In this document: positions 1 to 64,000 of the stretch, in pieces
How positions within the stretch are numbered: position 1 is the stretch's first letter
Layout: each line of letters opens with the position of its first letter
Assembly (NCBI RefSeq): GCF_006094435.1
Contig: NZ_CP034783.1
Coordinates: 3,065,001 to 3,129,000, forward strand
Direction of reading: 5' to 3'
From: Pseudomonas sp. MPC6
GTDB taxonomy: Bacteria; Pseudomonadota; Gammaproteobacteria; Pseudomonadales; Pseudomonadaceae
Length of the DNA: 64,000 nucleotides
Made by a program: the position numbers and the translations under genes
Notes under the pieces: generated by a model
Told to the model about the DNA's origin: nothing
Database searches by the model: none
The model's input: the letters and a program-made list of their open reading frames with translations, nothing else

Positions 1-1087
1 CCAGCTCGCGACCTTTCAGCACGCCAGCCTGAGAGGAACGGCGCTTGGCGGCCACCAGCGACTTCTCGTCGGCGAACAGCCCGACCTGGGTGTCGGGGCG
101 TATGTCCAACATACTGACCGCCAGGGTAAAGGCATTGACCTTTTTCTCGTCCAGGGCAGCGTAGTGGCCCAACAGCGAGGACAGGGTGCAGCCTCCGGAG
201 CAGGCTCCGAAGGTGTTCAGGTCGGCGCTGCGGGTGATCGCAAGAACCGCATCGATCGCTTCCTTCAGGGCTTCTACGTAGCTGGACAACCCCCATTCAC
301 GCTGTGCCTTGCCCGGATTGCGCCAACTGACAGCGAAGGTCTGGATACCGCTGTCGAGGAGAAAACGGATCAGGCTCTTCTCCGGCGTCAGATCAAACAG
401 GTAGAACTTGTTGATCTGTGGCGGTACCACCAGCAATGGACGCGCCTGCACCTGCTCAGTACGGGGCTTGTACTGGATCAGCTCCAGCAACTCATTGCGA
501 AACACCACCGCACCTTCGGTGATGCCCAGATTGTGGCCCACCTCGAAAGCCGTCTTGTCCACCTGGCTCGGCATGCCGCCGTTTTCGATCAGGTCCCGGG
601 TCAGCTGCGAGAAACCATCCAGAATGCTCTTGCCGCCGGTTTCAAAGAAGCGCTTGAGCGCTGCCGGGTTGGCCAGGGTGTTGGTCGGCGCCATCGCCTC
701 GGTCAGCAGGCCAATGACGAACTGACCACGATGAGCATCCTGCTCGCTAAGGTTGCTGGTGCTGATCCAGTCGTTCATCTCCTGACACCAGGCCAGGTAA
801 GTCTTCATGTAGCGACGGTATAGCGGGTTGCGCTGCCAGGTCTGCTCGTCGAAACGTTTGTCTCCCGTCGCTGGCTTGAGCTGCGAGCGGTCGAGCAGGA
901 TATTTTTCAGCTCAACGCCAAATGCCGCCATATGCCGAGCGCTATGCACGGGTTGCTTCAACACTTGTCGCAGGACCATGCGGGCGGTGCCGAGCAGATC
1001 GCGCCGCCGAGGACCGAACACCGGATTCAGGCTCAACGTGTGCATTGCAGATTGCTGGGAGAGGTCTTTATTTTTCTTGTTCATCAT
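1..1087 (-). CDS. phaC: Class II poly(3-hydroxyalkanoate) synthase, C-terminus cut by window edge
   Basis: Polymerises (R)-3-hydroxyacyl-CoA into medium-chain PHA at the granule surface. About 362 codons are visible; the 3' end lies beyond base 1. Reading down from the ATG at 1085-1087 the product begins MMNKKNKDLSQQ. It carries family blocks such as NPLYRRYMKTYLAW, TEAMAPTNTLANPAALKRFF and RPLLVVPPQINKFY, then the lipase-like box GACSGGC whose first Cys is the catalytic nucleophile. The N-terminus looks more like PhaC1 than PhaC2, but many positions fit neither as I remember them, and no phaZ, phaD, phaF or phaI lies upstream. It may therefore be an additional, accessory PHA synthase. The ATG at 1084 is an equally possible start. 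Family call is firm; paralogue assignment is tentative. Confidence 0.88.
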   Translation of the reverse strand, partial: MMNKKNKDLSQQSAMHTLSLNPVFGPRRRDLLGTARMVLRQVLKQPVHSARHMAAFGVELKNILLDRSQLKPATGDKRFDEQTWQRNPLYRRYMKTYLAWCQEMNDWISTSNLSEQDAHRGQFVIGLLTEAMAPTNTLANPAALKRFFETGGKSILDGFSQLTRDLIENGGMPSQVDKTAFEVGHNLGITEGAVVFRNELLELIQYKPRTEQVQARPLLVVPPQINKFYLFDLTPEKSLIRFLLDSGIQTFAVSWRNPGKAQREWGLSSYVEALKEAIDAVLAITRSADLNTFGACSGGCTLSSLLGHYAALDEKKVNAFTLAVSMLDIRPDTQVGLFADEKSLVAAKRRSSQAGVLKGREL

Positions 1088-1136
1088 GACACCCGGTAAG
1101 GCACCCAAGTCGGGCGCCCGGAAGTTGTATGGCTGC

Positions 1137-1172
1137 GGGCAAGCGGCCGGGCAAGCGGCCGGGCAAGCCGCA
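1137..1172. repeat. 12-bp tandem repeat, about 3 copies, upstream of phaC
   Basis: The unit gggcaagcggcc occurs at 1137-1148 and 1149-1160, followed by a diverged third copy to 1172. It lies 50-85 bp upstream of the phaC start, in its probable leader. Copy number could vary between strains. Confidence 0.7.
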
Positions 1173-1312
1173 GACAGGCAGGGCTCGCCACGCAGATCTC
1201 GAGAAGTTTATAGACGGGGGGGCGGCCAGCATTTCATTGGGCGACAACGCTTTTTCAATTCATGACAATCCAGGACCTTTGATCCGGGATTGTGCACGGC
1301 GTTGCCTGAATA

Positions 1313-1525
1313 CTAAGCGGGCCGCGGTGCTTCAACAGGCGGGGTGCCGTCGTGAAACATCGTCTTCAGTTGAGCACGCAGTTCCGGTGAGTCGGTGTGC
1401 TTGTGAACACTGACTGCATGCTGTGCGGCGGCCTCGAGCAGTTCGCTTTCAGAGTCTGCGGACAGTGCGACTGAGCACTGGGTATCGCTCGGAAACTCGC
1501 GGCAGTCGATGTATTTACGCGCCAT
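1313..1525 (-). CDS. DUF1059 family small protein
   Basis: 70-aa soluble protein of unknown function. It matches the small DUF1059 pattern: an N-terminal aromatic/Cys segment (YIDCREF near residues 6-12), a second Cys (QCSVAL), then an acidic helix with AAQHAVSVHKHTDSPE and a C-terminal LRAQLKTMF. A GGAGG ribosome-binding site lies about 10 nt before the ATG at 1525. It stands alone between phaC and a 37-codon gene, all on the minus strand. Role not known; family call good. Confidence 0.75.
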   Translation of the reverse strand: MARKYIDCREFPSDTQCSVALSADSESELLEAAAQHAVSVHKHTDSPELRAQLKTMFHDGTPPVEAPRPA

Positions 1526-1736
1526 GATAGGTTCCTCCCTACGACGAAGGCAGGCCGTGGCCTGCGTGAACGATCGCTCGCAGCGTCAGCCCATGCATCA
1601 GACATAATTGTGTGTCACATCGGGTGCGCCGACCCTTGAAGTATAGGCCCACCGGATGTCAGTGTAGTTGTGCCAGGCATGAAAATGGTCGTGCGCAAAC
1701 TGGGAGCAGATCACTCATGGTCACGGTGCTGAAGCA

Positions 1737-1850
1737 TCAGGGGTGCCAGCCGTAATATCCGGCGATCGCCGCCAGGACGAACCCGAGTTGCGCCCCCCGG
1801 TTAGCCCACTTCTTCCAGTCGATGCCCGCAAGGGCTTTTCTGAAATTCAT
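1737..1850 (-). CDS. 37-aa membrane peptide, hypothetical
   Basis: Short ORF starting at the ATG at 1848-1850. It has a lysine-rich amphipathic N-terminus (MNFRKALAGIDWKKWANRG) and one hydrophobic stretch (about residues 20-34) ending GYYGWHP. A GGAG lies about 9 nt before the ATG (ttggagcaagcgcgATG), which is the main support that it is translated. I do not recognise a family. It could be a single-pass inner-membrane peptide; there is no operon partner within 200 bp. Confidence 0.45.
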   Translation of the reverse strand: MNFRKALAGIDWKKWANRGAQLGFVLAAIAGYYGWHP

Positions 1851-2345
1851 CGCGCTTGCTCCAAGGTGTCGGGAGAGCCTGAGCCCTGAGTTTTACAGGG
1901 TTCTCAGATCTTACGGCCCCGGCTGCTCGAGACTATCCGGATCCCCGAAGAACATTTAAATATGGCTCTAGATCGCGTGTTTCAGCACGAAAAAATCAAA
2001 TGTACCCCCAGACGTACCCCCAGTCGCGTCTCGTGCGCGAGCGATCGCGAATGGGGATTTCTGACGAATTCAATGATGGCGTTTGGCGGCCTTCAGTGTA
2101 GCGCCACATTGGAGTTGAGGGGAGGGTGCAGACGCTTACCCGGAAAGGCACCGCGGCTCGGCCGCTAACAAGAGGGAGCTCATGTAAGATAGAAAGCTTC
2201 CAGCGTGTCACTCTTGGCTCCTTCCCCTCAGGCGCACATTTTCCAAAGTCATACTCGATGTTTGGCAGTGAGGACGGAACTTCTCTACTGACTCTTTCAT
2301 GCGGCGGTTTGGGATGGGTCAGCTTCTCGATAGCAGCGCTTCAAG
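1851..2345. other. Gene-poor stretch with 10-bp direct repeat
   Basis: I see no convincing gene here. The 10-mer gtacccccag is repeated at 2002-2011 and 2014-2023. Similar gggggta repeats are common beside tyrosine-integrase genes and att sites of Pseudomonas islands, so this may be a decayed island end. No integrase or tRNA is visible, and that reading is weak. Confidence 0.3.
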
Positions 2346-2347
2346 GT

Positions 2348-2497
2348 GCTCGTAGTGATGTGTTCGATTACATCGAGATGTTCTACAACGTAAAACGTCG
2401 TCATGGTTTCAACAATCAGCTGTCGCCGGTAGAGTTTGAAAAGCGTTACGCAATGAGCTTGCAAGGTGTCTAAAGAATCCGGGGCGATTCAAATCTC
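2348..2497 (+). pseudogene. IS3-family transposase (OrfB) 3' remnant
   Basis: The last 41 codons to the stop at 2473 read as the end of an IS3-group transposase: SDVFDYIEMFYNVKRRHG, then NNQLSPVEFEKRY. The tail after the stop (to about 2497, ending ccggggcgattc) resembles the terminal inverted repeat of such elements. The upstream DDE core is missing and the frame upstream is unrelated, so the copy is dead. It marks a past insertion just upstream of the kdp promoter. Confidence 0.7.
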
Positions 2498-2550
2498 AAA
2501 TCACACACTATGAGCGGCAACGACATTCAAGCGGCACTATTTAATCGTGG

Positions 2551-2575
2551 TCTTTATAAGATCTTTATTCTTTTG
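2551..2575 (+). promoter_or_regulatory. Candidate KdpE-binding AT-rich direct repeat
   Basis: TCTTTAT occurs at 2551-2557 and 2562-2568 (11-bp phase), followed by a T-rich run, about 70-90 bp before the first ORF of the kdp operon. KdpE sites in enterobacteria are similar T-rich repeats. Position and base composition are the only support. Confidence 0.35.
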
Positions 2576-2641
2576 CCCCCAATTCTTTTAACAATTTAAT
2601 CGAAGCCAAACTAGGCTTCCCTCATCGTTGGAGGGCATGCC

Positions 2642-2737
2642 ATGGATTTCGTCTTTTTAGTGCTTGGCGCACTGTTTTTTTTCATCTTTGTCGGTCTTGC
2701 TCGTGGCTGTGCCGCGCTTAACAGGAGACGGTCATGA
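2642..2737 (+). CDS. 31-aa membrane peptide preceding kdpF
   Basis: A hydrophobic peptide with one membrane span ([18 protein letters not shown]) and a short tail, [13 protein letters not shown] small ORF with a similar Arg-Gly-Cys tail occurs, as I recall it, upstream of kdpF in other bacteria. A ggagggc site lies about 10 nt upstream. Its TGA overlaps the kdpF ATG (ATGA at 2734-2737), implying translational coupling and a role in or near the Kdp complex. That function is inference from position; no biochemical role is known to me. Confidence 0.6.
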
Positions 2738-2826
2738 CTGGCTTCTATCTTTTCGGCGGCCTGATAGCGGCGGGTTTACTGATTTACCTCGTCTGCGCAC
2801 TGCTATTTCCGGAGGACTTCCTGTGA
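2734..2826 (+). CDS. kdpF: Potassium-transporting ATPase subunit KdpF
   Basis: 30-aa single-span inner-membrane peptide ([20 protein letters not shown], then [10 protein letters not shown]) that stabilises the KdpFABC complex. Length and the L(F)PE(D/K)F-type end are typical. Its ATG overlaps the stop of the preceding peptide, and its own TGA overlaps the GTG start of kdpA (GTGA), so the first three ORFs are stitched together. Confidence 0.9.
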
Positions 2827-4595
2827 CAACTCAAGCCTGGGGCCTGCTCGGGGCCTTTCTGTTGGCGCTGGGTATTCTGGCCTGGCCTCTTGGGCGCTGG
2901 TTGACCACGGTGATGGAGGGCCGATTTGCCTTCGGTGCGCGCATCGAGTCACCGCTGTATCGTTTGGCCGGCGTCAAGCCTGAAACGCAGATGAGTTGGC
3001 TCCAGTATGCCCTTGCCCTGCTGCTGTTCAACGCACTGGGATTGCTGGCCGTTTATGCCCTGCAACGGCTGCAAGGCGTTCTGCCATTTAACCCCCAAGG
3101 GTTCGGCGCCGTCACTCCAGACTCCTCGTTCAATACCGCCTCCAGTTTCGTCACCAATACCAACTGGCAAGGCTACGGCGGCGAAACGACGATGAGTTAC
3201 CTGACCCAGATGCTCGCGCTGACGGTACAGAACTTCCTGTCAGCCGCGACCGGTATCGTCGTCGCGGTTGCTCTGATCCGAGGGTTCGCGCGCCATAGCG
3301 CGGACAGCATCGGCAATGCCTGGACCGACCTCACGCGCATCACGTTATGGGTGTTGCTGCCGCTGTCGCTGATTTTTGCGCTGTTCCTCGTTAGCCAAGG
3401 CTCTATACAGAATCTTGACCCGTATGAGGACGTCACGACGCTGGAAGTCATGCAGTACCAGGCCCCGGTACTCAATGATGCCGGCCAGCCAACCCTCGAC
3501 GCTCAGGGCAATCCGGTGACCAAGGCCGTCAGCACCGATAAGCAGACGATTGCCATGGGGCCTGTAGCATCACAAGAAGCTATAAAAATGCTGGGCACCA
3601 ATGGTGGCGGTTTCTTCAACGCCAACTCGGCCCATCCTTATGAAAACCCCACCGCCGTCACGAACTTTTTTCAGTTGCTCGCGATCTTCCTGATCCCGAC
3701 CGCACTGTGTTTTGTCTTCGGCCACATCGTCGGTGACATACGCCAAGGCTGGGCGCTTCTGGCGACAATGACGATCATCTTCGTGATCGCAGTAGTGGCG
3801 GTCACCCATTACGAACAACTGGGTAACCCGCAGTTTTCGGCGCTGGGTATCGACACGGCGGCGGGCAACATGGAGGGCAAGGAGCTGCGCTTCGGCATCA
3901 GTGCATCCAGTCTGTTTGCGGCGGTGACCACGTCGGCGTCTTGCGGCGCCGTTATCTCGATGCATGATTCGTTTACACCGCTGGGCGGTGCGGTACCGCT
4001 GATACTCATGCAACTGGGTGAAGTGGTGTTCGGCGGTACCGGCTCAGGCCTGTACGGCATGCTGGTGTTTGCCATCCTCGCGGTGTTTATCGCCGGCCTG
4101 ATGATCGGTCGTACGCCCGAGTACCTGGGCAAGAAGATCGAAGCCTACGAGATGAAGATGGTGGCCATCGCGATTCTGGTAACGCCATTGCTGGTGCTGT
4201 TCGGTACGGCCATCGCTGTCATGGCCGAGGCTGGAAGACTGGGGATCGCCAACCCCGGTGCCCATGGTTTCTCGGAAATCCTCTACGCCTTTACCTCGGC
4301 GGCCAACAACAACGGCAGTGCATTTGCCGGCCTGTCAGCCAACACCCCGTTCTACAACACGATGCTGGCCTTCATGACTTGGTTCGGCCGGTTCGGCGTC
4401 ATCGTGCCGGTGCTCGCAGTCGCCGGCAGCCTGGCTGCGAAGAAGCGATTGGCGGTCACCGCAGGCACCATGCCCACCCACGGGATGCTGTTCGTGGTGC
4501 TGCTGATCGGCACGGTGTTGCTGGTCGGCTTGTTGAACTACGTACCGGCGCTCGCGCTGGGTCCCGTCGTTGAACACTTCATGATGATCAAGTGA
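2823..4595 (+). CDS. kdpA: Potassium-transporting ATPase subunit A (K+ channel subunit)
   Basis: 590-aa inner-membrane subunit that selects and conducts K+ for high-affinity uptake. It is built of repeated channel-like units. Filter-type loops are visible at GYGGE (near residue 117), [14 protein letters not shown] (about 259-272), [16 protein letters not shown] (about 374) and [11 protein letters not shown] (about 492). The GTG at 2823 is chosen because it overlaps kdpF and yields the normal N-terminus [10 protein letters not shown]; the longer open frame upstream covers kdpF and is not coding. Full length and undamaged. Confidence 0.95.
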
Positions 4596-4605
4596 GATCA
4601 CGAAC

Positions 4606-6684
4606 ATGACACGCAAAGCGTTCTCCTTGTTCGACCCGAAACTGATAATGCCCGCCATGGTCGAGTCAGTGCGCAAACTCAGCCCCAGGATCCAGTGGCG
4701 AAACCCGGTGATGTTTGTCGTCTACATCGGCGCGATCATCACCACCGCCCTATGGGGCCAGGCGCTGAGTGGCAAAGGGGAAGCCGGTACCGGGTTCATC
4801 CTGGCGATCACTTTTTGGCTGTGGTTCACCGTGCTGTTCGCTAACTTCGCCGAGGCCTTGGCCGAAGGCCGCAGCAAGGCCCAGGCCGCTTCCCTGCATA
4901 AACTGAAAAAGGAAACCTGGGCCAAGAAACTGCGCGAGCCACACTACGGCGCCGAGTGGCAGTTGGCTAAATCGACCGACCTGTGCAAGGGCGATGTGGT
5001 GATCGTTGAAGCCGGTGACCTGGCCGACTCGGTGATCCCGGCCGACGGCGAAGTCATCGAAGGCGCGGCCTCGGTGGACGAATCGGCCATCACCGGTGAG
5101 TCGGCCCCGGTGATCCGGGAATGTGGCGGCGACTTCTCGGCCGTGACCGGCGGAACACGGGTGCTGTCGGACTGGATCGTCGTTCGAGTGACTACCGATC
5201 CGGGCGAAACCTTCGTCGACCGCATGATCGCGATGGTCGAGAACGCCAAGCGGCAAAAAACCCCAAATGAAATTGCCTTGTCGATTTTATTGGTCGCACT
5301 GACGATCGTGTTTCTGGGAGTGACGGTGACGCTCCTGCCGTTCTCACTGTTCGGGGTTGCAGTGGCCAAATCCGGAACCCCCGTCTCGATCACCGTCCTC
5401 ATCTCGTTGCTGGTCTGCCTGATTCCCACGACCATTGCCGGCCTGCTCTCGGCTGTCGGTGTGGCGGGCATGAGCCGCATGATGGAGGCCAACGTGATCG
5501 CCACGTCCGGCCGAGCCGTGGAAGCCGCCGGTGACGTGGACGTTCTGCTGCTCGACAAGACCGGGACCATTACGCTGGGTAATCGCCATGCCTCGGCTTT
5601 TTTACCGGCACCGGGCATCAAGGAGGCCGAGTTGGCGGATGTGGCACAACTGGCCTCCCTGGCCGACGAAACCCCCGAAGGACGCAGTATCGTCGTCTTG
5701 GCCAAGCAGCGTTTCAATTTGCGGGAACGAGAAATCGGCGCACTCGACGCCCACTTCGTGCACTTTTCGGCGCAAACGCGCATGAGCGGAGTGAACATGG
5801 GCGACCGGCAAATACGCAAGGGCGCTGGCGAGGCCATTCTCAAGCATGTCCAGAGCCTGGGTGGCAGCTTTCCCGAGGCCGTGCAAAACAGCATTGAGGA
5901 AGTGTCGCGCCGAGGGAGCACCCCACTGGTCGTGGCAGACGGAGTCAAGGTGCTAGGCGTGATCGAACTCAAGGACATCGTCAAGGGCGGGATTAAGGAG
6001 CGTTTCCTCGAACTGCGGCGCATGGGCATCAAGACCGTGATGGTGACCGGCGACAACCGGGTCACCGCCGCCGCCATCGCCGCCGAGGCGGGCGTCGATG
6101 ACTTTCTGGCAGAAGCGACCCCCGAACAGAAGTTGCAGTTAATTCGCGACTACCAGGCTGAAGGCCGGCTGGTGGCCATGACCGGCGACGGCACTAACGA
6201 TGCCCCTGCATTGGCTCAAGCGGATGTTGCCGTGGCGATGAACTCGGGGACTCAGGCCGCCAAGGAAGCCGGGAACATGGTGGACCTGGACAGCAACCCG
6301 ACGAAGTTGATCGAGGTGGTGGAAACCGGCAAACAGATGCTGATGACCCGCGGTTCGCTGACCACCTTCTCGATTGCCAACGATATCGCCAAGTATTTCG
6401 CGATCGTGCCAGCGGCTTTTGTCACTACGTACCCTCAGCTCGCGGCACTCAACATCATGGGGCTGACAAGCCCGAACTCGGCTGTGCTGTCAGCGGTGAT
6501 CTTCAACGCACTGATCATCATCTTCTTGATTCCCCTGGCACTCAAAGGCGTGAAGTACCGTCCGGTCGGCGCGGCCTCACTGTTGCGCCGCAACATGTTG
6601 ATCTATGGGCTGGGTGGCGTGATCGTTCCATTCATTGGCATAAAAGTGATCGACATGGTGCTGTTTGCCGTCGGTCTGACTTAA
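4606..6684 (+). CDS. kdpB: Potassium-transporting ATPase subunit B (catalytic P-type ATPase)
   Basis: 692-aa P-type ATPase that hydrolyses ATP to drive K+ uptake through KdpA. Visible motifs are the actuator loop ITGES (about 163), the phosphorylation site DKTGT with Asp317, the hinge [20 protein letters not shown] (about 526) and the late membrane segment [17 protein letters not shown]. Residue order and length match the Kdp family, with no metal-binding N-terminal domain. It starts 10 nt after kdpA and is followed 12 nt later by kdpC, so it sits inside one operon. Confidence 0.96.
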
Positions 6685-6696
6685 AGGAGCACTGTC

Positions 6697-7269
6697 ATGG
6701 CTTCTCTACTGCGCCCGGCGTTGACCCTGTTCATTGCACTGTCGTTAATCACCGGCTTGGCCTATCCACTGCTCACGACGGGGATTGCCAGGTTGGTCTT
6801 CCCTTCTCAGGCGGCGGGCAGTCTGATTGAACGGGATGGCAAAACCGTAGGTTCGTCATTGATCGGTCAGAGCTTCAGCGATCCCAGGCATTTCTGGAGT
6901 CGTCCGTCTGCGACCAGCCCCACGCCCTACAACGCGGCGGCATCATCAGGTTCGAACCTGGGGCCGCTGAATCCCGCACTGGCGGACGCGATCAAGGGTC
7001 GCATCGATGCCTTGCGTGCTGCCGACCCCGGGAACACCGCCACGGTGCCCGCCGACCTGGTCTACAGTTCGGCTAGCGGCCTTGATCCGCATATCAGCAT
7101 CGCCGCAGCCCAGTATCAGGTGGGCCGAATTTCGCGGATGCGCAATTTGCCCATAGAGCGCGTTCGTCAACTGATCGCCGAGCACTCCAAAGGCATGCTG
7201 TTCGGGTTCCTTGGCGAGCCTCGGGTCAACGTCCTGGAGCTGAATCTGGCACTTGACGCCGCACATTGA
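6697..7269 (+). CDS. kdpC: Potassium-transporting ATPase subunit C
   Basis: 190-aa accessory subunit anchored by one N-terminal span (about residues 8-30), with the rest periplasmic. It supports assembly of the Kdp complex and high-affinity function. Recognised by [26 protein letters not shown], and the C-terminal half [18 protein letters not shown] followed by [11 protein letters not shown]. An AAAGGAGC ribosome-binding site precedes the ATG. Full length. Confidence 0.95.
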
Positions 7270-7295
7270 GCGCCAACTCACACACGGTAAGCCTG

Positions 7296-9989
7296 ATGGC
7301 CGAACAACGTCCTGACCCGGACCAGCTACTGGCCCAGATTCGCGAAGAAGAAGCGCAAGCCAACCGCGGTCGGCTGAAGATTTTTTTCGGCGCCAGCGCC
7401 GGTGTCGGCAAGACCTACGCGATGCTGGCGGCCGCCCAAACGGCAAAACAACAGCACACCGATGTACTGATCGGCGTGATCGAAACCCATGGCCGCGCGG
7501 AAACCCAAGCCCTGACCTCGGGGCTCGAACAATTGCCGCTCAAACAGGTCATCGACAAGAACCGCACGCTGACCGAGTTCGATCTGGACGCCGCATTGTT
7601 GCGCAAACCGCAGCTGATCCTGATCGACGAACTGGCTCATTCCAACATCATCGGTTCGCGTCATCCAAAACGCTGGCAGGACGTGGAAGAACTGCTCAGC
7701 GCCGGTATCGACGTCTGGTCCACCATGAACGTTCAGCACCTGGAGAGCCTGAATGACATCGTCGGTGGCATCACGGGCATCCGGGTCTGGGAGACCGTGC
7801 CGGACCATGTGTTCGACACGGCCAATGAAGTGGTCATCGTCGACTTGCCACCGGACGACTTGCTGCAGCGTTTGAAGGAAGGCAAGGTTTATCTGGCGCA
7901 ACAGGCCGAGCGTGCGGTGCAGAATTTCTTTCGCAAAGGCAACCTGATCGCCCTGCGTGAACTGGCGTTGCGCCGCACCGCCGACCGTGTCGACAGCGAG
8001 ATGCTGCAATACCGCATAAGCAGTGCAGTAAAACCGGTCTGGGGCACCCGCGACTCACTGCTCGCCTGCGTCGGCCCGCATGAACAGGGGGAAAAAACCG
8101 TACGATCAACGGCCCGCCTGGCCGCTCAGCTCAACGTGCCGTGGCATGCCGTGTATGTCGAGACGCCGGCCTTGCAGCGCCTGCCCGAGACGAAGCGCCG
8201 TCGCATTCTGGCGACCCTGAAACTGGCCCAGGACATGGGCGCCCAGATCTCGACCCTGGCCGGTCAGGACATAGCCGAGACGCTGGTCAAGTACGCACGC
8301 CAGCACAATCTCTCCAACGTCGTGCTGGGGCGTGACGATCACCCTCGTCGGCGTTTCTGGAAGCGGATACTCGCGGATCGAATAGGTGCGCTTGGCGCTG
8401 ACCTGGACGTGATTCAAGTCTCTCTTGCGACCAGTCAGCGTACACAAACCGAGCCCAGTTACACGAAGACTGAAAGCCCGGTGATGTGGCGGTCCTATAT
8501 CTGGAGCGTGGCACTCTGCGCAGTGACGACCCTTGCGGCCATACCTCTGGCTCACGTGCTGGAACAGGCCAATATCGTCATGCTGTTTCTGCTGATCGTC
8601 GTCGCCGTCGCCGTTCGCTTTGGTCGCGGCCCGGCGATTCTGGCGGCTTTTTTGTCAGTGGCAGCCTTTGACTTCTTTTTTGTGGCACCGCGCTTTTCGT
8701 TCGCCTTCGCCGATATCCAGTACCTGGTGACCTTCAGCGTCATGCTCGTGGTCGCTCTGGTCATCGGCCAGATGACCGCCGGCCTGACCTACCAGGCACG
8801 GGTGGCACAGCGGCGCGAAGACCGCATGCGGGCGCTGTACGACATGTCGCGCCTGTTGTCGGCAGCGCTGATGACCGAGCAAGTCGCCGAAATTGGTTCA
8901 CGTTTCCTGTCCGCTGAGTTTAGTGCAAGGTCGGCACTGCTAGTGGCAGACGACAACAATAAGCTGCAAGCCCCAATGGTGACGGGAGATGCACCGCAAG
9001 TGGACGTTGCCATTGCCCAGTGGTCGTTCGACAAAACAGAACCGGCCGGCTATGGCACCGATACCCTGCCTTCCAGTTCTACGCTCTATCTGCCGTTGTC
9101 AGCCCCGATGCGGGTGCGCGGCGTGTTGGCCGTGCAACCGCGTGACTCGAGTCGGCTGGTGGTGCCGGAGCAGCGACGCCTGCTCGACACCTGTGCGTCA
9201 TTGCTGGCCATCTCACTTGAACGGATTCACTACATCAACGTGGCCCAGGACACGACGGTTCAAATGGAGTCCGAACGGTTGCGCAACTCGTTGCTCTCGG
9301 CCATCTCTCACGACCTGCGAACCCCGCTGTCGGTTATGGTCGGGCTTGCCGAAGCGCTCAAACTCACCAAGCCACCGCTGGCCGGTGAAGCCGCCGAGAT
9401 TGCCTCGGCGGTGGGTGAATCCGCGCTGCGCATGAATACCCTGGTCAACAACCTGCTGGACATGGCGCGCCTCGAATCCGGCAAAGTGGTCTTGAATCGT
9501 GAGTGGCAACCCATCGAAGACGTAGTGGGCAGCGCGCTGCGATCCATTCAGCCGATTCTGGGCGGGCGTTCGGTGCAGGTCGCTCTGGACGATGACCTCC
9601 CTCCCGTTCACATCGATGCGGTGCTGATCGAACGCGTCCTCATCAACCTGATAGAGAACGCCGTTAAGTACACGCCCCCCGACACTGCCATCAGCCTGGG
9701 AGGCAGGGCCACGCCTGACAACATTGAGTTGTGGGTCGCCGACGAAGGTCCGGGGTTACCCCACGGCCACGAAGAGGCAATCTTCAGCAAATTCATGCGC
9801 GGCAAGAAGGAAAGTTCGATACCCGGCGTTGGGCTGGGCCTGGCTATCTGCCGGGCCATTGCCCGGGCTCACGGAGGAACCATTCTGGGTGTCACACGGC
9901 CAGAGGGCGGTGCGCGCTTCACCTTGCGTCTGCCCCGTGAAGAACCTCCCGTTATCGAGACCCAATTGACCGACGAGGAGCAGCCATGA
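7296..9989 (+). CDS. kdpD: Sensor histidine kinase KdpD
   Basis: 897-aa membrane kinase that senses K+ limitation and phosphorylates KdpE. In order: KdpD N-terminal nucleotide-binding domain with Walker A GASAGVGKT (residues 32-40), a Usp-like domain (about 250-378), four membrane spans (about 398-495), a GAF-like region, the phospho-acceptor helix ISHDLRTPLS (His about 670), and the ATPase domain with DEGPGLP and GVGLGLAICRAIARAHGG (about 843). The ATG at 7296 gives the canonical MAEQRPDPDQLLA start; a frame-open upstream extension to 7266 lacks a better ribosome-binding site. It overlaps kdpE by 4 nt. Confidence 0.95.
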   Translation: MAEQRPDPDQLLAQIREEEAQANRGRLKIFFGASAGVGKTYAMLAAAQTAKQQHTDVLIGVIETHGRAETQALTSGLEQLPLKQVIDKNRTLTEFDLDAALLRKPQLILIDELAHSNIIGSRHPKRWQDVEELLSAGIDVWSTMNVQHLESLNDIVGGITGIRVWETVPDHVFDTANEVVIVDLPPDDLLQRLKEGKVYLAQQAERAVQNFFRKGNLIALRELALRRTADRVDSEMLQYRISSAVKPVWGTRDSLLACVGPHEQGEKTVRSTARLAAQLNVPWHAVYVETPALQRLPETKRRRILATLKLAQDMGAQISTLAGQDIAETLVKYARQHNLSNVVLGRDDHPRRRFWKRILADRIGALGADLDVIQVSLATSQRTQTEPSYTKTESPVMWRSYIWSVALCAVTTLAAIPLAHVLEQANIVMLFLLIVVAVAVRFGRGPAILAAFLSVAAFDFFFVAPRFSFAFADIQYLVTFSVMLVVALVIGQMTAGLTYQARVAQRREDRMRALYDMSRLLSAALMTEQVAEIGSRFLSAEFSARSALLVADDNNKLQAPMVTGDAPQVDVAIAQWSFDKTEPAGYGTDTLPSSSTLYLPLSAPMRVRGVLAVQPRDSSRLVVPEQRRLLDTCASLLAISLERIHYINVAQDTTVQMESERLRNSLLSAISHDLRTPLSVMVGLAEALKLTKPPLAGEAAEIASAVGESALRMNTLVNNLLDMARLESGKVVLNREWQPIEDVVGSALRSIQPILGGRSVQVALDDDLPPVHIDAVLIERVLINLIENAVKYTPPDTAISLGGRATPDNIELWVADEGPGLPHGHEEAIFSKFMRGKKESSIPGVGLGLAICRAIARAHGGTILGVTRPEGGARFTLRLPREEPPVIETQLTDEEQP

Positions 9990-10675
9990 GCGAGTCGGTG
10001 CATCACGTCCTGATCATCGAAGACGAGAAAGAAATCCGACGCTTCGTGCGTATGGCCTTGCAAGCCGAAGGCTTGGAAGTTCATGAAGCCGATACCTTTC
10101 ACTGTGGCCTCATCGACGCAGGAACACGCCATCCGGACCTGATTGTGCTCGACCTGGGACTTCCCGATGGCGACGGCATTGACTTGATCCGAGATGTAAG
10201 GAGCTGGTCGCCGGTGCCCATTATTGTGTTGTCTGCCCGTGGTGCAGAGTCAGACAAGATCCTGGCACTGGACACCGGCGCTGATGACTATCTGGTGAAG
10301 CCCTTTGGCACCGGTGAACTGCTCGCCCGCGTGCGCGCGCTGTTACGCAGGCAGGCGAAAGAGGCCGAAAACAACTCGGTACTGACATTCGGTGATGTGC
10401 GAATCGATGTCGAACGGCGCGTCGTGGAACGTGCCGGCGCCCCCTTGCATTTGACACCCCTGGAATACCGTTTGCTGGTTCATCTTTGCTCGAATCCAAA
10501 TCGGGTCCTGACGCACCTGCAACTACTCAGGGCGGTATGGGGTCCTGCGCACACCACCGATACCCCCTACCTACGTGTTTTCATGGGAGGTCTGCGGAAA
10601 AAAGTCGAGGCTGACCCTTCACAACCAAGACATCTTGTTACCGAAACCGGCGTTGGCTACCGTTTTATTCCTTGA
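9986..10675 (+). CDS. kdpE: Response regulator KdpE
   Basis: 229-aa OmpR/PhoB-type regulator that activates the kdp promoter. Receiver domain 1-120 with the acidic pair ED (12-13), phosphorylated Asp56 in IVLDLGLPDGDG and the invariant Lys in DDYLVKPF. The winged-helix domain (about 130-229) includes LTPLEYRLL and the C-terminal VGYRFIP hairpin. Start overlaps the kdpD stop (ATGA), implying coupled synthesis of the pair. Last gene of the operon; no clear terminator hairpin follows. Confidence 0.95.
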   Translation: MSESVHHVLIIEDEKEIRRFVRMALQAEGLEVHEADTFHCGLIDAGTRHPDLIVLDLGLPDGDGIDLIRDVRSWSPVPIIVLSARGAESDKILALDTGADDYLVKPFGTGELLARVRALLRRQAKEAENNSVLTFGDVRIDVERRVVERAGAPLHLTPLEYRLLVHLCSNPNRVLTHLQLLRAVWGPAHTTDTPYLRVFMGGLRKKVEADPSQPRHLVTETGVGYRFIP

Positions 10676-11499
10676 TCCTGCGAATAGAGGATATTGGCCG
10701 TTTTTTACCTAATGTTACTGGTCGTGCTTTGAAGGCGTTATCTGTCGATGTGAAAGGCATTCGGTTTTGTAGGGGCAAGTCCAGCGTTAACCTTCGTCCA
10801 ACGTATTTCCTTGGTTCTCACAGCAGGTCTCTGCGTTGCCCAATCGGGTCCGGAAAAGCGGATGTTTAACCTGTCGATGCCATGACATCCATTGAGACGA
10901 TAGCCGGTTTCAGGCTGAGTTCAATTCATCAGATGGCATTCTGGCGGTTACCTTGCGGTGATCATCTTCGCCTTTTGGTGCGGATGCGTGGTCAATAGAT
11001 GTTTGCCTTATACCTGTTCTAAGCCGAAAACCTGCATCGATTCGCATGCTCACGTATTTAGTCGTGAGCTGAACCTGACCGCTGCACGGCGTTATACCCC
11101 CAGAACCTGGAGAATTTGGTGCTCGATGTGTCAACACAGGAAGTGATCACCCGCGACAACGTCTCGGCCAAGGTTAATGCAGGGCTCTACTGGGGTTCTC
11201 GACCCGCAAAAGGCGATCAGCTGAGCGTGAACGGCGGGCCGCGCCTTCTCGTCACCAGACTTGACGATCATCCCGTCCGGTCCATTGGGGTTGGTTGGAT
11301 CGGAGCAGAGGCAGTCCTCGGATGACAGACTTATTACAAAATACGCATATACATTTCTCTAAATGATTCTGAAGCATTCTGACTGAGTAAGAACCCTGAT
11401 TACCCTTAAAATTAAAGGCTTTGAGGTAATTCTGTTCGCCAAAATCTGGCTTTTTCCGAATTATTGCGCCGCAGGGGCTTTACCTTGTATGTGTAAAAT
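10676..11499. other. Long gene-poor stretch between kdp and ars operons
   Basis: No complete gene is seen. The only recognisable item is a slipin fragment at about 11101-11193. Short hydrophobic frames near 10930-10990 may be a decayed slipin N-terminus, but that cannot be shown by eye. The last 150 bp are AT-rich and hold the ars promoter. Confidence 0.6.
11101..11193 (+). pseudogene. Slipin/stomatin-like (SPFH) protein fragment
   Basis: The frame reads QNLENLVLDVSTQEVITRDN then VSAKVNAGLYW. This corresponds to the strongly conserved part of the SPFH domain of slipins (VVLDVPxQEVITRDNVxVKVNAVVY). Both sides are unrelated and no full slipin frame surrounds it. The frame stays open to 11325 but the rest is not slipin-like. 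It is a gene relic. Confidence 0.6.
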
Positions 11500-11523
11500 C
11501 ATATATTCGTTAAACCGTATATG
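11500..11523. promoter_or_regulatory. Candidate ArsR operator before arsC
   Basis: Inverted repeat CATATA-N12-TATATG, 18 bp before the arsC ATG, in an AT-rich promoter. ArsR/SmtB repressors bind imperfect repeats of this kind, and arsR is the second gene of the operon. A GAGG sits about 12 nt before the start codon. Confidence 0.5.
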
Positions 11524-11540
11524 AGCTGAGGCATTCACAA

Positions 11541-11954
11541 ATGACCAGCAAAGCCCGTGTCCTGTTCATCTGCACCGCTAACGCTGTCCGCTCTCAGCTG
11601 GCCCAAGCGCTGCTGAGGCATACTGATTCGGAGCATTTCGAGGCGTTCAGCGCCGGCACCGTTCCAACTCAGGTCGATCCGCGTACCTTTGACGTACTCT
11701 CTCACCTTGGGGTGAGTACCGAAGGATTGCGTAGCAAGTCGATCGGCGAATTCCGAGGTGAGCGTTTCGACTACGTCATCACCTTGTGTGATAAAGCGGC
11801 AGCGGAATGCCAGTCGTTACCTGGTGCCGGCGAGGCATTGGCCTGGAGTTTTGAAGACCCGGCCACCAGCACCAAACCCGACGCCTTCCGCCACACGCTT
11901 CACGAAATTCATGAGCGCATCAAGATGTTCGTTTTGGTGAAAACCAAACACTGA
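11541..11954 (+). CDS. arsC: Arsenate reductase, low-molecular-weight phosphatase type
   Basis: 137-aa cytoplasmic enzyme that reduces arsenate to arsenite with thiol relay. It has the phosphatase P-loop CTANAVRS (Cys11-X5-Arg17) near the N-terminus. The later segment ITLCDKAAAEC carries two cysteines able to form the disulfide cascade of thioredoxin-linked ArsC. First gene of the ars operon, 8 bp before arsR. The product is somewhat diverged from canonical ArsC, so a role as a general low-Mr phosphatase is not excluded. Confidence 0.82.
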   Translation: MTSKARVLFICTANAVRSQLAQALLRHTDSEHFEAFSAGTVPTQVDPRTFDVLSHLGVSTEGLRSKSIGEFRGERFDYVITLCDKAAAECQSLPGAGEALAWSFEDPATSTKPDAFRHTLHEIHERIKMFVLVKTKH

Positions 11955-11962
11955 GAATCGAT

Positions 11963-12334
11963 ATGACTGACCATCTGACACCGACCACTGTTTTCAAATG
12001 CCTGGCTGACGACACTCGGGTGCGCACGATGATGCTCATCACCCGTGAGGGAGAGCTGTGTGTTTGCGAGCTGACCTGCGCGTTGAACGAGAGTCAGCCA
12101 AAAATCTCCAGGCACCTGGCGCAGTTGCGCACTTGTGGCCTGCTTTCGGACCGTCGGCAAGGCCAATGGGTTTATTACCGACTGCACCCGAATCTCCCCG
12201 ATTGGGTTCATCAAGTACTGAGCACTACGCTGGAAAGCAATAAGCACTGGTTAAGCCCTGATGCCAAACGCCTTGATGAAATGGGGGACCGCCCTGAACG
12301 TGCAGCCGTGTGCTGTGAAAGCAAAATCGCCTGA
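11963..12334 (+). CDS. arsR: ArsR-type arsenic-responsive repressor
   Basis: 123-aa winged-helix repressor expected to leave the ars promoter on binding As(III). The recognition region reads ESQPKISRHLAQLRTCGLL. The metal site is ELCVCELTC in helix 3 (Cys33, Cys35, with Cys39 nearby), the classic ArsR pattern. A C-terminal CC pair (AAVCCESKIA) is extra. It starts 8 bp after arsC. The gene that normally follows (acr3) has been destroyed by a deletion. Confidence 0.93.
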   Translation: MTDHLTPTTVFKCLADDTRVRTMMLITREGELCVCELTCALNESQPKISRHLAQLRTCGLLSDRRQGQWVYYRLHPNLPDWVHQVLSTTLESNKHWLSPDAKRLDEMGDRPERAAVCCESKIA

Positions 12335-12361
12335 TTTCGCCTTCGACTACGAGATCGCTCG

Positions 12362-12638
12362 ATGAAAATCCTGTTCCTCTGCACTGCCAATAGCTGTCGC
12401 AGCCTACCCACGCACCACCGCACTGGCTTTCACCGCCGCAAGTAACAACTTTGAACTGGCGATTGCCGTAGCCATTGCCACCTTCGGCCTGGTTTCTCCG
12501 GTTGCTTTCGCCACGGTGATTGGCCCGTTGGTAGAAGTGCCGGTTCTGATTTCCCTGGTCGGTGTGGCCCTCTGGCTGAGACGCCGCTGGTTCGATGAAT
12601 CCAAGAGCGCCATTGCGCAGGACAAAGAATATGTTTGA
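12362..12638 (+). pseudogene. arsC'-'acr3 deletion scar
   Basis: The first 14 codons ([14 protein letters not shown]) are the P-loop start of a second, thioredoxin-type arsC. Directly after, in a different frame from 12405, come 77 codons matching the end of the Acr3 arsenite permease: [20 protein letters not shown], later [20 protein letters not shown], then the stop at 12638. The two genes were fused out of frame by one deletion that removed most of both. Neither enzyme nor pump can be made. The Acr3 stop region overlaps the arsH start. Confidence 0.88.
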
Positions 12639-13347
12639 TGACCACATGCCCCAACTCGATACCGAACTGGTTGATCTCCCCTCGGCAGACAAACTCGGTA
12701 TCGAAAAGACCTCCATCCACAAACCGCGCATTCTGCTGTTGTACGGATCGACCCGTGAGCGCTCCTTCAGTCGCTTGCTGGTAGAGGAGGCCGCTCGACT
12801 GCTGGAGCACTTGGGCGCCGAGACGCGGATTTTCAATCCGTCGGGTTTACCGCTGCCAGATGACGCACCCGACGATCATCCGCGCGTGAAGGAACTTCGT
12901 GACTTGGTGTTGTGGTCCGAGGGACAAGTCTGGTGCTCTCCAGAACGCCACGGAAACATGAGCGCAGTGTTCAAAGCGCAGATCGACTGGGTACCACTCG
13001 CCATGGGCGCGGTACGCCCGACCCAGGGTAAAACCCTCGCGGTGATGCAGGTGTGCGGCGGCTCGCAGTCGTTCAACGTGGTCAATCAGCTGCGGGTGTT
13101 AGGACGCTGGATGCGCATGTTCACCATCCCCAACCAATCCTCTGTACCGAAGGCCTATATGGAATTCGACGACAACGGCCGGATGAAACCTTCCCCGTTC
13201 TACGACCGCGTCGTTGATGTGATGGAAGAGTTGGTGAAGTTCACGCTGCTGCTTCGCGACCGCCAGGACTATCTGGTGGATCGTTATTCCGAGCGCAAGG
13301 AATCGGCGGAAGAACTCATGAAACGTGTGAATCAGCGCTCCATCTGA
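12631..13347 (+). CDS. arsH: Organoarsenical oxidase / NADPH-FMN reductase ArsH
   Basis: 238-aa flavodoxin-like protein of the ArsH family, which oxidises trivalent methyl- and aryl-arsenicals with NADPH and FMN. Visible family blocks are the flavin loop [13 protein letters not shown], then [19 protein letters not shown] and [21 protein letters not shown]. The ATG at 12631 gives [10 protein letters not shown] and is preferred to an upstream in-frame ATG that lies within the acr3 remnant. Followed 12 bp later by a phosphatase gene in the same operon. Confidence 0.93.
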
Positions 13348-13359
13348 GGATTTTTAACC

Positions 13360-13872
13360 GTGCAACAACACCCCTATTCAGTACTGCCCCTGGCACAGTT
13401 CAATGGTCAATTGATCTTCACCCCGTGTCCAGGCACGAAGGGCACCACGCCTTTCGAGGCGTTGCAAACCCTTCAGGATGCGGGCGCATCGGCGTTGCTG
13501 ACGCTGATGCCGACCGAGGAGTTGCTTCAGAACGAGATCGACCTGCTGCCCGAAGAATGCCAAATGCTTGGCATCGAGTGGTTTCACCTGCCAGTTGAAG
13601 ACGATCAAGCGCCTGGCGAAGCATTCAAAGCCGCATGGGAGCAGCATTATCCGCGTCTCCAGCAGCTGCTGATCGATGGGAAAACCATCGCCATCCATTG
13701 CAAGGGCGGTTCGGGCCGTACCGGTTTGGTCGCCGCCCAACTGTTGATCGAAAGCGGTGTGCCATTCAGCGATGCCATCCGCGATGTTCAAACGTTGCGT
13801 CCACGCGCCATGCAACATCCTGCCCATATCGAATACATCGGCCAGTTCGACAATCAGTCGAACGCCCACTGA
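13360..13872 (+). CDS. Protein tyrosine phosphatase-like protein of the ars operon
   Basis: 170-aa cytoplasmic protein with the Cys-based phosphatase signature [11 protein letters not shown] (about residues 112-122), and a matching upstream helix [15 protein letters not shown] that supplies the general-acid Asp. It belongs to the CDKN3/dual-specificity-like group sometimes found between arsH and gapdh. The start is GTG at 13360 after ctgagga. Its substrate is unknown; arsenate chemistry or turnover of a phospho- or arseno-ester is a guess from context. Confidence 0.8.
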
Positions 13873-13895
13873 CAACAGAGACAGAGCACAACAAC

Positions 13896-14900
13896 ATGAC
13901 TATCAAAGTTGGCATCAATGGTTTTGGCCGGATCGGTCGCCTCGCTCTGCGCGCCGCCTGGAGCTGGCCGGAATTCGAGTTCGTGCAGACCAACGATCCG
14001 GCAGGTGACGCGGCGACTCATGCACATCTACTGAACTTCGACTCGGTACATGGCCGTTGGAATTACCAGGCTGATTCCGAGGGCGACAGCATCGTCATTG
14101 ACGGTAAACACATCAAAGTAACGGCCAACAAGGCGATTGCCGACACTGATTGGTCGGGCTGCGATCTGGTGATTGAAGCCAGCGGCAAGATGAAGACCGT
14201 CGCTGTGCTTCAGGCTTACCTCGACCAAGGCGTGAAGCGCGTAGTGGTCAGCGCCCCGGTGAAGGAAAAAGGCGCGCTGAACATCGTCATGGGCGTCAAC
14301 CATCAGCTGTTCAACCCGGCTGATCATCGCATCGTCACCGCCGCTTCGTGCACCACAAACTGTCTGGCGCCGGTGGTGAAAGTGATCCACGAAAAGCTGG
14401 GCATTCGTCACGGCTCAATCACCACCATCCACGACCTGACCAACACCCAAAGCATCCTCGATCAACCGCACAAGGATCTGCGTCGGGCGCGTGCTTCCGG
14501 CATGAGTCTGATTCCGACCAGCACCGGCTCGGCCACCGCGATTGCGGAAATCTTCCCAGAGCTGCGTGGACGCCTGAATGGTCACGCCGTACGGGTGCCG
14601 CTAGCCAACGCTTCGCTGACTGACTGTGTCTTCGAGGTCGAGCGCGCCACGACCGTCGAAGAAGTGAATCAACTCCTCAAGCACGCTTCCGAGAACGAGC
14701 TGAAAGACATTCTCGGCTTCGAGGAACGTCCACTGGTGTCCATCGACTACCGTACCGACCCGCGTTCGTCGATTATCGATGCGCTGTCGACCATGGTTAT
14801 CAACGGCACTCAGGTCAAACTTTACGCCTGGTACGACAACGAGTGGGGTTATGCCAACCGTACCGTCGAACTGGCCAAAATGGTTGGTCTGGCAGTCTAA
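13896..14900 (+). CDS. gapdh: Glyceraldehyde-3-phosphate dehydrogenase of the arsJ pathway
   Basis: 334-aa NAD-dependent enzyme. In ars operons it couples arsenate to glyceraldehyde-3-phosphate, giving 1-arseno-3-phosphoglycerate, the substrate of ArsJ. N-terminal Rossmann motif [14 protein letters not shown], catalytic Cys in [10 protein letters not shown] (about residue 151), and C-terminal [19 protein letters not shown] at 13896 gives the canonical [12 protein letters not shown]; the longer open frame upstream overlaps the phosphatase gene. Followed after 9 bp by arsJ. Confidence 0.93.
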
Positions 14901-14909
14901 GGAGCGGTC

Positions 14910-16130
14910 ATGAAAACGTTGTCAGCCCTCGCTCCGCAAGTGCGGCAGTACCTGCTCGTGACGGGCAACTACTGGGCCTTCACCCTCACCGATGGCGCTT
15001 TGCGCATGTTGGTGGTGCTGCACTTTCACGCGTTGGGCTACAGCCCACTGCAAATCGCGGCCTTGTTTCTGTTCTACGAACTTTTTGGCGTGATCACTAA
15101 CTTGGTGGGTGGCTACCTCGGCGCTCGGCTGGGTCTGAACCGCACCATGAACATCGGGCTGGGCATGCAGGTCGCGGCGTTGTTGATGCTGACAGTGCCC
15201 TCGGCCTTGTTGACCATCCCATGGGTGATGGGCGCTCAGGCGTTGTCCGGGATCGCCAAAGACCTGAACAAGATGAGTGCCAAAAGCTCCATCAAGCTCC
15301 TGGTCCCCGATGGGCAGCAGGGCAAGCTCTACCAGTGGGTGGCGATCCTCACCGGCTCGAAGAACGCACTCAAGGGCGTCGGCTTCTTTCTTGGCGGAGC
15401 CTTGCTGGCATTGATCGGCTTCAAAGGCGCATTGCTGGCCATGGCGGGTGTTCTGACGCTGATCTGGATCAGCAGCTTGATCCTGCTGAAGAAAGACCTG
15501 GGCAAAGCGAAAGCCAAGCCCAAATTTCGCGACATCCTGTCCAAGAGCCGGGCGATCAACATCCTATCGGCTGCACGGATGTTTCTGTTCGGCGCCCGCG
15601 ACGTCTGGTTCGTGGTGGCCTTGCCGGTGTACCTGAGTAGTGTCTTCGGTTGGGACTTCTGGAAGGTTGGCGGCTTCCTGGCGGCCTGGGTGATCGGCTA
15701 CGGCATCGTGCAGTCCTTCGCACCCAACATCACCGGCAAGAAACGTGGGCACGTACCGGATGGTCGAGCGGCGTTTCTGTGGGCGCTGGCACTGGCGGGT
15801 CTGCCAGCGGCCATTGCGCTCGGGCTCAACACCGGGCTGTCGCCACAGGTGGTGCTGCTCGGCGGATTGATGGTCTTTGGTGCGCTGTTCGCGGTGAACT
15901 CGTCGTTGCACAGCTACTTGATCGTGTCCTACGCCAAGGAAGATGGCGTGTCGCTGGATGTGGGGTTTTATTACATGTCGAACGCCATGGGGCGGTTAAT
16001 CGGCACAGTGCTTTCCGGCTGGGTTTATCAGGTGTATGGGCTGCAAGCTTGCTTGTGGATATCGAGCGCATTCGTTCTGCTCGCAGCACTGATTTCTATC
16101 GGGCTGCCGAGGCATGCCGAGGCGATATGA
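14910..16130 (+). CDS. arsJ: ArsJ, organoarsenical (1-arseno-3-phosphoglycerate) efflux permease
   Basis: 406-aa major-facilitator protein with about 11-12 spans. It exports the unstable 1-arseno-3-phosphoglycerate made by the upstream GAPDH, which then releases arsenate outside. Recognised by its tight linkage to gapdh and the segments YLLVTGNYWAFTLTDGALRM, LSGIAKDLNKMSAKSSIKLL and SVFGWDFWKVGGFLAAWVIG. GGAG lies just before the ATG. With acr3 gone, this pair is the only evident arsenate/arsenite exit route in the operon. Confidence 0.92.
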   Translation: MKTLSALAPQVRQYLLVTGNYWAFTLTDGALRMLVVLHFHALGYSPLQIAALFLFYELFGVITNLVGGYLGARLGLNRTMNIGLGMQVAALLMLTVPSALLTIPWVMGAQALSGIAKDLNKMSAKSSIKLLVPDGQQGKLYQWVAILTGSKNALKGVGFFLGGALLALIGFKGALLAMAGVLTLIWISSLILLKKDLGKAKAKPKFRDILSKSRAINILSAARMFLFGARDVWFVVALPVYLSSVFGWDFWKVGGFLAAWVIGYGIVQSFAPNITGKKRGHVPDGRAAFLWALALAGLPAAIALGLNTGLSPQVVLLGGLMVFGALFAVNSSLHSYLIVSYAKEDGVSLDVGFYYMSNAMGRLIGTVLSGWVYQVYGLQACLWISSAFVLLAALISIGLPRHAEAI

Positions 16131-16406
16131 AACCGTCAGACAGGATGCGGTGAACGTCATCGCGCCACTCGCGTGTGGGGAGAGTTGGCAATGCCTGAAT
16201 CAGCGCAATAACCAGGTGGATGCATCCTTGGTGGTGAAAGAGGGCGGCGACTGCCCAGCCAACAGCGAAGGATGGCTGAAGGACGTCCTCCTTCAGCGCA
16301 TCAACGAGTGCATGGAGAGTGTCCAGCTTTACGCGCCTGCAGAGGATGTCAAGCAAGGTTCCCCTCAACTGTCGGCGGTATACACCAAGGTCGATTGCAG
16401 ACCGTC

Positions 16407-17483
16407 TCAGGTGGACTGATCGGCCAAAAAGGCCACGATCCCACTGACTGTGCTCCGTGCTGTTCGTGTTACACCGATCAGCGTGGCAGAAGCCGAACCT
16501 GTCCACTCGCCATAACCAACCAACCACAGCCTCGGCTCTTTGATCGAGTGGGTGCCTTCGACCTCAACGCGGCCCTCGGTGTTGAGTACCCCCAGTGAAT
16601 CCAGATGCTGAAGGGCTGGCCGAAATCCGGTGCACCAAATCACCGCGTCCACCGCAACCTCGGTTCCATCGACCCAAATAACCCCATTACGGGTAAAGCT
16701 TTCGAAAGGGCGTACCGATTTGAGCACGTTGCGCTCTCGGGCTTCGACAACGGGCGCAACCATGACGATATCGCCCAGCCCCCCCACCGGCTGCTCAATG
16801 ACGCGCCCCTCCAGCTGGGCTTTCCAGCGCTCGGTTGCACGCTCGAACAATACCCGCCCATCCACATCGTCAGGCAAGAACATCGGTTCTACCGGGGTTA
16901 CCCACGTGGTCTCAGCGACCGTTGAAACTTCGGCAAGAATTTGTGCCCCTGAGTTACCTCCACCCACCACCAACACTTTCTTGCCCGCGAACGGCTGCGC
17001 TTCGACATAGTTCGCGGAATGCAGTTGCTGACCTTTGAATAGCTCTGCATTGGGGTAGTGAGGTACGTAGGGATTGCTCCAGGTGCCTGTAGCGCTGACA
17101 ACTACCTGGGTGTCCCAGTGCTTGTCGTCAGAACGTACTCGTAGGCCAGACTCCGTACGCTCAACAGAAGTGACCTGTACAGGGCGCTCGACCGGGAATT
17201 GGTAGCGCTGTTCGTACTGGTTGAGGTACTCGATCACATGATTGCGTGAAGGGTAGCCATCTTGCGTGGGCGGCATCATCCAGCCAGGGATCGAACTCCA
17301 GGTGGCGGGAGAGAATAGACGTAGCGAGTTCCAGCCATGTCGCCAGGCACCACCGGGCTCTTCCTCTGCGTCGAGGATGACGAACGAAAGAGGTGTGCGG
17401 CGCAGGAAATACGCTACAGCCAAGGCTGATTGACCCCCACCGATAATAACTACGTCTGGTTGAGCGCTGAGCGAATCAGTCAT
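16407..17483 (-). CDS. arsO: ArsO-like flavin-dependent monooxygenase/oxidoreductase
   Basis: 358-aa FAD/NADPH two-domain enzyme. FAD site [12 protein letters not shown] near residues 11-22, NADPH site [12 protein letters not shown] mid-protein, and FMO-like blocks [11 protein letters not shown] and [12 protein letters not shown]. ArsO proteins of this type are found in ars islands; their substrate is not settled. I start at the ATG at 17481-17483 ([16 protein letters not shown]) because the upstream extension lacks family features. It lies downstream of aioA on the same strand but beyond a probable terminator. Confidence 0.8.
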
Positions 17484-17629
17484 CGGACGAACCTTGGATC
17501 GATGCAGGACGGGTCCAGTATAGCGACTCAATTTTGGCGCCAACTGATCCAGCTCATATTGAGTGGGGACTCGTCTACGGGGAATGCAATCCCTGGATAG
17601 AGCTTGGAAAACTGGCACTCACAACAAAG

Positions 17630-17661
17630 CCCCCCGCGATATGGCTTGCATAGGCGGGGGG
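17630..17661 (-). terminator. Rho-independent terminator after aioA
   Basis: Perfect 8-bp GC stem (CCCCCCGC / GCGGGGGG, 16-nt loop) followed on the minus strand by CTTTGTTGT. It is placed 55-86 bp beyond the aioA stop and before arsO. Confidence 0.75.
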
Positions 17662-17715
17662 ACTTGGTTGAATGCACTCGTGAAAAAGCGCCACGCCAGT
17701 ACAAGACCACTGTTC

Positions 17716-20199
17716 TTACGTACTAAACCTGCGCGTCTTGAAGCTGATCCTCTCTTTAAACTCCTCCACCTTCCCGATACGACGGATACTCGCCCATGTT
17801 CCTTTGTAATAGGGCACCACGTTGCGATCGGTCCATGGGGTAGTTAAATCACCCATCACACCGTTGAAGTGACCGAACTGCATGAAGGTTTGATTTCGTT
17901 TGATGTCGGGCTCCAGATAGGCCAACGCATAGGACGAACCGTAATCGTTGAACACCTCGACCACGTCTCCAGATTCAATCGACAGCGCTTGTGCATCGTC
18001 TGGGTTGATTTCCAGATAAGCCATCGGCACACGCCGCTGAACAAAATCGTTGTATTGGTCGTGGTAGAGCGTTTGCCACACTTCATTGATGCGCCCATTG
18101 TTGACCCAGAACGGGTGTTTCTCCTTCTGTTCCGCCACCGGTTTCGGCAGCCCGGGCCATGTTGCTGGCTTGAACTCTGCTTTTCCGTCCGGGGTGTCGA
18201 ACTTGTAATCGGTGTAGAGCATCTCGGTACCGATCAACTTACCGTCTCGATATTCCTTGGTGGGTAACTGGACACCATTGTTGCCCATGGCTTTCAGCCG
18301 TTCGTAGGTGACGAGATTGCCCGTGGTTCCGCCCTGACTGTCGATTGGGCCGGCACCGGGTTGGCCGGCCATACGGAAGCCGTCATTGAAGGCGTCCTCC
18401 TCGCTACTCCAGTCGAACCCTGCAAAACGCGCCGCCATGTCCTGTTTTCCTTCGTCCGTATACATCCGCCGAAGGGTGTTAGCGATAGCCGCTGCAATTA
18501 GGCAATCGGCTTTCGCCGAACCGGGGGGATCCATGAATTTTTGTGAAAGGCGCATCCGGCGCTCGCCATTCATCGAGGTGAGGTTCATTTCGCCTGGATG
18601 GGTCGCCGGAAGCATCACATGGGCGGCCTCTGCCAGCTTGGTAGGGTAGAGGTTGATGTTGGCGAAAAAGAGGCCTCCTTTGTTTTTCACCGCGTCGTAG
18701 ATTACGTCCACCATCTGCGCGGTTGTACCGCCGCGAACATTGGCCATGGCCTCCCTGACAATACTGGTGCGTTTCAGAATGACCGCACGATGTTGCTCGG
18801 CATTGAGAGTGGTCTGGAAGGGATTGGCCCCCCATGCCGTGTACATCATGCCCTTGCCGTTGATGATCTCCTGATCCACATAGATCTTGGTATTGCCTGG
18901 ATAAGGGGGGCGTGTGTAACCCTCTTGGTGCCCACCCATCCGCACCACGCCCGTACCTCGTCGTCCGACGTTGTGAGTGGCCAGCACCAAGTCGACCAAT
19001 GCCGACTGGATGAGGTAGTTGTCATTGCCCCAGATGATTCCTTTTTCGTAGGCGTGCATGGTGTGGGGACGGTGGCCAGAGGTTTTCGGCTTGTAAGCCC
19101 ATTCGGCTGCTTGCTTGAGCTTGTCCACCGATATCCCGGTAACGCGACTGGTTTCCTCAAGCGACATTCGATTGGCTTGAAGTGCCTGCTCAAACGCTTT
19201 GGTATGGGCCGCGATAAATTCCTGGTCATGCCATTTTTGGTCGACCACGTAGGTCAGCAGACCATTGAACAGAGCGATATCCGTCCCCGGTTCGATATCC
19301 AGGTGAAGCACGTTATCTTTACCTGCTACTTGCTCCGCTATAGCGATGGTCGGCGTCCTGCGAGGGTCGACAAAAATTACCTTGGCTGGAGCAACGGTTT
19401 CTCCAGGAAAACGCTGCTTACGTTTGTCGACTGTCTGCCCCTGGAAGTTGGGAAGCCAATGCGCCAGGAAGTAGTTGGTTTGGGTTTCGTATGAGTTGCA
19501 ACCAATAGCAACAATGACGTCAGCCAACTCCGCGTCTTCGTAGCTGTTGTTGAGTTCGCCAATGCCCATCTCGCGGGTAGCGTGGCACTCGGAGTTATAG
19601 GCAGGGCGGTTATGGATTCGCACCAATGGGGTTTGCAGTGCGGTAAACATCAGCTTGCCGGTGCCCCAGGTATTCTCAAATCCGCCTCCGGCGCCTCCAT
19701 GATCGAAGCAATCAAAGGCGAGCGGGGCAGGCCCGTCATTATCAAGAATCTTCTTGGTCACCCCGGCGTAGAGCGCCACAGCATCATCCCAGCTGGTGTC
19801 TACCCACTGATCAGCCACATAAATGCGTGGGCTGCGCAAGCGCTCCCTGCCTACCCCGTCGGGGCTATACATGACCTTGGCCAGTTGTCCGCCTCGTGTG
19901 GACGACAGCCCTTTATTAACGTCGCACTGTTTATCCGGCACGATCATGATGTTGTAGCGCTTGCCGTCCTTGTCGGTGATCGTGTTCTGCATTGCCGGTG
20001 TCATGGTGACAGCCAGGGGGGGTAACTGTTTGCGGAAGTCGAGTTCGAGCGCATTCTCATCAGGAGCCCGTCCACCTTCCTGATTTTCCGGCCATTTGTA
20101 CACGTGATAGCCACAACCCACGATGCAGAAGTGGCATGTCAGGTTGGTCTTCTGGGCATCTGTCGGAGGCAGTGCCACACGATCTTTGTTGGTTGCCAT
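17716..20199 (-). CDS. aioA: Arsenite oxidase large (molybdopterin) subunit
   Basis: 827-aa catalytic subunit of periplasmic arsenite oxidase, converting As(III) to As(V) with a bis-molybdopterin centre and a [3Fe-4S] cluster. The cluster motif is CHFCIVGC (Cys22, Cys25, Cys29), with Ser instead of a fourth Cys, as in AioA. AioA-type blocks include [40 protein letters not shown] and [14 protein letters not shown]. No leader of its own; it should be exported together with the Tat-signal Rieske partner AioB, encoded 14 bp upstream. Full length, start at the ATG at 20197-20199 with GGAG upstream. Confidence 0.95.
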
Positions 20200-20213
20200 T
20201 TTTAATCTCCTTA

Positions 20214-20732
20214 TCACAGGAGGTTGGACTGACGTCCGTAGATCAACCCTTCAACGGCCACTGCACGTACCGAATCGTCATTGGGGTTGTACTCAAGCAC
20301 TATGGTCGGCAGGTTCTCAGTGGCCTGCCCGGAAACCATTTGGCCAATATTCTCAGGGTCGAATATGCTGAAATGGCAGGGACATTTGAACACCTTTTGC
20401 CCTGGGTCATAGGCAACCGGACAGCCCATGTGCGTGCATAGTGTGCTGTAGGCGACGATGTCGCGCTCCGGGCCGACGCCCCCCGGCACGGGAGCGCCCA
20501 TCTTGATCAATGCGCAAGGTGAAGCCGCGTCGGGATAGGAAAACAGGACCGGCGTGTTGACCTGCAATTTCTGAGCTTTGGTGAGCGCCGTCATTTGGTA
20601 GGGGAGATTGACTCGTCCCTCTGCCGTTGGCTTTGGTGTCGCGGCTTGCGTGAGTTCGGGCAGACCTATCGCCACGCTTGCAGCAACCCCGCCTCCTGCT
20701 TTCAGGAAGAGTCTTCTGGATATCGATGCCAT
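20214..20732 (-). CDS. aioB: Arsenite oxidase small (Rieske) subunit
   Basis: 172-aa periplasmic Rieske protein that passes electrons from AioA to a cytochrome or azurin. Twin-arginine signal [10 protein letters not shown] (residues 5-14) with hydrophobic core to about 30. The [2Fe-2S] ligands are in CTHMGC (Cys99, His101) and CPCHFS (Cys117, His120), with Cys104 and Cys119 able to form the Rieske disulfide. Start at 20732 follows GAGGCAG. First gene of aioBA. No aioXSR regulator, cytochrome or molybdenum-cofactor gene is adjacent. Confidence 0.95.
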
Positions 20733-20978
20733 TTCTGCCTCCACATTACGCTTGCGATGCAGTCGGCCCCCACCTCTGTCGTAAGCGGACGTTACTTCAA
20801 CCCAGTGAGCATAGTAGACAGCCCGGTTCTTCGGCCGTAATGGCCTGAACAACGGGGGTATCGTTTCTGATTTTGTCGACATTTCCGACTGGCGGATTGC
20901 TAAACAGGCCGCTAACCAAAGCCGTCACCCACACAGTGGAAGTGTCGAGGTCGTTGGGCTGTTTTGGCTTTGGCAATA

Positions 20979-21221
20979 TCATTGCGCAGTCGAAATCCAG
21001 CCCTGAATATCCGCAACAGTCGGAATCTTCCCGCTGCTTACAACCTTCTCGTTGATCACCAGAGCCGGCGTGGCGAGGATGTCATAAGTCACCATCTTGC
21101 CCATGTCGGTGATCTTTTCGAATTCGGCCTGGATATTTAGATTCTGCGTGGCTTGACGGGCTACGGCCTCCAGTTTTTTGCAGTTGGCGCACCCTGAACC
21201 GAGTATTTTGATGTTCAGCAT
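20979..21221 (-). CDS. Thioredoxin-like small redox protein
   Basis: 80-aa protein with the thioredoxin-fold dithiol GSGCANCKK (Cys about 11 and 14) and the cis-Pro region ILATPALVINEKVVSSG. It is of the redox-active disulfide type often encoded beside COG0701 permeases, as here (22 bp after it). It probably supports that transporter or reduces its substrate; the actual partner is unknown. Confidence 0.8.
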   Translation of the reverse strand: MLNIKILGSGCANCKKLEAVARQATQNLNIQAEFEKITDMGKMVTYDILATPALVINEKVVSSGKIPTVADIQGWISTAQ

Positions 21222-21243
21222 TGGAAGCTCCTTGGTGTGTAAG

Positions 21244-22686
21244 TCAGCTTGCTGTTTGTTTACGTTGATAACGGATCAACTGGTAAATTGCACCGGTTAT
21301 GGACAGCGAGGCCGCCATTCCTGCACCAAGGGTAAGCCAGCCGGTGCCATCGACCCAGGCACCATAGAGCAGGCCTGCCACGATGCTGAACGAAGCGACT
21401 AACCCAACATAGGCAGCGGTCTTCTTCCGACCAATCACAGCCGCCACCATGAGCATGCTCTGCAAGCTAAGTTCAGGATCCGCCATCAGGTAGGCCAAGA
21501 GCGGGCCAGGATGCATACCTAGATCAAGGAACATGCGGGCGACGGGCACTTCGACCAAGGTTGGGAAGTACATGAACACGCCGAACCCTACTGCTATGGC
21601 ATTGGCGGGCAATGAGTTGCTGCCTGCAAGGCTTTCAATCCACTCGGGTTGAATAACCTGGCGAACCATACCGACGATGAATACACCCACCACCAGCACA
21701 ACAAATATCTGCTTGACGAAGCGCCAGGCTTCCCATAGCCAGCCTTGCCAGTCTTCGGCTGGCAGTTTTCGGGCAAAGTACCAAACAGACAGTATGGTCA
21801 ATGCGACCCCGAATAAACGACCCGTGAAGGTGAAGGCTAATGTGCCAGGTTCTGGCGTCAGGCGCATCGAGGCGATCAGCAAAGTACTAGCGGTCAGACC
21901 CAGCGCAACCCATGTCCAGCCATTGGCACCTTCGGTGATGTTATCCAGACCACGCTTGGCCGTGGCGGCAATCATCAGGAGCAGGATGATGAGTACAGAC
22001 CCTTGGAAGCTCACGCCTTCTTCCCCTTTGCTGACGTCATATGGAACCCAGTCAAACAGGGTGTCCTGCCACGCTTGGGCCCAGAAAAGCGGGACTTTGA
22101 TACTGATCAGGTCTGCAGTCAGGGGCCACAGTTTCAAGGTGCCCGCAATCAGCAAGGCCAGCAAAGATAGAAGTACACCCAGTGCGGGCCCGGAAACGCT
22201 GGCCTTCTCTGCGAACAGGGCATCCGCCTGTGCGTCGTGGGTCAGGTCGTCTTTCCAGAATAAGGTAGCCATCAGCAAGCCAATACCGATGCCAAAGACC
22301 AGGCAGAGGATCAAACGGGCGATTGCAAACTCCGCTCCCAGAATGCTGCCGGTATAGGCGAGTGCCATGATATTTCCTGCCGGAGCAAAAAACAGAAAGG
22401 TGATCGCCGGGCCGATACCCGCGCCCTTGCGGTAGACGCCCGCGAATAAAGGAACAATCGTGCATGAGCAGACGGCAATCAGTGATCCCGCCAGTGCCGC
22501 CGCCGGGAAGGAAACGTAGACAGGTGCATGTCGACCTAGCCAGTGAGTGATGCTGGCTTTAGGAATCAGTGCTGCCATGGCCCCGGCAACGAAAAACGCT
22601 GGCAACAGGCAAAGCAGGACGTGGGCCGCCAAGTAGGAAGCCAGACTGCCAGCTCCACCATTGATTAGCTTAAGTACGAGGTCCAT
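21244..22686 (-). CDS. COG0701/ArsP-like permease
   Basis: 480-aa inner-membrane permease with about ten spans in two halves. First-half motif AVCSCTIVPLFAGVYRKGAG and second-half FGVFMYFPTLVEVPVARMFL are typical of the predicted-permease family that includes ArsP (trivalent organoarsenical efflux). The Cys pair CSC in the first motif fits metalloid or thiol-linked transport. ATG at 22686 is preferred (AAGGGTC before it) over a longer frame. Substrate is not decidable from sequence. Confidence 0.8.
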   Translation of the reverse strand: MDLVLKLINGGAGSLASYLAAHVLLCLLPAFFVAGAMAALIPKASITHWLGRHAPVYVSFPAAALAGSLIAVCSCTIVPLFAGVYRKGAGIGPAITFLFFAPAGNIMALAYTGSILGAEFAIARLILCLVFGIGIGLLMATLFWKDDLTHDAQADALFAEKASVSGPALGVLLSLLALLIAGTLKLWPLTADLISIKVPLFWAQAWQDTLFDWVPYDVSKGEEGVSFQGSVLIILLLMIAATAKRGLDNITEGANGWTWVALGLTASTLLIASMRLTPEPGTLAFTFTGRLFGVALTILSVWYFARKLPAEDWQGWLWEAWRFVKQIFVVLVVGVFIVGMVRQVIQPEWIESLAGSNSLPANAIAVGFGVFMYFPTLVEVPVARMFLDLGMHPGPLLAYLMADPELSLQSMLMVAAVIGRKKTAAYVGLVASFSIVAGLLYGAWVDGTGWLTLGAGMAASLSITGAIYQLIRYQRKQTAS

Positions 22687-22776
22687 GGCGACCCTTGGAA
22701 TATTGTCATTAGAGGTTAGGTTTGCTAAACCGCCACGGGCACCTTCAGGCACCCGCTAGTGTGCAACGGTTGTCGC

Positions 22777-22965
22777 TCAGCAACGGTTACAGGTTTTGAT
22801 GCCTAGCAACGTATAGACAGGGCAGAAACGGAAAATGCCAGTGGCCAGCGGCACTAGACCGATCCAACCCCACACGCCGATCACACCGGACAGACTGAGG
22901 CCAATGAGAAGCAGACCGGCGACAATGCGCAGGCTCCGGTCGATGGTTCCAATGTTTGCTTTCAT
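22777..22965 (-). CDS. DUF2892 small inner-membrane protein
   Basis: 62-aa protein with the N-terminal block NIGTIDRSLRIVAGLLLIGL and C-terminal FRFCPVYTLLGIKTC, the membrane module also found on YgaP-type rhodaneses. Two hydrophobic spans. Such proteins travel with YeeE/YedE sulfur genes, as here. Start at 22965 gives MKANIGTIDR; upstream extension lacks homology. Confidence 0.85.
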   Translation of the reverse strand: MKANIGTIDRSLRIVAGLLLIGLSLSGVIGVWGWIGLVPLATGIFRFCPVYTLLGIKTCNRC

Positions 22966-22979
22966 GTCAATCATCCCGA

Positions 22980-23399
22980 TCAATGGTTGCGCCGGGTCTC
23001 CAGCGCCTTAAACAACAACATGCCGGCCAGCATGGCCAACATGAATACGATCACTTGCCAGCGTCCTGTCAGCAGAATGGCCACTGCGGGGCCAGGACAG
23101 ATGCCCGCTATTCCCCAGCCGATGCCGAACAACAGGCTCCCGCCAATCAAGCGCGGGTCCAACTCCCGTTTGATCGGTAGCTGCATTGGCCTTCCCAACA
23201 GCGAACTGGACTGTTGGCGCGCCCAGGTTAAAGGGCCAACGGCTATGCCTATGGCCCCGATCATGACCAACGCCAGGGAAGGGTCCCAAGCACCGGTTAA
23301 ATCCAGGAAAGCGAGTACTTTGCTCGGGTTGGCCATACCTGCCAGAAGCAGACCCAAGCCGAACAGCAAGCCTGCAATGAATGCACTCAGTTTGATCAT
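22980..23399 (-). CDS. YeeE/YedE (sulfur transport) family protein, half 2
   Basis: 139-aa membrane protein with about four spans. Carries GLLLAGMANPSKVLAFLDL and the conserved LFGIGWGIAGICPGPAV, one of two half-size YeeE/YedE proteins that pair to make a thiosulfate- or sulfane-type channel. Starts 2 bp after the stop of its partner. Confidence 0.87.
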   Translation of the reverse strand: MIKLSAFIAGLLFGLGLLLAGMANPSKVLAFLDLTGAWDPSLALVMIGAIGIAVGPLTWARQQSSSLLGRPMQLPIKRELDPRLIGGSLLFGIGWGIAGICPGPAVAILLTGRWQVIVFMLAMLAGMLLFKALETRRNH

Positions 23400-23401
23400 G
23401 T

Positions 23402-23836
23402 TCACCCCCCCAATAGATGACGCAAGACAAACACCGTGGCGAAACCACTGAACATGAAACACGCCGTGGCGACCATCGATCGCGGCGAAAGGCGTGATAG
23501 GCCGCACACGCCATGTCCACTTGTGCAACCTGAGCCGTAACGGGTGCCAATGCCCACCAATAAGCCGGCGGCAGTAAGTCCGAGCCAGCCACTCTGGAAC
23601 TCAATCAGGGGCAGGGTGGCAAACAGTCCCCATAACAGCGGTGCGATGAGCAGGCCCAGAAGAAACAGCGCTTTCTCAAGTGCTCCCTCGCTCCGGCGCT
23701 GTAAAAGACTGCCAATCAGACCGCTGATGCCTGCGATACGCCCGTTGGCGACGACGAATAGACTGGCCGCCAGGCCAATCAATGCGCCGCCTGCAAGGGA
23801 TGACCAGGGAGTGAAGTTGAGCCAGTCGACATTCAT
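23402..23836 (-). CDS. YeeE/YedE (sulfur transport) family protein, half 1
   Basis: 144-aa membrane protein with about four spans and the hallmark GSGCTSGHGVCGLSRLSPRS, whose cysteines are thought to relay the sulfur substrate. ATG at 23836 overlaps the stop of the broken regulator frame (ATGA), showing that the original operon was regulator-yeeE-yeeE, as in BigR/SqrR-controlled sulfide-response operons. Confidence 0.88.
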   Translation of the reverse strand: MNVDWLNFTPWSSLAGGALIGLAASLFVVANGRIAGISGLIGSLLQRRSEGALEKALFLLGLLIAPLLWGLFATLPLIEFQSGWLGLTAAGLLVGIGTRYGSGCTSGHGVCGLSRLSPRSMVATACFMFSGFATVFVLRHLLGG

Positions 23837-24081
23837 GATGCTTCTGCGAAGCGAAATTGTTGATACAGCGTTTGAGTTACCACCTTTGTTGCGGGGCTGC
23901 TGATGCGATAGAAAAGCTGCTTTCCATCGCAGCGGGTGTCGATCAGTCCTTCGCTACGAAAAGCCAATCGTTCCATGCCGCGGTGACCAGGTATTGGTAG
24001 TCGGTCGTTCGGGACGATGCCATTCTCATGTTTAGCCGCCGCTCGAATCGGATGGCTAACTTTAGTCAGTTGAGTGTCCAT
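23833..24081 (-). pseudogene. BigR/SqrR-like ArsR-family regulator, N-terminus lost and fused to usp-like sequence
   Basis: The last 37 codons (LIDTRCDGKQLFYRISSPAT, then KVVTQTLYQQF) are the wing and C-terminal helix of an ArsR-type repressor of the BigR kind. The N-terminal half with the cysteines and recognition helix is absent. In its place is IPGHRGMERL, whose DNA (about 23970-23995) closely matches the end of the adjacent usp gene (24200-24235, encoding VGHRGMERL). It looks like a recombination joint between the regulator and a usp copy. The frame is open, but a functional repressor is unlikely. Confidence 0.55.
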
Positions 24082-24129
24082 TCCTCATCCTCCCGTCACC
24101 TGTTTTATTGTTACGCGCTTCATCGATCG

Positions 24130-25050
24130 TCAGATTTTTTCTGGGGAAACTACCCACACGCTGCAGGGCAACTTGTACAGCAGATGTTCCACCGTGCTGC
24201 CAATCAACCGCTCCATGCCGCGGTGTCCAACACGTCCCATGACAATCACATCGATGTCATAGGCCCCGGCGTAGCTGGAAAGCACTTTGGCCGGATTGCC
24301 CATGATCATGTGCTGGCGCTCTGGCGGAATACCGTTGCGCTCAGAAAGGTCGCGAAACGCATCAGCCTGCGCGTCGAACAGTGTTTTGGCTTTTCCCGAG
24401 GAGAAAAACGCCGAGCCATTACTGAAACCGAATTCGTCCGCAGTGATGCTGGAGAGGTCATGGGCGTAGATCACGTCCAGTTCTGCATTACAGGTGCTCG
24501 CCAGTTTGGAGGCCTCACGCAAAATTCTGTCGTTGAAGCCTTTGTATTGGTCATCAGAATGAAACGGGTCGACTGCGGCGACGATCTTGCGCGGCAAGAC
24601 ATTGTGCAAATGACTGACAAAATGCAGGGGCACCGGACATTCGCGCAGCAGGTGGATATCCAGTGGCGTATACATCAGGCGTGACAGCAACGATTCGTGT
24701 TCCAGGGCCTTGATCAATACGTCCATCGGCTGTTCTTTGAGATGAATCAGGATCTCCTGCAACGGCCTCTCTACCCAGACGACTTCAGTGGTGACATGCA
24801 CACCGATCTTACGCAAGGGGCGGGCCTGGTCTTCGAGCCACTGGCGATGACGCTCGACATAGCCCAGTCGCATCTGCTCCAGCGCCTGTTCGTTGACCAT
24901 TGCGGCAGTCGCCAGCCCTTCAAGATAATCGAACGCCACGATGTGCAGGGCAGCACCCGAAGCTTTGGCCAACGTGGCGGCACGGTCGAAGGCGGGGCTG
25001 TTTTCCATCAGCGGCGAGACGACCAGCATGAAACGTGATTGATCAGTCAT
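24130..25050 (-). CDS. Universal stress protein, tandem Usp domains (Usp 1 of 8)
   Basis: 306-aa cytoplasmic UspE-like protein of two Usp folds. Domain 1 runs from FMLVVSPLMENSPAFDRAAT to about residue 150; domain 2 from RKIVAAVDPFHSD to the end. The last domain ends MGRVGHRGMERLIGSTVEHL, the only one of the eight proteins here to keep the GxxG spacing of nucleotide-binding Usps. Belongs to the group-A paralogues with those starting at 29492 and 43335. Divergent from a truncated adh; two Anr-type boxes lie between (25156, 25235), so low oxygen probably induces it. Confidence 0.9.
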   Translation of the reverse strand: MTDQSRFMLVVSPLMENSPAFDRAATLAKASGAALHIVAFDYLEGLATAAMVNEQALEQMRLGYVERHRQWLEDQARPLRKIGVHVTTEVVWVERPLQEILIHLKEQPMDVLIKALEHESLLSRLMYTPLDIHLLRECPVPLHFVSHLHNVLPRKIVAAVDPFHSDDQYKGFNDRILREASKLASTCNAELDVIYAHDLSSITADEFGFSNGSAFFSSGKAKTLFDAQADAFRDLSERNGIPPERQHMIMGNPAKVLSSYAGAYDIDVIVMGRVGHRGMERLIGSTVEHLLYKLPCSVWVVSPEKI

Positions 25051-25155
25051 GACAAATCTCCGGTAGGTGATCGTGCAATCGCTCGCGCCACTGACTGCGG
25101 CGTTATTGGGCAGTTAAGCCTTGCCCTAAGTCTGCCGCTGTTCAGGGCATCGGGT

Positions 25156-25169
25156 TTGATCTTTGTCAA
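25156..25169. promoter_or_regulatory. Anr/FNR box TTGATCTTTGTCAA
   Basis: 9 of 10 consensus positions, 107 bp upstream of the usp start at 25050. The same 14-mer recurs at 43148 beside a usp relic. Confidence 0.65.
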
Positions 25170-25234
25170 AGGGAGGAGAAAGGATGGTGTTGCCCGACGC
25201 GCGGTTGTCCGTGCATCGTCCAGTGACGCAATTG

Positions 25235-25248
25235 TTGACCATTATCAA
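25235..25248. promoter_or_regulatory. Anr/FNR box TTGACCATTATCAA
   Basis: 9 of 10 consensus positions, 77 bp before the ATG of the truncated adh at 25325. It is a suitable distance for a class II promoter reading rightwards. Confidence 0.6.
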
Positions 25249-25324
25249 TCTTTCGTCTGGCTCCCCGGAGCAGTCTTTGGACTTGTGCAGAACTTTGGCT
25301 TACATAAGTAAAGGAGGCATCGGC

Positions 25325-25438
25325 ATGGCAACCATGAGAGCGGCGGTTTTCGGTGAAAAGAACCGGATCGTCCTGGAGGACAAACCCGTCCCTGAAGTCG
25401 GACCGCTGGCCGGTGCGGGGCGCAGTTCAAGCAGATGA
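25325..25438 (+). pseudogene. Zinc alcohol dehydrogenase, first 28 codons only
   Basis: A strong ribosome-binding site (AAAGGAGG) and ATG lead into MRAAVFGEKNRIVLEDKPVP followed by EVGPL. This is the N-terminus of an NAD(P)-dependent Zn alcohol dehydrogenase. After VGPL the frame becomes unrelated (AGAGRSSSR) and stops at 25438. The catalytic Zn site and all the rest are deleted; the promoter box and start survive. A 37-aa peptide may still be made. It is a different ADH subfamily from the intact gene at 53682. Confidence 0.75.
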
Positions 25439-25445
25439 CGATCCC

Positions 25446-26684
25446 ATGAACGGAGCCATTGGGCTGACAGGTGCAGCCGCGGCGCTGGGGATTGGCATGC
25501 TCATCGGTCTTGAACGCGAACGGCACATGGGTCAGGGTGAGAGCCGCGCATGTGCCGGTTTGCGGACGTTCGCCATTACGGCGTTGCTGGGTTATGGGGC
25601 GATGCAGGTCGGTGGCGGGTTGCTGGTGGGCATCGTGGCCATCGCTCTGGGATTGCTCGTCACCGTGGCTTATTGGCGAAGCCTGAGCGATGACCCCGGG
25701 GTGACCAGCGAAGTCGCATTGTTGACGGTGTTGGTGCTGGGGGCGTTGTGTGCCACAAACCCCGAGTTGGCGATTGCTGTCGGCGTGGTGATGGCAGGGC
25801 TGCTGGCCTATCGGGAGAAGCTTCACCACTTTGCCCGCAGTCAATTGACTGATGCGGAATTAGGCGACGGCCTCATCCTCCTGACGGCTGCGCTGGTCGT
25901 GTTGCCCTTGGCGCCGGACCGCTTTATTGGCCCCTACGCTGCCATCAATCTGCGCACCATTTGCAGCCTGACGGTATTGCTGATGGCGGTGGGCGCCATT
26001 GGGCATATTGCCGTCCGTACCCTGGGAACCCGTTACGGATATGCCATTAGCGCCATTGCCTCCGGGTTCGCTTCCAGCACAGTGACGATCGCAGCCATGG
26101 GCCATCTCGTCGCCCGGCAGCCCGACAATATCAAGGTCTTGAGCGCGGCTGCGATCCTGTCCAATATGGCTACCGTTACGCAGGTTGGCCTGATCCTGGG
26201 GGCGGTCGACCCCGGTTTGCTGCGCCATATGTGGGGGCCTTTGATGTCAGGAGCCGCCGCCACTGCGTTGTATGGCTTGTGTTTGATGTTTCCCAAGACT
26301 GCAACCGGTGCCAACCAGCCGATCAAGGTTGGCGGTGCGTTCAACCTCAAGCTGGCGCTGATCGTCACACTGATGATGACCGGCATCACCTTTGTTTCGT
26401 CTGTGATGCTCGGCCACTTCGGCCAGGTGGGGGTGATGCTGACGGCCACGTTCAGCGGTTTTGCCGATGCGCACGCCTCTACGGCGTCGATTGCCACGCT
26501 GGCCCAATCCGGCCATTTACCCTTCGATGCCATTGTCGGGCCTGTGCTGATTGCGGTCAGCAGCAACTCCGTCAGCAAATGCGTGGTGGCATGGGTCAGC
26601 GGCGGGCGACGCTTCGCCGCTTACGTGATCCCGGGCCAGGTGTTGTTGACCCTGGCGTTGTGGGCGGGGATGGTGCTGTTCTGA
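25446..26684 (+). CDS. MgtC/SapB-type membrane protein with C-terminal DUF4010-like region
   Basis: 412-aa integral membrane protein. The N-terminus (AAAALGIGMLIGLERERHMG, then RTFAITALLGYGAMQVGGG) is the MgtC/SapB four-helix module; the rest (about residues 150-412) is a further set of spans as in DUF4010 proteins, with SGFASSTVTIAAMGHLVARQ and GFADAHASTASIATLAQSG. ATG at 25446 is 5 bp after the truncated adh. Proteins of this architecture have no settled role; magnesium or envelope homeostasis is often proposed. It may now be driven by the adh promoter with its Anr box. Confidence 0.8.
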   Translation: MNGAIGLTGAAAALGIGMLIGLERERHMGQGESRACAGLRTFAITALLGYGAMQVGGGLLVGIVAIALGLLVTVAYWRSLSDDPGVTSEVALLTVLVLGALCATNPELAIAVGVVMAGLLAYREKLHHFARSQLTDAELGDGLILLTAALVVLPLAPDRFIGPYAAINLRTICSLTVLLMAVGAIGHIAVRTLGTRYGYAISAIASGFASSTVTIAAMGHLVARQPDNIKVLSAAAILSNMATVTQVGLILGAVDPGLLRHMWGPLMSGAAATALYGLCLMFPKTATGANQPIKVGGAFNLKLALIVTLMMTGITFVSSVMLGHFGQVGVMLTATFSGFADAHASTASIATLAQSGHLPFDAIVGPVLIAVSSNSVSKCVVAWVSGGRRFAAYVIPGQVLLTLALWAGMVLF

Positions 26685-26702
26685 AGGATGTCGTGCGCGC
26701 AA

Positions 26703-26716
26703 CTGATAAAAATCAA
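26703..26716. promoter_or_regulatory. Anr/FNR box CTGATAAAAATCAA, no ORF downstream
   Basis: 9 of 10 consensus positions, in the 162-bp gap between two convergent genes. Neither neighbour starts here. It could drive a small RNA reading rightwards, ending near the inverted repeat at 26801-26840. Confidence 0.5.
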
Positions 26717-26800
26717 GTGGGCGGAACCTCCTGCATCGGGTGCCGTGCAGTGTGCTGGCGATAAAGCCGGGAAGACTGCTGCAACCCTGAGGGCTTGACC

Positions 26801-26840
26801 GCCCCGCGATGGGGGGCTGTTGGCCGGAACATCGCGGGGC
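26801..26840. repeat. Perfect 10-bp inverted repeat between convergent genes
   Basis: gccccgcgat (26801-26810) and atcgcggggc (26831-26840) with a 20-nt GC-rich loop. It can end transcripts from either side, but no T-run follows on either strand. Confidence 0.6.
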
Positions 26841-26846
26841 GACGTT

Positions 26847-27410
26847 CTACAGGTTAAGACGATGGATGACCTGATGGCTGTCGTCTGGATCATTGTGCGT
26901 CTCGAATCCTAGCGCCTTGGCCAGGTCGCGCATGGGGGCATTGCTGGACGAGTCCACTGAATACATTTGGTGAAAGCCGTTTTTGCGGGCTGCCTTGATC
27001 AGATGCTCCATCAGTAATGTGCCCAAACCCAGGTGCGTCCATTCATCGGCGACCGTTACGGCACATTCACACTCTTGCTCGCGGGTGGCCGCGTATCGGC
27101 TGACGCCGATCTCGATGAGTTGCCCGTTGTCATGGACCAGGGCGATATAGGCCACGCGTTGCCGGTTATCAGTGTCCATCAATTGCTTGAGCATGCTGTC
27201 GCTGGGCTCGTTGATCTGCGCCAGAAAGCGCATGTGCCGCGACTCGGGGGACAGGCGCTTGATAAACGTGTATTCACGCTCGCGATCTTTTTCCGCCAGC
27301 GGCCGGATCAGCACATGGCGGCCGTCTTTGAGTGCTTCAATCCAGTATTGTCCGGTGACTGCGGCGTAAGCGGCAGCGGCCCGATCATTGTGGTCTTTGA
27401 CGTTGAGCAT
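26847..27410 (-). CDS. GNAT-family acetyltransferase, copy 1
   Basis: 187-aa N-acetyltransferase. Core motifs ITY-like start VLIRPLAEKDREREYTFIKR, mid LSPESRHMRFL, and the acetyl-CoA loop DEWTHLGLGTLLMEHLIKAA (motif A). It resembles the C-terminal GNAT domain of Pat-type protein acetyltransferases, so lysine acetylation of a metabolic enzyme is plausible but unproved. The ATG at 27410 follows GGAGG at the usual spacing; an upstream in-frame ATG at 27425 is less likely. A close paralogue lies at 42309-42872. The promoter has an Anr box (27501) with TAGAAA as -10. Confidence 0.88.
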   Translation of the reverse strand: MLNVKDHNDRAAAAYAAVTGQYWIEALKDGRHVLIRPLAEKDREREYTFIKRLSPESRHMRFLAQINEPSDSMLKQLMDTDNRQRVAYIALVHDNGQLIEIGVSRYAATREQECECAVTVADEWTHLGLGTLLMEHLIKAARKNGFHQMYSVDSSSNAPMRDLAKALGFETHNDPDDSHQVIHRLNL

Positions 27411-27500
27411 GGGGGGATCCTCCATCCGGGTTTGAAAGTTCGACGCGTGGCGACAAACCCCGCGGTTGATTCCTTTCTACACTGCTGTCGATGCTTGAAT

Positions 27501-27514
27501 CTGATCTGGATCAG
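27501..27514 (-). promoter_or_regulatory. Class II Anr promoter for GNAT copy 1
   Basis: CTGATCTGGATCAG (8 of 10). On the minus strand a TAGAAA -10 (27479-27474) begins 28.5 bp from the box centre, the arrangement of an FNR class II promoter. The same layout is found before the second GNAT (42962) and the esterase (52874). Confidence 0.65.
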
Positions 27515-27547
27515 ACAGCGGTGCCGCCGGCATTGATTTGCTGGTGC

Positions 27548-27561
27548 TTGATGTAAATCAA
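27548..27561. promoter_or_regulatory. Perfect Anr/FNR box TTGATGTAAATCAA
   Basis: 10 of 10 consensus, 71 bp before the usp start at 27632; it forms a divergent control region with the box at 27501. Confidence 0.8.
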
Positions 27562-27631
27562 ACTGCACGAAGTGATGAAGCGCAGCCTTGAACCATGCCG
27601 GCAGTAAATAACCGGAATCGAATGGAGGTGT

Positions 27632-28546
27632 GTGATGGAGCAATATCAACGTTTTCTGCTGATCGCTGACCCAACCCTGCATCAGTCTCCTGCCCAGTTG
27701 CGTGCCGTCGCATTGGCCAAGGCAGCCGGGGCCGTACTGGATGTGCGGGCCTTTGTCGAACCGGTGCCGATGGTTCATTTATGGCAAGAACAAGTCGACG
27801 ATGCAGAGCAGCAGCGCTATTTGCATCGCTACCGCCGCTGGGAGGCCGAAGAGTTCGATCGGCTCAGCGACCTGGGGCTGGAGGTAACGGTCAAAGCCGT
27901 CTTCACCACCCATCCGCTGCTGGACATTTTGAAGACGGTCGAAGATTTGAAGCCCGACCTGTTGATCAAGGATGCAACCCTTGAACCTGTACTCAAGCGG
28001 GTGTTCATTACCCCGCTTGACTGTCACTTGTTGCGTGAATGCCCGATCCCTGTACATCTGGTCAACCAAGCCCCTTACAGCTTGCCGCACCGAATCGTGG
28101 CGGCAGTGGACCCGTTCGATCCGGCAACACAAATCAGCGGTTTGAACGACACCATCATCCAGACCGCCAATGCCCTGGCGCTGCAATGCGACGCGCCATT
28201 ACACCTACTGTACGCCTATGATTTATCGCCTGCCTTCAACAGCGATGCACCTCTGGCCGGGGGCGGTTGGGGTGTGGATTTCAGCGAGGAGCTGCGTCAA
28301 TCCTTGCACCAGGCGTTTATTACACTGGCTGAGCGTTACGGGGTGCCTGCGGAGCGACGGCATTTCGTCATGGGATTACCAGTGCCGGTGATCAGCGAGT
28401 TCGTCGAGCAATACCTGGCCGATGTAGTGGTGATGGGCACCGTGCATCGGGTGGGGATCGACCGGCTGCTCGGCAGCAATACGGAACGGGCGCTGTACTC
28501 TGTGCCGGGCAGCATTCTGGCGGTCAAGTCACGTGTCAGGGCATGA
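27632..28546 (+). CDS. Universal stress protein, tandem Usp domains (Usp 2 of 8)
   Basis: 304-aa double-Usp protein. It starts at GTG 27632 or the ATG two codons on (MEQYQRFLLIADPTLHQSPA). Second domain begins HRIVAAVDPFDPATQ and ends MGTVHRVGIDRLLGSNTERA; the first GxxG of the nucleotide loop reads GTVH, so ATP binding may be lost. Sequence is intermediate between the two Usp groups of the island. Its last codons overlap, on the other strand, a relic of adh. A perfect Anr box lies 71 bp upstream. Confidence 0.9.
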   Translation: MMEQYQRFLLIADPTLHQSPAQLRAVALAKAAGAVLDVRAFVEPVPMVHLWQEQVDDAEQQRYLHRYRRWEAEEFDRLSDLGLEVTVKAVFTTHPLLDILKTVEDLKPDLLIKDATLEPVLKRVFITPLDCHLLRECPIPVHLVNQAPYSLPHRIVAAVDPFDPATQISGLNDTIIQTANALALQCDAPLHLLYAYDLSPAFNSDAPLAGGGWGVDFSEELRQSLHQAFITLAERYGVPAERRHFVMGLPVPVISEFVEQYLADVVVMGTVHRVGIDRLLGSNTERALYSVPGSILAVKSRVRA

Positions 28547-28580
28547 GTACTATCGTGCCGTTGAACTGACCGGCCGCAAT
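28536..28580 (-). pseudogene. Alcohol dehydrogenase, last 14 codons
   Basis: Minus-strand frame IAAGQFNGTIVLMP-stop, which matches the C-terminus RSGQFNGAIVLVP of the intact Zn-ADH at 53682. DNA match over about 20 bases is near perfect. It overlaps the end of the convergent usp by 11 bp and directly abuts the usp tail at 28587. Confidence 0.75.
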
Positions 28581-28586
28581 CTGTTC

Positions 28587-28622
28587 CTGTATCAGGTGCC
28601 CTGCAGCGTCCTGGCGGTTTGA
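28587..28622 (+). pseudogene. usp gene, last 11 codons plus stop
   Basis: Reads LYQVPCSVLAV-stop, identical to the ends of the intact usp genes at 39835, 50374-type and 55809. Nothing of the usp body precedes it; instead the adh tail lies 6 bp upstream in the opposite orientation. It is a deletion joint. Confidence 0.8.
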
Positions 28623-28694
28623 ATCAAGTCTGTACCAGGCTTGACGGCGGACCGTCAGTTCGACAGTTGAGTCTGATACGAGTCAGAAAAGGGA

Positions 28695-29237
28695 TTATTT
28701 GCGCTTCCAGTACTTCTGCATTTCCAGAAACAGGAAGGATGCTGTCCATGTAATGAGCACTAGCCCGGTAAGGGCTTCTAGACCGGTCAAGTATTTCAGG
28801 TTGCCCACAGGTGAAATATCGCCGAAGCCGATCGTCGTGTACGTTGTAAAGGAAAAGTAGACGCAGTCCATCAGCGAACCGTCGAAGTTGCCCGTCAGGC
28901 CGCCCCATTCCCCGGAGTGCACCATCAGGTAATAAACCAGCGCGAAGCACCAGACCTCTATCGCATGTGCGAAAAGGGCGCCAAATACCCCAGCCACGAT
29001 TCTGAAGCGACTCCACAGCTTGAGCCGGGGTAGCCAATCATTCAGGCGTAACAGGCATTCATAGTGGATCACTACGGTGATGATGACCACCAGCGTATTG
29101 ATCAGCGTGACTGCCAGCATGGCAAATCTCCAGCGAAAAGGGAGGCAGCGGATCAGTGTATTTCTACGCCAAGAAGCCGGAAAATCGTTGAGCTGAATCA
29201 ACAAGGGTCTTACTAAACCGAACGTCAGTCGTTCCAT
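28695..29237 (-). CDS. Two-span potassium-channel family protein
   Basis: 180-aa inner-membrane protein of the Ion_trans_2 type. An N-terminal hydrophobic pair (about residues 38-60 and 80-105) precedes the pore loop YFSFTTYTTIGFGDISPVG, with the K+ filter TIGFGD, and a last span TGLVLITWTASFLFLEM. There is no cytoplasmic regulatory (RCK) domain. Its upstream Anr-type box (29258) suggests a role in membrane potential or K+ balance when respiration stops; this is inference. Confidence 0.85.
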   Translation of the reverse strand: MERLTFGLVRPLLIQLNDFPASWRRNTLIRCLPFRWRFAMLAVTLINTLVVIITVVIHYECLLRLNDWLPRLKLWSRFRIVAGVFGALFAHAIEVWCFALVYYLMVHSGEWGGLTGNFDGSLMDCVYFSFTTYTTIGFGDISPVGNLKYLTGLEALTGLVLITWTASFLFLEMQKYWKRK

Positions 29238-29257
29238 TCACGATAGCTGCTGATTAG

Positions 29258-29271
29258 TTGATAAAAGTCAG
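29258..29271. promoter_or_regulatory. Anr/FNR-like box TTGATAAAAGTCAG
   Basis: 8 of 10 consensus, centred about 27 bp before the channel gene start at 29237 and 227 bp from the divergent usp. Confidence 0.5.
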
Positions 29272-29491
29272 ATCCCCCACGGCGTAACACCCAATAATCA
29301 AGCTACGGTTTTTCCAGTCGCACCCAGTCTGGCGGGACGATTATAAAGACGCACTTGTCCTTTGCATTGCCGGATATTTTGCTGGTTGCGGACATGAGCA
29401 CGATCGCAGTCAGCAAGTCGACGTAACAAGCGTTTGACTCAAGGCCCCTGACGGGGAGTTGGGCTTGGTAGGTTTCAGGGCGAGGTATGTG

Positions 29492-30397
29492 ATGCTCAAG
29501 CTCAAACGCATTTTATTGATAGCCCCCAGCGAAATGACCCTGACCCCGGCGTTTGCGCGTGCACATGCCTTGGCTTGTGCAACCGGTGCCTTATTGCACA
29601 TTGTCGCGTTCGATTATGTTCAGGTTCTGGCAATAGCCGGTCTGCTGGACCACGATGCGATGTCCCAGGCCCGAGAAGGTTATTTGCAGGTGCACCGTCA
29701 TTGGCTGGAGCAGCAGGCGCGTTTTTACCGATGTGGCGGCATGCAGGTGACCACCGAAGTGGTCTGGGCCAAGTCGAGCCTGAACAACCTGCTTGAGTAC
29801 GTGAATGACTTTCTTCCGGACCTGGTCATCAAGGATACCCATTACGTGCCGGCACTTGACCGTGCCTTTCACCGGCCTCTGGACTGGCGACTGCTGCGCG
29901 AGTGTCCGACTCACCTGCACCTGGTGACCAGTGCCAAAAATCCAAAACCAATGACAATTCTTGCGGCGATCGATCTGTCCCATCTGGAAGAGCTGACGCA
30001 CGGTTTAAATGACCGAATACTCGATCTGGCCTCGACTCTGGCGACCAGCTGCGGTGCCGCGCTGCACTTACTTAATGTCTGTCGTTGGTCACAGATAAGC
30101 GAGGCGCCGATGAGTGTGCCGACAGGCAGTCTTGATGACAGTTTGAGAGACGCCATTGAAGATGCTCAGCAAGAGGCTTTCGATGTGCTTGCTGAACGCT
30201 ATTGCATCAAAAATACACGCCGGCACTCACTGACGGGCATCCCCCACAAGGTCATCGGGCTTTTCGCTCAACAAAATGCCTTCGACATCGTTGTGCTGGG
30301 CACGATTTATCACCATGGGCCTGACCGGTTTATCGGCGATACCGCTGAGGGCGTGTTAAACCGGGCACCGTGCAGTTTGGTGATCGTCAAGCCATAG
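29492..30397 (+). CDS. Universal stress protein, tandem Usp domains (Usp 3 of 8)
   Basis: 301-aa double-Usp protein of group A ([39 protein letters not shown]). The second domain starts MTILAAIDLSHLEE and ends LGTIYHHGPDRFIGDTAEGV, with a degenerate nucleotide loop. ATG at 29492 is chosen because GAGG sits 8 nt upstream and it gives the paralogue N-terminus MLKLKRILLIAPS; the open frame extends further up without homology. Only an imperfect Anr box lies upstream. Confidence 0.88.
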   Translation: MLKLKRILLIAPSEMTLTPAFARAHALACATGALLHIVAFDYVQVLAIAGLLDHDAMSQAREGYLQVHRHWLEQQARFYRCGGMQVTTEVVWAKSSLNNLLEYVNDFLPDLVIKDTHYVPALDRAFHRPLDWRLLRECPTHLHLVTSAKNPKPMTILAAIDLSHLEELTHGLNDRILDLASTLATSCGAALHLLNVCRWSQISEAPMSVPTGSLDDSLRDAIEDAQQEAFDVLAERYCIKNTRRHSLTGIPHKVIGLFAQQNAFDIVVLGTIYHHGPDRFIGDTAEGVLNRAPCSLVIVKP

Positions 30398-30434
30398 CCT
30401 TGCCCGATTGAACGAGTCGCCGTCGAACCTGAAG

Positions 30435-30448
30435 TTGATAAAAATCAA
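30435..30448. promoter_or_regulatory. Perfect Anr/FNR box TTGATAAAAATCAA
   Basis: 10 of 10 consensus, centred 62 bp before the ATG of the beta-CASP gene. Confidence 0.8.
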
Positions 30449-30503
30449 CTGCCCTCGAGCCAAAAGGAGCGATCAATAGTGCTCCTCTGAATGCTCAAGG
30501 AAA

Positions 30504-31898
30504 ATGGCCATGCGAATCACATTTCTAGGTGCCGCGGGCACGGTTACGGGCAGCAAGTACTTGCTGGAACATCGCAACCAACATGTACTGATCGATTGCG
30601 GACTGTTCCAGGGCTACAAGCAACTGCGACTGCACAATCGGGACCCGTTCCAGCTTCCGGTCAGCGAACTCGATGCCATTGTCCTGACCCATGCCCATCT
30701 CGACCACAGCGGATACTTGCCCGTATTGGTGCGCAATGGTTATCGCGGCCCGGTGTACGCCACGCCCGCCACCTGTGAGTTGGTGAAAATCCTGCTGTTG
30801 GACAGTGGCCGCTTGCAAGAAGAAGAGGCTGAGTTCGCCAATCGGCACGGCTTCTCAAAGCACAGCCCGGCGTTGCCGCTTTACACTGAACAAGATGCCG
30901 AGCGAGCACTGAAACTGTTGCGGCCGGTGGAGTTGCACCACAAGGTGCAAATCGCCGCGGACATGACCATCCTGCTTCGTGGCGCCGGGCATATTCTGGG
31001 TGCCGCTACGGTGCAGGTGAATGCCGACGGTCTGGCCCTGGTGTTTTCAGGGGATTTGGGGCGGCCGGACGATCCTTTGATGTTCGCTCCAGAACTCGTC
31101 GAGCAGGCGGATTACCTGTTGGTGGAGTCGACCTATGGTGATCGTCAACATCCGAGCGAGGCGCCACAGGCGCAATTGGCCGAGGTCATCACCCGCACGG
31201 CGCTGCGCCGAGGGATTACCCTCGTGCCATCCTTCGCGGTTGGGCGCGCTCAACTGCTGATGTATCACCTGTATCAGTTGAAGCGCAAACGGGCAATTCC
31301 CGATATTCCAATCTACCTCAACAGCCCCATGGCCACCGATGTCACGCTTTTGTACCAGCGTTTTCGCAGCGAGCACAGATTATCGCTGGAGGAGTGCGAA
31401 GGCATGTGCCATGTGGCGCAATTCGTACGCACCGTCGATGACTCGAGAGAACTTGATCAGCAACGCACCCCAGCGGTGATCATAGCTGCCAGCGGCATGG
31501 CGACAGGAGGGCGAGTGGTCCATCACCTCAAGGCACTGGCTCCCAATCCAATTAACACGCTGCTTATGCCTGGCTTCCAGGCCGGTGGCACCCGTGGCGC
31601 GCAAATTGTTGCGGGAGCGCCTTCAGTGCGTATCCATGGCAAAGACGTGCCGATCCGCGCCCAGGTGGTACCGATGCATACACTGTCCGCACACGCCGAC
31701 GCCGATGAAATCATGCAGTGGCTGCGCGGGTTCAAGCAGCCGCCAAAACATACATTTGTCGTCCACGGGGAGCCTAACGCGTCGGATGTGCTGCGCCGAC
31801 GCATCAGCCAGGAGTTGGGGTGGTCGGTTTCGGTGCCGGAGTATCGCGATAGCGTTGAACTTTCCAGCATTGATCTCACGGCAAGCTCATCCAGGTAA
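30504..31898 (+). CDS. Metallo-beta-lactamase/beta-CASP RNA-processing-type hydrolase
   Basis: 464-aa cytoplasmic enzyme of the YSH1/COG1236 group (RNase or RNA exonuclease-like). MBL motif THAHLDHSGYLP (His ligands, about residue 63), the second metal motif GAGHILGAATV, FSGDLGRPDDP, the beta-CASP insert with PSFAVGRAQ, ASGMATGGRVVHHL, and the late His motifs MHTLSAHADADE and VVHGEPNA. Complete. Start: ATG at 30504 or 30510. Perfect Anr box upstream: RNA turnover linked to oxygen loss is likely but the targets are unknown. Confidence 0.9.
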   Translation: MAMRITFLGAAGTVTGSKYLLEHRNQHVLIDCGLFQGYKQLRLHNRDPFQLPVSELDAIVLTHAHLDHSGYLPVLVRNGYRGPVYATPATCELVKILLLDSGRLQEEEAEFANRHGFSKHSPALPLYTEQDAERALKLLRPVELHHKVQIAADMTILLRGAGHILGAATVQVNADGLALVFSGDLGRPDDPLMFAPELVEQADYLLVESTYGDRQHPSEAPQAQLAEVITRTALRRGITLVPSFAVGRAQLLMYHLYQLKRKRAIPDIPIYLNSPMATDVTLLYQRFRSEHRLSLEECEGMCHVAQFVRTVDDSRELDQQRTPAVIIAASGMATGGRVVHHLKALAPNPINTLLMPGFQAGGTRGAQIVAGAPSVRIHGKDVPIRAQVVPMHTLSAHADADEIMQWLRGFKQPPKHTFVVHGEPNASDVLRRRISQELGWSVSVPEYRDSVELSSIDLTASSSR

Positions 31899-31968
31899 CA
31901 AAAAAAGCCACCGCCGTTTGAGGCATGGTTCCTTGCAGGTCAAGAAGGCGGACCCAGTTGCATCTGGG

Positions 31969-31982
31969 TTGATCCAGATCAA
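31969..31982. promoter_or_regulatory. Perfect Anr/FNR box TTGATCCAGATCAA
   Basis: 10 of 10 consensus, 38 bp before the ATG at 32020. A short hairpin (CCCAG-N6-CTGGG, 31953-31968) sits right before it. Confidence 0.75.
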
Positions 31983-32019
31983 ACGGCATTTTTCGGTCGG
32001 CTCCATTGTTTTGATAAAG

Positions 32020-32508
32020 ATGGCGAGAGATCCAGTCATGATAAACAACAAGCTTTTCGGCGGGTATCACGCGGTTCAGGACTGGAGCAGAGTTGCGGTG
32101 CACAGGTACCTGCACTGGACGGGCACAGGTTCCTGGAGGCGGGAGGCGACCATCCTGCTGTCGGTCTTGGTGGCGCTGATGGCCGGATATATCACGGTGT
32201 TTCACTCCGCCTCTCACGCGGTGCAGGACTTGGTAGACACGTGCACAGCGCGTTTAGAGATCGAGCTTGAGAATGCCGATACAGATCCCCTCACAAAAGC
32301 CCTGGCTCGGCCTTTGTGTGAATGTGTGGCACATTCCTTCCTCGACAAAAACGGTATTGTGCGTCTGGCCATGGTCAACATGCGCGTGCTTGATTCGATG
32401 GCTCTTGAGCCCGTGACGGAAAAGGACGAGGAGGCCTGCATCAGCGCCCTGTGGCTGCCCAATGTCGAACTGGCCAAGCGCCTGACCCTTGAAGGAGGGG
32501 GGCGCTAG
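32020..32508 (+). CDS. Hypothetical single-span membrane protein under an Anr box
   Basis: 162-aa protein I do not recognise. Residues 1-40 are basic and aromatic (RVAVHRYLHWTGTGSWRRE). Then comes one membrane span, ATILLSVLVALMAGYITVF (about 42-60), and a periplasmic or cytoplasmic tail with paired cysteines (DTCTAR, LCECVAHSF, EEACISALW). The open frame runs further up but the ATG at 32020 fits the promoter; 32038 is an alternative. Cys spacing might support metal or disulfide chemistry. Its end meets a relic of hsp20 on the other strand. Confidence 0.6.
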   Translation: MARDPVMINNKLFGGYHAVQDWSRVAVHRYLHWTGTGSWRREATILLSVLVALMAGYITVFHSASHAVQDLVDTCTARLEIELENADTDPLTKALARPLCECVAHSFLDKNGIVRLAMVNMRVLDSMALEPVTEKDEEACISALWLPNVELAKRLTLEGGGR

Positions 32509-32591
32509 CACTTGCCCGCGATCTGTTCCAACGCATTCTTGGGTGCCATAGGGGTCATGGCTTCAGGCTTTTTAGGCAGCGAGATGCCCAG
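32505..32591 (-). pseudogene. Hsp20 C-terminal remnant behind ackA
   Basis: Minus-strand frame LGISLPKKPEAM followed by TPMAPKNALEQIAGKC-stop. The first 12 residues and 34 of 37 bases match the end of the intact hsp20 at 57341 (LSISLPKKPEAM). It follows the ackA stop immediately and in the same frame, so readthrough of the UAA would add 28 residues to AckA. Confidence 0.7.
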
Positions 32592-33803
32592 TTACTGTTG
32601 CAGGTTGGCTGGCTCGGTCAGGCGGAGGGCATCGAGCGCCGTGACCCATTCTTCGTTGGTGGGCTCGACCACCACCTTGACTCGGCTGGCCGGGGTCGAG
32701 ATCACTGAAGCATTGGCCTGGTTCGCCGTTTCGTTCAGTTCGACGCCCAGATACTGCAGGCCAGCGCACATACGAGCGCGAATCGTCGCGTTGTGTTCGC
32801 CAATACCTGCGGTGAACACCAGCATGTCCAGACCACCCAGTGCCGCGACAAGGGCACCGGCTTCGTGGATGAAGCGGCGCAGGTACAACGCAAGGGCCAT
32901 GGCCGCGCGAGGCTCAGTGGTTTCGACTTTGAGCAATTGGCGCGGGTCGCTGGAAATGCCGGAAACTCCCAGCAGGCCAGACTCGTGATACAGAATATGG
33001 CTGACCCGCTCGAGGCTCAGCTTCCAGATTTCCATCAGGAAAATCACTGCGCCAGGGTCCAGCGACCCGCAGCGGGAACCCATCATCAAACCGTCCAGCG
33101 CTGAGAAACCCATGGTGGTGGCGACGCTTTTCAAGTCCCGCATACCGCACAGGCTGGCACCGCTGCCCAGGTGCGCCACCAGCGTCCGGCCGCGCGCCTG
33201 ATCGCCATAGCGCTCGGCCAGCGCAATGGATTGGTAGCAATAGGAAAGCCCGTGAAACCCGTAACGACGCAAGCCGCTTTCCCAGGCCGACCAAGGCAGC
33301 GGCAGGATTTTCTCCACGTCTGGAAGGGTCTGGTGGAAGGCGGTATCGAAACACACCACTTGTGGCAGGTCGGGGCGGGTTTGCAGCAGCGTTTCGATGG
33401 CCTCCAACGCGAAGGGCTGATGCAGAGGGGCTAGCGGGATGTAGCTTTTAAGGTCGGCCAGCACCTGCGTGTCGATCAATACCGGTTTTGAGTATTTAAT
33501 CCCTCCATGCACGACGCGATGGGCGATGGCCCTGATCGAACGGCCGACCAGTTGAGTTCGCAGCCGCTCACGAATGTACGCAAGGGCATCGTGATAAGGA
33601 TGCTTTTCATCGAGGGTCAGTGGCTGATCGTCGCCGCCGTTTTCGCTGACCACCGGGTTTGGCCCCGTGATGCCGTCGACCTTTGCGCGCCACAGTGGTG
33701 TGCGAGCCAAAGGGCTGCAGGTGGCGTCGAACAGGGCGAACTTGATGCTCGACGACCCCGCATTGAGGACCAGAATCACTTCTCCGTTATCTGTGTCGTT
33801 CAT
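32592..33803 (-). CDS. ackA: Acetate kinase
   Basis: 403-aa cytoplasmic enzyme: acetyl-phosphate + ADP = acetate + ATP. Signature 1 LVLNAGSSSIKFALFD at the N-terminus, signature 2 MGFSALDGLMMGSRCGSLDP mid-protein, and LVFTAGIGEHNATIR near the end. It overlaps the phosphotransacetylase gene by 4 nt (ATGA), so the two are co-translated and should share the Anr box at 35423. With phosphoketolase nearby it gives ATP without respiration. Confidence 0.94.
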   Translation of the reverse strand: MNDTDNGEVILVLNAGSSSIKFALFDATCSPLARTPLWRAKVDGITGPNPVVSENGGDDQPLTLDEKHPYHDALAYIRERLRTQLVGRSIRAIAHRVVHGGIKYSKPVLIDTQVLADLKSYIPLAPLHQPFALEAIETLLQTRPDLPQVVCFDTAFHQTLPDVEKILPLPWSAWESGLRRYGFHGLSYCYQSIALAERYGDQARGRTLVAHLGSGASLCGMRDLKSVATTMGFSALDGLMMGSRCGSLDPGAVIFLMEIWKLSLERVSHILYHESGLLGVSGISSDPRQLLKVETTEPRAAMALALYLRRFIHEAGALVAALGGLDMLVFTAGIGEHNATIRARMCAGLQYLGVELNETANQANASVISTPASRVKVVVEPTNEEWVTALDALRLTEPANLQQ

Positions 33804-35227
33804 GGCGGGGTTACCCGATAGTGATGGGCGACCAGCGCGGCGATGGCACAGGACGCGATGCGCGATTCGACGGAGTCGGCGCGGCTGGTCAGGACAATCG
33901 GCACTTTGGCGCCGAGCACGATACCCGCGCTGGCGGCACCGCCCAGGTATTCCAGTTGCTTGACGAGCATATTGCCGCTTTCCAGATCAGGCACTACGAG
34001 AATGTCGGCTTTACCGGAAACAGCAGAGTGAATGCCCTTGATACGCGCCGCCGCCTGGGAGATGGCGTTGTCGAACGCCAGCGGCCCGTCAAGGACCGCG
34101 CCAGTGATCTGGCCGCGATCAGCCATCTTGCACAGCGCTGCGGCATCAAGGGTGGCGGGCATGTTGGCATTCACCGTTTCCACGGCAGCGAGGATCGCCA
34201 CATGGGGATTACTGACGCCGAGGATATGCGCCAGATCGATGGCGTTACGCACGATGTCCATTTTGTCGACCAGGGCCGGCGCGATGTTGATCGCTGCATC
34301 GGTGATGATGAAGGGGCGCGGATAAAAAGGCGTCTGCATCACGAAACAGTGGGTGATCCGCCGCTTGGTACGCAATAGGGCCGCCGACGGCACCACGGCG
34401 GACATCAACTCGTCGGTGTGCAGGCTGCCTTTCATCAAGGCTTCGACTTGACCGTCACGGGCCATTTGCGCACCACGCAGGGCGGCAGCGTGGCTGTGGG
34501 GCACGTCTTCGATGGTGAGACCGCAAAGGTCGTGGCCGCCCTTGGCCGCCAACGCTTCGAGTTTGGCTCTTGGGCCAATCAGGATCGGGTCGATCAACCC
34601 TGCATTGCGGGCATCAAGGACCGCCTTGATACTCACGTCGTCGCAAGGATGTACCACCGCAACGCGGATCGGCTCCAGCGTCTGGCAGGCTTGCAACAAA
34701 CGATTCAGACCGTCGGCGCTGTGGCGCAGTTCTATGCCCGGCAGGCTGGCTCGACGCACATCGATATGCTCGCCGGCCGCGTGGACCAGGGATTCACCTT
34801 CCAGCACTACCACGCCTTCCTGATTGATGCCGGTACAGGCCAGTGTGAGCAGATATCGCGCTACGTCGCGAGCAGTAACCGTCACCGAGACCGTCAGTGT
34901 GTCACCGATGCGTACCGGGGCAAGGAACTTGAGGGTTTGCCCCAAGGGCACCGAACCGGGGCCTGGCAACCGCGTACCAATCAGCGCCGAAATCAACGCG
35001 CCCCCCCACATGCCATGGGCGAAAACAGTGTTGAAGTGGGTGGTGGCGGCAAATTCCGGATCGACGTACAGCGGGTTCACATCGCCGGAAACCAGTGCGA
35101 ACAGCTGAATGTCTTGAGCTGTCAGGGTGCGCTCCAGAGAGGCCGACTCGCCGATGATGATTTCCTCGAACGATCGATTATGTATTCGCTCCAGATCGTC
35201 GGCGTTTACAGGAACAGAACGGGTCAT
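33800..35227 (-). CDS. pta: MaoC-like hydratase / phosphate acetyltransferase fusion
   Basis: 475-aa two-domain protein. Residues 1-150 form a MaoC/hotdog domain (QLFALVSGDVNPLYVDPEFA, FAHGMWGGALISALIGTRLP). Residues about 175-475 form the phosphotransacetylase/phosphotransbutyrylase domain (LEALMKGSLHTDELM, ITDAAINIAPALVDKM, SGKADILVVPDLESGNML), converting acetyl-CoA and phosphate to acetyl-phosphate. This is the short bifunctional type, not the long Pta with a DRTGG domain. The substrate of the MaoC part is unknown. First gene of pta-ackA. Confidence 0.9.
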   Translation of the reverse strand: MTRSVPVNADDLERIHNRSFEEIIIGESASLERTLTAQDIQLFALVSGDVNPLYVDPEFAATTHFNTVFAHGMWGGALISALIGTRLPGPGSVPLGQTLKFLAPVRIGDTLTVSVTVTARDVARYLLTLACTGINQEGVVVLEGESLVHAAGEHIDVRRASLPGIELRHSADGLNRLLQACQTLEPIRVAVVHPCDDVSIKAVLDARNAGLIDPILIGPRAKLEALAAKGGHDLCGLTIEDVPHSHAAALRGAQMARDGQVEALMKGSLHTDELMSAVVPSAALLRTKRRITHCFVMQTPFYPRPFIITDAAINIAPALVDKMDIVRNAIDLAHILGVSNPHVAILAAVETVNANMPATLDAAALCKMADRGQITGAVLDGPLAFDNAISQAAARIKGIHSAVSGKADILVVPDLESGNMLVKQLEYLGGAASAGIVLGAKVPIVLTSRADSVESRIASCAIAALVAHHYRVTPP

Positions 35228-35422
35228 GGGTTTGATCCTGAGTAGGATTGCGGATGGCGTCGGCTACATCATTCAACGCTCAATCGGCGTATGTGACCAG
35301 AACCGGCAGCCATTGCGGGCAGCGAGGTCTTGGTATCGGCGATACTTTTCGTCCAGGTACACCCTCTGTATACATCAAAAAGGGGCTGAAACTCCCCGCT
35401 ATTGCTGCTCAAAGGGCGCTCA

Positions 35423-35436
35423 TTGATCTAAATCAA
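35423..35436. promoter_or_regulatory. Perfect Anr/FNR box TTGATCTAAATCAA
   Basis: 10 of 10 consensus, 84 bp before the ppsA start; CATAAA at 35458-35463 fits a class II -10. It could also act on the divergent pta-ackA (start 35227). Confidence 0.8.
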
Positions 35437-35520
35437 CACATGCAGGCGGCATCAAGCCATAAAGCTCTATATCAAGTAGAAGCGGCCGACAAAGTCTCCC
35501 CCATCAAATGGAGAAACATC

Positions 35521-37951
35521 GTGAAGCATTCACATATCCGCTGGTTCAAAGAGCTGGGTATCAACGATGTATCGCTGGTCGGTGGCAAGAACGCCTCGCT
35601 GGGAGAGATGTACCAGAACCTCGCGACTGAGGGTGTATGCATCCCCAACGGTTTTGCCATCACCGTTGAGGCGTATCGTTATGTGCTTGATCACAATAGG
35701 GCCTGGCAGCCTCTGCATGCGGCACTTGACGGACTCGACCCCGACAACATCAGGGATTTGCAGGCGCGGGGGGAAAAAGCTAGGGCGATCGTATATGGCT
35801 GTTCATTGCCGGAAGATCTAAAGACGGCGATTTTGCAAAGTTATGCCCAACTCAAACAGGAATACGGCGAAAGCATTTCATTGGCGGTGCGTTCCTCGGC
35901 GACCGCTGAGGATTCGCCGCAGGCCTCATTTGCCGGGCAGAATGACACCTATCTCAACATCGCCACTGACGATGATCTGCTCGATGCCTACAAACGTTGC
36001 CTGGCGTCCAACTTTACCGACCGCTCCATTCACTACAAATACGACAATGGCTTTGATTACTACAAGGTTTATCTCGCCGTCGTGGTCATGAAAATGGTGC
36101 GTAGCGATATCGGGGCCAGTGGCGTGATGTTTTCGCTGGACACGGAAACAGGCTTCAGGGATGTCGTCTTCATCAATGCCGCGCTGGGGCTTGGCGAGAA
36201 TGTCGTGCAGGGCACGATAGACCCCGACAGCTTCTATGTGCACAAACCCACCTTTCTCCAGGGCTATCGTGCTGTCTTGAAGCGCAGCCTGGGTAGCAAA
36301 GCAAAGAAGATGATTTTTACCGACACGCTCAATACCGGCAATATCGCGGTGGAATACACCGAAAATATTGACACTCCCCGTGAAGAACGAACCCGCTTTT
36401 GCATCTCTGATGCGGATGTGATCGTGCTGGCCGACTATGCCATCAAGGTTGAAAACCACTATTCGAGCAAAGCCGGTTGTTACAAGCCCATGGATATGGA
36501 GTGGGCCAAAGACGGGATCGATGGCCGGTTATATATAGTGCAGGCGCGACCGGAAACGGTGGAGTCGCAAAAGAAAGGCAGCGTGCTTGAGATTTACCAT
36601 CTCAAGCAAAGATCGACAGTACTCCTCAAGGGCAGGGCGGTCGGCACCAGAATTGGCGCCGGCAAGGCGCGTGTCATCAACGATGCCAAGCATCTAAGTG
36701 ATTTTCAACCGGGCGAGGTGCTGGTCTCAGACACCACGGCACCAGATTGGGAACCTGTAATGAAGACCGCTGCGGCTATCGTGACGAGCAGGGGCGGACG
36801 TACTTGTCACGCCGCCATCGTGTCGCGTGAACTGGGCATTCCCGCCATCGTGGGAACCGCAAACGCGGCAGAGAAAATAGAAACCGGCACACCGATCACC
36901 ATCAGCTGCGCAGAAGGCGAAACCGGAAATGTTTATGAAGGCATTCTGGGTTTTGACATTCAGCAAACCGATCTCAGCCAGCTGGGACATCCAAAAACAA
37001 AGATCATGATGAACCTGGGCAATCCCGATCAGGCCTTTAGTCTTGCCTCGCTACCGGTGGATGGCATTGGTCTGGCGCGTATGGAGTTCATTATCAATGA
37101 ATACATCAAGGTGCATCCGATGGCGCTCGTACACCCGGAAAAGGTTGATGACGCAACACGTGAAAAGATCGCTGCCCTGAGTATTGCTTACAATGATCCT
37201 ACGGATTTTTTCGTCAAAACCTTGGCCGAAGGCGTCGCCACTATTGCTGCGGCGGTGTATCCGAAACCCTGCGTAGTGCGCATGAGCGACTTCAAAAGCA
37301 ACGAATACGCGACCCTGCTGGGCGGCAAGTACTTCGAGCCGGAAGAAGACAACCCGATGATCGGTTTTCGTGGAGCGTCCCGTTATACCCATAGTGCCTA
37401 TGCCGAAGGTTTTGCGCTGGAATGCGCGGCAATGAAGCGGGTGCGCGACGAGATAGGCCTGACTAACGTCAAGTTGATGATCCCTTTTTGCCGCAGAGTG
37501 GAGGAGGGCGAAAAGGTGTTGGCAGCGATGGCCAGCCATGGCCTCAAACGCGGAGAAAACGGACTGGAGGTCTACGTCATGTGCGAGATTCCCAACAACG
37601 ATCATCCTGATCGACGCCTTCGCCAAACTGTTCGACGGATTCTCCATCGGCTCCAATGACCTGACCCAGTTGACGCTCGGCGTGGATCGCGATTCGGAAA
37701 TCGTCGCCTTCGATTTCGATGAACGCGATCCGGGAGTGAAACAGATGATTCGCCTGGCGGTGGAGGGAGCAAAACGTAACGGCCGCCACTCCGGTATCTG
37801 CGGACAGGCGCCGTCTGACTATCCCGAGATGGCTGAATTTCTGGTGGAAATTGGCATCGACTCGATAAGCCTCAATCCGGATGCAGTACTCGCCACGACT
37901 CGGCATGTTCTGGCGGTGGAAGAGCGCCTGTCACTTAATCGCAAACCGTAA
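35521..37951 (+). pseudogene. ppsA: Phosphoenolpyruvate synthase, single-base frameshift near the 3' end
   Basis: Would be about 809 aa: ATP + pyruvate to PEP + AMP + Pi. The GTG at 35521 (GGAG 8 nt upstream) starts MKHSHIRWFKELGINDVSLV. The ATP-grasp domain (VRSSATAEDSPQASFAGQ), the swivelling His in GGRTCHAAIVSRELGIPAI (about 430) and most of the TIM barrel are intact. At 37591-37610 the family sequence [14 protein letters not shown] is interrupted by one extra A (37601), giving [10 protein letters not shown] and a stop at 37659. The true end, with catalytic CGQAPSD, continues in the next frame to 37951. Real inactivation or sequencing error cannot be told apart here. Confidence 0.9.
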
Positions 37952-38342
37952 AACCGTTGCCTCATGGCACGCATACTTTTTATTTGCGTATATGGCAGGC
38001 CATTGTCCTTAACGAAGGTCATGCCGCACCGCTTGTGCTGGCGTGCCGGTCTATCTGGGGGAGATCGCAATGGAGTGGGTAAGGGTGGAACTCTATGCCG
38101 CCTTGTGCGATGAACACCCGGCAGAATGCCTGCCGATGAACTCTGTCGGGCCCATTCCCGGCGCCATCCAAGGCTAAATCTTTTCCAACTCGGTCGCTGC
38201 AACGCGGCCCGTGGATTGCTACACCCCACGGGTGGTGACGAAGACCACCGGGCCTGGCTCCAACAGTGTGAATGCTGTGTTGAGTTTCATCTTTTTCAAC
38301 GTCAGGCACTCCCCATGGTCTCTGATCGGCGGCTTCATCTGC
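37952..38342. other. Intergenic stretch between ppsA and prs homologue
   Basis: No recognised gene apart from one small ORF (38070-38177). A 7-bp hairpin (CCCGTGG / CCACGGG, 38208-38232) without a T-run might stop transcripts from either side. Confidence 0.4.
38070..38177 (+). CDS. Small ORF, 35 aa, uncertain
   Basis: ATG preceded by GGGGGAG; product MEWVRVELYAALCDEHPAEC then LPMNSVGPIPGAIQG. The same frame is open about 18 codons further upstream (VPVYLGEIAMEW), so it may be the tail of a lost gene rather than a peptide gene. No family recognised. Confidence 0.3.
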   Translation: MEWVRVELYAALCDEHPAECLPMNSVGPIPGAIQG

Positions 38343-39350
38343 TCAGACGGTATCGAATGCTCCATTTTCAGCCAGCAGGGTGGCTATCAGGGCGGTGCTG
38401 TCGAGTACGTGCACGTGCTGCGCCACGCACTCGGGGGGCAGACGAAAGGCGGGCACGCTGTCAGAGATCGCAATGTGCTCGAAAAGCGGCTGGTCGAACA
38501 GCTGGCTGCCCGCAGTGAACAAACCATGGGTCGCCGCTGCAAACAATCGGGTGGCTCCACCCTTTTGACAGGCGAGGCCGGCATGCTTCAGCGTTTCACC
38601 GGTACTGATCAGGTCGTCGAAAACAATGGCTGTCTTCCCCGATACGTCGCCAACCAAGAGGGTGCCCGTCAGCGTCGCGTGAGCGCGGTGCTTTTCCATC
38701 AGCGCACTGCCCACTGAGCGTCCCAGTTGTCGTTCGAGGGCCTGACGAAACTGTTCGGCACGCTTGGCACCCCCGGAGTCCGGGGACACCGCCACCACGT
38801 CTGCGTCACCGACGACCCTGGCGAAATGCTCGGCGAATAATTCTATGCACTGCAAGTTCCAGGTCGGAATGCGAAAGGCATTGTCGAACGCTGCTGGGTT
38901 ATGCACTTCCAGGGCAACCAGACGATCAACGTGGCAGGCTTCAAACAGGGTCGCCAGGTAGCGGGTGATCGTTGGGTCTTGAGGTTGGCTGCGACGATCT
39001 TTGCGTCCGTAACAGAGGTAGGGTGTTACGACCAGCACATGGCGAGCGCCGGCATCCTTGAGTGCTCCGCAAAAGAACAACAGGCGACACAACTTATCGT
39101 TAGCGCTCTGCCGGTCATCCCCATACAAAGAATGGAACACCACGACCTCGCGACCGTTAACCGTCGTGAGCGGTCGGCATTTATGCTCGCCATCTTCATA
39201 GTTGCGTTCTTCATGAAGAGCCAGTTGGCAGCCAAGCCGCTGCGCGACGCGGGTTGCATACTGCTCACTGCCTTGCAGGGCAAAAAGAAGCGGGCGGTCA
39301 GTGAGCATGCATTGGCTCCTTTGAGGCTTGTCGAACAGTTGCGCCGTCAT
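38343..39350 (-). CDS. prs: Ribose-phosphate pyrophosphokinase (PRPP synthetase) paralogue
   Basis: 335-aa enzyme of the PRPP synthetase family: ribose-5-phosphate + ATP to PRPP + AMP. Family blocks are NYEDGEHKCRPL, VVTPYLCYGRKDRRSQPQDP (the RKD loop), VVAVSPDSGGAKRAEQF and the PRPP loop AIVFDDLISTGETLKHA. It differs in many places from housekeeping Prs, so it is an accessory copy. ATG at 39350 overlaps the stop of a truncated phosphoribosyltransferase (ATGA); MLTDRPLLFALQG at 39308 is an alternative start. Confidence 0.88.
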   Translation of the reverse strand: MTAQLFDKPQRSQCMLTDRPLLFALQGSEQYATRVAQRLGCQLALHEERNYEDGEHKCRPLTTVNGREVVVFHSLYGDDRQSANDKLCRLLFFCGALKDAGARHVLVVTPYLCYGRKDRRSQPQDPTITRYLATLFEACHVDRLVALEVHNPAAFDNAFRIPTWNLQCIELFAEHFARVVGDADVVAVSPDSGGAKRAEQFRQALERQLGRSVGSALMEKHRAHATLTGTLLVGDVSGKTAIVFDDLISTGETLKHAGLACQKGGATRLFAAATHGLFTAGSQLFDQPLFEHIAISDSVPAFRLPPECVAQHVHVLDSTALIATLLAENGAFDTV

Positions 39351-39580
39351 CGGGCAGCACCCTGACGTAACACCTCAATGCAGAACTCCATTTCGTAGGG
39401 CGGGACGTTGCATTCGACGATGTCATGGGCGGCCACTTGCAGATGCACGCCGATAATGTCGGCATGGATCGGCTGCTGACAGACATGCCGGTCAACCAGT
39501 ACCGCAGTGTAGACCCGACGAGCGCCCAGTTGCGCCAAATAGGCACAGGTGCGCAGGAGGGAATGGCCCTCGAAATAGCC
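39347..39580 (-). pseudogene. Phosphoribosyltransferase, C-terminal fragment
   Basis: Minus-strand frame from about YFEGHSLLRTCAYLAQLGAR through VECNVPPYEMEFCIEVLRQG. It is nearly identical to the last 75 residues of the intact enzyme at 49576-50142. The first ~100 codons, including the PRPP-loop acidic pair, are missing, while a promoter-like region with an Anr box (39656) remains just upstream. It ends in an ATGA overlap with prs. Confidence 0.85.
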
Positions 39581-39655
39581 GTCTCCAGTGGAAACCGATG
39601 GACCGCAAAAAAGTGCGGTGCCACTGCCAACGTAATCCCGCTCGGCTCGGCCCTA

Positions 39656-39669
39656 TTGATATTGATCAA
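39656..39669. promoter_or_regulatory. Perfect Anr/FNR box TTGATATTGATCAA
   Basis: 10 of 10 consensus. It faces the truncated phosphoribosyltransferase-prs pair; the surrounding bases resemble 50205-50236 before the intact copy. Confidence 0.75.
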
Positions 39670-39734
39670 GTACGGAGAAATGAAATTTCAATCCATGAGC
39701 GGCGTTAGTCCATTGATCGGTCTTGCGCAGGGAT

Positions 39735-39748
39735 TTGATATAAATCAA
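39735..39748. promoter_or_regulatory. Perfect Anr/FNR box TTGATATAAATCAA
   Basis: 10 of 10 consensus, 87 bp before the usp start at 39835; GACTCT follows at -10 distance. Confidence 0.8.
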
Positions 39749-39834
39749 CGCCAGGGCGACATCAACGGAGGACTCTGAATCAAACGCTGGCGTCTGATCC
39801 GGCGCGTCGAGTTCCACCTGTCTGGAGTCAGATC

Positions 39835-40719
39835 ATGAGCCAATATCAACGCTTGTTACTCATCATCAACCCGGACCTGCGCCATTCCCCAGCGATAAAC
39901 CATGCGGCGGCCCTGGCCAAGGCCAGCGGCGCGAGCTTGCATATCGCTGCGTTTATAAGGCCGTTGAAGATACTGTCACTGCTTGAGGAAGACGAGCAGG
40001 AAAAGGCCCTGGAAAGCTATCGTCAGGACCATCGCGACTGGCTGAAGAACCAGGCAGCCAAACTCCACGCTCTCGGGCTCGACATAACGTCGGAGGTGAC
40101 GTGGGCCGATGACATGGAGCAAGACATTCTTGATCGCGTCGCTGAAATGCAGCCCGACCTGCTGATCAAGGAAGTGCAGCACGAATCAGCGCTTAAACGC
40201 GCGTTCTTTACCCCACTGGACTGGCATTTGTTACGCCACAGCCCGATACCGGTCTATCTGGTGGGCGGCGGTGGCCATGCCTTGCCGCGCAAGGTCGTGG
40301 CGGCGGTTGACGCTTCAGATACCGAGTCTTCAAACACCGAACTCAATGATCGGATCATTCAGCAAGCCACCCGCCTGGCGTTGCAATGTGATGCCGAGTT
40401 GCACCTGCTGTATGCCTGTGATCTTTCGGGGTTCTATCTGGCCGACATGGGGGGGCTGGCGCTTTCAGACATCACCAAAGAGTTACGCACAACCGAGGAG
40501 CAATCGTTCATCAAATTGGCCAGCCGGTACGGCGTACCTTCTGATCGTCGTCACTTTATTCTCGGTCCCCCGGTCTCGGCGCTGAGCGATTTTGCCAACG
40601 AGCAGCAAGTGGATGTGATCGTGATGGGCAGAGTCCAGTACCACGGTCTGGAGAAGCTGCTGGGCAGCACGACCGAACACATTCTGTACCAGGTGCCTTG
40701 CAGCGTTCTGGCGGTCTAG
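39835..40719 (+). CDS. Universal stress protein, tandem Usp domains (Usp 4 of 8)
   Basis: 294-aa group-B double-Usp protein (MSQYQRLLLIINPDLRHSPA, AALAKASGASLHIAAFI). Domain 2 starts RKVVAAVDASDTESS and ends MGRVQYHGLEKLLGSTTEHI with LYQVPCSVLAV. GRVQ replaces GxxG in the nucleotide loop. It has its own perfect Anr box and is followed by a phosphoribosyltransferase and a hydrolase in the same direction, probably one transcript. Confidence 0.92.
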   Translation: MSQYQRLLLIINPDLRHSPAINHAAALAKASGASLHIAAFIRPLKILSLLEEDEQEKALESYRQDHRDWLKNQAAKLHALGLDITSEVTWADDMEQDILDRVAEMQPDLLIKEVQHESALKRAFFTPLDWHLLRHSPIPVYLVGGGGHALPRKVVAAVDASDTESSNTELNDRIIQQATRLALQCDAELHLLYACDLSGFYLADMGGLALSDITKELRTTEEQSFIKLASRYGVPSDRRHFILGPPVSALSDFANEQQVDVIVMGRVQYHGLEKLLGSTTEHILYQVPCSVLAV

Positions 40720-40777
40720 AACGCTGCAAGGCGATGTGTAACGTAACCTCGGCCGTCATCGCCGATGGAGACTCTCC

Positions 40778-41485
40778 ATGACTCAAAGTCCCTCATTGCA
40801 CACCACTTTGCAGGACCGCTCCGAAGCCGGTCGTCGTCTGGTGGAACCCTTGCTCAAATACGCGCATCGAAACGATGTCATCGTCCTGGCCTTGCCCCGT
40901 GGCGGCGTGCCGGTTGCCTATCAAGTGGTCAAGGCCCTGGGCGTGCGCCTGGACCTGATGCTGGTGCGCAAACTGGGTGTGCCGTCCAACCCGGAGTTCG
41001 CCATGGGCGCCATTGCCAGTGGCGGTGTCCAGATCCGAAATGAAGAAGCGCTGCGGGCTCACCCGATTTCCCCGGCCGCATTTGAGACGGTGGTCGAGCG
41101 CGAAACACGGGAATTGCAGCGGCGCGAGCAGCTCTACCGGGGCGCCCGGCCACCCTTGCAGCTCAAGGATCAGGTAGTGATCCTGGTCGATGACGGCCTC
41201 GCGACGGGCGCCTCGATGATGGCGGCAATCCGCGCGGTGCGCATGCAAGCACCTGCTCGCATCGTCGTTGCCGTGCCGGTTGCGCCACTGGAAACGGTGG
41301 AGACGCTGAGCTTCGAAGTCGATGAGGTGATCTGCCCACTCATGCCTGAATGGATGATGTCGATCGGTTATTGGTACTTGCACTTCCCCCAGACCTCGGA
41401 TGAAGAAGTGAATGATTTGTTGCAGCGGGCCTGGCTGCGAGAAGCCGCCAGCGATTCCTCCTCTCAGGAGCCTCTCGATGATTGA
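40778..41485 (+). CDS. Phosphoribosyltransferase-family protein (COG1926 type)
   Basis: 235-aa cytoplasmic protein with a PRTase fold: PRGGVPVAYQVVKALGVRLD, KLGVPSNPEFAMGAIASGG, and the PRPP loop VILVDDGLATGASMMAAIRA (acidic pair DD near residue 138). The base or acceptor is unknown for this family. ATG overlap of 8 nt with the next gene, an alpha/beta hydrolase. In other genomes the two activities are found fused in one polypeptide, as I recall, which supports joint function. Confidence 0.85.
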   Translation: MTQSPSLHTTLQDRSEAGRRLVEPLLKYAHRNDVIVLALPRGGVPVAYQVVKALGVRLDLMLVRKLGVPSNPEFAMGAIASGGVQIRNEEALRAHPISPAAFETVVERETRELQRREQLYRGARPPLQLKDQVVILVDDGLATGASMMAAIRAVRMQAPARIVVAVPVAPLETVETLSFEVDEVICPLMPEWMMSIGYWYLHFPQTSDEEVNDLLQRAWLREAASDSSSQEPLDD

Positions 41486-42137
41486 GCCTCAATCTCGACA
41501 GCTGGACTTGCGAGACGTTGAGTTATCCGCCGATTTACGGCTGCCGCTCCATGCTGACGGTCTGGTGATCTTCGTACATGGCAGCGGCAGTGGCCGTTTG
41601 AGCCCGCGTAATCAGTTTGTCGCGCAGTTGCTGGCCGGACGGGGGCTGGGGTCGCTGTTGTTCGACCTGCTTACGGAGCCAGAGCAACGCCTGGATAACC
41701 TCACCGGCGAGCTACGGTTCGATATCGACTTGCTTGCCGGGCGGCTGGTGGAGGTGATCGATTGGGTAGGCCGGGACGCGGATTTGCGCTCGCTGCAAAT
41801 CGGTCTGTTCGGTGCCAGCACCGGTGCGGCTGCGGCGCTGTTGGCCGCCGCCGCGCGTGCGAACGTGGTTCAAGCAGTGGTCAGCCGGGGAGGGCGAACC
41901 GACATGGCGGGAGCGGCGCTGTCGCAAGTCAGGGCGCCTACCTTGCAGATAGTCGGCGCACGGGATCTGGTGGTGCTCGAATTGAATCAGCGAAGCAGTC
42001 ATGCCTTGCGCTGCGAGCAGCGTCTGGACGTGGTGGCGGGCGCTACGCATCTTTTCGAAGAGCCCGGAACCCTTGAAGAAGTCGCCAGGCTGGCTGGCGA
42101 CTGGTTTGAAACCCATCTGCAAGGTCGCCATCCATAG
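41478..42137 (+). CDS. Alpha/beta hydrolase (dienelactone-hydrolase-like)
   Basis: 219-aa serine hydrolase. Oxyanion region VIFVHGSGSGRLSPRNQFVA, nucleophile elbow IGLFGASTGAAAALLAA (Ser within GAST), acidic and His residues in VGARDLVVLEL and GATHLFEEPG. Belongs with the phosphoribosyltransferase upstream (overlapping start). Substrate not known. Confidence 0.82.
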   Translation: MIEPQSRQLDLRDVELSADLRLPLHADGLVIFVHGSGSGRLSPRNQFVAQLLAGRGLGSLLFDLLTEPEQRLDNLTGELRFDIDLLAGRLVEVIDWVGRDADLRSLQIGLFGASTGAAAALLAAAARANVVQAVVSRGGRTDMAGAALSQVRAPTLQIVGARDLVVLELNQRSSHALRCEQRLDVVAGATHLFEEPGTLEEVARLAGDWFETHLQGRHP

Positions 42138-42158
42138 GCATGGTGAGCCTTGAACCAT

Positions 42159-42191
42159 TCACACGCCAAACGGAAAGGTTTCGCGGATGGA
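42159..42191 (-). pseudogene. Erythromycin-esterase-family gene, last 7-10 codons
   Basis: Minus-strand frame ends ETFPFGV-stop; the intact esterase at 51339 ends ETYPFGV-stop. The DNA agrees at 20 of 22 bases (acacgccaaacggaaaggtt versus acacgccaaacggataggtt). No other esterase sequence follows, so this is the tail of a deleted copy. Confidence 0.6.
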
Positions 42192-42308
42192 AGCAATCGC
42201 CCCCGCTTGCTGAGCGGGCTCAAGTCATTTTTAGGCAATGGCGGCAGCGGGGTGATCTGAAAGATCAATGCCGATCGAAGTCTCGGGCCAAAAGGGCGGG
42301 CAGGATGA

Positions 42309-42872
42309 TTACAGGTACAGGAGGTGAACGACCTTGCGGGTTTCGAAGGGATCGTCGCGCGTCTCGAAGCCCAGGGATCTGGCCAGGGCGCGCATGGGCG
42401 CATTGCTGGATTCGTCAACCGCGTAAATGTGGTGGAAAGCATTCTTGCGCGCGGCCGTGATCAAATGTTCCATCAGTAGCGTACCCAATCCCAGCTGCTT
42501 CCATTCTTCGGCGACTGTCACGGTACATTCACATTTGTGCTCGTCCGTGGCGCCATAGCGGCTGACGCCAATCTCGATCAGTTGGCCATCCTCGTGAACC
42601 AGTGCGATGTACGCCATGCGCTGTTTGCTATCGATGTCCAACCTGGGGCCAGCCATGGCTTTTTGAGGTTCGTTGACCCGCGAGAGAAAGCGCATGTGCC
42701 GGGACTCGGGGGACAGACGTTTGATGAAGGCGTATTCACGCTCGCGGTCTTTATCCGTCAACTGCCGGATCAACACGTGACCGCCATCCTGAAGGGTTTC
42801 GATCCAGTATTGGCCTTTGACTTTGGCACAGGCTTCAGCAGCCCGATAATGATGATTTTTGACAGTGAACAT
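42309..42872 (-). CDS. GNAT-family acetyltransferase, copy 2
   Basis: 187-aa paralogue of the GNAT at 26847: same length and motifs (HVLIRQLTDKDREREYAFIK, LSPESRHMRFLSRV, EEWKQLGLGTLLMEHLITAA). Differences are concentrated at residues 2-20 and 75-90. ATG at 42872 follows GGAGGATCGCCCG. Promoter architecture is also copied: an Anr-type box (42962) with TAGAAA at the same distance. The two probably act on the same kind of substrate. Confidence 0.88.
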   Translation of the reverse strand: MFTVKNHHYRAAEACAKVKGQYWIETLQDGGHVLIRQLTDKDREREYAFIKRLSPESRHMRFLSRVNEPQKAMAGPRLDIDSKQRMAYIALVHEDGQLIEIGVSRYGATDEHKCECTVTVAEEWKQLGLGTLLMEHLITAARKNAFHHIYAVDESSNAPMRALARSLGFETRDDPFETRKVVHLLYL

Positions 42873-42961
42873 CGGGCGATCCTCCGTCCGGTATCAAGGG
42901 TGGGCGCGCAGTGATGAACGACGCGGTTCACTTGTTTCTACACTGTTGGCCTCTGGCGAAC

Positions 42962-42975
42962 ATGATCTGGATCAG
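42962..42975 (-). promoter_or_regulatory. Class II Anr promoter for GNAT copy 2
   Basis: ATGATCTGGATCAG (8 of 10); the core TGATCTGGATCAG equals that at 27502-27514. TAGAAA on the minus strand (42940-42935) starts 28.5 bp from the box centre. Confidence 0.6.
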
Positions 42976-43066
42976 AACTGAACGCCGCAAACAGGATGCC
43001 TGGACCGGTAGCCGTACCCTGTGTTCGCTGCCACCGCCAGCGTGAGCAGCCTGATCGCGGTGCTGG

Positions 43067-43114
43067 TCAATCATCCAATACTTGCGGCGAAACCACCCAG
43101 ACGCTGCACGGCAT
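43067..43114 (-). pseudogene. usp gene, last ~15 codons
   Basis: Minus-strand frame MPCSVWVVSPQVLDD-stop; the intact usp at 24130 ends LPCSVWVVSPEKI. The usp body is gone, but the region beyond it still carries the same box TTGATCTTTGTCAA (43148) as lies before that usp, so only the ends of the gene survive. Confidence 0.7.
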
Positions 43115-43147
43115 TTCTTTATCTTGCGTCCGGCCCTGGAACGGGGC

Positions 43148-43161
43148 TTGATCTTTGTCAA
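43148..43161. promoter_or_regulatory. Anr/FNR box TTGATCTTTGTCAA
   Basis: 9 of 10 consensus; identical to the box at 25156. Its former leftward target is a deleted usp. It may still help the rightward usp at 43335. Confidence 0.6.
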
Positions 43162-43251
43162 ACAGAGGGGCAATGACAATGGCGCCCGACATGCGGTGAC
43201 ACGCGTCTTGGCCAGTCGCCTCGTGCTCATCTGAGCGCGGCTCACCGATAA

Positions 43252-43265
43252 CTGACAAATATCAA
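43252..43265. promoter_or_regulatory. Anr/FNR-like box CTGACAAATATCAA
   Basis: 8 of 10 consensus, centred 76 bp before the usp ATG at 43335. CATTCT at 43287-43292 is at the right distance for a -10. Confidence 0.55.
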
Positions 43266-43334
43266 GTCGGCTGAATGTGACGCGCTCATTCTGAAGGCCT
43301 GTTCCATGCCATTGTCCGCATGCCGAGGTGTTCC

Positions 43335-44258
43335 ATGTCGCAACTCCAGCGCTTACTGTTGATTGCTCCCCAAGCCATGACCCGTACACCGGCATTCGAC
43401 CGGGCTGCCGCATTGGCGCATGCCCTGCAATTGCCCTTGCACATTGTGGCGTTTGATTATGTCCAGGCCCTGGCGGTGGCCGGCTTCTTTGCCCCCGAGC
43501 AGATCAGCCAGGCCCTTGAAGGCTACCTGCAAGCCCATCGGCAATGGTTGACGGAGCAAACCGGGTCGATGAGTAAACTCGGCATCCAGGTCACCAGCGA
43601 AGTGGTGTGGGTCCAGCACCCCTACGAGGAGATTGTGCAATTCGTCAATGAGATGCCGCTGGCGCTGATCATCAAGGATGCGCAGGAAGAACCGGCCTTG
43701 AAACGGGTATTTTTCACGCCGCTGGATTGGCAACTGTTGCGCGACTGTCCGGTACCGGTGCATCTGGTGACCCATGCGCTCAACCCGCGTCCACGCAATG
43801 TGTTGGCGATCATCGATGTGCTGCGCAGTGAAGAGCAGGATCATGAATTCAATGACCAGATCATCGACGCCGCCGTGAAGTTGGCCGAGGTCTGCGATGC
43901 CCGGCTGGAACTGCTGCACGTGTTTGACTGGACGTCCTTGTATACCCAGGACATGGGCTTTGGCGCACTGCCGCTGGCCACCGGAATTCATGAAGCGTTG
44001 GGAGTGGCTCAGAATGAGGCGTTTGCGGCCATCGCCGAACGCCATGGCGTGCCACCCGAATGTCGCCACTTCATGGAGGGCATGCCGGTACCGAGCATTT
44101 GTGAGTTCGCCGCCGAGCACCACTGCGATGTGATTGTCATGGGCACGGTTCAGAACAAGGGCCTGGACAAGTTACTGGGGACCACGGCCGAACAGTTGTT
44201 GCATCGGGCGCCGTGCAGCGTGTTGGCGATCAAGCCGGGCCAGATGTTGCAATCCTGA
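43335..44258 (+). CDS. Universal stress protein, tandem Usp domains (Usp 5 of 8)
   Basis: 307-aa group-A double-Usp protein ([39 protein letters not shown]). Domain 2 starts [15 protein letters not shown] and ends [20 protein letters not shown] with [16 protein letters not shown] at 43335 has GAGG 7 nt upstream. First gene of a likely usp-xfp-usp transcript under the boxes at 43148/43252. Confidence 0.9.
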
Positions 44259-44310
44259 GCAATGGGGCACAAAGACGTCTATCAGTGGTTGGGCCGCGGC
44301 GGAGAAGGAC

Positions 44311-46707
44311 ATGAGCGACTTTCTGAATGCTGAGCAACTGGAGGGTCTGGATGCCTATTGGCGGGCCTCCAATTATCTGGCCGTGGGGCAGATTTACCTC
44401 AAGGACAACCCGCTGCTGAAGCTGCCGTTGTCCCTGGAGCACATCAAGCCGCGCCTGCTTGGCCATTGGGGCACGACACCCGGGTTGAACCTGATCTATA
44501 CCCACCTCAATCGCTTGATCAAACAGCACGATCTGAACATGATTTTCATCGCCGGTCCCGGTCATGGCGGCCCTGCGGTGGTCGCCCAGACCTACCTTGA
44601 AGGCACGTACACCGAGTTCTGTCCGTCGGTGGAGTGCAACAGCAACGGCCTGGTTCGCCTGTTTCGGCAGTTTTCGTGGCCTTATGGCATTTCCAGCCAT
44701 GTATCGGCTCAAATTCCCGGATCGATCCATGAAGGTGGCGAGCTTGGCTACAGCCTGGCCCATGCCTACGGTGCCGCGTTTGATAATCCGGAGCTGATCG
44801 TCGCCTGCGTCATCGGTGACGGTGAGGCGGAAACAGGCACGCTGGCCGCCAGTTGGCATTCCAACAAGTTCCTCAATCCGGTGCGTGACGGCGCCGTTTT
44901 GCCGATTCTGCACCTTAACGGCTACAAGATCGCCAACCCCACCGTACTGTCCAGAATCAGCGAGGATGAGCTGTCAGCCCTGCTGTATGGCTATGGCTAC
45001 GATCCCTATTTCGTCGAAGGCGACGACCCGATGCAAGTGCATCAGGCCCTGGCCCAGACGCTGGACACCATGGTCCTGAAGATTCGAGGCATCCAGCTCG
45101 ACGCGCGCCGCTCCTCGCAATCCGCACCGCCGGAACGGCCCCTGTGGCCAATGCTGGTGTTACGAACCCCCAAAGGTTGGACCGGTCCGAAGTTCGTCGA
45201 TGGCCATCGAGTCGAGGGCACCTGGCGCGCGCATCAGGTGCCGCTGGCCGATTTCCAGCAACCGGCTCATCTGTGCCAGCTGGAAGAATGGCTCAACAGC
45301 TATCGCCCAGACGAACTGTTCGATGCCAACGGTGCGTTGTTGCCTGAACTGGCGGCGTTGGCACCGACCGGTCATCGTCGCATGAGCGCCAACCCCCATG
45401 CCAACGGTGGCGTACTGTTGCGAGCGCTCGATCTACCGCGCTTTACCGACTATGCCGTGCCGTGCGAAGTGCCGGGTAGCCTGCGTGCGGAGGCCACACG
45501 TGTCATGGGCACCTATTTGCGCGACGTGATGAAAAACAACCTGAGCGCCAGCAATTTTCGCATGTTCGGTCCGGATGAAACCGCCTCGAACCGGCTGGAT
45601 GCCGTCTATGAAGTCAGCGCCAAGGCCTGGATGGAGCCGCTGGAGCCGGACGACCTCAATCTGGCAGCCGATGGCCGGGTGATGGAGATCCTCAGTGAAC
45701 AAGTGTGCGAAGGCTGGCTGGAGGGCTATTTGCTGACCGGACGCCATGGTCTGCTGTCCTGTTACGAGGCCTTCATCCATATCGTCGATTCGATGGTCAA
45801 CCAGCATGCCAAATGGCTGAAGACCGCCGCCGAGGTGCCATGGCGCAAACCGGTCGCTTCGCTCAATTACTTGCTGACCTCCCATGTCTGGCGTCAGGAC
45901 CATAACGGGTTCTCCCACCAGGACCCGGGGTTCATCGATCTGGTGGCCAATAAAAAGGCGGACGTGGTACGCATCTACCTGCCACCCGATGCCAACTGCC
46001 TGCTGTCCGTGACCGACCACTGCCTGCGAAGCCGCAACTACATCAATGTCATCGTCGCCGGCAAGCAACCGGAATGGCAATGGCTGGATATCGATGCCGC
46101 CATCCGCCACTGCCAGACGGGTATCGGTCGCTGGAGCTGGGCGTGTCGTGATGATGGCGACCCGGACGTGGTGATGGCCTGCGCTGGTGACGTGCCGACC
46201 CTGGAAACACTGGCCGCCGTGACCCTATTGCGCGAGTACGTGCCGGACTTGCGGGTGCGGGTGGTCAATGTCGTGGACCTGATGGTTTTGCAATCGTCGT
46301 TCCAGCACCCCCATGGTCTGCCGGACAGCACTTTCGATGAGTTGTTTACGTGCGACAAACCGGTGATTTTTGCCTTCCACGGCTACCCGGCGCTGATCCA
46401 TCGACTGATCTACAAACGCACCAATCACGAGAATTTCCACGTGCGCGGGTTCAACGAGGAGGGCGCGACCACCACGCCGTTCGATATGGCGGTGCTCAAC
46501 AACCTGGATCGTTATCAGTTGGCACTGGACGTCATCGAACGCGTACCCCGGCTGCACGATCAGGTGCAAAGCGCGCGGTCGCGCTACTGGTCGACCATGG
46601 AGAAACACAAGCTCTACCTTATTGAACATGGGCAGGACATGCCGGAAGTACTGAACTGGCAATGGACGCCCGTGGCAGCCGCCGCAATCGAACACTCACC
46701 CGAGTAG
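44311..46707 (+). CDS. xfp: Phosphoketolase (xylulose-5-P/fructose-6-P)
   Basis: 798-aa thiamine-diphosphate enzyme splitting xylulose-5-P (or fructose-6-P) with phosphate to acetyl-phosphate and a triose- or tetrose-phosphate. N-terminal domain [40 protein letters not shown]; ThDP site [20 protein letters not shown]; middle domain [18 protein letters not shown]; phosphate-binding [19 protein letters not shown] and PPDANCLL. The start ATG at 44311 has GGAG upstream; an open frame further up lies within usp. Acetyl-phosphate feeds AckA. Complete and uncommon in Pseudomonas core genomes. Confidence 0.94.
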
Positions 46708-46716
46708 AGGCAGATC

Positions 46717-47601
46717 ATGAGCCAGTACCGAAAGCTGTTATTGATCATCGACCCGGCCTTGCGTCATTCCCCGGCAGTCAATCATGCAGCCGCGCTGGCC
46801 AAGGCCAGCGGCGCCAGTTTGCATATCGCAGGGTTGATAGGGCCACTGGACCTTTTGTCCTTTCTTGAACAGGGTGACCGGGAAACGGCGCGTGAGGCCT
46901 ACCTGCAGGATCACCGCGACTGGCTCAAGGCGCAGACCGACAATTTGCGTACACGGGGACTGGAGGTGACGATCGAGGTGGCATGGGCCGACGACCTGCG
47001 GCAAGACATCCTGACGCATGTCGCGGAAATGCAGCCCGACCTGCTGATCAAGGAGGTTCAGCATGAATCCTTGTTCAAGCGCGCCTTTTTCACGCCCCTG
47101 GACTGGTACCTGCTGCGCCACTGCCCGATACCTGTATACCTGGTGGGCGCGAGCAGCTTCGTATTGCCGAGCAAGATTGTCGCCGCGGTGGAGGTGTCCG
47201 ATAAGGAATCGCCCGACAACGAACTCAATGAGCGAATCATTCAGCAAGCCACTGGCCTGGCCATGCAATGTGGTGCCGATCTGCATTTGCTCTACGCCTG
47301 CAACATTTCGGCGGGTTACCTGGCGGACATGGACGGTCTGACCCTTGCGGAGCTGACCAAGGCGTTGCGCAAGGACCTGGAAAAGAACTTCCTCAAGTTG
47401 GCGAGCCATTACGGAGTGGCCGCCGATCATCGACACTTCGTGATTGGACACCCCGTTTCCGCGCTGAGCGAGTTTGCCAATGAGCAGAATGTCGATGTGA
47501 TCGTGATGGGAAAGGTCCAGTCCGGCGGAATGGACAAGCTATTGGGCAGTACGACCGAACACATTCTGTATCAGGTCCCTTGCTGCGTCATGGCGGTCTA
47601 G
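46717..47601 (+). CDS. Universal stress protein, tandem Usp domains (Usp 6 of 8)
   Basis: 294-aa group-B double-Usp protein (MSQYRKLLLIIDPALRHSPA). It ends MGKVQSGGMDKLLGSTTEHI and LYQVPCCVMAV, with an extra Cys in the otherwise constant PCSV. It begins 9 bp after xfp with AGGCAG, so is co-expressed with phosphoketolase and the upstream usp. Confidence 0.91.
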   Translation: MSQYRKLLLIIDPALRHSPAVNHAAALAKASGASLHIAGLIGPLDLLSFLEQGDRETAREAYLQDHRDWLKAQTDNLRTRGLEVTIEVAWADDLRQDILTHVAEMQPDLLIKEVQHESLFKRAFFTPLDWYLLRHCPIPVYLVGASSFVLPSKIVAAVEVSDKESPDNELNERIIQQATGLAMQCGADLHLLYACNISAGYLADMDGLTLAELTKALRKDLEKNFLKLASHYGVAADHRHFVIGHPVSALSEFANEQNVDVIVMGKVQSGGMDKLLGSTTEHILYQVPCCVMAV

Positions 47602-47625
47602 AAGCATCGAGGAGGTGACAGAACC

Positions 47626-49467
<1,842 letters not shown>

Positions 49468-49575
49468 GAACTACGCCTGATCGATTGCCATTGCAGTGGC
49501 ACGTGTCGCTGACCTTTTGCCGCGTCGCCGACCTGAAGCCCGAGAGACAAGGCTAGGCCTTGAGCGGGTACACCG

Positions 49576-50142
49576 TCAGCTGGCGGCGCCATGCCGCACA
49601 ACTTCAATGCAAAACTCCGGTTCAAAGGGCGGCACGTTACATTCGACGATGTCGGTGGCAGCGACTTGCAGATGCACGCCGACAATGTCGGCGCGGATCG
49701 GCTGCTGACAGGTATGCCGGTCGACCAGTACTGCGGTGTAGACCCGACGAGCCCCCAGTTGTGCCAGATACGCGCAAGTACGCAACAGCGAATGGCCTTC
49801 GAACAGCACGTCATCGACCACCAGCAAAGTGGTGTTGGCCAGGTCCAGACTGCCCAGAGCCGGGTTTTCGGTCAATTGCGTGTAACTATGCAGCACTTGC
49901 AGGTCGTCGGCGTAGCGCTTGACCTTCAGAGGGTAAAGAGGCAGTTCCGGCTGGCCGGTCTGATGCGCAATATGCTGGCGCAACCGTTGAGCCAGAGGTT
50001 CGCCGCGGCGTTGGATGCCAATCAGTGCCGCGTGAGCGGGGGGCAGCAGGGTCGCGGCTTTGCGCGCCATCGCCTGCAGCACATCATCGAGCTCATTGTT
50101 GTCATACAGGCGCAATTTCTGACTTGCCAGTAGGATCGTCAT
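49576..50142 (-). CDS. PyrR-like phosphoribosyltransferase
   Basis: 188-aa type I PRTase: IGIQRRGEPLAQRLRQHI and the PRPP loop TTLLVVDDVLFEGHSLLRTC (acidic DD pair), then DIVGVHLQVAATDIVECNVP. It resembles PyrR/uracil phosphoribosyltransferase, but the DNA region here holds no attenuator, so a salvage or moonlighting role is open. The ATG at 50142 follows CAGGAGAAGACA. A truncated duplicate lies before prs at 39347. Upstream is a divergent double Anr box. Confidence 0.85.
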   Translation of the reverse strand: MTILLASQKLRLYDNNELDDVLQAMARKAATLLPPAHAALIGIQRRGEPLAQRLRQHIAHQTGQPELPLYPLKVKRYADDLQVLHSYTQLTENPALGSLDLANTTLLVVDDVLFEGHSLLRTCAYLAQLGARRVYTAVLVDRHTCQQPIRADIVGVHLQVAATDIVECNVPPFEPEFCIEVVRHGAAS

Positions 50143-50222
50143 TGTCTTCTCCTGTCCGTCGCCAGGCACCGCACCTTACGCGTGCGTTTTCGGTCAATGT
50201 AGACCGCTTGGCTCCGGCGCGA

Positions 50223-50236
50223 TTGACATTGATCAA
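50223..50236. promoter_or_regulatory. Anr/FNR box TTGACATTGATCAA
   Basis: 9 of 10 consensus, 80 bp before the phosphoribosyltransferase (minus). Centre-to-centre 20 bp from the next box, i.e. about two helical turns. Confidence 0.7.
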
Positions 50237-50242
50237 TAGCAG

Positions 50243-50256
50243 TTGACATAAATCAA
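50243..50256. promoter_or_regulatory. Anr/FNR box TTGACATAAATCAA
   Basis: 9 of 10 consensus, upstream of usp at 50374; GATTCT at 50279-50284 is a likely -10. Counterpart of 39735. Confidence 0.7.
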
Positions 50257-50373
50257 CGCCAAGGCCGTCTCGACAGAGGATTCTGAATTTGCAACGAAGG
50301 TGCCTGATCCAGCGGCGAACACGACAGTGGCCCGCGGACAGCGGCAAGCGTGCAAACCCCATGGAGTCCGATC

Positions 50374-51264
50374 ATGAGCCAGTATCGACGGTTATTGCTG
50401 ATCATCAACCCGGCCCTGCGCCAATCTCAAGCCATGAACCATGCTGCCGCCCTGGCCAAGGCCAGCGGTGCCAGCTTGCACGTCGCCGCCTTGATCCCTT
50501 CCTGGAAACTGTTGTCGCTGCTCGAAGAGGGCGATAGGGAAAAGGCTCGCGAAGGTTACCTGCAAGACCATCGCGATTGGTTGAAGTATCAGGCGAGTCA
50601 ACTGCGCGATAGCGGCATCGAGGTGACTTCAGAAGTCGCCTGGACCGACGACATGCAGCACGACATCCTCGATCACGTCGCAGAAATGCAGCCCGATCTG
50701 CTGATCAAGCAAGTGCAGCACGCGTCAGCGCTGCAGCGCGCGTTCTTCACCCCGCTGGACTGGCGCTTGCTGCGTCATTGCCCGATACCGGTCTATCTGC
50801 TTGGCGAAGGTGACCATGCCTTGCCGCGCAAGGTCGTGGCGGCGGTCGACGCTTCCAATACCCTGGCACAGGACAGCGAGCTCAATGAGCGGATCATCCA
50901 GCAGGCTTACAGCCTCGCCATACAGTGTGAGGCCGAGTTGCACTTGCTGTACGCCTGCGACATTTCCACCCTGTATCTGGGAGATCCGGGAGGCGGAGGC
51001 CTGACGCTTTCGGACCTCGACAGGCAGTTACGTAAAGGACATGAAAAAACGTTCCTCATGCTCGCCGACCGTTATGGCGTGCCTGCTGACCGGCGGCACT
51101 TCATTGAGGGACACCCTGTCGCGGTGTTGAATGCGTTCGCCGATGAGCAGCATGTGGATGTGATTGTGATGGGCAGGGTCCAGTCGCACGGCCTGGACAA
51201 GTTCCTTGGCAGCACGACCGAACATATCCTGTATCAGGTGGCGTGCAGCGTTTTGGCTGTCTAG
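50374..51264 (+). CDS. Universal stress protein, tandem Usp domains (Usp 7 of 8)
   Basis: 296-aa group-B double-Usp protein (MSQYRRLLLIINPALRQSQA). Second domain RKVVAAVDASNTLAQ; contains a short glycine-rich insert (GDPGGGGL) and ends MGRVQSHGLDKFLGSTTEHI, LYQVACSVLAV. The ATG at 50374 is the paralogue start; the in-frame ATG at 50350 has no homology. Convergent with the esterase gene. Confidence 0.91.
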   Translation: MSQYRRLLLIINPALRQSQAMNHAAALAKASGASLHVAALIPSWKLLSLLEEGDREKAREGYLQDHRDWLKYQASQLRDSGIEVTSEVAWTDDMQHDILDHVAEMQPDLLIKQVQHASALQRAFFTPLDWRLLRHCPIPVYLLGEGDHALPRKVVAAVDASNTLAQDSELNERIIQQAYSLAIQCEAELHLLYACDISTLYLGDPGGGGLTLSDLDRQLRKGHEKTFLMLADRYGVPADRRHFIEGHPVAVLNAFADEQHVDVIVMGRVQSHGLDKFLGSTTEHILYQVACSVLAV

Positions 51265-51338
51265 CGGCGGTCGTTCGAGCCCGGGAACTGCGTCACGATA
51301 TCCCCCGGTTGGCCAGGCGACTTGTCCTGCACGTTGAC

Positions 51339-52706
51339 TTACACGCCAAACGGATAGGTTTCGTCTTCCGGCTCCAGCTGCTGGGTTTTCGGCAGGGGCA
51401 GCGCGGTGACCGGCGTGGTTTGCTCGATCCAGATCATGGCATCGAATTGTTCGGCCAGCATCGACTCGAAGTAGTGACTGAACCGCTCGCTTTCGGGGCG
51501 GTAAATCACTCCGATGGCCCGTTCCAGCAAGGGCGCGGACAGAACGCTGCGCAGCACTTTGCGCTGCGGGTCTCGCCAGTCGGTCAGAGACGCCGCCACC
51601 CCGGCCTTGAGAAACTGATGCTCCCAGCTGTCCGGTCGGGAAGGGCGGACGTCTTTGATCAACATCTCGCCGTCCCAGTCATCGGCGGCAGCGACCTGGC
51701 CTCGGTCGGTGGCCATGCCAATCAGCACGACATCGCGCCCAAGGGCGCTTCGGCACAGTTGACCGATATTGAACTGACCCTTCCAGCCCATTTCCGTGGC
51801 GGCCGCATTGCCGATATGGGAGTTGTGGGCCCAGACCACAGCCTTGGCTTGGGAGCCCCGGTGTTCGAGCAACGCACGCAAGGTATCGAACATGTGCCGA
51901 TCACGCAGGTTCCAGGAAGCCGTCGACCCTCGATAAATCGCCCGGTAATACTGTTCCGCCGCCATCACCACCCGTGCATTCTGCGTCGCATTGAAGAACG
52001 CTTCGTCGTCGCGGATGAGCCCGGCCAATTGTTCAGTCAGCATGGCATTGAGCTGCTCGACCACCGGCTGTTCGCAGGGCATCACACCGCCACGTTCGAC
52101 GAAGTGGCCGTACAGCGCCGGATCATCCTGCCACGGCGTCAAACAGCCATAGCGTCGCCGGGCTTCATGGGCCAGACGCGGGTCGACCCGGTCCAGATAG
52201 CCCAGCACTTCATGAATGGAGTTGCGCAAGCTGTAGACGTCCAGGCCGCGAAACTCGACGCGCTGGTCAGGGACCTGTTGGTGATTGTACTGATGCAGCC
52301 AGTGGGCGAATGCCTTAACCTCGCTGTTGCGCCACATCCAGGTCGGGAAGCGGCTGAAGATGTGGCGCTTCCAGGCTGAATGCGCCACCCCCCGGACATA
52401 CTGGTCGACATGACCGGCGTCCGGCCAGTCGGCTTCCACTGCCACGATATTGAACCCGTGCCGCTCGATCAGCCCCTGGGTGATCGCCGCCCGGGTTCGA
52501 TAGAAATCGCGGGTTCCATGGCTCGCTTCGCCGATCATCACCACACGTGCATCGGCGTAGCGATCGAACAGCTTGGCAAAAGCGGGGGAGTCCAGCTCTG
52601 GCAGGGGTTCAGCGTATTGGCGTAACACTGGGGTTATGTGTGCCGTGTCTACGTGATGTTGCTGGCCGCGGGGCTTATCCGGCCATTTCTGCGAAGGTGA
52701 GTTCAT
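51339..52706 (-). CDS. Erythromycin-esterase family protein
   Basis: 455-aa cytoplasmic protein of the EreA/COG2312 fold. Conserved blocks ARVVMIGEASHGTRDFYRTR (the catalytic-type His and Glu), VAVEADWPDAGHVDQYVRG, KAVVWAHNSHIGNAAATEMG and the C-terminal DAMIWIEQTTPVTALP. Most such proteins in environmental bacteria are not proven to cleave macrolides; some genomes link them to phosphoribosyltransferases, as found here. Start at 52706 (MNSPSQKW) follows GGGGGA. Clear class II Anr promoter upstream. Confidence 0.85.
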   Translation of the reverse strand: MNSPSQKWPDKPRGQQHHVDTAHITPVLRQYAEPLPELDSPAFAKLFDRYADARVVMIGEASHGTRDFYRTRAAITQGLIERHGFNIVAVEADWPDAGHVDQYVRGVAHSAWKRHIFSRFPTWMWRNSEVKAFAHWLHQYNHQQVPDQRVEFRGLDVYSLRNSIHEVLGYLDRVDPRLAHEARRRYGCLTPWQDDPALYGHFVERGGVMPCEQPVVEQLNAMLTEQLAGLIRDDEAFFNATQNARVVMAAEQYYRAIYRGSTASWNLRDRHMFDTLRALLEHRGSQAKAVVWAHNSHIGNAAATEMGWKGQFNIGQLCRSALGRDVVLIGMATDRGQVAAADDWDGEMLIKDVRPSRPDSWEHQFLKAGVAASLTDWRDPQRKVLRSVLSAPLLERAIGVIYRPESERFSHYFESMLAEQFDAMIWIEQTTPVTALPLPKTQQLEPEDETYPFGV

Positions 52707-52873
52707 GAGTTCATCCCCCAAGGGTGGGTTGCTGACGGCGGCAGGGCGCTCGGGGCGTACCAGACACTCACCCGTTCAAGATCGTTGCGCAGGTTCTGAC
52801 ACCGGGCGCCAACGCTACCAACCCTCTGTGTCCTTCTGCCTGATTATTTCTACACCGCGACCCAGGGGATTGG

Positions 52874-52887
52874 TTGAGATTTATCAA
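52874..52887. promoter_or_regulatory. Class II Anr promoter between esterase and cytochrome c4
   Basis: TTGAGATTTATCAA (9 of 10). On the minus strand TAGAAA (52852-52847) starts 28.5 bp from the centre, serving the esterase. On the plus strand AAGATA (52911) is a possible -10 for the cytochrome gene. Confidence 0.7.
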
Positions 52888-52945
52888 TAAAGAGCGCAAT
52901 CCCCCAGGCGAAGATAGTGATCCGCCAACGCCAGAGGTAACAGCC

Positions 52946-53602
52946 ATGAACGTATCCAGCCTGCGGCATATGGATCGGGCACCTCATGTTCTGGCCCTTT
53001 GCCTGGCTACGCTCATGGGTTGTACGGGTACACGCGAAGAGGCGCTCCAGCAAACGTCCACTCTGTCGGGGATCGCCATGGCGGACAGCGTTTGTTCGCT
53101 GTGCCATGGGCTGACGGGGGAGTCTGTCTCGCCCATGTTTCCCAAGTTGGCGGGCCAGCAAAACGAGTATTTGCAGTTGCAACTGACCGATTTCAAAAAC
53201 CATGGACGTAGCGCTGCAACTGACAGCCGGTACATGGGGGGATTGTCCCATTTGACCAAGACTCAGATTGCCGAACTGGCCGACTATTTTGCGAGCCAGC
53301 GAGCCATGCAGGCTGACACCGGGACGCCAGATGCGCGAGGTGAAGTGATCTTTCGCCAGGGCTTGCCTGAGAGGGGCATCCCACCGTGCAGCGCTTGCCA
53401 CGGGAAGGACGGCGGGGGCAATGGGGTGATTCCACGGGTGGCGGGCCAGCATGCCAGCTATATGAGCCATCAGATCATGGTGCTGCAGCAGACCGGGCAA
53501 CGCCCCAACGGTGCTCCGATGTTGCCGGTGGATCATGCACTTTCCCAGGCCGATGCCGAATCCGTCGCCCGATACATGGCGGCACTCGGGACAAAGCAAT
53601 GA
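52946..53602 (+). CDS. Diheme cytochrome c4-type lipoprotein
   Basis: 218-aa exported electron carrier. The N-terminus has a signal with lipobox-like LMGC (about residue 25). Two heme c sites are CSLCH and CSACH with distal Met regions (SPMFPKLAGQQNEYL, GAPMLPVDH), in the two-domain c4 layout. It may deliver electrons to a terminal oxidase with high oxygen affinity; that is suggested only by the Anr box at 52874. Start ATG 52946 follows AGAGG. Confidence 0.87.
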   Translation: MNVSSLRHMDRAPHVLALCLATLMGCTGTREEALQQTSTLSGIAMADSVCSLCHGLTGESVSPMFPKLAGQQNEYLQLQLTDFKNHGRSAATDSRYMGGLSHLTKTQIAELADYFASQRAMQADTGTPDARGEVIFRQGLPERGIPPCSACHGKDGGGNGVIPRVAGQHASYMSHQIMVLQQTGQRPNGAPMLPVDHALSQADAESVARYMAALGTKQ

Positions 53603-53681
53603 TTGCCCTGCGGGGGATCCGTGATGGGCATTCAGTCACCTGAACGAGCACCGTCATCAGCGCCAGCCGGTAGGTCGCGTG

Positions 53682-54668
53682 TCACGGAACAAGCACGATC
53701 GCACCGTTGAACTGACCACTACGCAACAGCGTCAGTGCCTGATTGGCATCGTCAAGGGAAAACTGGGTGGTGTCGCAGTGTACGGGTGTGTGTTGCAGTT
53801 CTTTAAAAAACGCTGTGCCATCGTCGCGGGTCAGATTAGCCACAGATCGTACGCTGCGCTCGCCCCATAGCAGCCGATAAGGAAAGGCCGGGATGTCACT
53901 CATGTGAATGCCGGCGCAAATCACGCAGCCCCCCTTGACCGTGACGGCCAGCGCCAGCGGTACCAGCGCCCCGACCGGAGCGAAAATCAGGCTGGCATCG
54001 AGCAGGTGCGGAGGAGGCTGGTCCGACGAACCGGACCATTTCGCACCCAAGGATCGGGCATATGCCTGTCCTGCTGTGTCATCCGGTCGAGTGAAAGCGT
54101 ACACCTGCTGGCCTCGTCCCCGTGCGACTTGAATGGCCAGATGCGCTGCGGCCCCAAAACCATAAAACCCAAGGTGGTGTGCGCCTTGTGCCATTTGCAA
54201 GGCACGAAAGCCGATCAGCCCGGCACACAGCAACGGTGCGGCCTCGGTATTGGAGAGGGACCCAGGGATAGGAAAACAAAAGCGTTGGTCAGCCACGGTG
54301 TATTCGGCGTAACCACCGTCCAGATGACATCCAGTGAACATGGCCTGATCGCAGAGGTTTTCCCGACCGGTCTGACAGAATGCGCACTGACCACACGTCC
54401 AGCCTAGCCAGGGAACCCCCACCCGCTGGCCGATGCGCCCGGGGTCTGCATGGGTGCCGACCGCCATGACTTCACCGACGATTTCATGCCCCGGCACCCG
54501 GGGCAGCACCGCTTGAGGCAATTCACCGTCCACCAGATGTAAATCGGTACGGCAGACACCGCAGGCCAGGACTTTGATCAATAGTTGATTGGCACTGGGT
54601 GCTGGAATGGGCCGGTCTTCCCGTTGCAGCGGCTGACCGGGTGCGTGTAAAACCATGACGCGCATCAT
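53682..54668 (-). CDS. Zinc-dependent alcohol dehydrogenase
   Basis: 328-aa medium-chain dehydrogenase. Catalytic Zn residues in LACGVCRTDLHLVDGELP and PGHEIVGEV, structural Zn loop CGQCAFCQTGRENLC, nucleotide-binding GFYGFGAAAHLAIQVA (one Gly of GxGxxG changed to Ala). Likely reduces aldehydes or oxidises alcohols with NAD(P). It begins 20 bp after the Anr-like gene and may be co-transcribed with it. A relic of a second copy's C-terminus lies at 28536. Confidence 0.9.
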   Translation of the reverse strand: MMRVMVLHAPGQPLQREDRPIPAPSANQLLIKVLACGVCRTDLHLVDGELPQAVLPRVPGHEIVGEVMAVGTHADPGRIGQRVGVPWLGWTCGQCAFCQTGRENLCDQAMFTGCHLDGGYAEYTVADQRFCFPIPGSLSNTEAAPLLCAGLIGFRALQMAQGAHHLGFYGFGAAAHLAIQVARGRGQQVYAFTRPDDTAGQAYARSLGAKWSGSSDQPPPHLLDASLIFAPVGALVPLALAVTVKGGCVICAGIHMSDIPAFPYRLLWGERSVRSVANLTRDDGTAFFKELQHTPVHCDTTQFSLDDANQALTLLRSGQFNGAIVLVP

Positions 54669-54687
54669 GATGTCCGGTTCACCGGGA

Positions 54688-55434
54688 TCAACAGACAGGA
54701 GGGCGATGGCAGCCGGCAATCAACTGCTTGAGGCCTTCCAGATTAAGGATTTTGACGTCACGGCCTGAAACTTCCACGAGTGCTTGATCCCGCAGATGTG
54801 CGATGCCACGACAAATGGTTTCCAGGCGCAGTCCCAGGTAGGAGCCGATTTCCTCACGGCGCATTTTCAACACGAAATCCGTCGATGAATATCCACGGAT
54901 ATTCAAGCGTTGCGACAGATTCAGTAAAAAGGCTGCCAGACGCTCGTCCGAGTTCATGTTGCCCAGCATCATCAGCATGTCGTGATCGCGGACGATTTCG
55001 CGGCTGAGAATCTTGTTCAGATTGTGCTGCAGGGACGGCAGCTCATGGGCAAGTTCTTCCAGGTGAGCAAAGTGGATGGGGCAGACCTCGCTATCTTCAA
55101 GGGCAATCGCATTGCACGCATGTAGGTCCGTGCTAATAGCGTCAAGGCCGAGCATTTCACCAGGAATCTGAAAGCCAGTGACCTGCTCGCGACCATCGAC
55201 CGAAAGGACGCTGGTCTTGAAGGAACCGATTCGCACCGCATAAAGCGAGCGCAACGGATCGCCTGCACGGTAAAGCGTCGCGCCTTTTTTGACCTTGAAG
55301 CGCTGCACTATCAACGTGTCCAGACGCTCGACTTCCTGGCCGGTCATGCCGATGGGCAGGCATAACTCCATCACACTGCAGCTTGAGCACGCAGCCTTCA
55401 GGTAATGGGGTTGCAGAGAGCGGACTTCTGGCAT
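54688..55434 (-). CDS. Anr/FNR-type oxygen-sensing transcription regulator, paralogue
   Basis: 248-aa CRP/FNR protein. The N-terminal cluster motif CSSCSVMELC (Cys16, 19, 25) plus Cys118 (SEVCPIHF) give the four ligands of the oxygen-labile [4Fe-4S] centre. Cyclic-nucleotide-fold region to about 130, dimer helix, then helix-turn-helix REEIGSYLGLRLETICRGIA. The FNR/Anr reading triad E-xx-S-R is here E205-xx-C208-R209. Start at 55434 gives Anr length (244 in P. aeruginosa as I remember); the open frame extends upstream without homology. It probably controls the ~20 boxes in this island, alone or with the core Anr. Confidence 0.9.
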   Translation of the reverse strand: MPEVRSLQPHYLKAACSSCSVMELCLPIGMTGQEVERLDTLIVQRFKVKKGATLYRAGDPLRSLYAVRIGSFKTSVLSVDGREQVTGFQIPGEMLGLDAISTDLHACNAIALEDSEVCPIHFAHLEELAHELPSLQHNLNKILSREIVRDHDMLMMLGNMNSDERLAAFLLNLSQRLNIRGYSSTDFVLKMRREEIGSYLGLRLETICRGIAHLRDQALVEVSGRDVKILNLEGLKQLIAGCHRPPVC

Positions 55435-55574
55435 GAGAAGTGAGGTCAATTGGGAGGTTTCACTAAGGATAGGCGGCGTGACGACTGACACGCCCCGGAT
55501 TCTCAGGATGGCGGGTTGTAATAGACGAACGGAACATTCTTTGCGCACTTTTACCCGAATGCCGGCTTGGGCAT

Positions 55575-55588
55575 TTGATGTAAATCCA
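55575..55588. promoter_or_regulatory. Anr-like box TTGATGTAAATCCA
   Basis: 9 of 10 consensus, about 140 bp before the regulator start at 55434. Possible autoregulation. Confidence 0.4.
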
Positions 55589-55670
55589 CCATTGGCGTGG
55601 GGGCTTCGTACTTTTCGGCAGTGTGAAGAAGGGAAGTTCCGCACCATTGGTATTGATAAAGCAGGGTGAT

Positions 55671-55684
55671 TTGATATTTATCAA
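55671..55684. promoter_or_regulatory. Perfect Anr/FNR box TTGATATTTATCAA
   Basis: 10 of 10 consensus, 125 bp before the usp at 55809; also faces the regulator gene. Confidence 0.8.
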
Positions 55685-55808
55685 CGTCAGTCACATTCCA
55701 GCGGAGCAACCTGAGTTAACGCTGGTGCTTGATCCGGCGTGGACGCAACGGCCGAGCCCTGCGATGAGCAGCGATAGGCGTTGAAGTCCCTCTGCCTGGA
55801 GTCAGATC

Positions 55809-56696
55809 GTGAGCCAGTATCAACGGTTGTTACTCATCACCCACCTCGCCCTGCGCCATTCTCCGGCGATCGACCATGCAGCTGCGCTGGCCAGGGCCAG
55901 TGGTGCCAAGTTGCATATCACAGCGTTGATTCCTTCGTTCAAACTGTTGTCACTGCTCGAAGAAGGCGATCGGGAAACAGCTCGGGAGCGTTACCTGCAG
56001 GACCATCGCGACTGGTTGAAGGACCAGGCCAGAAAACTCCATGACAGAGGGATCGAGGTGACCACCACGTTGGCTTGGGCTGACGACATGGAGCAAGACA
56101 TCCTCGATCACGTCAGGGAATTGCAGCCCAACTTGTTGATCAAGGAAATCCAACACGACTCATCACTCAAACGCGCGTTCTTCACTCCGCTGGACTGGCA
56201 CTTGCTGCGCCACTGTCCGATACCGGTTTATCTGGTGGGCGGAGTTCGTCATGCCTCGCCGCGCAAGGTCGTGGCGGCGGTTGATGCGTCGGCGGGCGAC
56301 TCTGAAAACAAAGAATTGAATGACCATATCGTCCAACAGGCTTCCAGTCTCGCGGTCCAGTGTGATGCCCAATTGCATTTGCTTTATGCCTATGACATTT
56401 CGCAAGACTATCTGGAGGAACTGGGCGGTGGCTTGAAACTGTCGGAGCTGACCAAATGGCGGCGCAAAAAGTTGGAGGAATGGTTCCTGAAGCTCGCCGG
56501 CCGGTACGGTGTTCCCGCTGACCGTAGGCATTTCGTACTAGGGCATCCTGTTACGGCGCTGAGCGAGTTCGCCAACAAGCATCACGTGGATGTGATCGTG
56601 ATGGGCCGGGTCCAAGACCACGGCCTGGTCAAGCTTCTGGGCAGCACGACTGAACATATCCTGTACCAGGTGCCTTGCAGCGTTCTGGCAGTCTAG
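55809..56696 (+). CDS. Universal stress protein, tandem Usp domains (Usp 8 of 8)
   Basis: 295-aa group-B double-Usp protein starting with GTG (MSQYQRLLLITHLALRHSPA). Domain 2 starts RKVVAAVDASAGDSE and ends MGRVQDHGLVKLLGSTTEHI, LYQVPCSVLAV. It lies beside the Anr-like regulator, transcribed away from it, with a perfect Anr box between. Confidence 0.91.
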   Translation: MSQYQRLLLITHLALRHSPAIDHAAALARASGAKLHITALIPSFKLLSLLEEGDRETARERYLQDHRDWLKDQARKLHDRGIEVTTTLAWADDMEQDILDHVRELQPNLLIKEIQHDSSLKRAFFTPLDWHLLRHCPIPVYLVGGVRHASPRKVVAAVDASAGDSENKELNDHIVQQASSLAVQCDAQLHLLYAYDISQDYLEELGGGLKLSELTKWRRKKLEEWFLKLAGRYGVPADRRHFVLGHPVTALSEFANKHHVDVIVMGRVQDHGLVKLLGSTTEHILYQVPCSVLAV

Positions 56697-56770
56697 AGCG
56701 GACTTCTCTTGTCGGTTGGTGATTGATAATGGTCTTTCTACAATAGTTGGTGTGGTAGTGAGGATTTGAT

Positions 56771-57229
56771 ATGAACGTCTTGCTTAATGAACTGCACGCT
56801 TATCATCATGAGGTTGCTACCAAAATTACTCAGATCAAAGGATTGGTGGGTAGGGTGAGGCATGAATCTGCTGGTGCCGATGACTTCAAGCAGTTGTTCA
56901 AGATGCTGGAAGCCTTGCATGGTGATGCAGAGCGACGCCATCATGAAAATGAAGAGCTTATTCGGCGGGCCTTGCTAGCGACTGAAGCCCCGATCCACCA
57001 ACGGGTCAAGGATATCGAGCGAGATCATCTGGCATTTGAGCGTATTGCTGGACAGCTCAAGATGTTGGAGGACTCGACTCAGGAGGGGAGAGTGATCGCT
57101 GACACTATCGATGACTTCATCAGGAAATACTACGATCATATGGAAGCTGAGGAGAGTATTTTCTTTCCGATGGCTGATAAGTGGCTATCAGACATCCAGT
57201 GGGAGGAAACAAAGCGTCAATGGCATTAA
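56771..57229 (+). CDS. Hemerythrin HHE-domain protein
   Basis: 152-aa four-helix protein with diiron-type ligands: ELHAYHHEVA, EALHGDAERRHHENEEL, DIERDHLAFERIAG and DHMEAEESIFFPMAD. Such proteins bind or sense O2, NO or iron. Base composition is less GC-rich than neighbours (many AT codons), hinting at separate origin. A similar HHE domain is fused to the P-type ATPase 3 kb away. Confidence 0.87.
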   Translation: MNVLLNELHAYHHEVATKITQIKGLVGRVRHESAGADDFKQLFKMLEALHGDAERRHHENEELIRRALLATEAPIHQRVKDIERDHLAFERIAGQLKMLEDSTQEGRVIADTIDDFIRKYYDHMEAEESIFFPMADKWLSDIQWEETKRQWH

Positions 57230-57298
57230 TTGGAATTGTTATCGTCCTCTTTTAGTTGGATTGGGCTGCGATTTAGTATTTGCGAGACGCCCTCAACT

Positions 57299-57327
57299 CT
57301 GCCCCGCCGGCTTCCTGGCAGGGGCAG
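57299..57327. terminator. Hairpin between convergent hemerythrin and hsp20 genes
   Basis: CTGCCCC / GGGGCAG stem (7 bp, 15-nt loop with further GC pairing). No T-run, so a bidirectional stop is only likely from position. Confidence 0.4.
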
Positions 57328-57340
57328 GGCAGCCTGAGAA

Positions 57341-57883
57341 TCAGTCGCCTTTGATTGGCACGACTTTATCCGCTTTCATGGCTTCGGGCTTTTTCGGCAG
57401 CGAGATGCTCAGCACGCCCTTGCTGAAACTCGCGTCGATCTTCTCGGCATCGACACCCTTGGGCAAGTTGAACACCCGCTCGAAGGAGCCGTAGTGACGC
57501 TCGCTGAGGTGATAGCCCTTCCTTTTTTCTTCCTTGTCCTCTTTCTTTTCGCCCTTGATGATCAGGCTGCCGTTGGACAGTTTGATCTCAATGTTTTTCT
57601 GATCCATGCCAGGCAGTTCAGCCGTGATTTCGAAGCTATTGTCTTTCTCGGTGATGTCCACGGCAGGCAGGCTGTGGCCGATCAGTTCCCGTCGCCAGAG
57701 CGGCTCGACATCGAACAGCCCGCGACCGAATGGCGACAGCCCCGAGCCGCGATTGAAGTCTTCGAACAGGTGATCAACCTGCTGCCGGAGTTTTTCCAGG
57801 GGTCGCCAAAGGTCTGTTGCCACCGGATGCTGACTGGCTTTGTCGTCGCTATGAACCGGCACTTTTTTTTCGTTGTTGCTCAT
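57341..57883 (-). CDS. Small heat-shock protein Hsp20
   Basis: 180-aa holdase chaperone. Alpha-crystallin domain about residues 68-165: LPAVDITEKDNSFEITAELP, GMDQKNIEIKLSNGSLIIKG, and ASFSKGVLSISLPKK carrying the I/L-x-I/L tail contact. N-terminal part is polar with RPLEKLRQQVDHLFEDF. ATG at 57883. No Anr box seen before it. A C-terminal relic of a second copy follows ackA (32505). Confidence 0.92.
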   Translation of the reverse strand: MSNNEKKVPVHSDDKASQHPVATDLWRPLEKLRQQVDHLFEDFNRGSGLSPFGRGLFDVEPLWRRELIGHSLPAVDITEKDNSFEITAELPGMDQKNIEIKLSNGSLIIKGEKKEDKEEKRKGYHLSERHYGSFERVFNLPKGVDAEKIDASFSKGVLSISLPKKPEAMKADKVVPIKGD

Positions 57884-57971
57884 TTTGATTTCTCCTCTTG
57901 GGTGATAGAGATGGATCGCAAACACCCGCTTGGCGGTCCACCACGACAGAACAAACACGCGGCGCTGGCCC

Positions 57972-59462
57972 TTACAAAGCCAGTGTCCCGGACCACAGCA
58001 TCCAGCCGGCGAAGGCTGCCGCCGTCCAGATAATGATCAGCAGTCCCGTCTCGGGGCCGCTGAGCGGTTGCCCCTGACGAGCCTTCATGGTGGCCAGGTA
58101 AATCAATGAACCCGGGGCGTATAGCAAAGCGCTGAGCAACATGTATTTAGGCCCGGCCGCATACAGCAGCCACAGGCAATACAGCGTGGCGACCGAGGCG
58201 ATGGCCATGTCGCGTAGTTGCAGGGCACGGTGGCCGGCATAGGTCTGGCCCTGCCACGTCAGTTTCAGGGCATACAGACCGCTGAACAGGTACGGCAGCA
58301 GAATCATCGAGGTGGCCAGGGAGATCAACGCGAGGTAGCTGGCGCTCGAATACAGGGTCAGCAACAGGAACAGTTGAATGCAGCCGTTGGTGATCCACAG
58401 CGCGTTGGCCGGCGCCCCTTGCCTGTTTTCCACGGCAAGCGCGCCCGGCATGACCTTCTCCCTGGCCGGTGTGAACACCGATTCCGCCGCCAGCAGCGTC
58501 CAGGCGAGCAGGGCGCCACCCACCGAAATAATCAAGCCGAGGCTGATCAGCACCGCGCCCCATGGCCCGGTGGCAGCCTGAAGCACGCCGGCCATCGAAG
58601 GGTTTTTCAGGGCGGCCAGTTCAGGTTGTGTGAGAATGCCCAGTGAGAGCAATGACACTGCAATCAACAGCAACAGGGTGATGACAAAGCCGATGACCGT
58701 GGCGCGGCCGACATTGGCCCGCTCCGCCGCGCGGGCGGAGAACACGTTGGCGCCCTCGATCCCGATGAACACCCAAACGGTGACCAGCATGGTGCTTTTG
58801 ACTTGGTCGAGGGTGCTGCCCAGCGCGGGCGAGCCCCAGAAATCGACACTGAAGGTTTCACGCTGGAAGGCTGTGATCACCAGGCCGATGAATAAAAGCA
58901 ACGGCACGATCTTGGCCACCGTCGTCAACGCGTTGGCACGCGCTGCCGTGTGCATGCCCCTGAGAATCATCCAGTGCAATGACCATAGCACCACGGACGC
59001 ACCGGCAATCGCCGCTTTGTTGTTGCCTTCGCCGAACAGGGGGAAGAAATAACTCAGCGCGGCGAACAAAATCACCAGGTAGCTGACGTTGCCGATCCAG
59101 GCGCTGATCCAATAGCCCCAAGCTGAATTGAAGCTGAGGTACTCGCCACCCAGGGCGCGGGCGTAGGCGAACACGCCGTTGTCCAGCGCCGGCTGGCGGT
59201 TGGACAAGGTCTGATACACCAGTGCCAGCGACAGCATGCCGACACCGGTGATCAGCCAGCCAATCAGGATCGCCCCGGCCCCCGCACTGGCCGCCATGTT
59301 CTGCGGCAGGCTGAAAATGCCGCTGCCGATCATCGAACCGATCACCAGGGCAATCAGCAGGCTCAAGGACAGGCGCTTGGGTTCCACCTTTCGCAAACTG
59401 CCTGCAAGTGGGTGGGCAGTCGGCGGGAGTACCGGTTGGGTGCCTTGCAGGTGCGTAGCCAT
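57972..59462 (-). CDS. APC-family amino-acid antiporter, ArcD-like
   Basis: 496-aa inner-membrane transporter with about 12-13 spans. The consensus first helix GSMIGSGIFSLPQNMAASAG and WGYWISAWIGNVSYLVILF match basic amino-acid/polyamine antiporters such as arginine-ornithine ArcD. In Pseudomonas ArcD feeds the arginine deiminase pathway, an anaerobic ATP source; no arcABC is adjacent, so substrate is unproved. ATG at 59462 gives MATHLQGTQP. Anr box 59554 lies 92 bp upstream. Confidence 0.85.
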   Translation of the reverse strand: MATHLQGTQPVLPPTAHPLAGSLRKVEPKRLSLSLLIALVIGSMIGSGIFSLPQNMAASAGAGAILIGWLITGVGMLSLALVYQTLSNRQPALDNGVFAYARALGGEYLSFNSAWGYWISAWIGNVSYLVILFAALSYFFPLFGEGNNKAAIAGASVVLWSLHWMILRGMHTAARANALTTVAKIVPLLLFIGLVITAFQRETFSVDFWGSPALGSTLDQVKSTMLVTVWVFIGIEGANVFSARAAERANVGRATVIGFVITLLLLIAVSLLSLGILTQPELAALKNPSMAGVLQAATGPWGAVLISLGLIISVGGALLAWTLLAAESVFTPAREKVMPGALAVENRQGAPANALWITNGCIQLFLLLTLYSSASYLALISLATSMILLPYLFSGLYALKLTWQGQTYAGHRALQLRDMAIASVATLYCLWLLYAAGPKYMLLSALLYAPGSLIYLATMKARQGQPLSGPETGLLIIIWTAAAFAGWMLWSGTLAL

Positions 59463-59553
59463 GGGAGCCTCCACGAAACGAGAGTTTCTGCACTCATCGA
59501 ATGCGATGGTGCGAATGCTGACTCTAATTTCTGCGTGAACGTCCAACGCCTGG

Positions 59554-59567
59554 TTGATTTAGATCAG
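59554..59567. promoter_or_regulatory. Anr/FNR box TTGATTTAGATCAG
   Basis: 9 of 10 consensus, between the divergent antiporter (start 59462) and P-type ATPase (start 59744) genes. Confidence 0.65.
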
Positions 59568-59743
59568 AAAGAGCGAATACAGCCGATTTATCCGGGCACA
59601 GCCCTGACCTCTGTTGTGTCCAACGCCTCAATTGCTGCGTTTCGGCGGACACGAAAGACATTCGAGTCCTAAGCTCTACCTCGATGAGCGGCAGATGTTG
59701 TTACAGCGCGGCATGCAAATCGCTTTTTGAGGAACTTACTTCG

Positions 59744-62026
59744 ATGCTCAGTAAGTGGCTGGACCCCGTACTATTGCTGCTCACCGCACTGACGCTGCTG
59801 GCCGGCGGCGTTGCGCATGTCGCGCACAAACCCGATTGGGCATCGATGTGCTGGGCCGCGGGCAGTCTGGTGATGTCCGCGGTGCTGCTCATCGAGATCG
59901 TCAGGCGCCTGGCCCGGCGCGAGGCCGGTGTGGACCTGATCGCGCTGCTGTCGATCAGCGCCGCCCTGGTCTTTGAGCAGACACTGGTGGCGGCGGTGAT
60001 TGCCTTGATGCTGGCGACCGGACGAACCCTGGAGTTTTTCACCAAGCAACGCGCTGACCGTGAGCTTCGTGCGCTCATCGACCGGGCGCCACGTTTTGCC
60101 TGGCTGCAGGAGGAGGGCGGCTTACGCAAGATCCCCGTTGAGCAGGTCCAGCCGCATCAAACATTGCTGGTACGGCTGGGGGAGGTGATACCGGTCGATG
60201 GTCGCCTGCTGAGTCCTGCGGCCATTCTCGACGAATCTGCGCTCAGCGGTGAGTCGTTGCCCGTAACCCGTCGAGAAGGTGAGCAAGTGCACAGCGGCGT
60301 TTCCAACGTTGGTGCGCCCATCCTGCTAAGCGCCACGCGAACGGCCGCGCAGAGTACCTATGCGGGCATCGTGCGGCTGGCCGAGGCGGCACGTCGTTCG
60401 CGCGCACCTTTCGTGCGCCTGGCCGACCGCTATGCCTTGTTCTTCATCCCACTGACGTTGCTGATTGCCGGATTGGCCTGGCAGTTAAGTGGCGATCCCT
60501 TGCGAGCACTGGCGGTTCTGGTGGTGGCCACGCCTTGCCCTTTGATTCTGGCGGTACCGATTGCCTTCATGTCAGGTATTTCGAGGGCCGCGCGGCGCGG
60601 GATCCTGATCAAGGACGGCGCGACCCTGGAAGCGCTGGCCGGGGTCAAGCAGGTGTTTCTCGACAAGACCGGTACGCTGACCAGCGGCCATGCCCGCCTG
60701 CAGTCGATAGAGGTCAACGGGCTGGGCGATCCGCAGCGCCTGCTCGGCCTGGCCGCTTCGCTGGCGCAGGCCTCGACGCACCCCATCTCCCAGGCCATTG
60801 TTGAAGCAGCGCATCAGCGTCAGTTGCCGCTCAGCATTCCGCAGGAAGTAGAAGAAAGCCCAGGCTCTGGACTTTGTGGGCGGGTCGATGGCGTGCGAGT
60901 GCGTTTCGGCACGTTGTCTTTTGCGCACAAAGAAGCCCCAGTAACCGACTGGGCCGCCGCCATGCTGCGCCACATGGACTACCTGGCGTGCAGTGGAAGC
61001 TTCATCGACGTGGATGGGAAACTCGCTGGCCTGCTGGTTTTCTCGGACAACGTTCGGCGCGAAACTCCGCAGACGCTGCGTCGACTGCGCAACAGAGGTA
61101 TTGAAAATATCGTCATGCTCACCGGGGATCGCCTGGAAACCGCGGAGATGATTGCGCTGTCTGCCGGGATTGACGAGCTGCGTGCGGGGTTGACCCCCGA
61201 GGATAAAGTGCGTGCTGTACAGCAAGGTTGCCTGCGCACTAGCACATTAATGGTCGGTGATGGCATCAACGACGCCCCCGCGCTGGCGGCGGCCAATGTC
61301 GGCGTGGCCATGGGGGCCAGCGGTGCCACTGCTTCTGCACAAGCCGCGGGTGTCGTGCTGCTGGTGGATCGGCTGGATCGGCTGGTCGAGGCGCTGGACA
61401 TTGCCCGACGCACCCGCTACATCGCGCGCCAAGGTGTGCTGGTCGGCATGGGACTGTCGTTGCTGGCCATGGCGGTGGCGGCCCTCGGTTACCTGCCGCC
61501 GCTGATCGGCGCTGTGGTGCAGGAGGGCATCGACGTGGTGATCATCCTTAACGCCTTGCGGGCACTGGGGCCATTGTGGGCGCTGAGGAAACAAAAGCTT
61601 ACCGCAGAGCATATCGATCGCCTGCAAGATGAACACCAGCAACTCTCCACCGTACTGAGCGATCTGCACCAATTGGCCAATGACTTTGCCCAGCGCCCAC
61701 TTGCGCAGGCACAGACCGACTTGCTGGAACTGGTCGACAAGTTACAAACATCACTGGCGCAGCATGAGCGCGAAGATGAAAACACACTGTACCCGCTGCT
61801 GACGCGAAGCATGCCGGGCGAGGACCCGCTGTCAGCGATGAGCCACGTTCACCGGGAGATTTTTCGCCTTGTCCATTTGCTGGCGCGCATGAGCAGCGAC
61901 TTCAGTTCCGCCCCCGCAACGGCACCTGCTGATGAGATTCAGCATCAGCTGATTCGTCTGGATACCCTCGTGCGACTGCACTTTGATCAGGAGGAGGAAC
62001 TGTTTCGTTATCTGGATTGGCGCTAG
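59744..62026 (+). CDS. P1B-type metal ATPase with C-terminal hemerythrin domain
   Basis: 760-aa fusion. Residues 1-620 are a heavy-metal P-type ATPase without N-terminal metal domain: actuator SALSGESLPV, membrane metal motif VATPCPLILAVP (TPC type, about 264), phosphorylation DKTGT (Asp307), HP-type STHPISQAIVEAA, and MVGDGINDAPALAAANVGVA. After the last spans, residues about 626-760 form a hemerythrin-like bundle: LQDEHQQLSTVL, QHEREDENTLYPLL, MSHVHREIFRLVHLL, RLHFDQEEELFRYL. The cytoplasmic diiron domain could sense O2, NO or iron and gate transport. Transported metal is unknown. ATG at 59744 with TTTGAGGAA upstream. Confidence 0.88.
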   Translation: MLSKWLDPVLLLLTALTLLAGGVAHVAHKPDWASMCWAAGSLVMSAVLLIEIVRRLARREAGVDLIALLSISAALVFEQTLVAAVIALMLATGRTLEFFTKQRADRELRALIDRAPRFAWLQEEGGLRKIPVEQVQPHQTLLVRLGEVIPVDGRLLSPAAILDESALSGESLPVTRREGEQVHSGVSNVGAPILLSATRTAAQSTYAGIVRLAEAARRSRAPFVRLADRYALFFIPLTLLIAGLAWQLSGDPLRALAVLVVATPCPLILAVPIAFMSGISRAARRGILIKDGATLEALAGVKQVFLDKTGTLTSGHARLQSIEVNGLGDPQRLLGLAASLAQASTHPISQAIVEAAHQRQLPLSIPQEVEESPGSGLCGRVDGVRVRFGTLSFAHKEAPVTDWAAAMLRHMDYLACSGSFIDVDGKLAGLLVFSDNVRRETPQTLRRLRNRGIENIVMLTGDRLETAEMIALSAGIDELRAGLTPEDKVRAVQQGCLRTSTLMVGDGINDAPALAAANVGVAMGASGATASAQAAGVVLLVDRLDRLVEALDIARRTRYIARQGVLVGMGLSLLAMAVAALGYLPPLIGAVVQEGIDVVIILNALRALGPLWALRKQKLTAEHIDRLQDEHQQLSTVLSDLHQLANDFAQRPLAQAQTDLLELVDKLQTSLAQHEREDENTLYPLLTRSMPGEDPLSAMSHVHREIFRLVHLLARMSSDFSSAPATAPADEIQHQLIRLDTLVRLHFDQEEELFRYLDWR

Positions 62027-62136
62027 GAGTTCAAGCAAGACATTTCGACGGCACGTTGAGCAGTTGCGACGGTGGCTCGAGTTGATTCAAAACGATCTCA
62101 ATCAAGCTCGGCAACGCGCCGCAGCGCAGGTGCCCA

Positions 62137-62617
62137 TTAGTTTTTCTTCTTGATTAGCTTTCCTATGTAGTACTTCAGGCTAAAACGATCTTTAGGCCTT
62201 GGCAAGGTAGCCACCACTTTTTGTTTCGTGCAGCCCGCCACCGGTGAAATAGGGGTCGGGTATCAAGCCCTCAATGCCCGTCAGTTTTTCAAGAAACTGC
62301 AACATGGGCGCGGAGTTAAAGGCGTTGAAAACAGCCTTCAGATAGGGCGTGCATTCGTTGGGGCTGATTTGGCGTTTATTTTGACCTTTATAGCCACGTT
62401 CGTAGAGCATTTCGTTGGCGGTTGGTTCGACTGGATAGTTCGAACAAATATTTGCAATCAGGTCTTCCGGTAGAAAGTTATCGATGACGATGTGTGGAAA
62501 TGGGATGGCCTGGACGTAGCTATTTGCTAGCGATTGACCGAAAGCACTGGCCGCGGTTTGGTCGAAATCAAGCTCGGGGGAGTGGGTGATGGGTAGCCTA
62601 TTAATGTCGGGTGTCAT
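62137..62617 (-). pseudogene. 2-oxoglutarate/Fe(II) oxygenase gene with catalytic core deleted
   Basis: The first 141 codons (from 62617) read like the N-terminal part of a prolyl-4-hydroxylase-type protein: YVQAIPFPHIVIDNFLPEDL, ending YFTGGGLHETKSGGYLAKA-stop. In the family an HxD iron motif should follow GG-L at once. Instead, in a shifted frame, comes PRPKDRFSLKYYIGKLIKKK-N-stop (to 62137), a plausible original C-terminus. The middle with HxD and distal His is missing. AT-rich compared with upstream genes. Confidence 0.6.
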
Positions 62618-62676
62618 CGCAATTCCAACGAGAAAATATAAAAATCTTTAAACGCCTTCAGGCAGCATAGCAAATA

Positions 62677-63510
62677 CTACTCGTTGCGTGCTTTGGGTGT
62701 TTGGCTTTTGTTTTTTTCCTTTGTCAGGCGCTGAAGGATATTGTTGTACATAATGGTTCGTCGATGCGTCGTTTCATAACCACCCGCCGCTGCGATAGTG
62801 CCCGACTGGATGTGATCAAGATAGTTGAATATCTTGCGTGGCGACAAACGCTCAACGACATAACCACGTTCGGTCATACGGTCTTGGAGGGTATAGCCAG
62901 GCACTCGATCATCCATCAAAAAATTCATCCCGAGCTGTTTGATCAGCTTGCAGTTCCATAATGTACAGAAGCTTTTAAGATAAACCTCCCTGTACGGTTT
63001 TGGCTCTCTGGCGCGTAGCCCCATGGAAAGCTTCATGCGTCTGAAGTGATGTTTTAACAGTCGCGAACTGAATCGCCAAAGCGTTCTGGCGGTGCCGCGA
63101 TTTAATTGTTCGACGCAACCAACGGCTACGACATTCGGGTTAGAAATGCACTTGTTTAACATCATCGAAAACAAATTGTTATCGAAAATAAACGTATCAG
63201 TGTGCAGCAGGAATACATAGTCAGTGTCGATACGTTCCAACGCCATGTCGAGTGCTTTGCCATGCGCGATATGGCCCGATTCCTTTTCCGGAGTGGTTCG
63301 CTCGATCAGATTGATCCAGTCAAGTTCGCGTAAATACGTTGTGCTTTCATCGGCAGAGTAGTTATCAACCACCCATACTGGAATGCCGGCATCGATCGCA
63401 TACTGGTGCAATAGATCCAGGCAGATTTTGGTAATTTCTGGTGTTTTGTAGTTAACAATAACAATACTGAATGGTTTTTTGTCTTTGGTGGAAAAATCAA
63501 TGCTTTCCAT
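62677..63510 (-). CDS. Family 2 glycosyltransferase
   Basis: 277-aa GT-A fold enzyme adding a sugar in surface polysaccharide synthesis. N-terminal FSIVIVNYKTPEITKICLDL with WVVDNYSADEST, a DxD-type site in VFLLHTDTFIFDNN, then VAVGCVEQLNRGTARTLWRF. Acceptor and donor unknown. AT-rich codon use, unlike the stress island, suggests an O-antigen-like gene pool. It follows no gene within 490 bp upstream; the gutted oxygenase gene is 60 bp downstream. Confidence 0.87.
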   Translation of the reverse strand: MESIDFSTKDKKPFSIVIVNYKTPEITKICLDLLHQYAIDAGIPVWVVDNYSADESTTYLRELDWINLIERTTPEKESGHIAHGKALDMALERIDTDYVFLLHTDTFIFDNNLFSMMLNKCISNPNVVAVGCVEQLNRGTARTLWRFSSRLLKHHFRRMKLSMGLRAREPKPYREVYLKSFCTLWNCKLIKQLGMNFLMDDRVPGYTLQDRMTERGYVVERLSPRKIFNYLDHIQSGTIAAAGGYETTHRRTIMYNNILQRLTKEKNKSQTPKARNE

Positions 63511-64000
63511 TATTTATTTGCTCGATAGGATTTTAAGGATAAGTGCGGATAATAGTCGCGCCTGTACAGAGCTGTCGCTTGTTATTATGCTCGCCAAATT
63601 AACCTGATCAGAAATCATACCTTTATTAAGTCGCTGGGCAGCTGATGAATGTTTATCGCTAGTATAGTCCTATGGCGAGTAGCGAATGCGACTTTAATCG
63701 TACGAGATAGCCACTATGTAAGTAAATGTTTTTGAAGGGTTTTTTTACACTTATAGATCTATTGGAGAAAGATTCTTGAATGGAAGTGAGTTGGGTTACC
63801 GTGCAGCGTCAGATGCATCGTTACTTCATGCGGCGTATCGCACCTGTATAGACTGAAAACGTCATCAATGGAGATGAGTGACGCCATCAATTCGACTTCC
63901 TGGCTATGACATATTTTGAAACAAATCAGCGTTTCAATCGGTTGAGTCTCCGGCATGGCAGTGCACGAAACGTGGGTGGCAGGCAGGGGAGCGTACGCTT
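63511..64000. other. AT-rich stretch with no convincing gene
   Basis: A minus-strand frame at 63759-63956 (65 codons, MPETQPIETLICFKICHSQE...) is open but has no ribosome-binding site or family I recognise. The rest is AT-rich non-coding DNA, presumably the promoter region of the glycosyltransferase gene. Confidence 0.45.

Follow-up and report, generated by a model that had tools for sequence, protein, structure and literature searches.

The region from 24.1 to 62.0 kb (~38 kb) of the window, by which we mean the whole 64,000-nucleotide stretch of Pseudomonas DNA analysed here, is probably an FNR/Anr-type regulon gathered at one site, an lxa-like island for survival at low oxygen. We give this reading of the sequence a probability of roughly 0.78, and from it we infer binding of the boxes, activation of the genes when oxygen is low, the choice of acting protein among three FNR proteins, and the physiology served. 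When oxygen drops, FNR-class activators with an intact [4Fe-4S] cluster (Anr and the embedded PP_3287-like paralogue) would bind the boxes, each of which would serve a single unit or two divergent ones, and 22 predicted units would be switched on. Their products would allow a respiring cell to stay alive while not growing: phosphoketolase, Pta and AckA would turn sugar phosphates into ATP and acetate, Usp, Hsp20 and FtsH would protect proteins, and the beta-CASP nuclease with the PRPP/phosphoribosyl enzymes would serve RNA turnover and base salvage.

Number and density of boxes

A pattern scan for TTGAT-N4-ATCAA returns seven perfect sites, at 27548, 30435, 31969, 35423, 39656, 39735 and 55671, exactly those that an earlier note on this DNA had listed. 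Its figure of about twenty boxes in 34 kb is likewise borne out: 18 sites in 25156-59567 have at most one mismatch (7 exact and 11 one-mismatch), and a site matrix built from relatives, used with thresholds of 12 and 9 bits, places 21 intergenic and 4 intragenic sites in the island at >=9 bits. The statement that the first 24 kb holds none is right for perfect sites (0 in positions 1-24000) and wrong for one-mismatch sites, of which there are five.

Across the Pseudomonas genome (7,221,214 bases), 34 exact sites and 386 with at most one mismatch were found, and a reversed-pattern control gave 2 and 33. The expectation per 34,412 bases is 0.16 for exact sites and 1.84 when up to one mismatch is allowed. 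With seven of the genome's 34 exact sites inside 34.4 kb, the enrichment is ~43-fold; the Poisson P values (~5e-10 for exact sites, ~2e-12 for at most one mismatch) are a guide only, the interval having been picked after the sites were seen. The matrix scan agrees that density is higher than elsewhere in the genome: 25101-59700 holds 22 sites of >=12 bits, 20 of them intergenic, whereas positions 1-24000 hold 1 and nine further stretches (10-20 kb each) of the same genome hold 1-5 apiece, several of these having been chosen because they carry an FNR gene or a perfect box. The richest of these (5 sites in 20 kb) contains a nosR-like gene, identified by Pfam, and hemN-like ORFs, identified by eye. 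An identical perfect box stands just upstream of known types of FNR target elsewhere in the genome, namely hemN beside anr, anaerobic nrdD and the nosR-like gene.

Gene content and box positions

Thirty-three genes were called, of which 2 were discarded as spurious and 31 kept. The energy, protection, RNA turnover, PRPP salvage and electron-transfer functions proposed in the earlier note are confirmed at family level by Pfam: eight Usp proteins, phosphoketolase, acetate kinase, phosphotransacetylase, PEP-synthase-like and PRPP synthase-like proteins, two phosphoribosyltransferases, a beta-CASP nuclease, FtsH, Hsp20, cytochrome c, hemerythrin and FNR. Rfam, applied to the whole window with gathering scores, gave no match. 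All 22 inferred transcription units (22/22) have a matrix site no more than ~355 bp from their start; the nearest box is over 200 bp away for prs, eryEst, usp3, mgtC and pta.

In what follows, plus and minus denote the strand. At the left end lies usp1, a universal stress protein gene (24130..25050, minus; Pfam Usp) with boxes 112 and 191 bp upstream; the usp1/mgtC intergenic region holds two FNR-type boxes with one mismatch each (25156 and 25235; 25156..25248, pattern and matrix), and the MgtC/DUF4010 membrane protein follows (25446..26684, plus; Pfam). Between GNAT acetyltransferase 1 (gnat1; 26847..27410, minus; Pfam) and usp2 (27635..28546, plus; Pfam Usp) are a perfect box at 27548..27561 and a second, weaker site at 27501 (pattern and matrix). 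Boxes at 29188 and 29258 are common to a two-TM ion channel gene (28695..29120, minus; Pfam) and usp3 (29492..30397, plus; Pfam Usp). A perfect box at 30435..30448 precedes the MBL beta-CASP RNA-specificity nuclease (30510..31898, plus; Pfam Beta-Casp and RMMBL), and another at 31969..31982, kept in 7/7 orthologous stretches with the window included, precedes an ORF at 32098-32508 that has no Pfam match (pattern and matrix for both boxes).

An inferred operon of pta (a MaoC-Pta fusion) and ackA (32592..35227, minus; Pfam, NCBIfam PRK08190) is separated by a perfect box at 35423..35436 (pattern and matrix) from the PEP synthase/PPDK-like gene ppsA (35521..37659, plus; Pfam). Two perfect boxes, at 39656 and 39735 (39656..39748; pattern and matrix), lie between the PRPP synthetase-like gene prs (38343..39308, minus; Pfam, TIGR01251) and an inferred operon of usp4, phosphoribosyltransferase 1 and a hydrolase-like ORF (39835..42137, plus). 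Next on the map are GNAT acetyltransferase 2 (42309..42872, minus; Pfam), FNR-type boxes at 43148 and 43252 (43148..43265; matrix), and an inferred operon of usp5, phosphoketolase (44311-46707) and usp6 (43335..47601, plus). Matrix boxes at 50223 and 50243 (50223..50256) occupy the space between phosphoribosyltransferase 2, in an inferred operon with an FtsH paralogue (47626..50142, minus; Pfam), and usp7 (50374..51264, plus; Pfam Usp).

Further right, a matrix box at 52874..52887 lies between the gene for an erythromycin-esterase-family protein (eryEst; 51339..52628, minus; Pfam) and that for a cytochrome c-like protein with two c-type matches (52946..53602, plus; Pfam). A Zn alcohol dehydrogenase gene (53682..54719, minus; Pfam, TIGR02822) forms an inferred operon with the island FNR gene (54688..55434, minus; start inferred at 55434), and the FNR/usp8 intergenic region contains a one-mismatch box at 55575 and the perfect box at 55671 (55575..55684; pattern and matrix). 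Inferred operons of usp8 and hemerythrin (55809..57229, plus) and of an APC permease and Hsp20 (57341..59462, minus; Pfam) are followed by a matrix box at 59554..59567 and, at the right end, by a P-type metal ATPase gene (59744..62026, plus).

Conservation in relatives

In 49 related stretches (1.20 Mb) the motif is matched exactly at 119 sites, whereas 19 permuted motifs have 0-2 exact matches apiece. Chance or AT-rich composition would be a barely conceivable source of the boxes: intergenic DNA is indeed A+T-richer, but the permuted halves do not approach the real count, and 100 dinucleotide shuffles of the whole window gave a mean of 21.1 and a maximum of 34 sites with at most two mismatches, where 76 are present. 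These controls rule that origin out. The TTGATNNNNATCAA boxes are found in the island promoters and kept in relatives, as in FNR/ANR regulons, and the compact FNR-box regulon described earlier proves both conserved and far richer in boxes than other parts of the genome.

Counted as sites with at most one mismatch no more than 350 bp upstream, with the window as one row of each family, boxes precede usp1 in 29/29 cases, gnat1 in 25/29, usp2 in 21/25, usp5 in 22/26, xfp in 32/43, FNR in 29/47, bCASP in 18/25, hyp in 7/7, the APC permease in 9/10 and the P-type ATPase in 10/11; the permuted-half control has a mean of <=0.6 in every family, and counts over related genomes overstate the statistical weight because these genomes are not independent. 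Families mostly lacking a box of their own are ionch (6/25), ftsH (4/16), adh (4/26), PRT1 (4/14), DLH (1/10), prs (1/5), eryEst (5/11) and hsp20 (8/19), part of which may be accounted for by operon position.

The distance from box to start is clustered, at 79-83 bp for usp2 (15/22 sites), 64-69 bp for bCASP (18/23), 76-79 bp for xfp (20/34) and 136-146 bp for gnat1 (20/28), and P-type ATPase boxes lie 180-183 bp upstream at 5/11 sites. Among 146 boxes located 55-110 bp from a start, a set that includes orthologues and is hence non-independent, a weak -10-like signal appears 21-26 bases past the box (A 58%, T 63%), at about the position expected of a class II FNR promoter; good -10 hexamers at that place are nearly absent.

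The embedded regulator

The Fe-S regulator claimed for the island is of FNR type, and its class co-occurs with the island. The 248-aa protein keeps all four Fe-S cysteines (16, 19, 25 and 118), at a constant offset of 4 from 20, 23, 29 and 122, which we take to be the E. coli FNR positions. It is 42% identical to the genome's own Anr and scores 217.2 bits with NCBIfam PRK11161 (cut-off 228) when scored on a sequence 21 residues short. At the Ser212 position of the recognition helix it has Cys208; a Cys occupies this position in 48/48 island-class proteins whose helix could be located by script (window included), while core Anr and PP_3233-like copies have Ser. In two relatives the Fe-S ligands of the island-class protein are replaced, all four in G100 and one (the second cysteine) in G184; hence, oxygen sensing by this class may not be universal. 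The description of the island as self-contained is only partly upheld: an Fe-S FNR does lie inside it, but control may not be self-contained, since the genome also has Anr and, outside the island at C4:3408622, another member of this class (82% identical).

A further CRP/FNR protein, possibly Dnr, is encoded at C4:3792750 (29% identity), ~15 kb from the boxed nosR-like gene. Dnr and Anr boxes are alike, so the boxes could at long odds be mainly Dnr (nitric oxide) sites, with the island answering to denitrification and not to oxygen; however, Dnr is not known to have the four Fe-S ligands, all of which the embedded protein has.

Within the oxygen-responsive reading, we consider it possible, at somewhat below even odds, that the paralogue is the island's dedicated regulator with an oxygen range other than that of Anr, the island being on in micro-oxia while Anr runs the respiratory genes. 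Its co-localisation and co-occurrence with the island and the class-wide Cys at the Ser212 position point this way. So do two reports in PMC4505428, namely that the reaction of P. putida PP_3233 and PP_3287 with O2 is slower than that of ANR, and that D22G promotes aerobic activity of E. coli FNR; the island FNR has Ser in place of this Asp22. Against it, the box core is the standard one, a same-class copy exists outside the island, and preliminary work in PMC4505428 has all three P. putida FNR proteins binding a standard FNR site. The same source asks whether the regulons of the three are distinct yet overlap, and what need a cell has for several.

Core Anr may instead be alone in control, with the paralogue one target of many and of minor role, a reading that we regard as arguable with the odds against it. 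The boxes are standard, Anr is present in 29/29 genomes searched for it, and hemN beside anr has a perfect box; on the other hand, the paralogue class is strongly linked to the island, and sampled genomes without it have about half the exact boxes (median 11 in 25 out of 156 genomes, versus 22 in 19 out of 43 with it, comprising this genome and 18 others). One genome with Xfp, no paralogue and 7 exact boxes (G023) was left out of the with-paralogue group. The island offers a concrete, testable home regulon for one FNR class, with about twenty boxes beside the gene that are kept in relatives.

Distribution, gene order and mobility

A near full-length Xfp relative occurs in 35/199 sampled Pseudomonas genomes, and the island-FNR class in 30/35 of those with it versus 13/164 of those without. 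In the 30 genomes that have both, the two genes share a contig in 25, lie <=20 kb apart in 23 and <=1 kb apart in 8. That phosphoketolase per se brings the boxes was rejected because two Pseudomonas xfp-ackA loci (L049, L074) have no exact box, and neither do 48 of 59 non-Pseudomonas phosphoketolase loci (among 80 named loci); 41 of the 59 have an ackA match and 1 a usp match.

Related but reshuffled versions of the island are present in other Pseudomonas species. The earlier suggestion of a transferable module receives modest evidence from the patchy distribution, the reshuffled order and a few gene-tree conflicts, and is opposed by other observations. That a mobile genomic island moved between species as one block is unlikely. 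In its favour, besides the patchiness of Xfp, this genome groups with G131 in the FNR and Xfp trees (100/99 and 100/100), a grouping that the hemN-anr tree rejects (p-AU 0.021, for a pair picked after the trees were seen); G066 and G182 are paired in the FNR and Xfp trees and not in hemN-anr; and G061 combines an Xfp of the 58% class with an FNR of the 78% class. Nevertheless, gene order is not kept: of the 5-17 neighbour pairs in the stretches of each of 29 relatives, the window shares 2-7. Clades such as G114+G183 and G173+G124 are the same in the three trees. No tRNA was found in the window and no tyrosine integrase (by PF00589 search alone) nearer than ~290 kb on C4, and composition does not change sharply at the boundaries: island GC is 0.53-0.62, versus 0.53-0.61 to the left, and drops to 0.46 only right of the island.

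A G000+G183 pairing (0.80 in a FastTree core tree) is rejected by the trimmed tree (p-AU 0.0008). Several plasmid loci were discarded as signs of transfer by plasmids: plasmid FtsH neighbourhoods in Paracoccus and Cupriavidus lack the island, the beta-CASP/thymidine phosphorylase/PRPP operon of Acidovorax and Variovorax plasmids belongs to another cluster, the pHG1 FNR adjoins nitrate reductase, and no plasmid FNR match reaches 60% identity.

Tentatively, and rather against the odds, we put forward a cassette regulon: units with their own FNR-box promoters would be reshuffled and exchanged singly among Pseudomonas species, with a dedicated Cys212-class FNR, less oxygen-sensitive than Anr, travelling along and setting a separate micro-oxic threshold. 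If this is true, it would supply the missing target set of PP_3287-type proteins. The rearranged versions form a natural series varying in box position, regulator variant and gene content.

Comparison with known systems

The FixK2/FnrP micro-oxic regulons of Alphaproteobacteria place stress genes under FNR-type control, and the DosR dormancy regulon of mycobacteria differs from the FNR type in regulator and boxes. DosR resembles the island in being Usp-rich, in its alpha-crystallin and in its link to hypoxia, a comparison made in PMC6127331.

The kind of island is already known through Burkholderia lxa-type low-oxygen loci. According to PMC6127331 and PMC9733578, the lxa (low-oxygen-activated) locus of Burkholderia cenocepacia (~BCAM0276-BCAM0319) comprises 50 genes, six of them for Usp proteins, is induced when oxygen is low and is required for anoxic persistence; Hsp20-type, phosphate acetyl/butyryl transferase, Zn alcohol dehydrogenase, metallo-beta-lactamase and cytochrome c are among the proteins listed for it. 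Some strains, e.g. H111, are without it (PMC3759415 and PMC9104464). The island too has tens of genes with several Usp, and Hsp20, Pta, Zn-ADH, beta-CASP/MBL and cytochrome c are all in it when set against the lxa protein names in PMC6127331. It differs in having phosphoketolase, eight Usp and another gene order; moreover, the regulator discussed for J2315, BCAM0049, is by its number outside lxa. A B. cenocepacia stretch around an FNR gene yielded no other island gene.

An lxa-like stretch of Burkholderia stagnalis combines P-ATPase, FtsH, PfkB, Usp, beta-CASP, Pta, AckA and a partial Hsp20 match with an FNR that has intact cysteines, Ser at position 212 and 47% identity to the island FNR. It carries 3 exact boxes and 15 with at most one mismatch, whereas permuted halves yield 0-1. 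We class the island as working like lxa and not as a strict lxa member, because its gene order differs from this stretch, as it also does among Pseudomonas species. The island might serve as a marker from which to predict which aerobes thought to be strict can survive anoxia. Among the open-licence papers listed in literature searches, none was found to describe such a Pseudomonas island or its link to the PP_3287 class.

The island FNR shares with P. putida PP_3287 the Cys-for-Ser212 mark (PMC4505428) and differs from it in having Ser, not Arg, at position 24, beside the second Fe-S cysteine; Arg is found there in five P. putida-like copies and in G155. Five genomes (G057, G193, G145, G103 and G081) carry a copy with the PP_3287 signature (CxxCR and Cys212) near usp and beta-CASP genes, and in the first three a copy with the PP_3233 signature (CLACS) lies within the same 20-kb stretch. 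The PP_3287-like copies of these five genomes are 51-53% identical to the island FNR.

Boxes and predicted transcription units of the island

To locate genes between 24.1 and 62.0 kb of the window (the island), a codon-usage script was used; it returned 33 calls, two of which were discarded as spurious, and names were assigned from Pfam and NCBIfam. The metabolic role of these genes is putative. Spacing and strand suggest 22 transcription units, twenty of which would form ten divergent pairs. Each of the 22 predicted units has a box no more than about 355 bp from its first start codon, and in 16 of them the box lies at 55-150 bp, assuming 55434 as the FNR start and including the weak site (9.1 bits) ahead of gnat2. 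The left flank (17.7-23.4 kb) holds a Rieske/molybdopterin oxidoreductase, which we take to be arsenite-oxidase-like, together with an ArsP_1 permease and a DUF6691 gene (Pfam). Immediately right of the island there is a glycosyltransferase gene, and GC falls to 0.46 at 62-64 kb.

All seven perfect TTGAT-N4-ATCAA boxes reported in the earlier note were found again in the window, which covers bases 3,065,001-3,129,000 of the 6.84-Mb contig C4 (NZ_CP034783.1) in a genome of 7.22 Mb. Genome-wide, there are 34 exact boxes and 386 with at most one mismatch. The comparison of density that the note had called for shows a clear excess: 34.4 kb holds 7 exact boxes and 18 with one mismatch or better, against an expected 0.16 and 1.84, and one fifth of the genome's perfect boxes are located in the island. 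Since the reversed motif has only 2 exact and 33 one-mismatch-or-better matches genome-wide, the genome as a whole also seems to select for the box. A matrix of 20 positions, trained on the relatives and not on the window itself, gives 21 intergenic sites of at least 9 bits between 25.1 and 59.7 kb, plus four intragenic ones. One of the 21, at 26703, is flanked by convergent genes and was rejected as a promoter site. Outside the window, 15 kb to its left, a perfect FNR box at C4:3049921 (stretch L011) lies between divergent genes for a cation P-type ATPase and NhaA, and may belong to the same regulon.

Related stretches were then compared: 49 of them (1,200,759 bases), 28 taken from genomes and 21 from named records, all Pseudomonas. 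In total they contain 119 exact boxes, against 0, 1 or 2 in each of 19 permuted halves, although near-duplicates are possible among stretches picked, as these were, for having a phosphoketolase (Xfp) or an FNR paralogue. Within several gene families the box-to-start distance is clustered despite changing neighbours, the pattern expected of a functional promoter site; families mostly lacking a box of their own include ionch, ftsH, adh, PRT1 and prs. Where the box is 55-110 bp from a start, base 22 past it shows a weak preference for A and base 26 for T, which roughly fits the spacing of class II FNR promoters. At the position expected for a -10 hexamer, good ones are almost never seen.

The embedded regulator

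The Fe-S cysteines of E. coli FNR are 20, 23, 29 and 122. Cys 16, 19, 25 and 118 of the island FNR align with them at a constant offset, and the protein is 42% identical to the genome's core Anr, whose gene adjoins hemN; the proposal of an embedded Anr paralogue with a predicted Fe-S cluster is supported. Outside the island, C4:3408622-3409293 (L141:10613-11356) encodes another member of the island FNR class, 82% identical to the island protein and with a CSKCT motif. The 20-kb stretch around it has 7 one-mismatch boxes (shuffles: mean 0.9, largest 3), and an integrase match lies about 6 kb off, at C4:3415526.

Cys replaces FNR Ser212 in all 48 island-class proteins whose helix was located by script, and in that of genome G100 by eye; the position is Ser in Anr and in PP_3233-like copies. 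The Fe-S ligands have exceptions. All four are replaced in G100 (L152), the second cysteine is Phe in G184 (L146), and the first three stand one residue closer in L048. The G100 and G184 proteins retain the Cys212 helix despite their replaced ligands, and are possibly oxygen-blind versions.

In the P. putida study, PP_3287 is reported to have the Cys-for-Ser212 change and Arg at position 24, while PP_3233 has Ala at position 22 (PMC4505428). Compared by these published residue signatures rather than by the KT2440 sequence itself, the PP_3287 signature occurs close to usp and beta-CASP genes in five genomes (G057, G193, G145, G103 and G081), and the first three additionally have the PP_3233 signature. 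In the open-licence literature searched, neither the Pseudomonas island nor a connection with PP_3287-type proteins is described; both descriptions may be new.

Distribution and descent

The window's phosphoketolase is 97% identical to the P. moorei enzyme, and the next-best named loci are all Pseudomonas. Matches were found in 50 of 199 Pseudomonas genomes, its own included. The 35 that are near full-length, with identity of at least 57%, were kept as the Xfp set, three of them running through stop codons (G141, G069 and G051), and 15 at 25-32% were dropped. With a cut-off of at least 198 bits, higher than any core Anr match, an island-class FNR is present in 43 genomes (identity 47-100%): 30 of the 35 with Xfp, versus 13 of the 164 without. 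Xfp and the paralogue share a contig in 25 of these 30, lying within 20 kb of each other in 23; in the other five, all draft genomes, they are on separate contigs. Among named Pseudomonas loci, the 10-kb flanks include FNR in 17 of 21.

Distances of island genes correlate more closely with one another (Spearman 0.65-0.89) than with those of the core anr stretch (0.45-0.63). The earlier note had read the island as a transferable module, and that reading has only partial support. In its favour, genes are reshuffled among species: of the window's 30 neighbour pairs, 2-7 recur in each of 29 relatives, whose own stretches contain 5-17. Some gene trees also conflict. The FNR and Xfp trees join the window genome with G131 (support 100/99 and 100/100), whereas the hemN-anr tree rejects this pairing (p 0.021, for a pair chosen after the trees were seen). 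G066 and G182 form a second pair with the same conflict, and other clades are concordant. On the other side, no tRNA was found within the window, and the nearest match in a PF00589 integrase search is about 290 kb away. Taken together, the history reads as mostly vertical descent overlaid by piecemeal exchange and rearrangement, rather than block transfer.

Relatives outside Pseudomonas

The low-oxygen-activated (lxa) locus of Burkholderia cenocepacia is described, in two papers, as a 50-gene cluster that is raised at low oxygen and required for anoxic persistence, with its proteins also elevated in late cystic fibrosis isolates (PMC6127331, PMC9733578). By protein name, lxa and the window have in common Usp, Hsp20, Pta, Zn-ADH, MBL and cytochrome c. 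A similarly composed stretch of B. stagnalis (L193) has boxes in excess of the control and encodes an FNR protein, so that regulators embedded in such a cluster occur outside Pseudomonas as well. Rhodanobacter sp. T12-5 (L063) has a gene set similar to the window's and Dyella nitratireducens (L060) a smaller one. Both carry xfp, ackA, an FNR-like protein in which the cysteine motif is absent, and three exact boxes apiece, and the former further carries pta, adh, hsp20 and a phosphoribosyltransferase. This likeness to lxa and to the B. stagnalis, Rhodanobacter and Dyella clusters indicates that, judged by gene content, the island is of a kind already known from lxa, with the Pseudomonas cluster as a variant.

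At 26.4-30.2 kb of the B. stagnalis stretch, a CHASE-PAS histidine kinase and a LuxR-type response regulator adjoin the embedded FNR. Finally, plasmids p1-T1 of Acidovorax sp. T1 (L194) and 3 of Variovorax sp. WDL1 (L195), both typed mobilizable, carry an operon of a beta-CASP nuclease (57-60% identical), thymidine phosphorylase and PRPP synthetase, near pentose-phosphate or acetate kinase genes.
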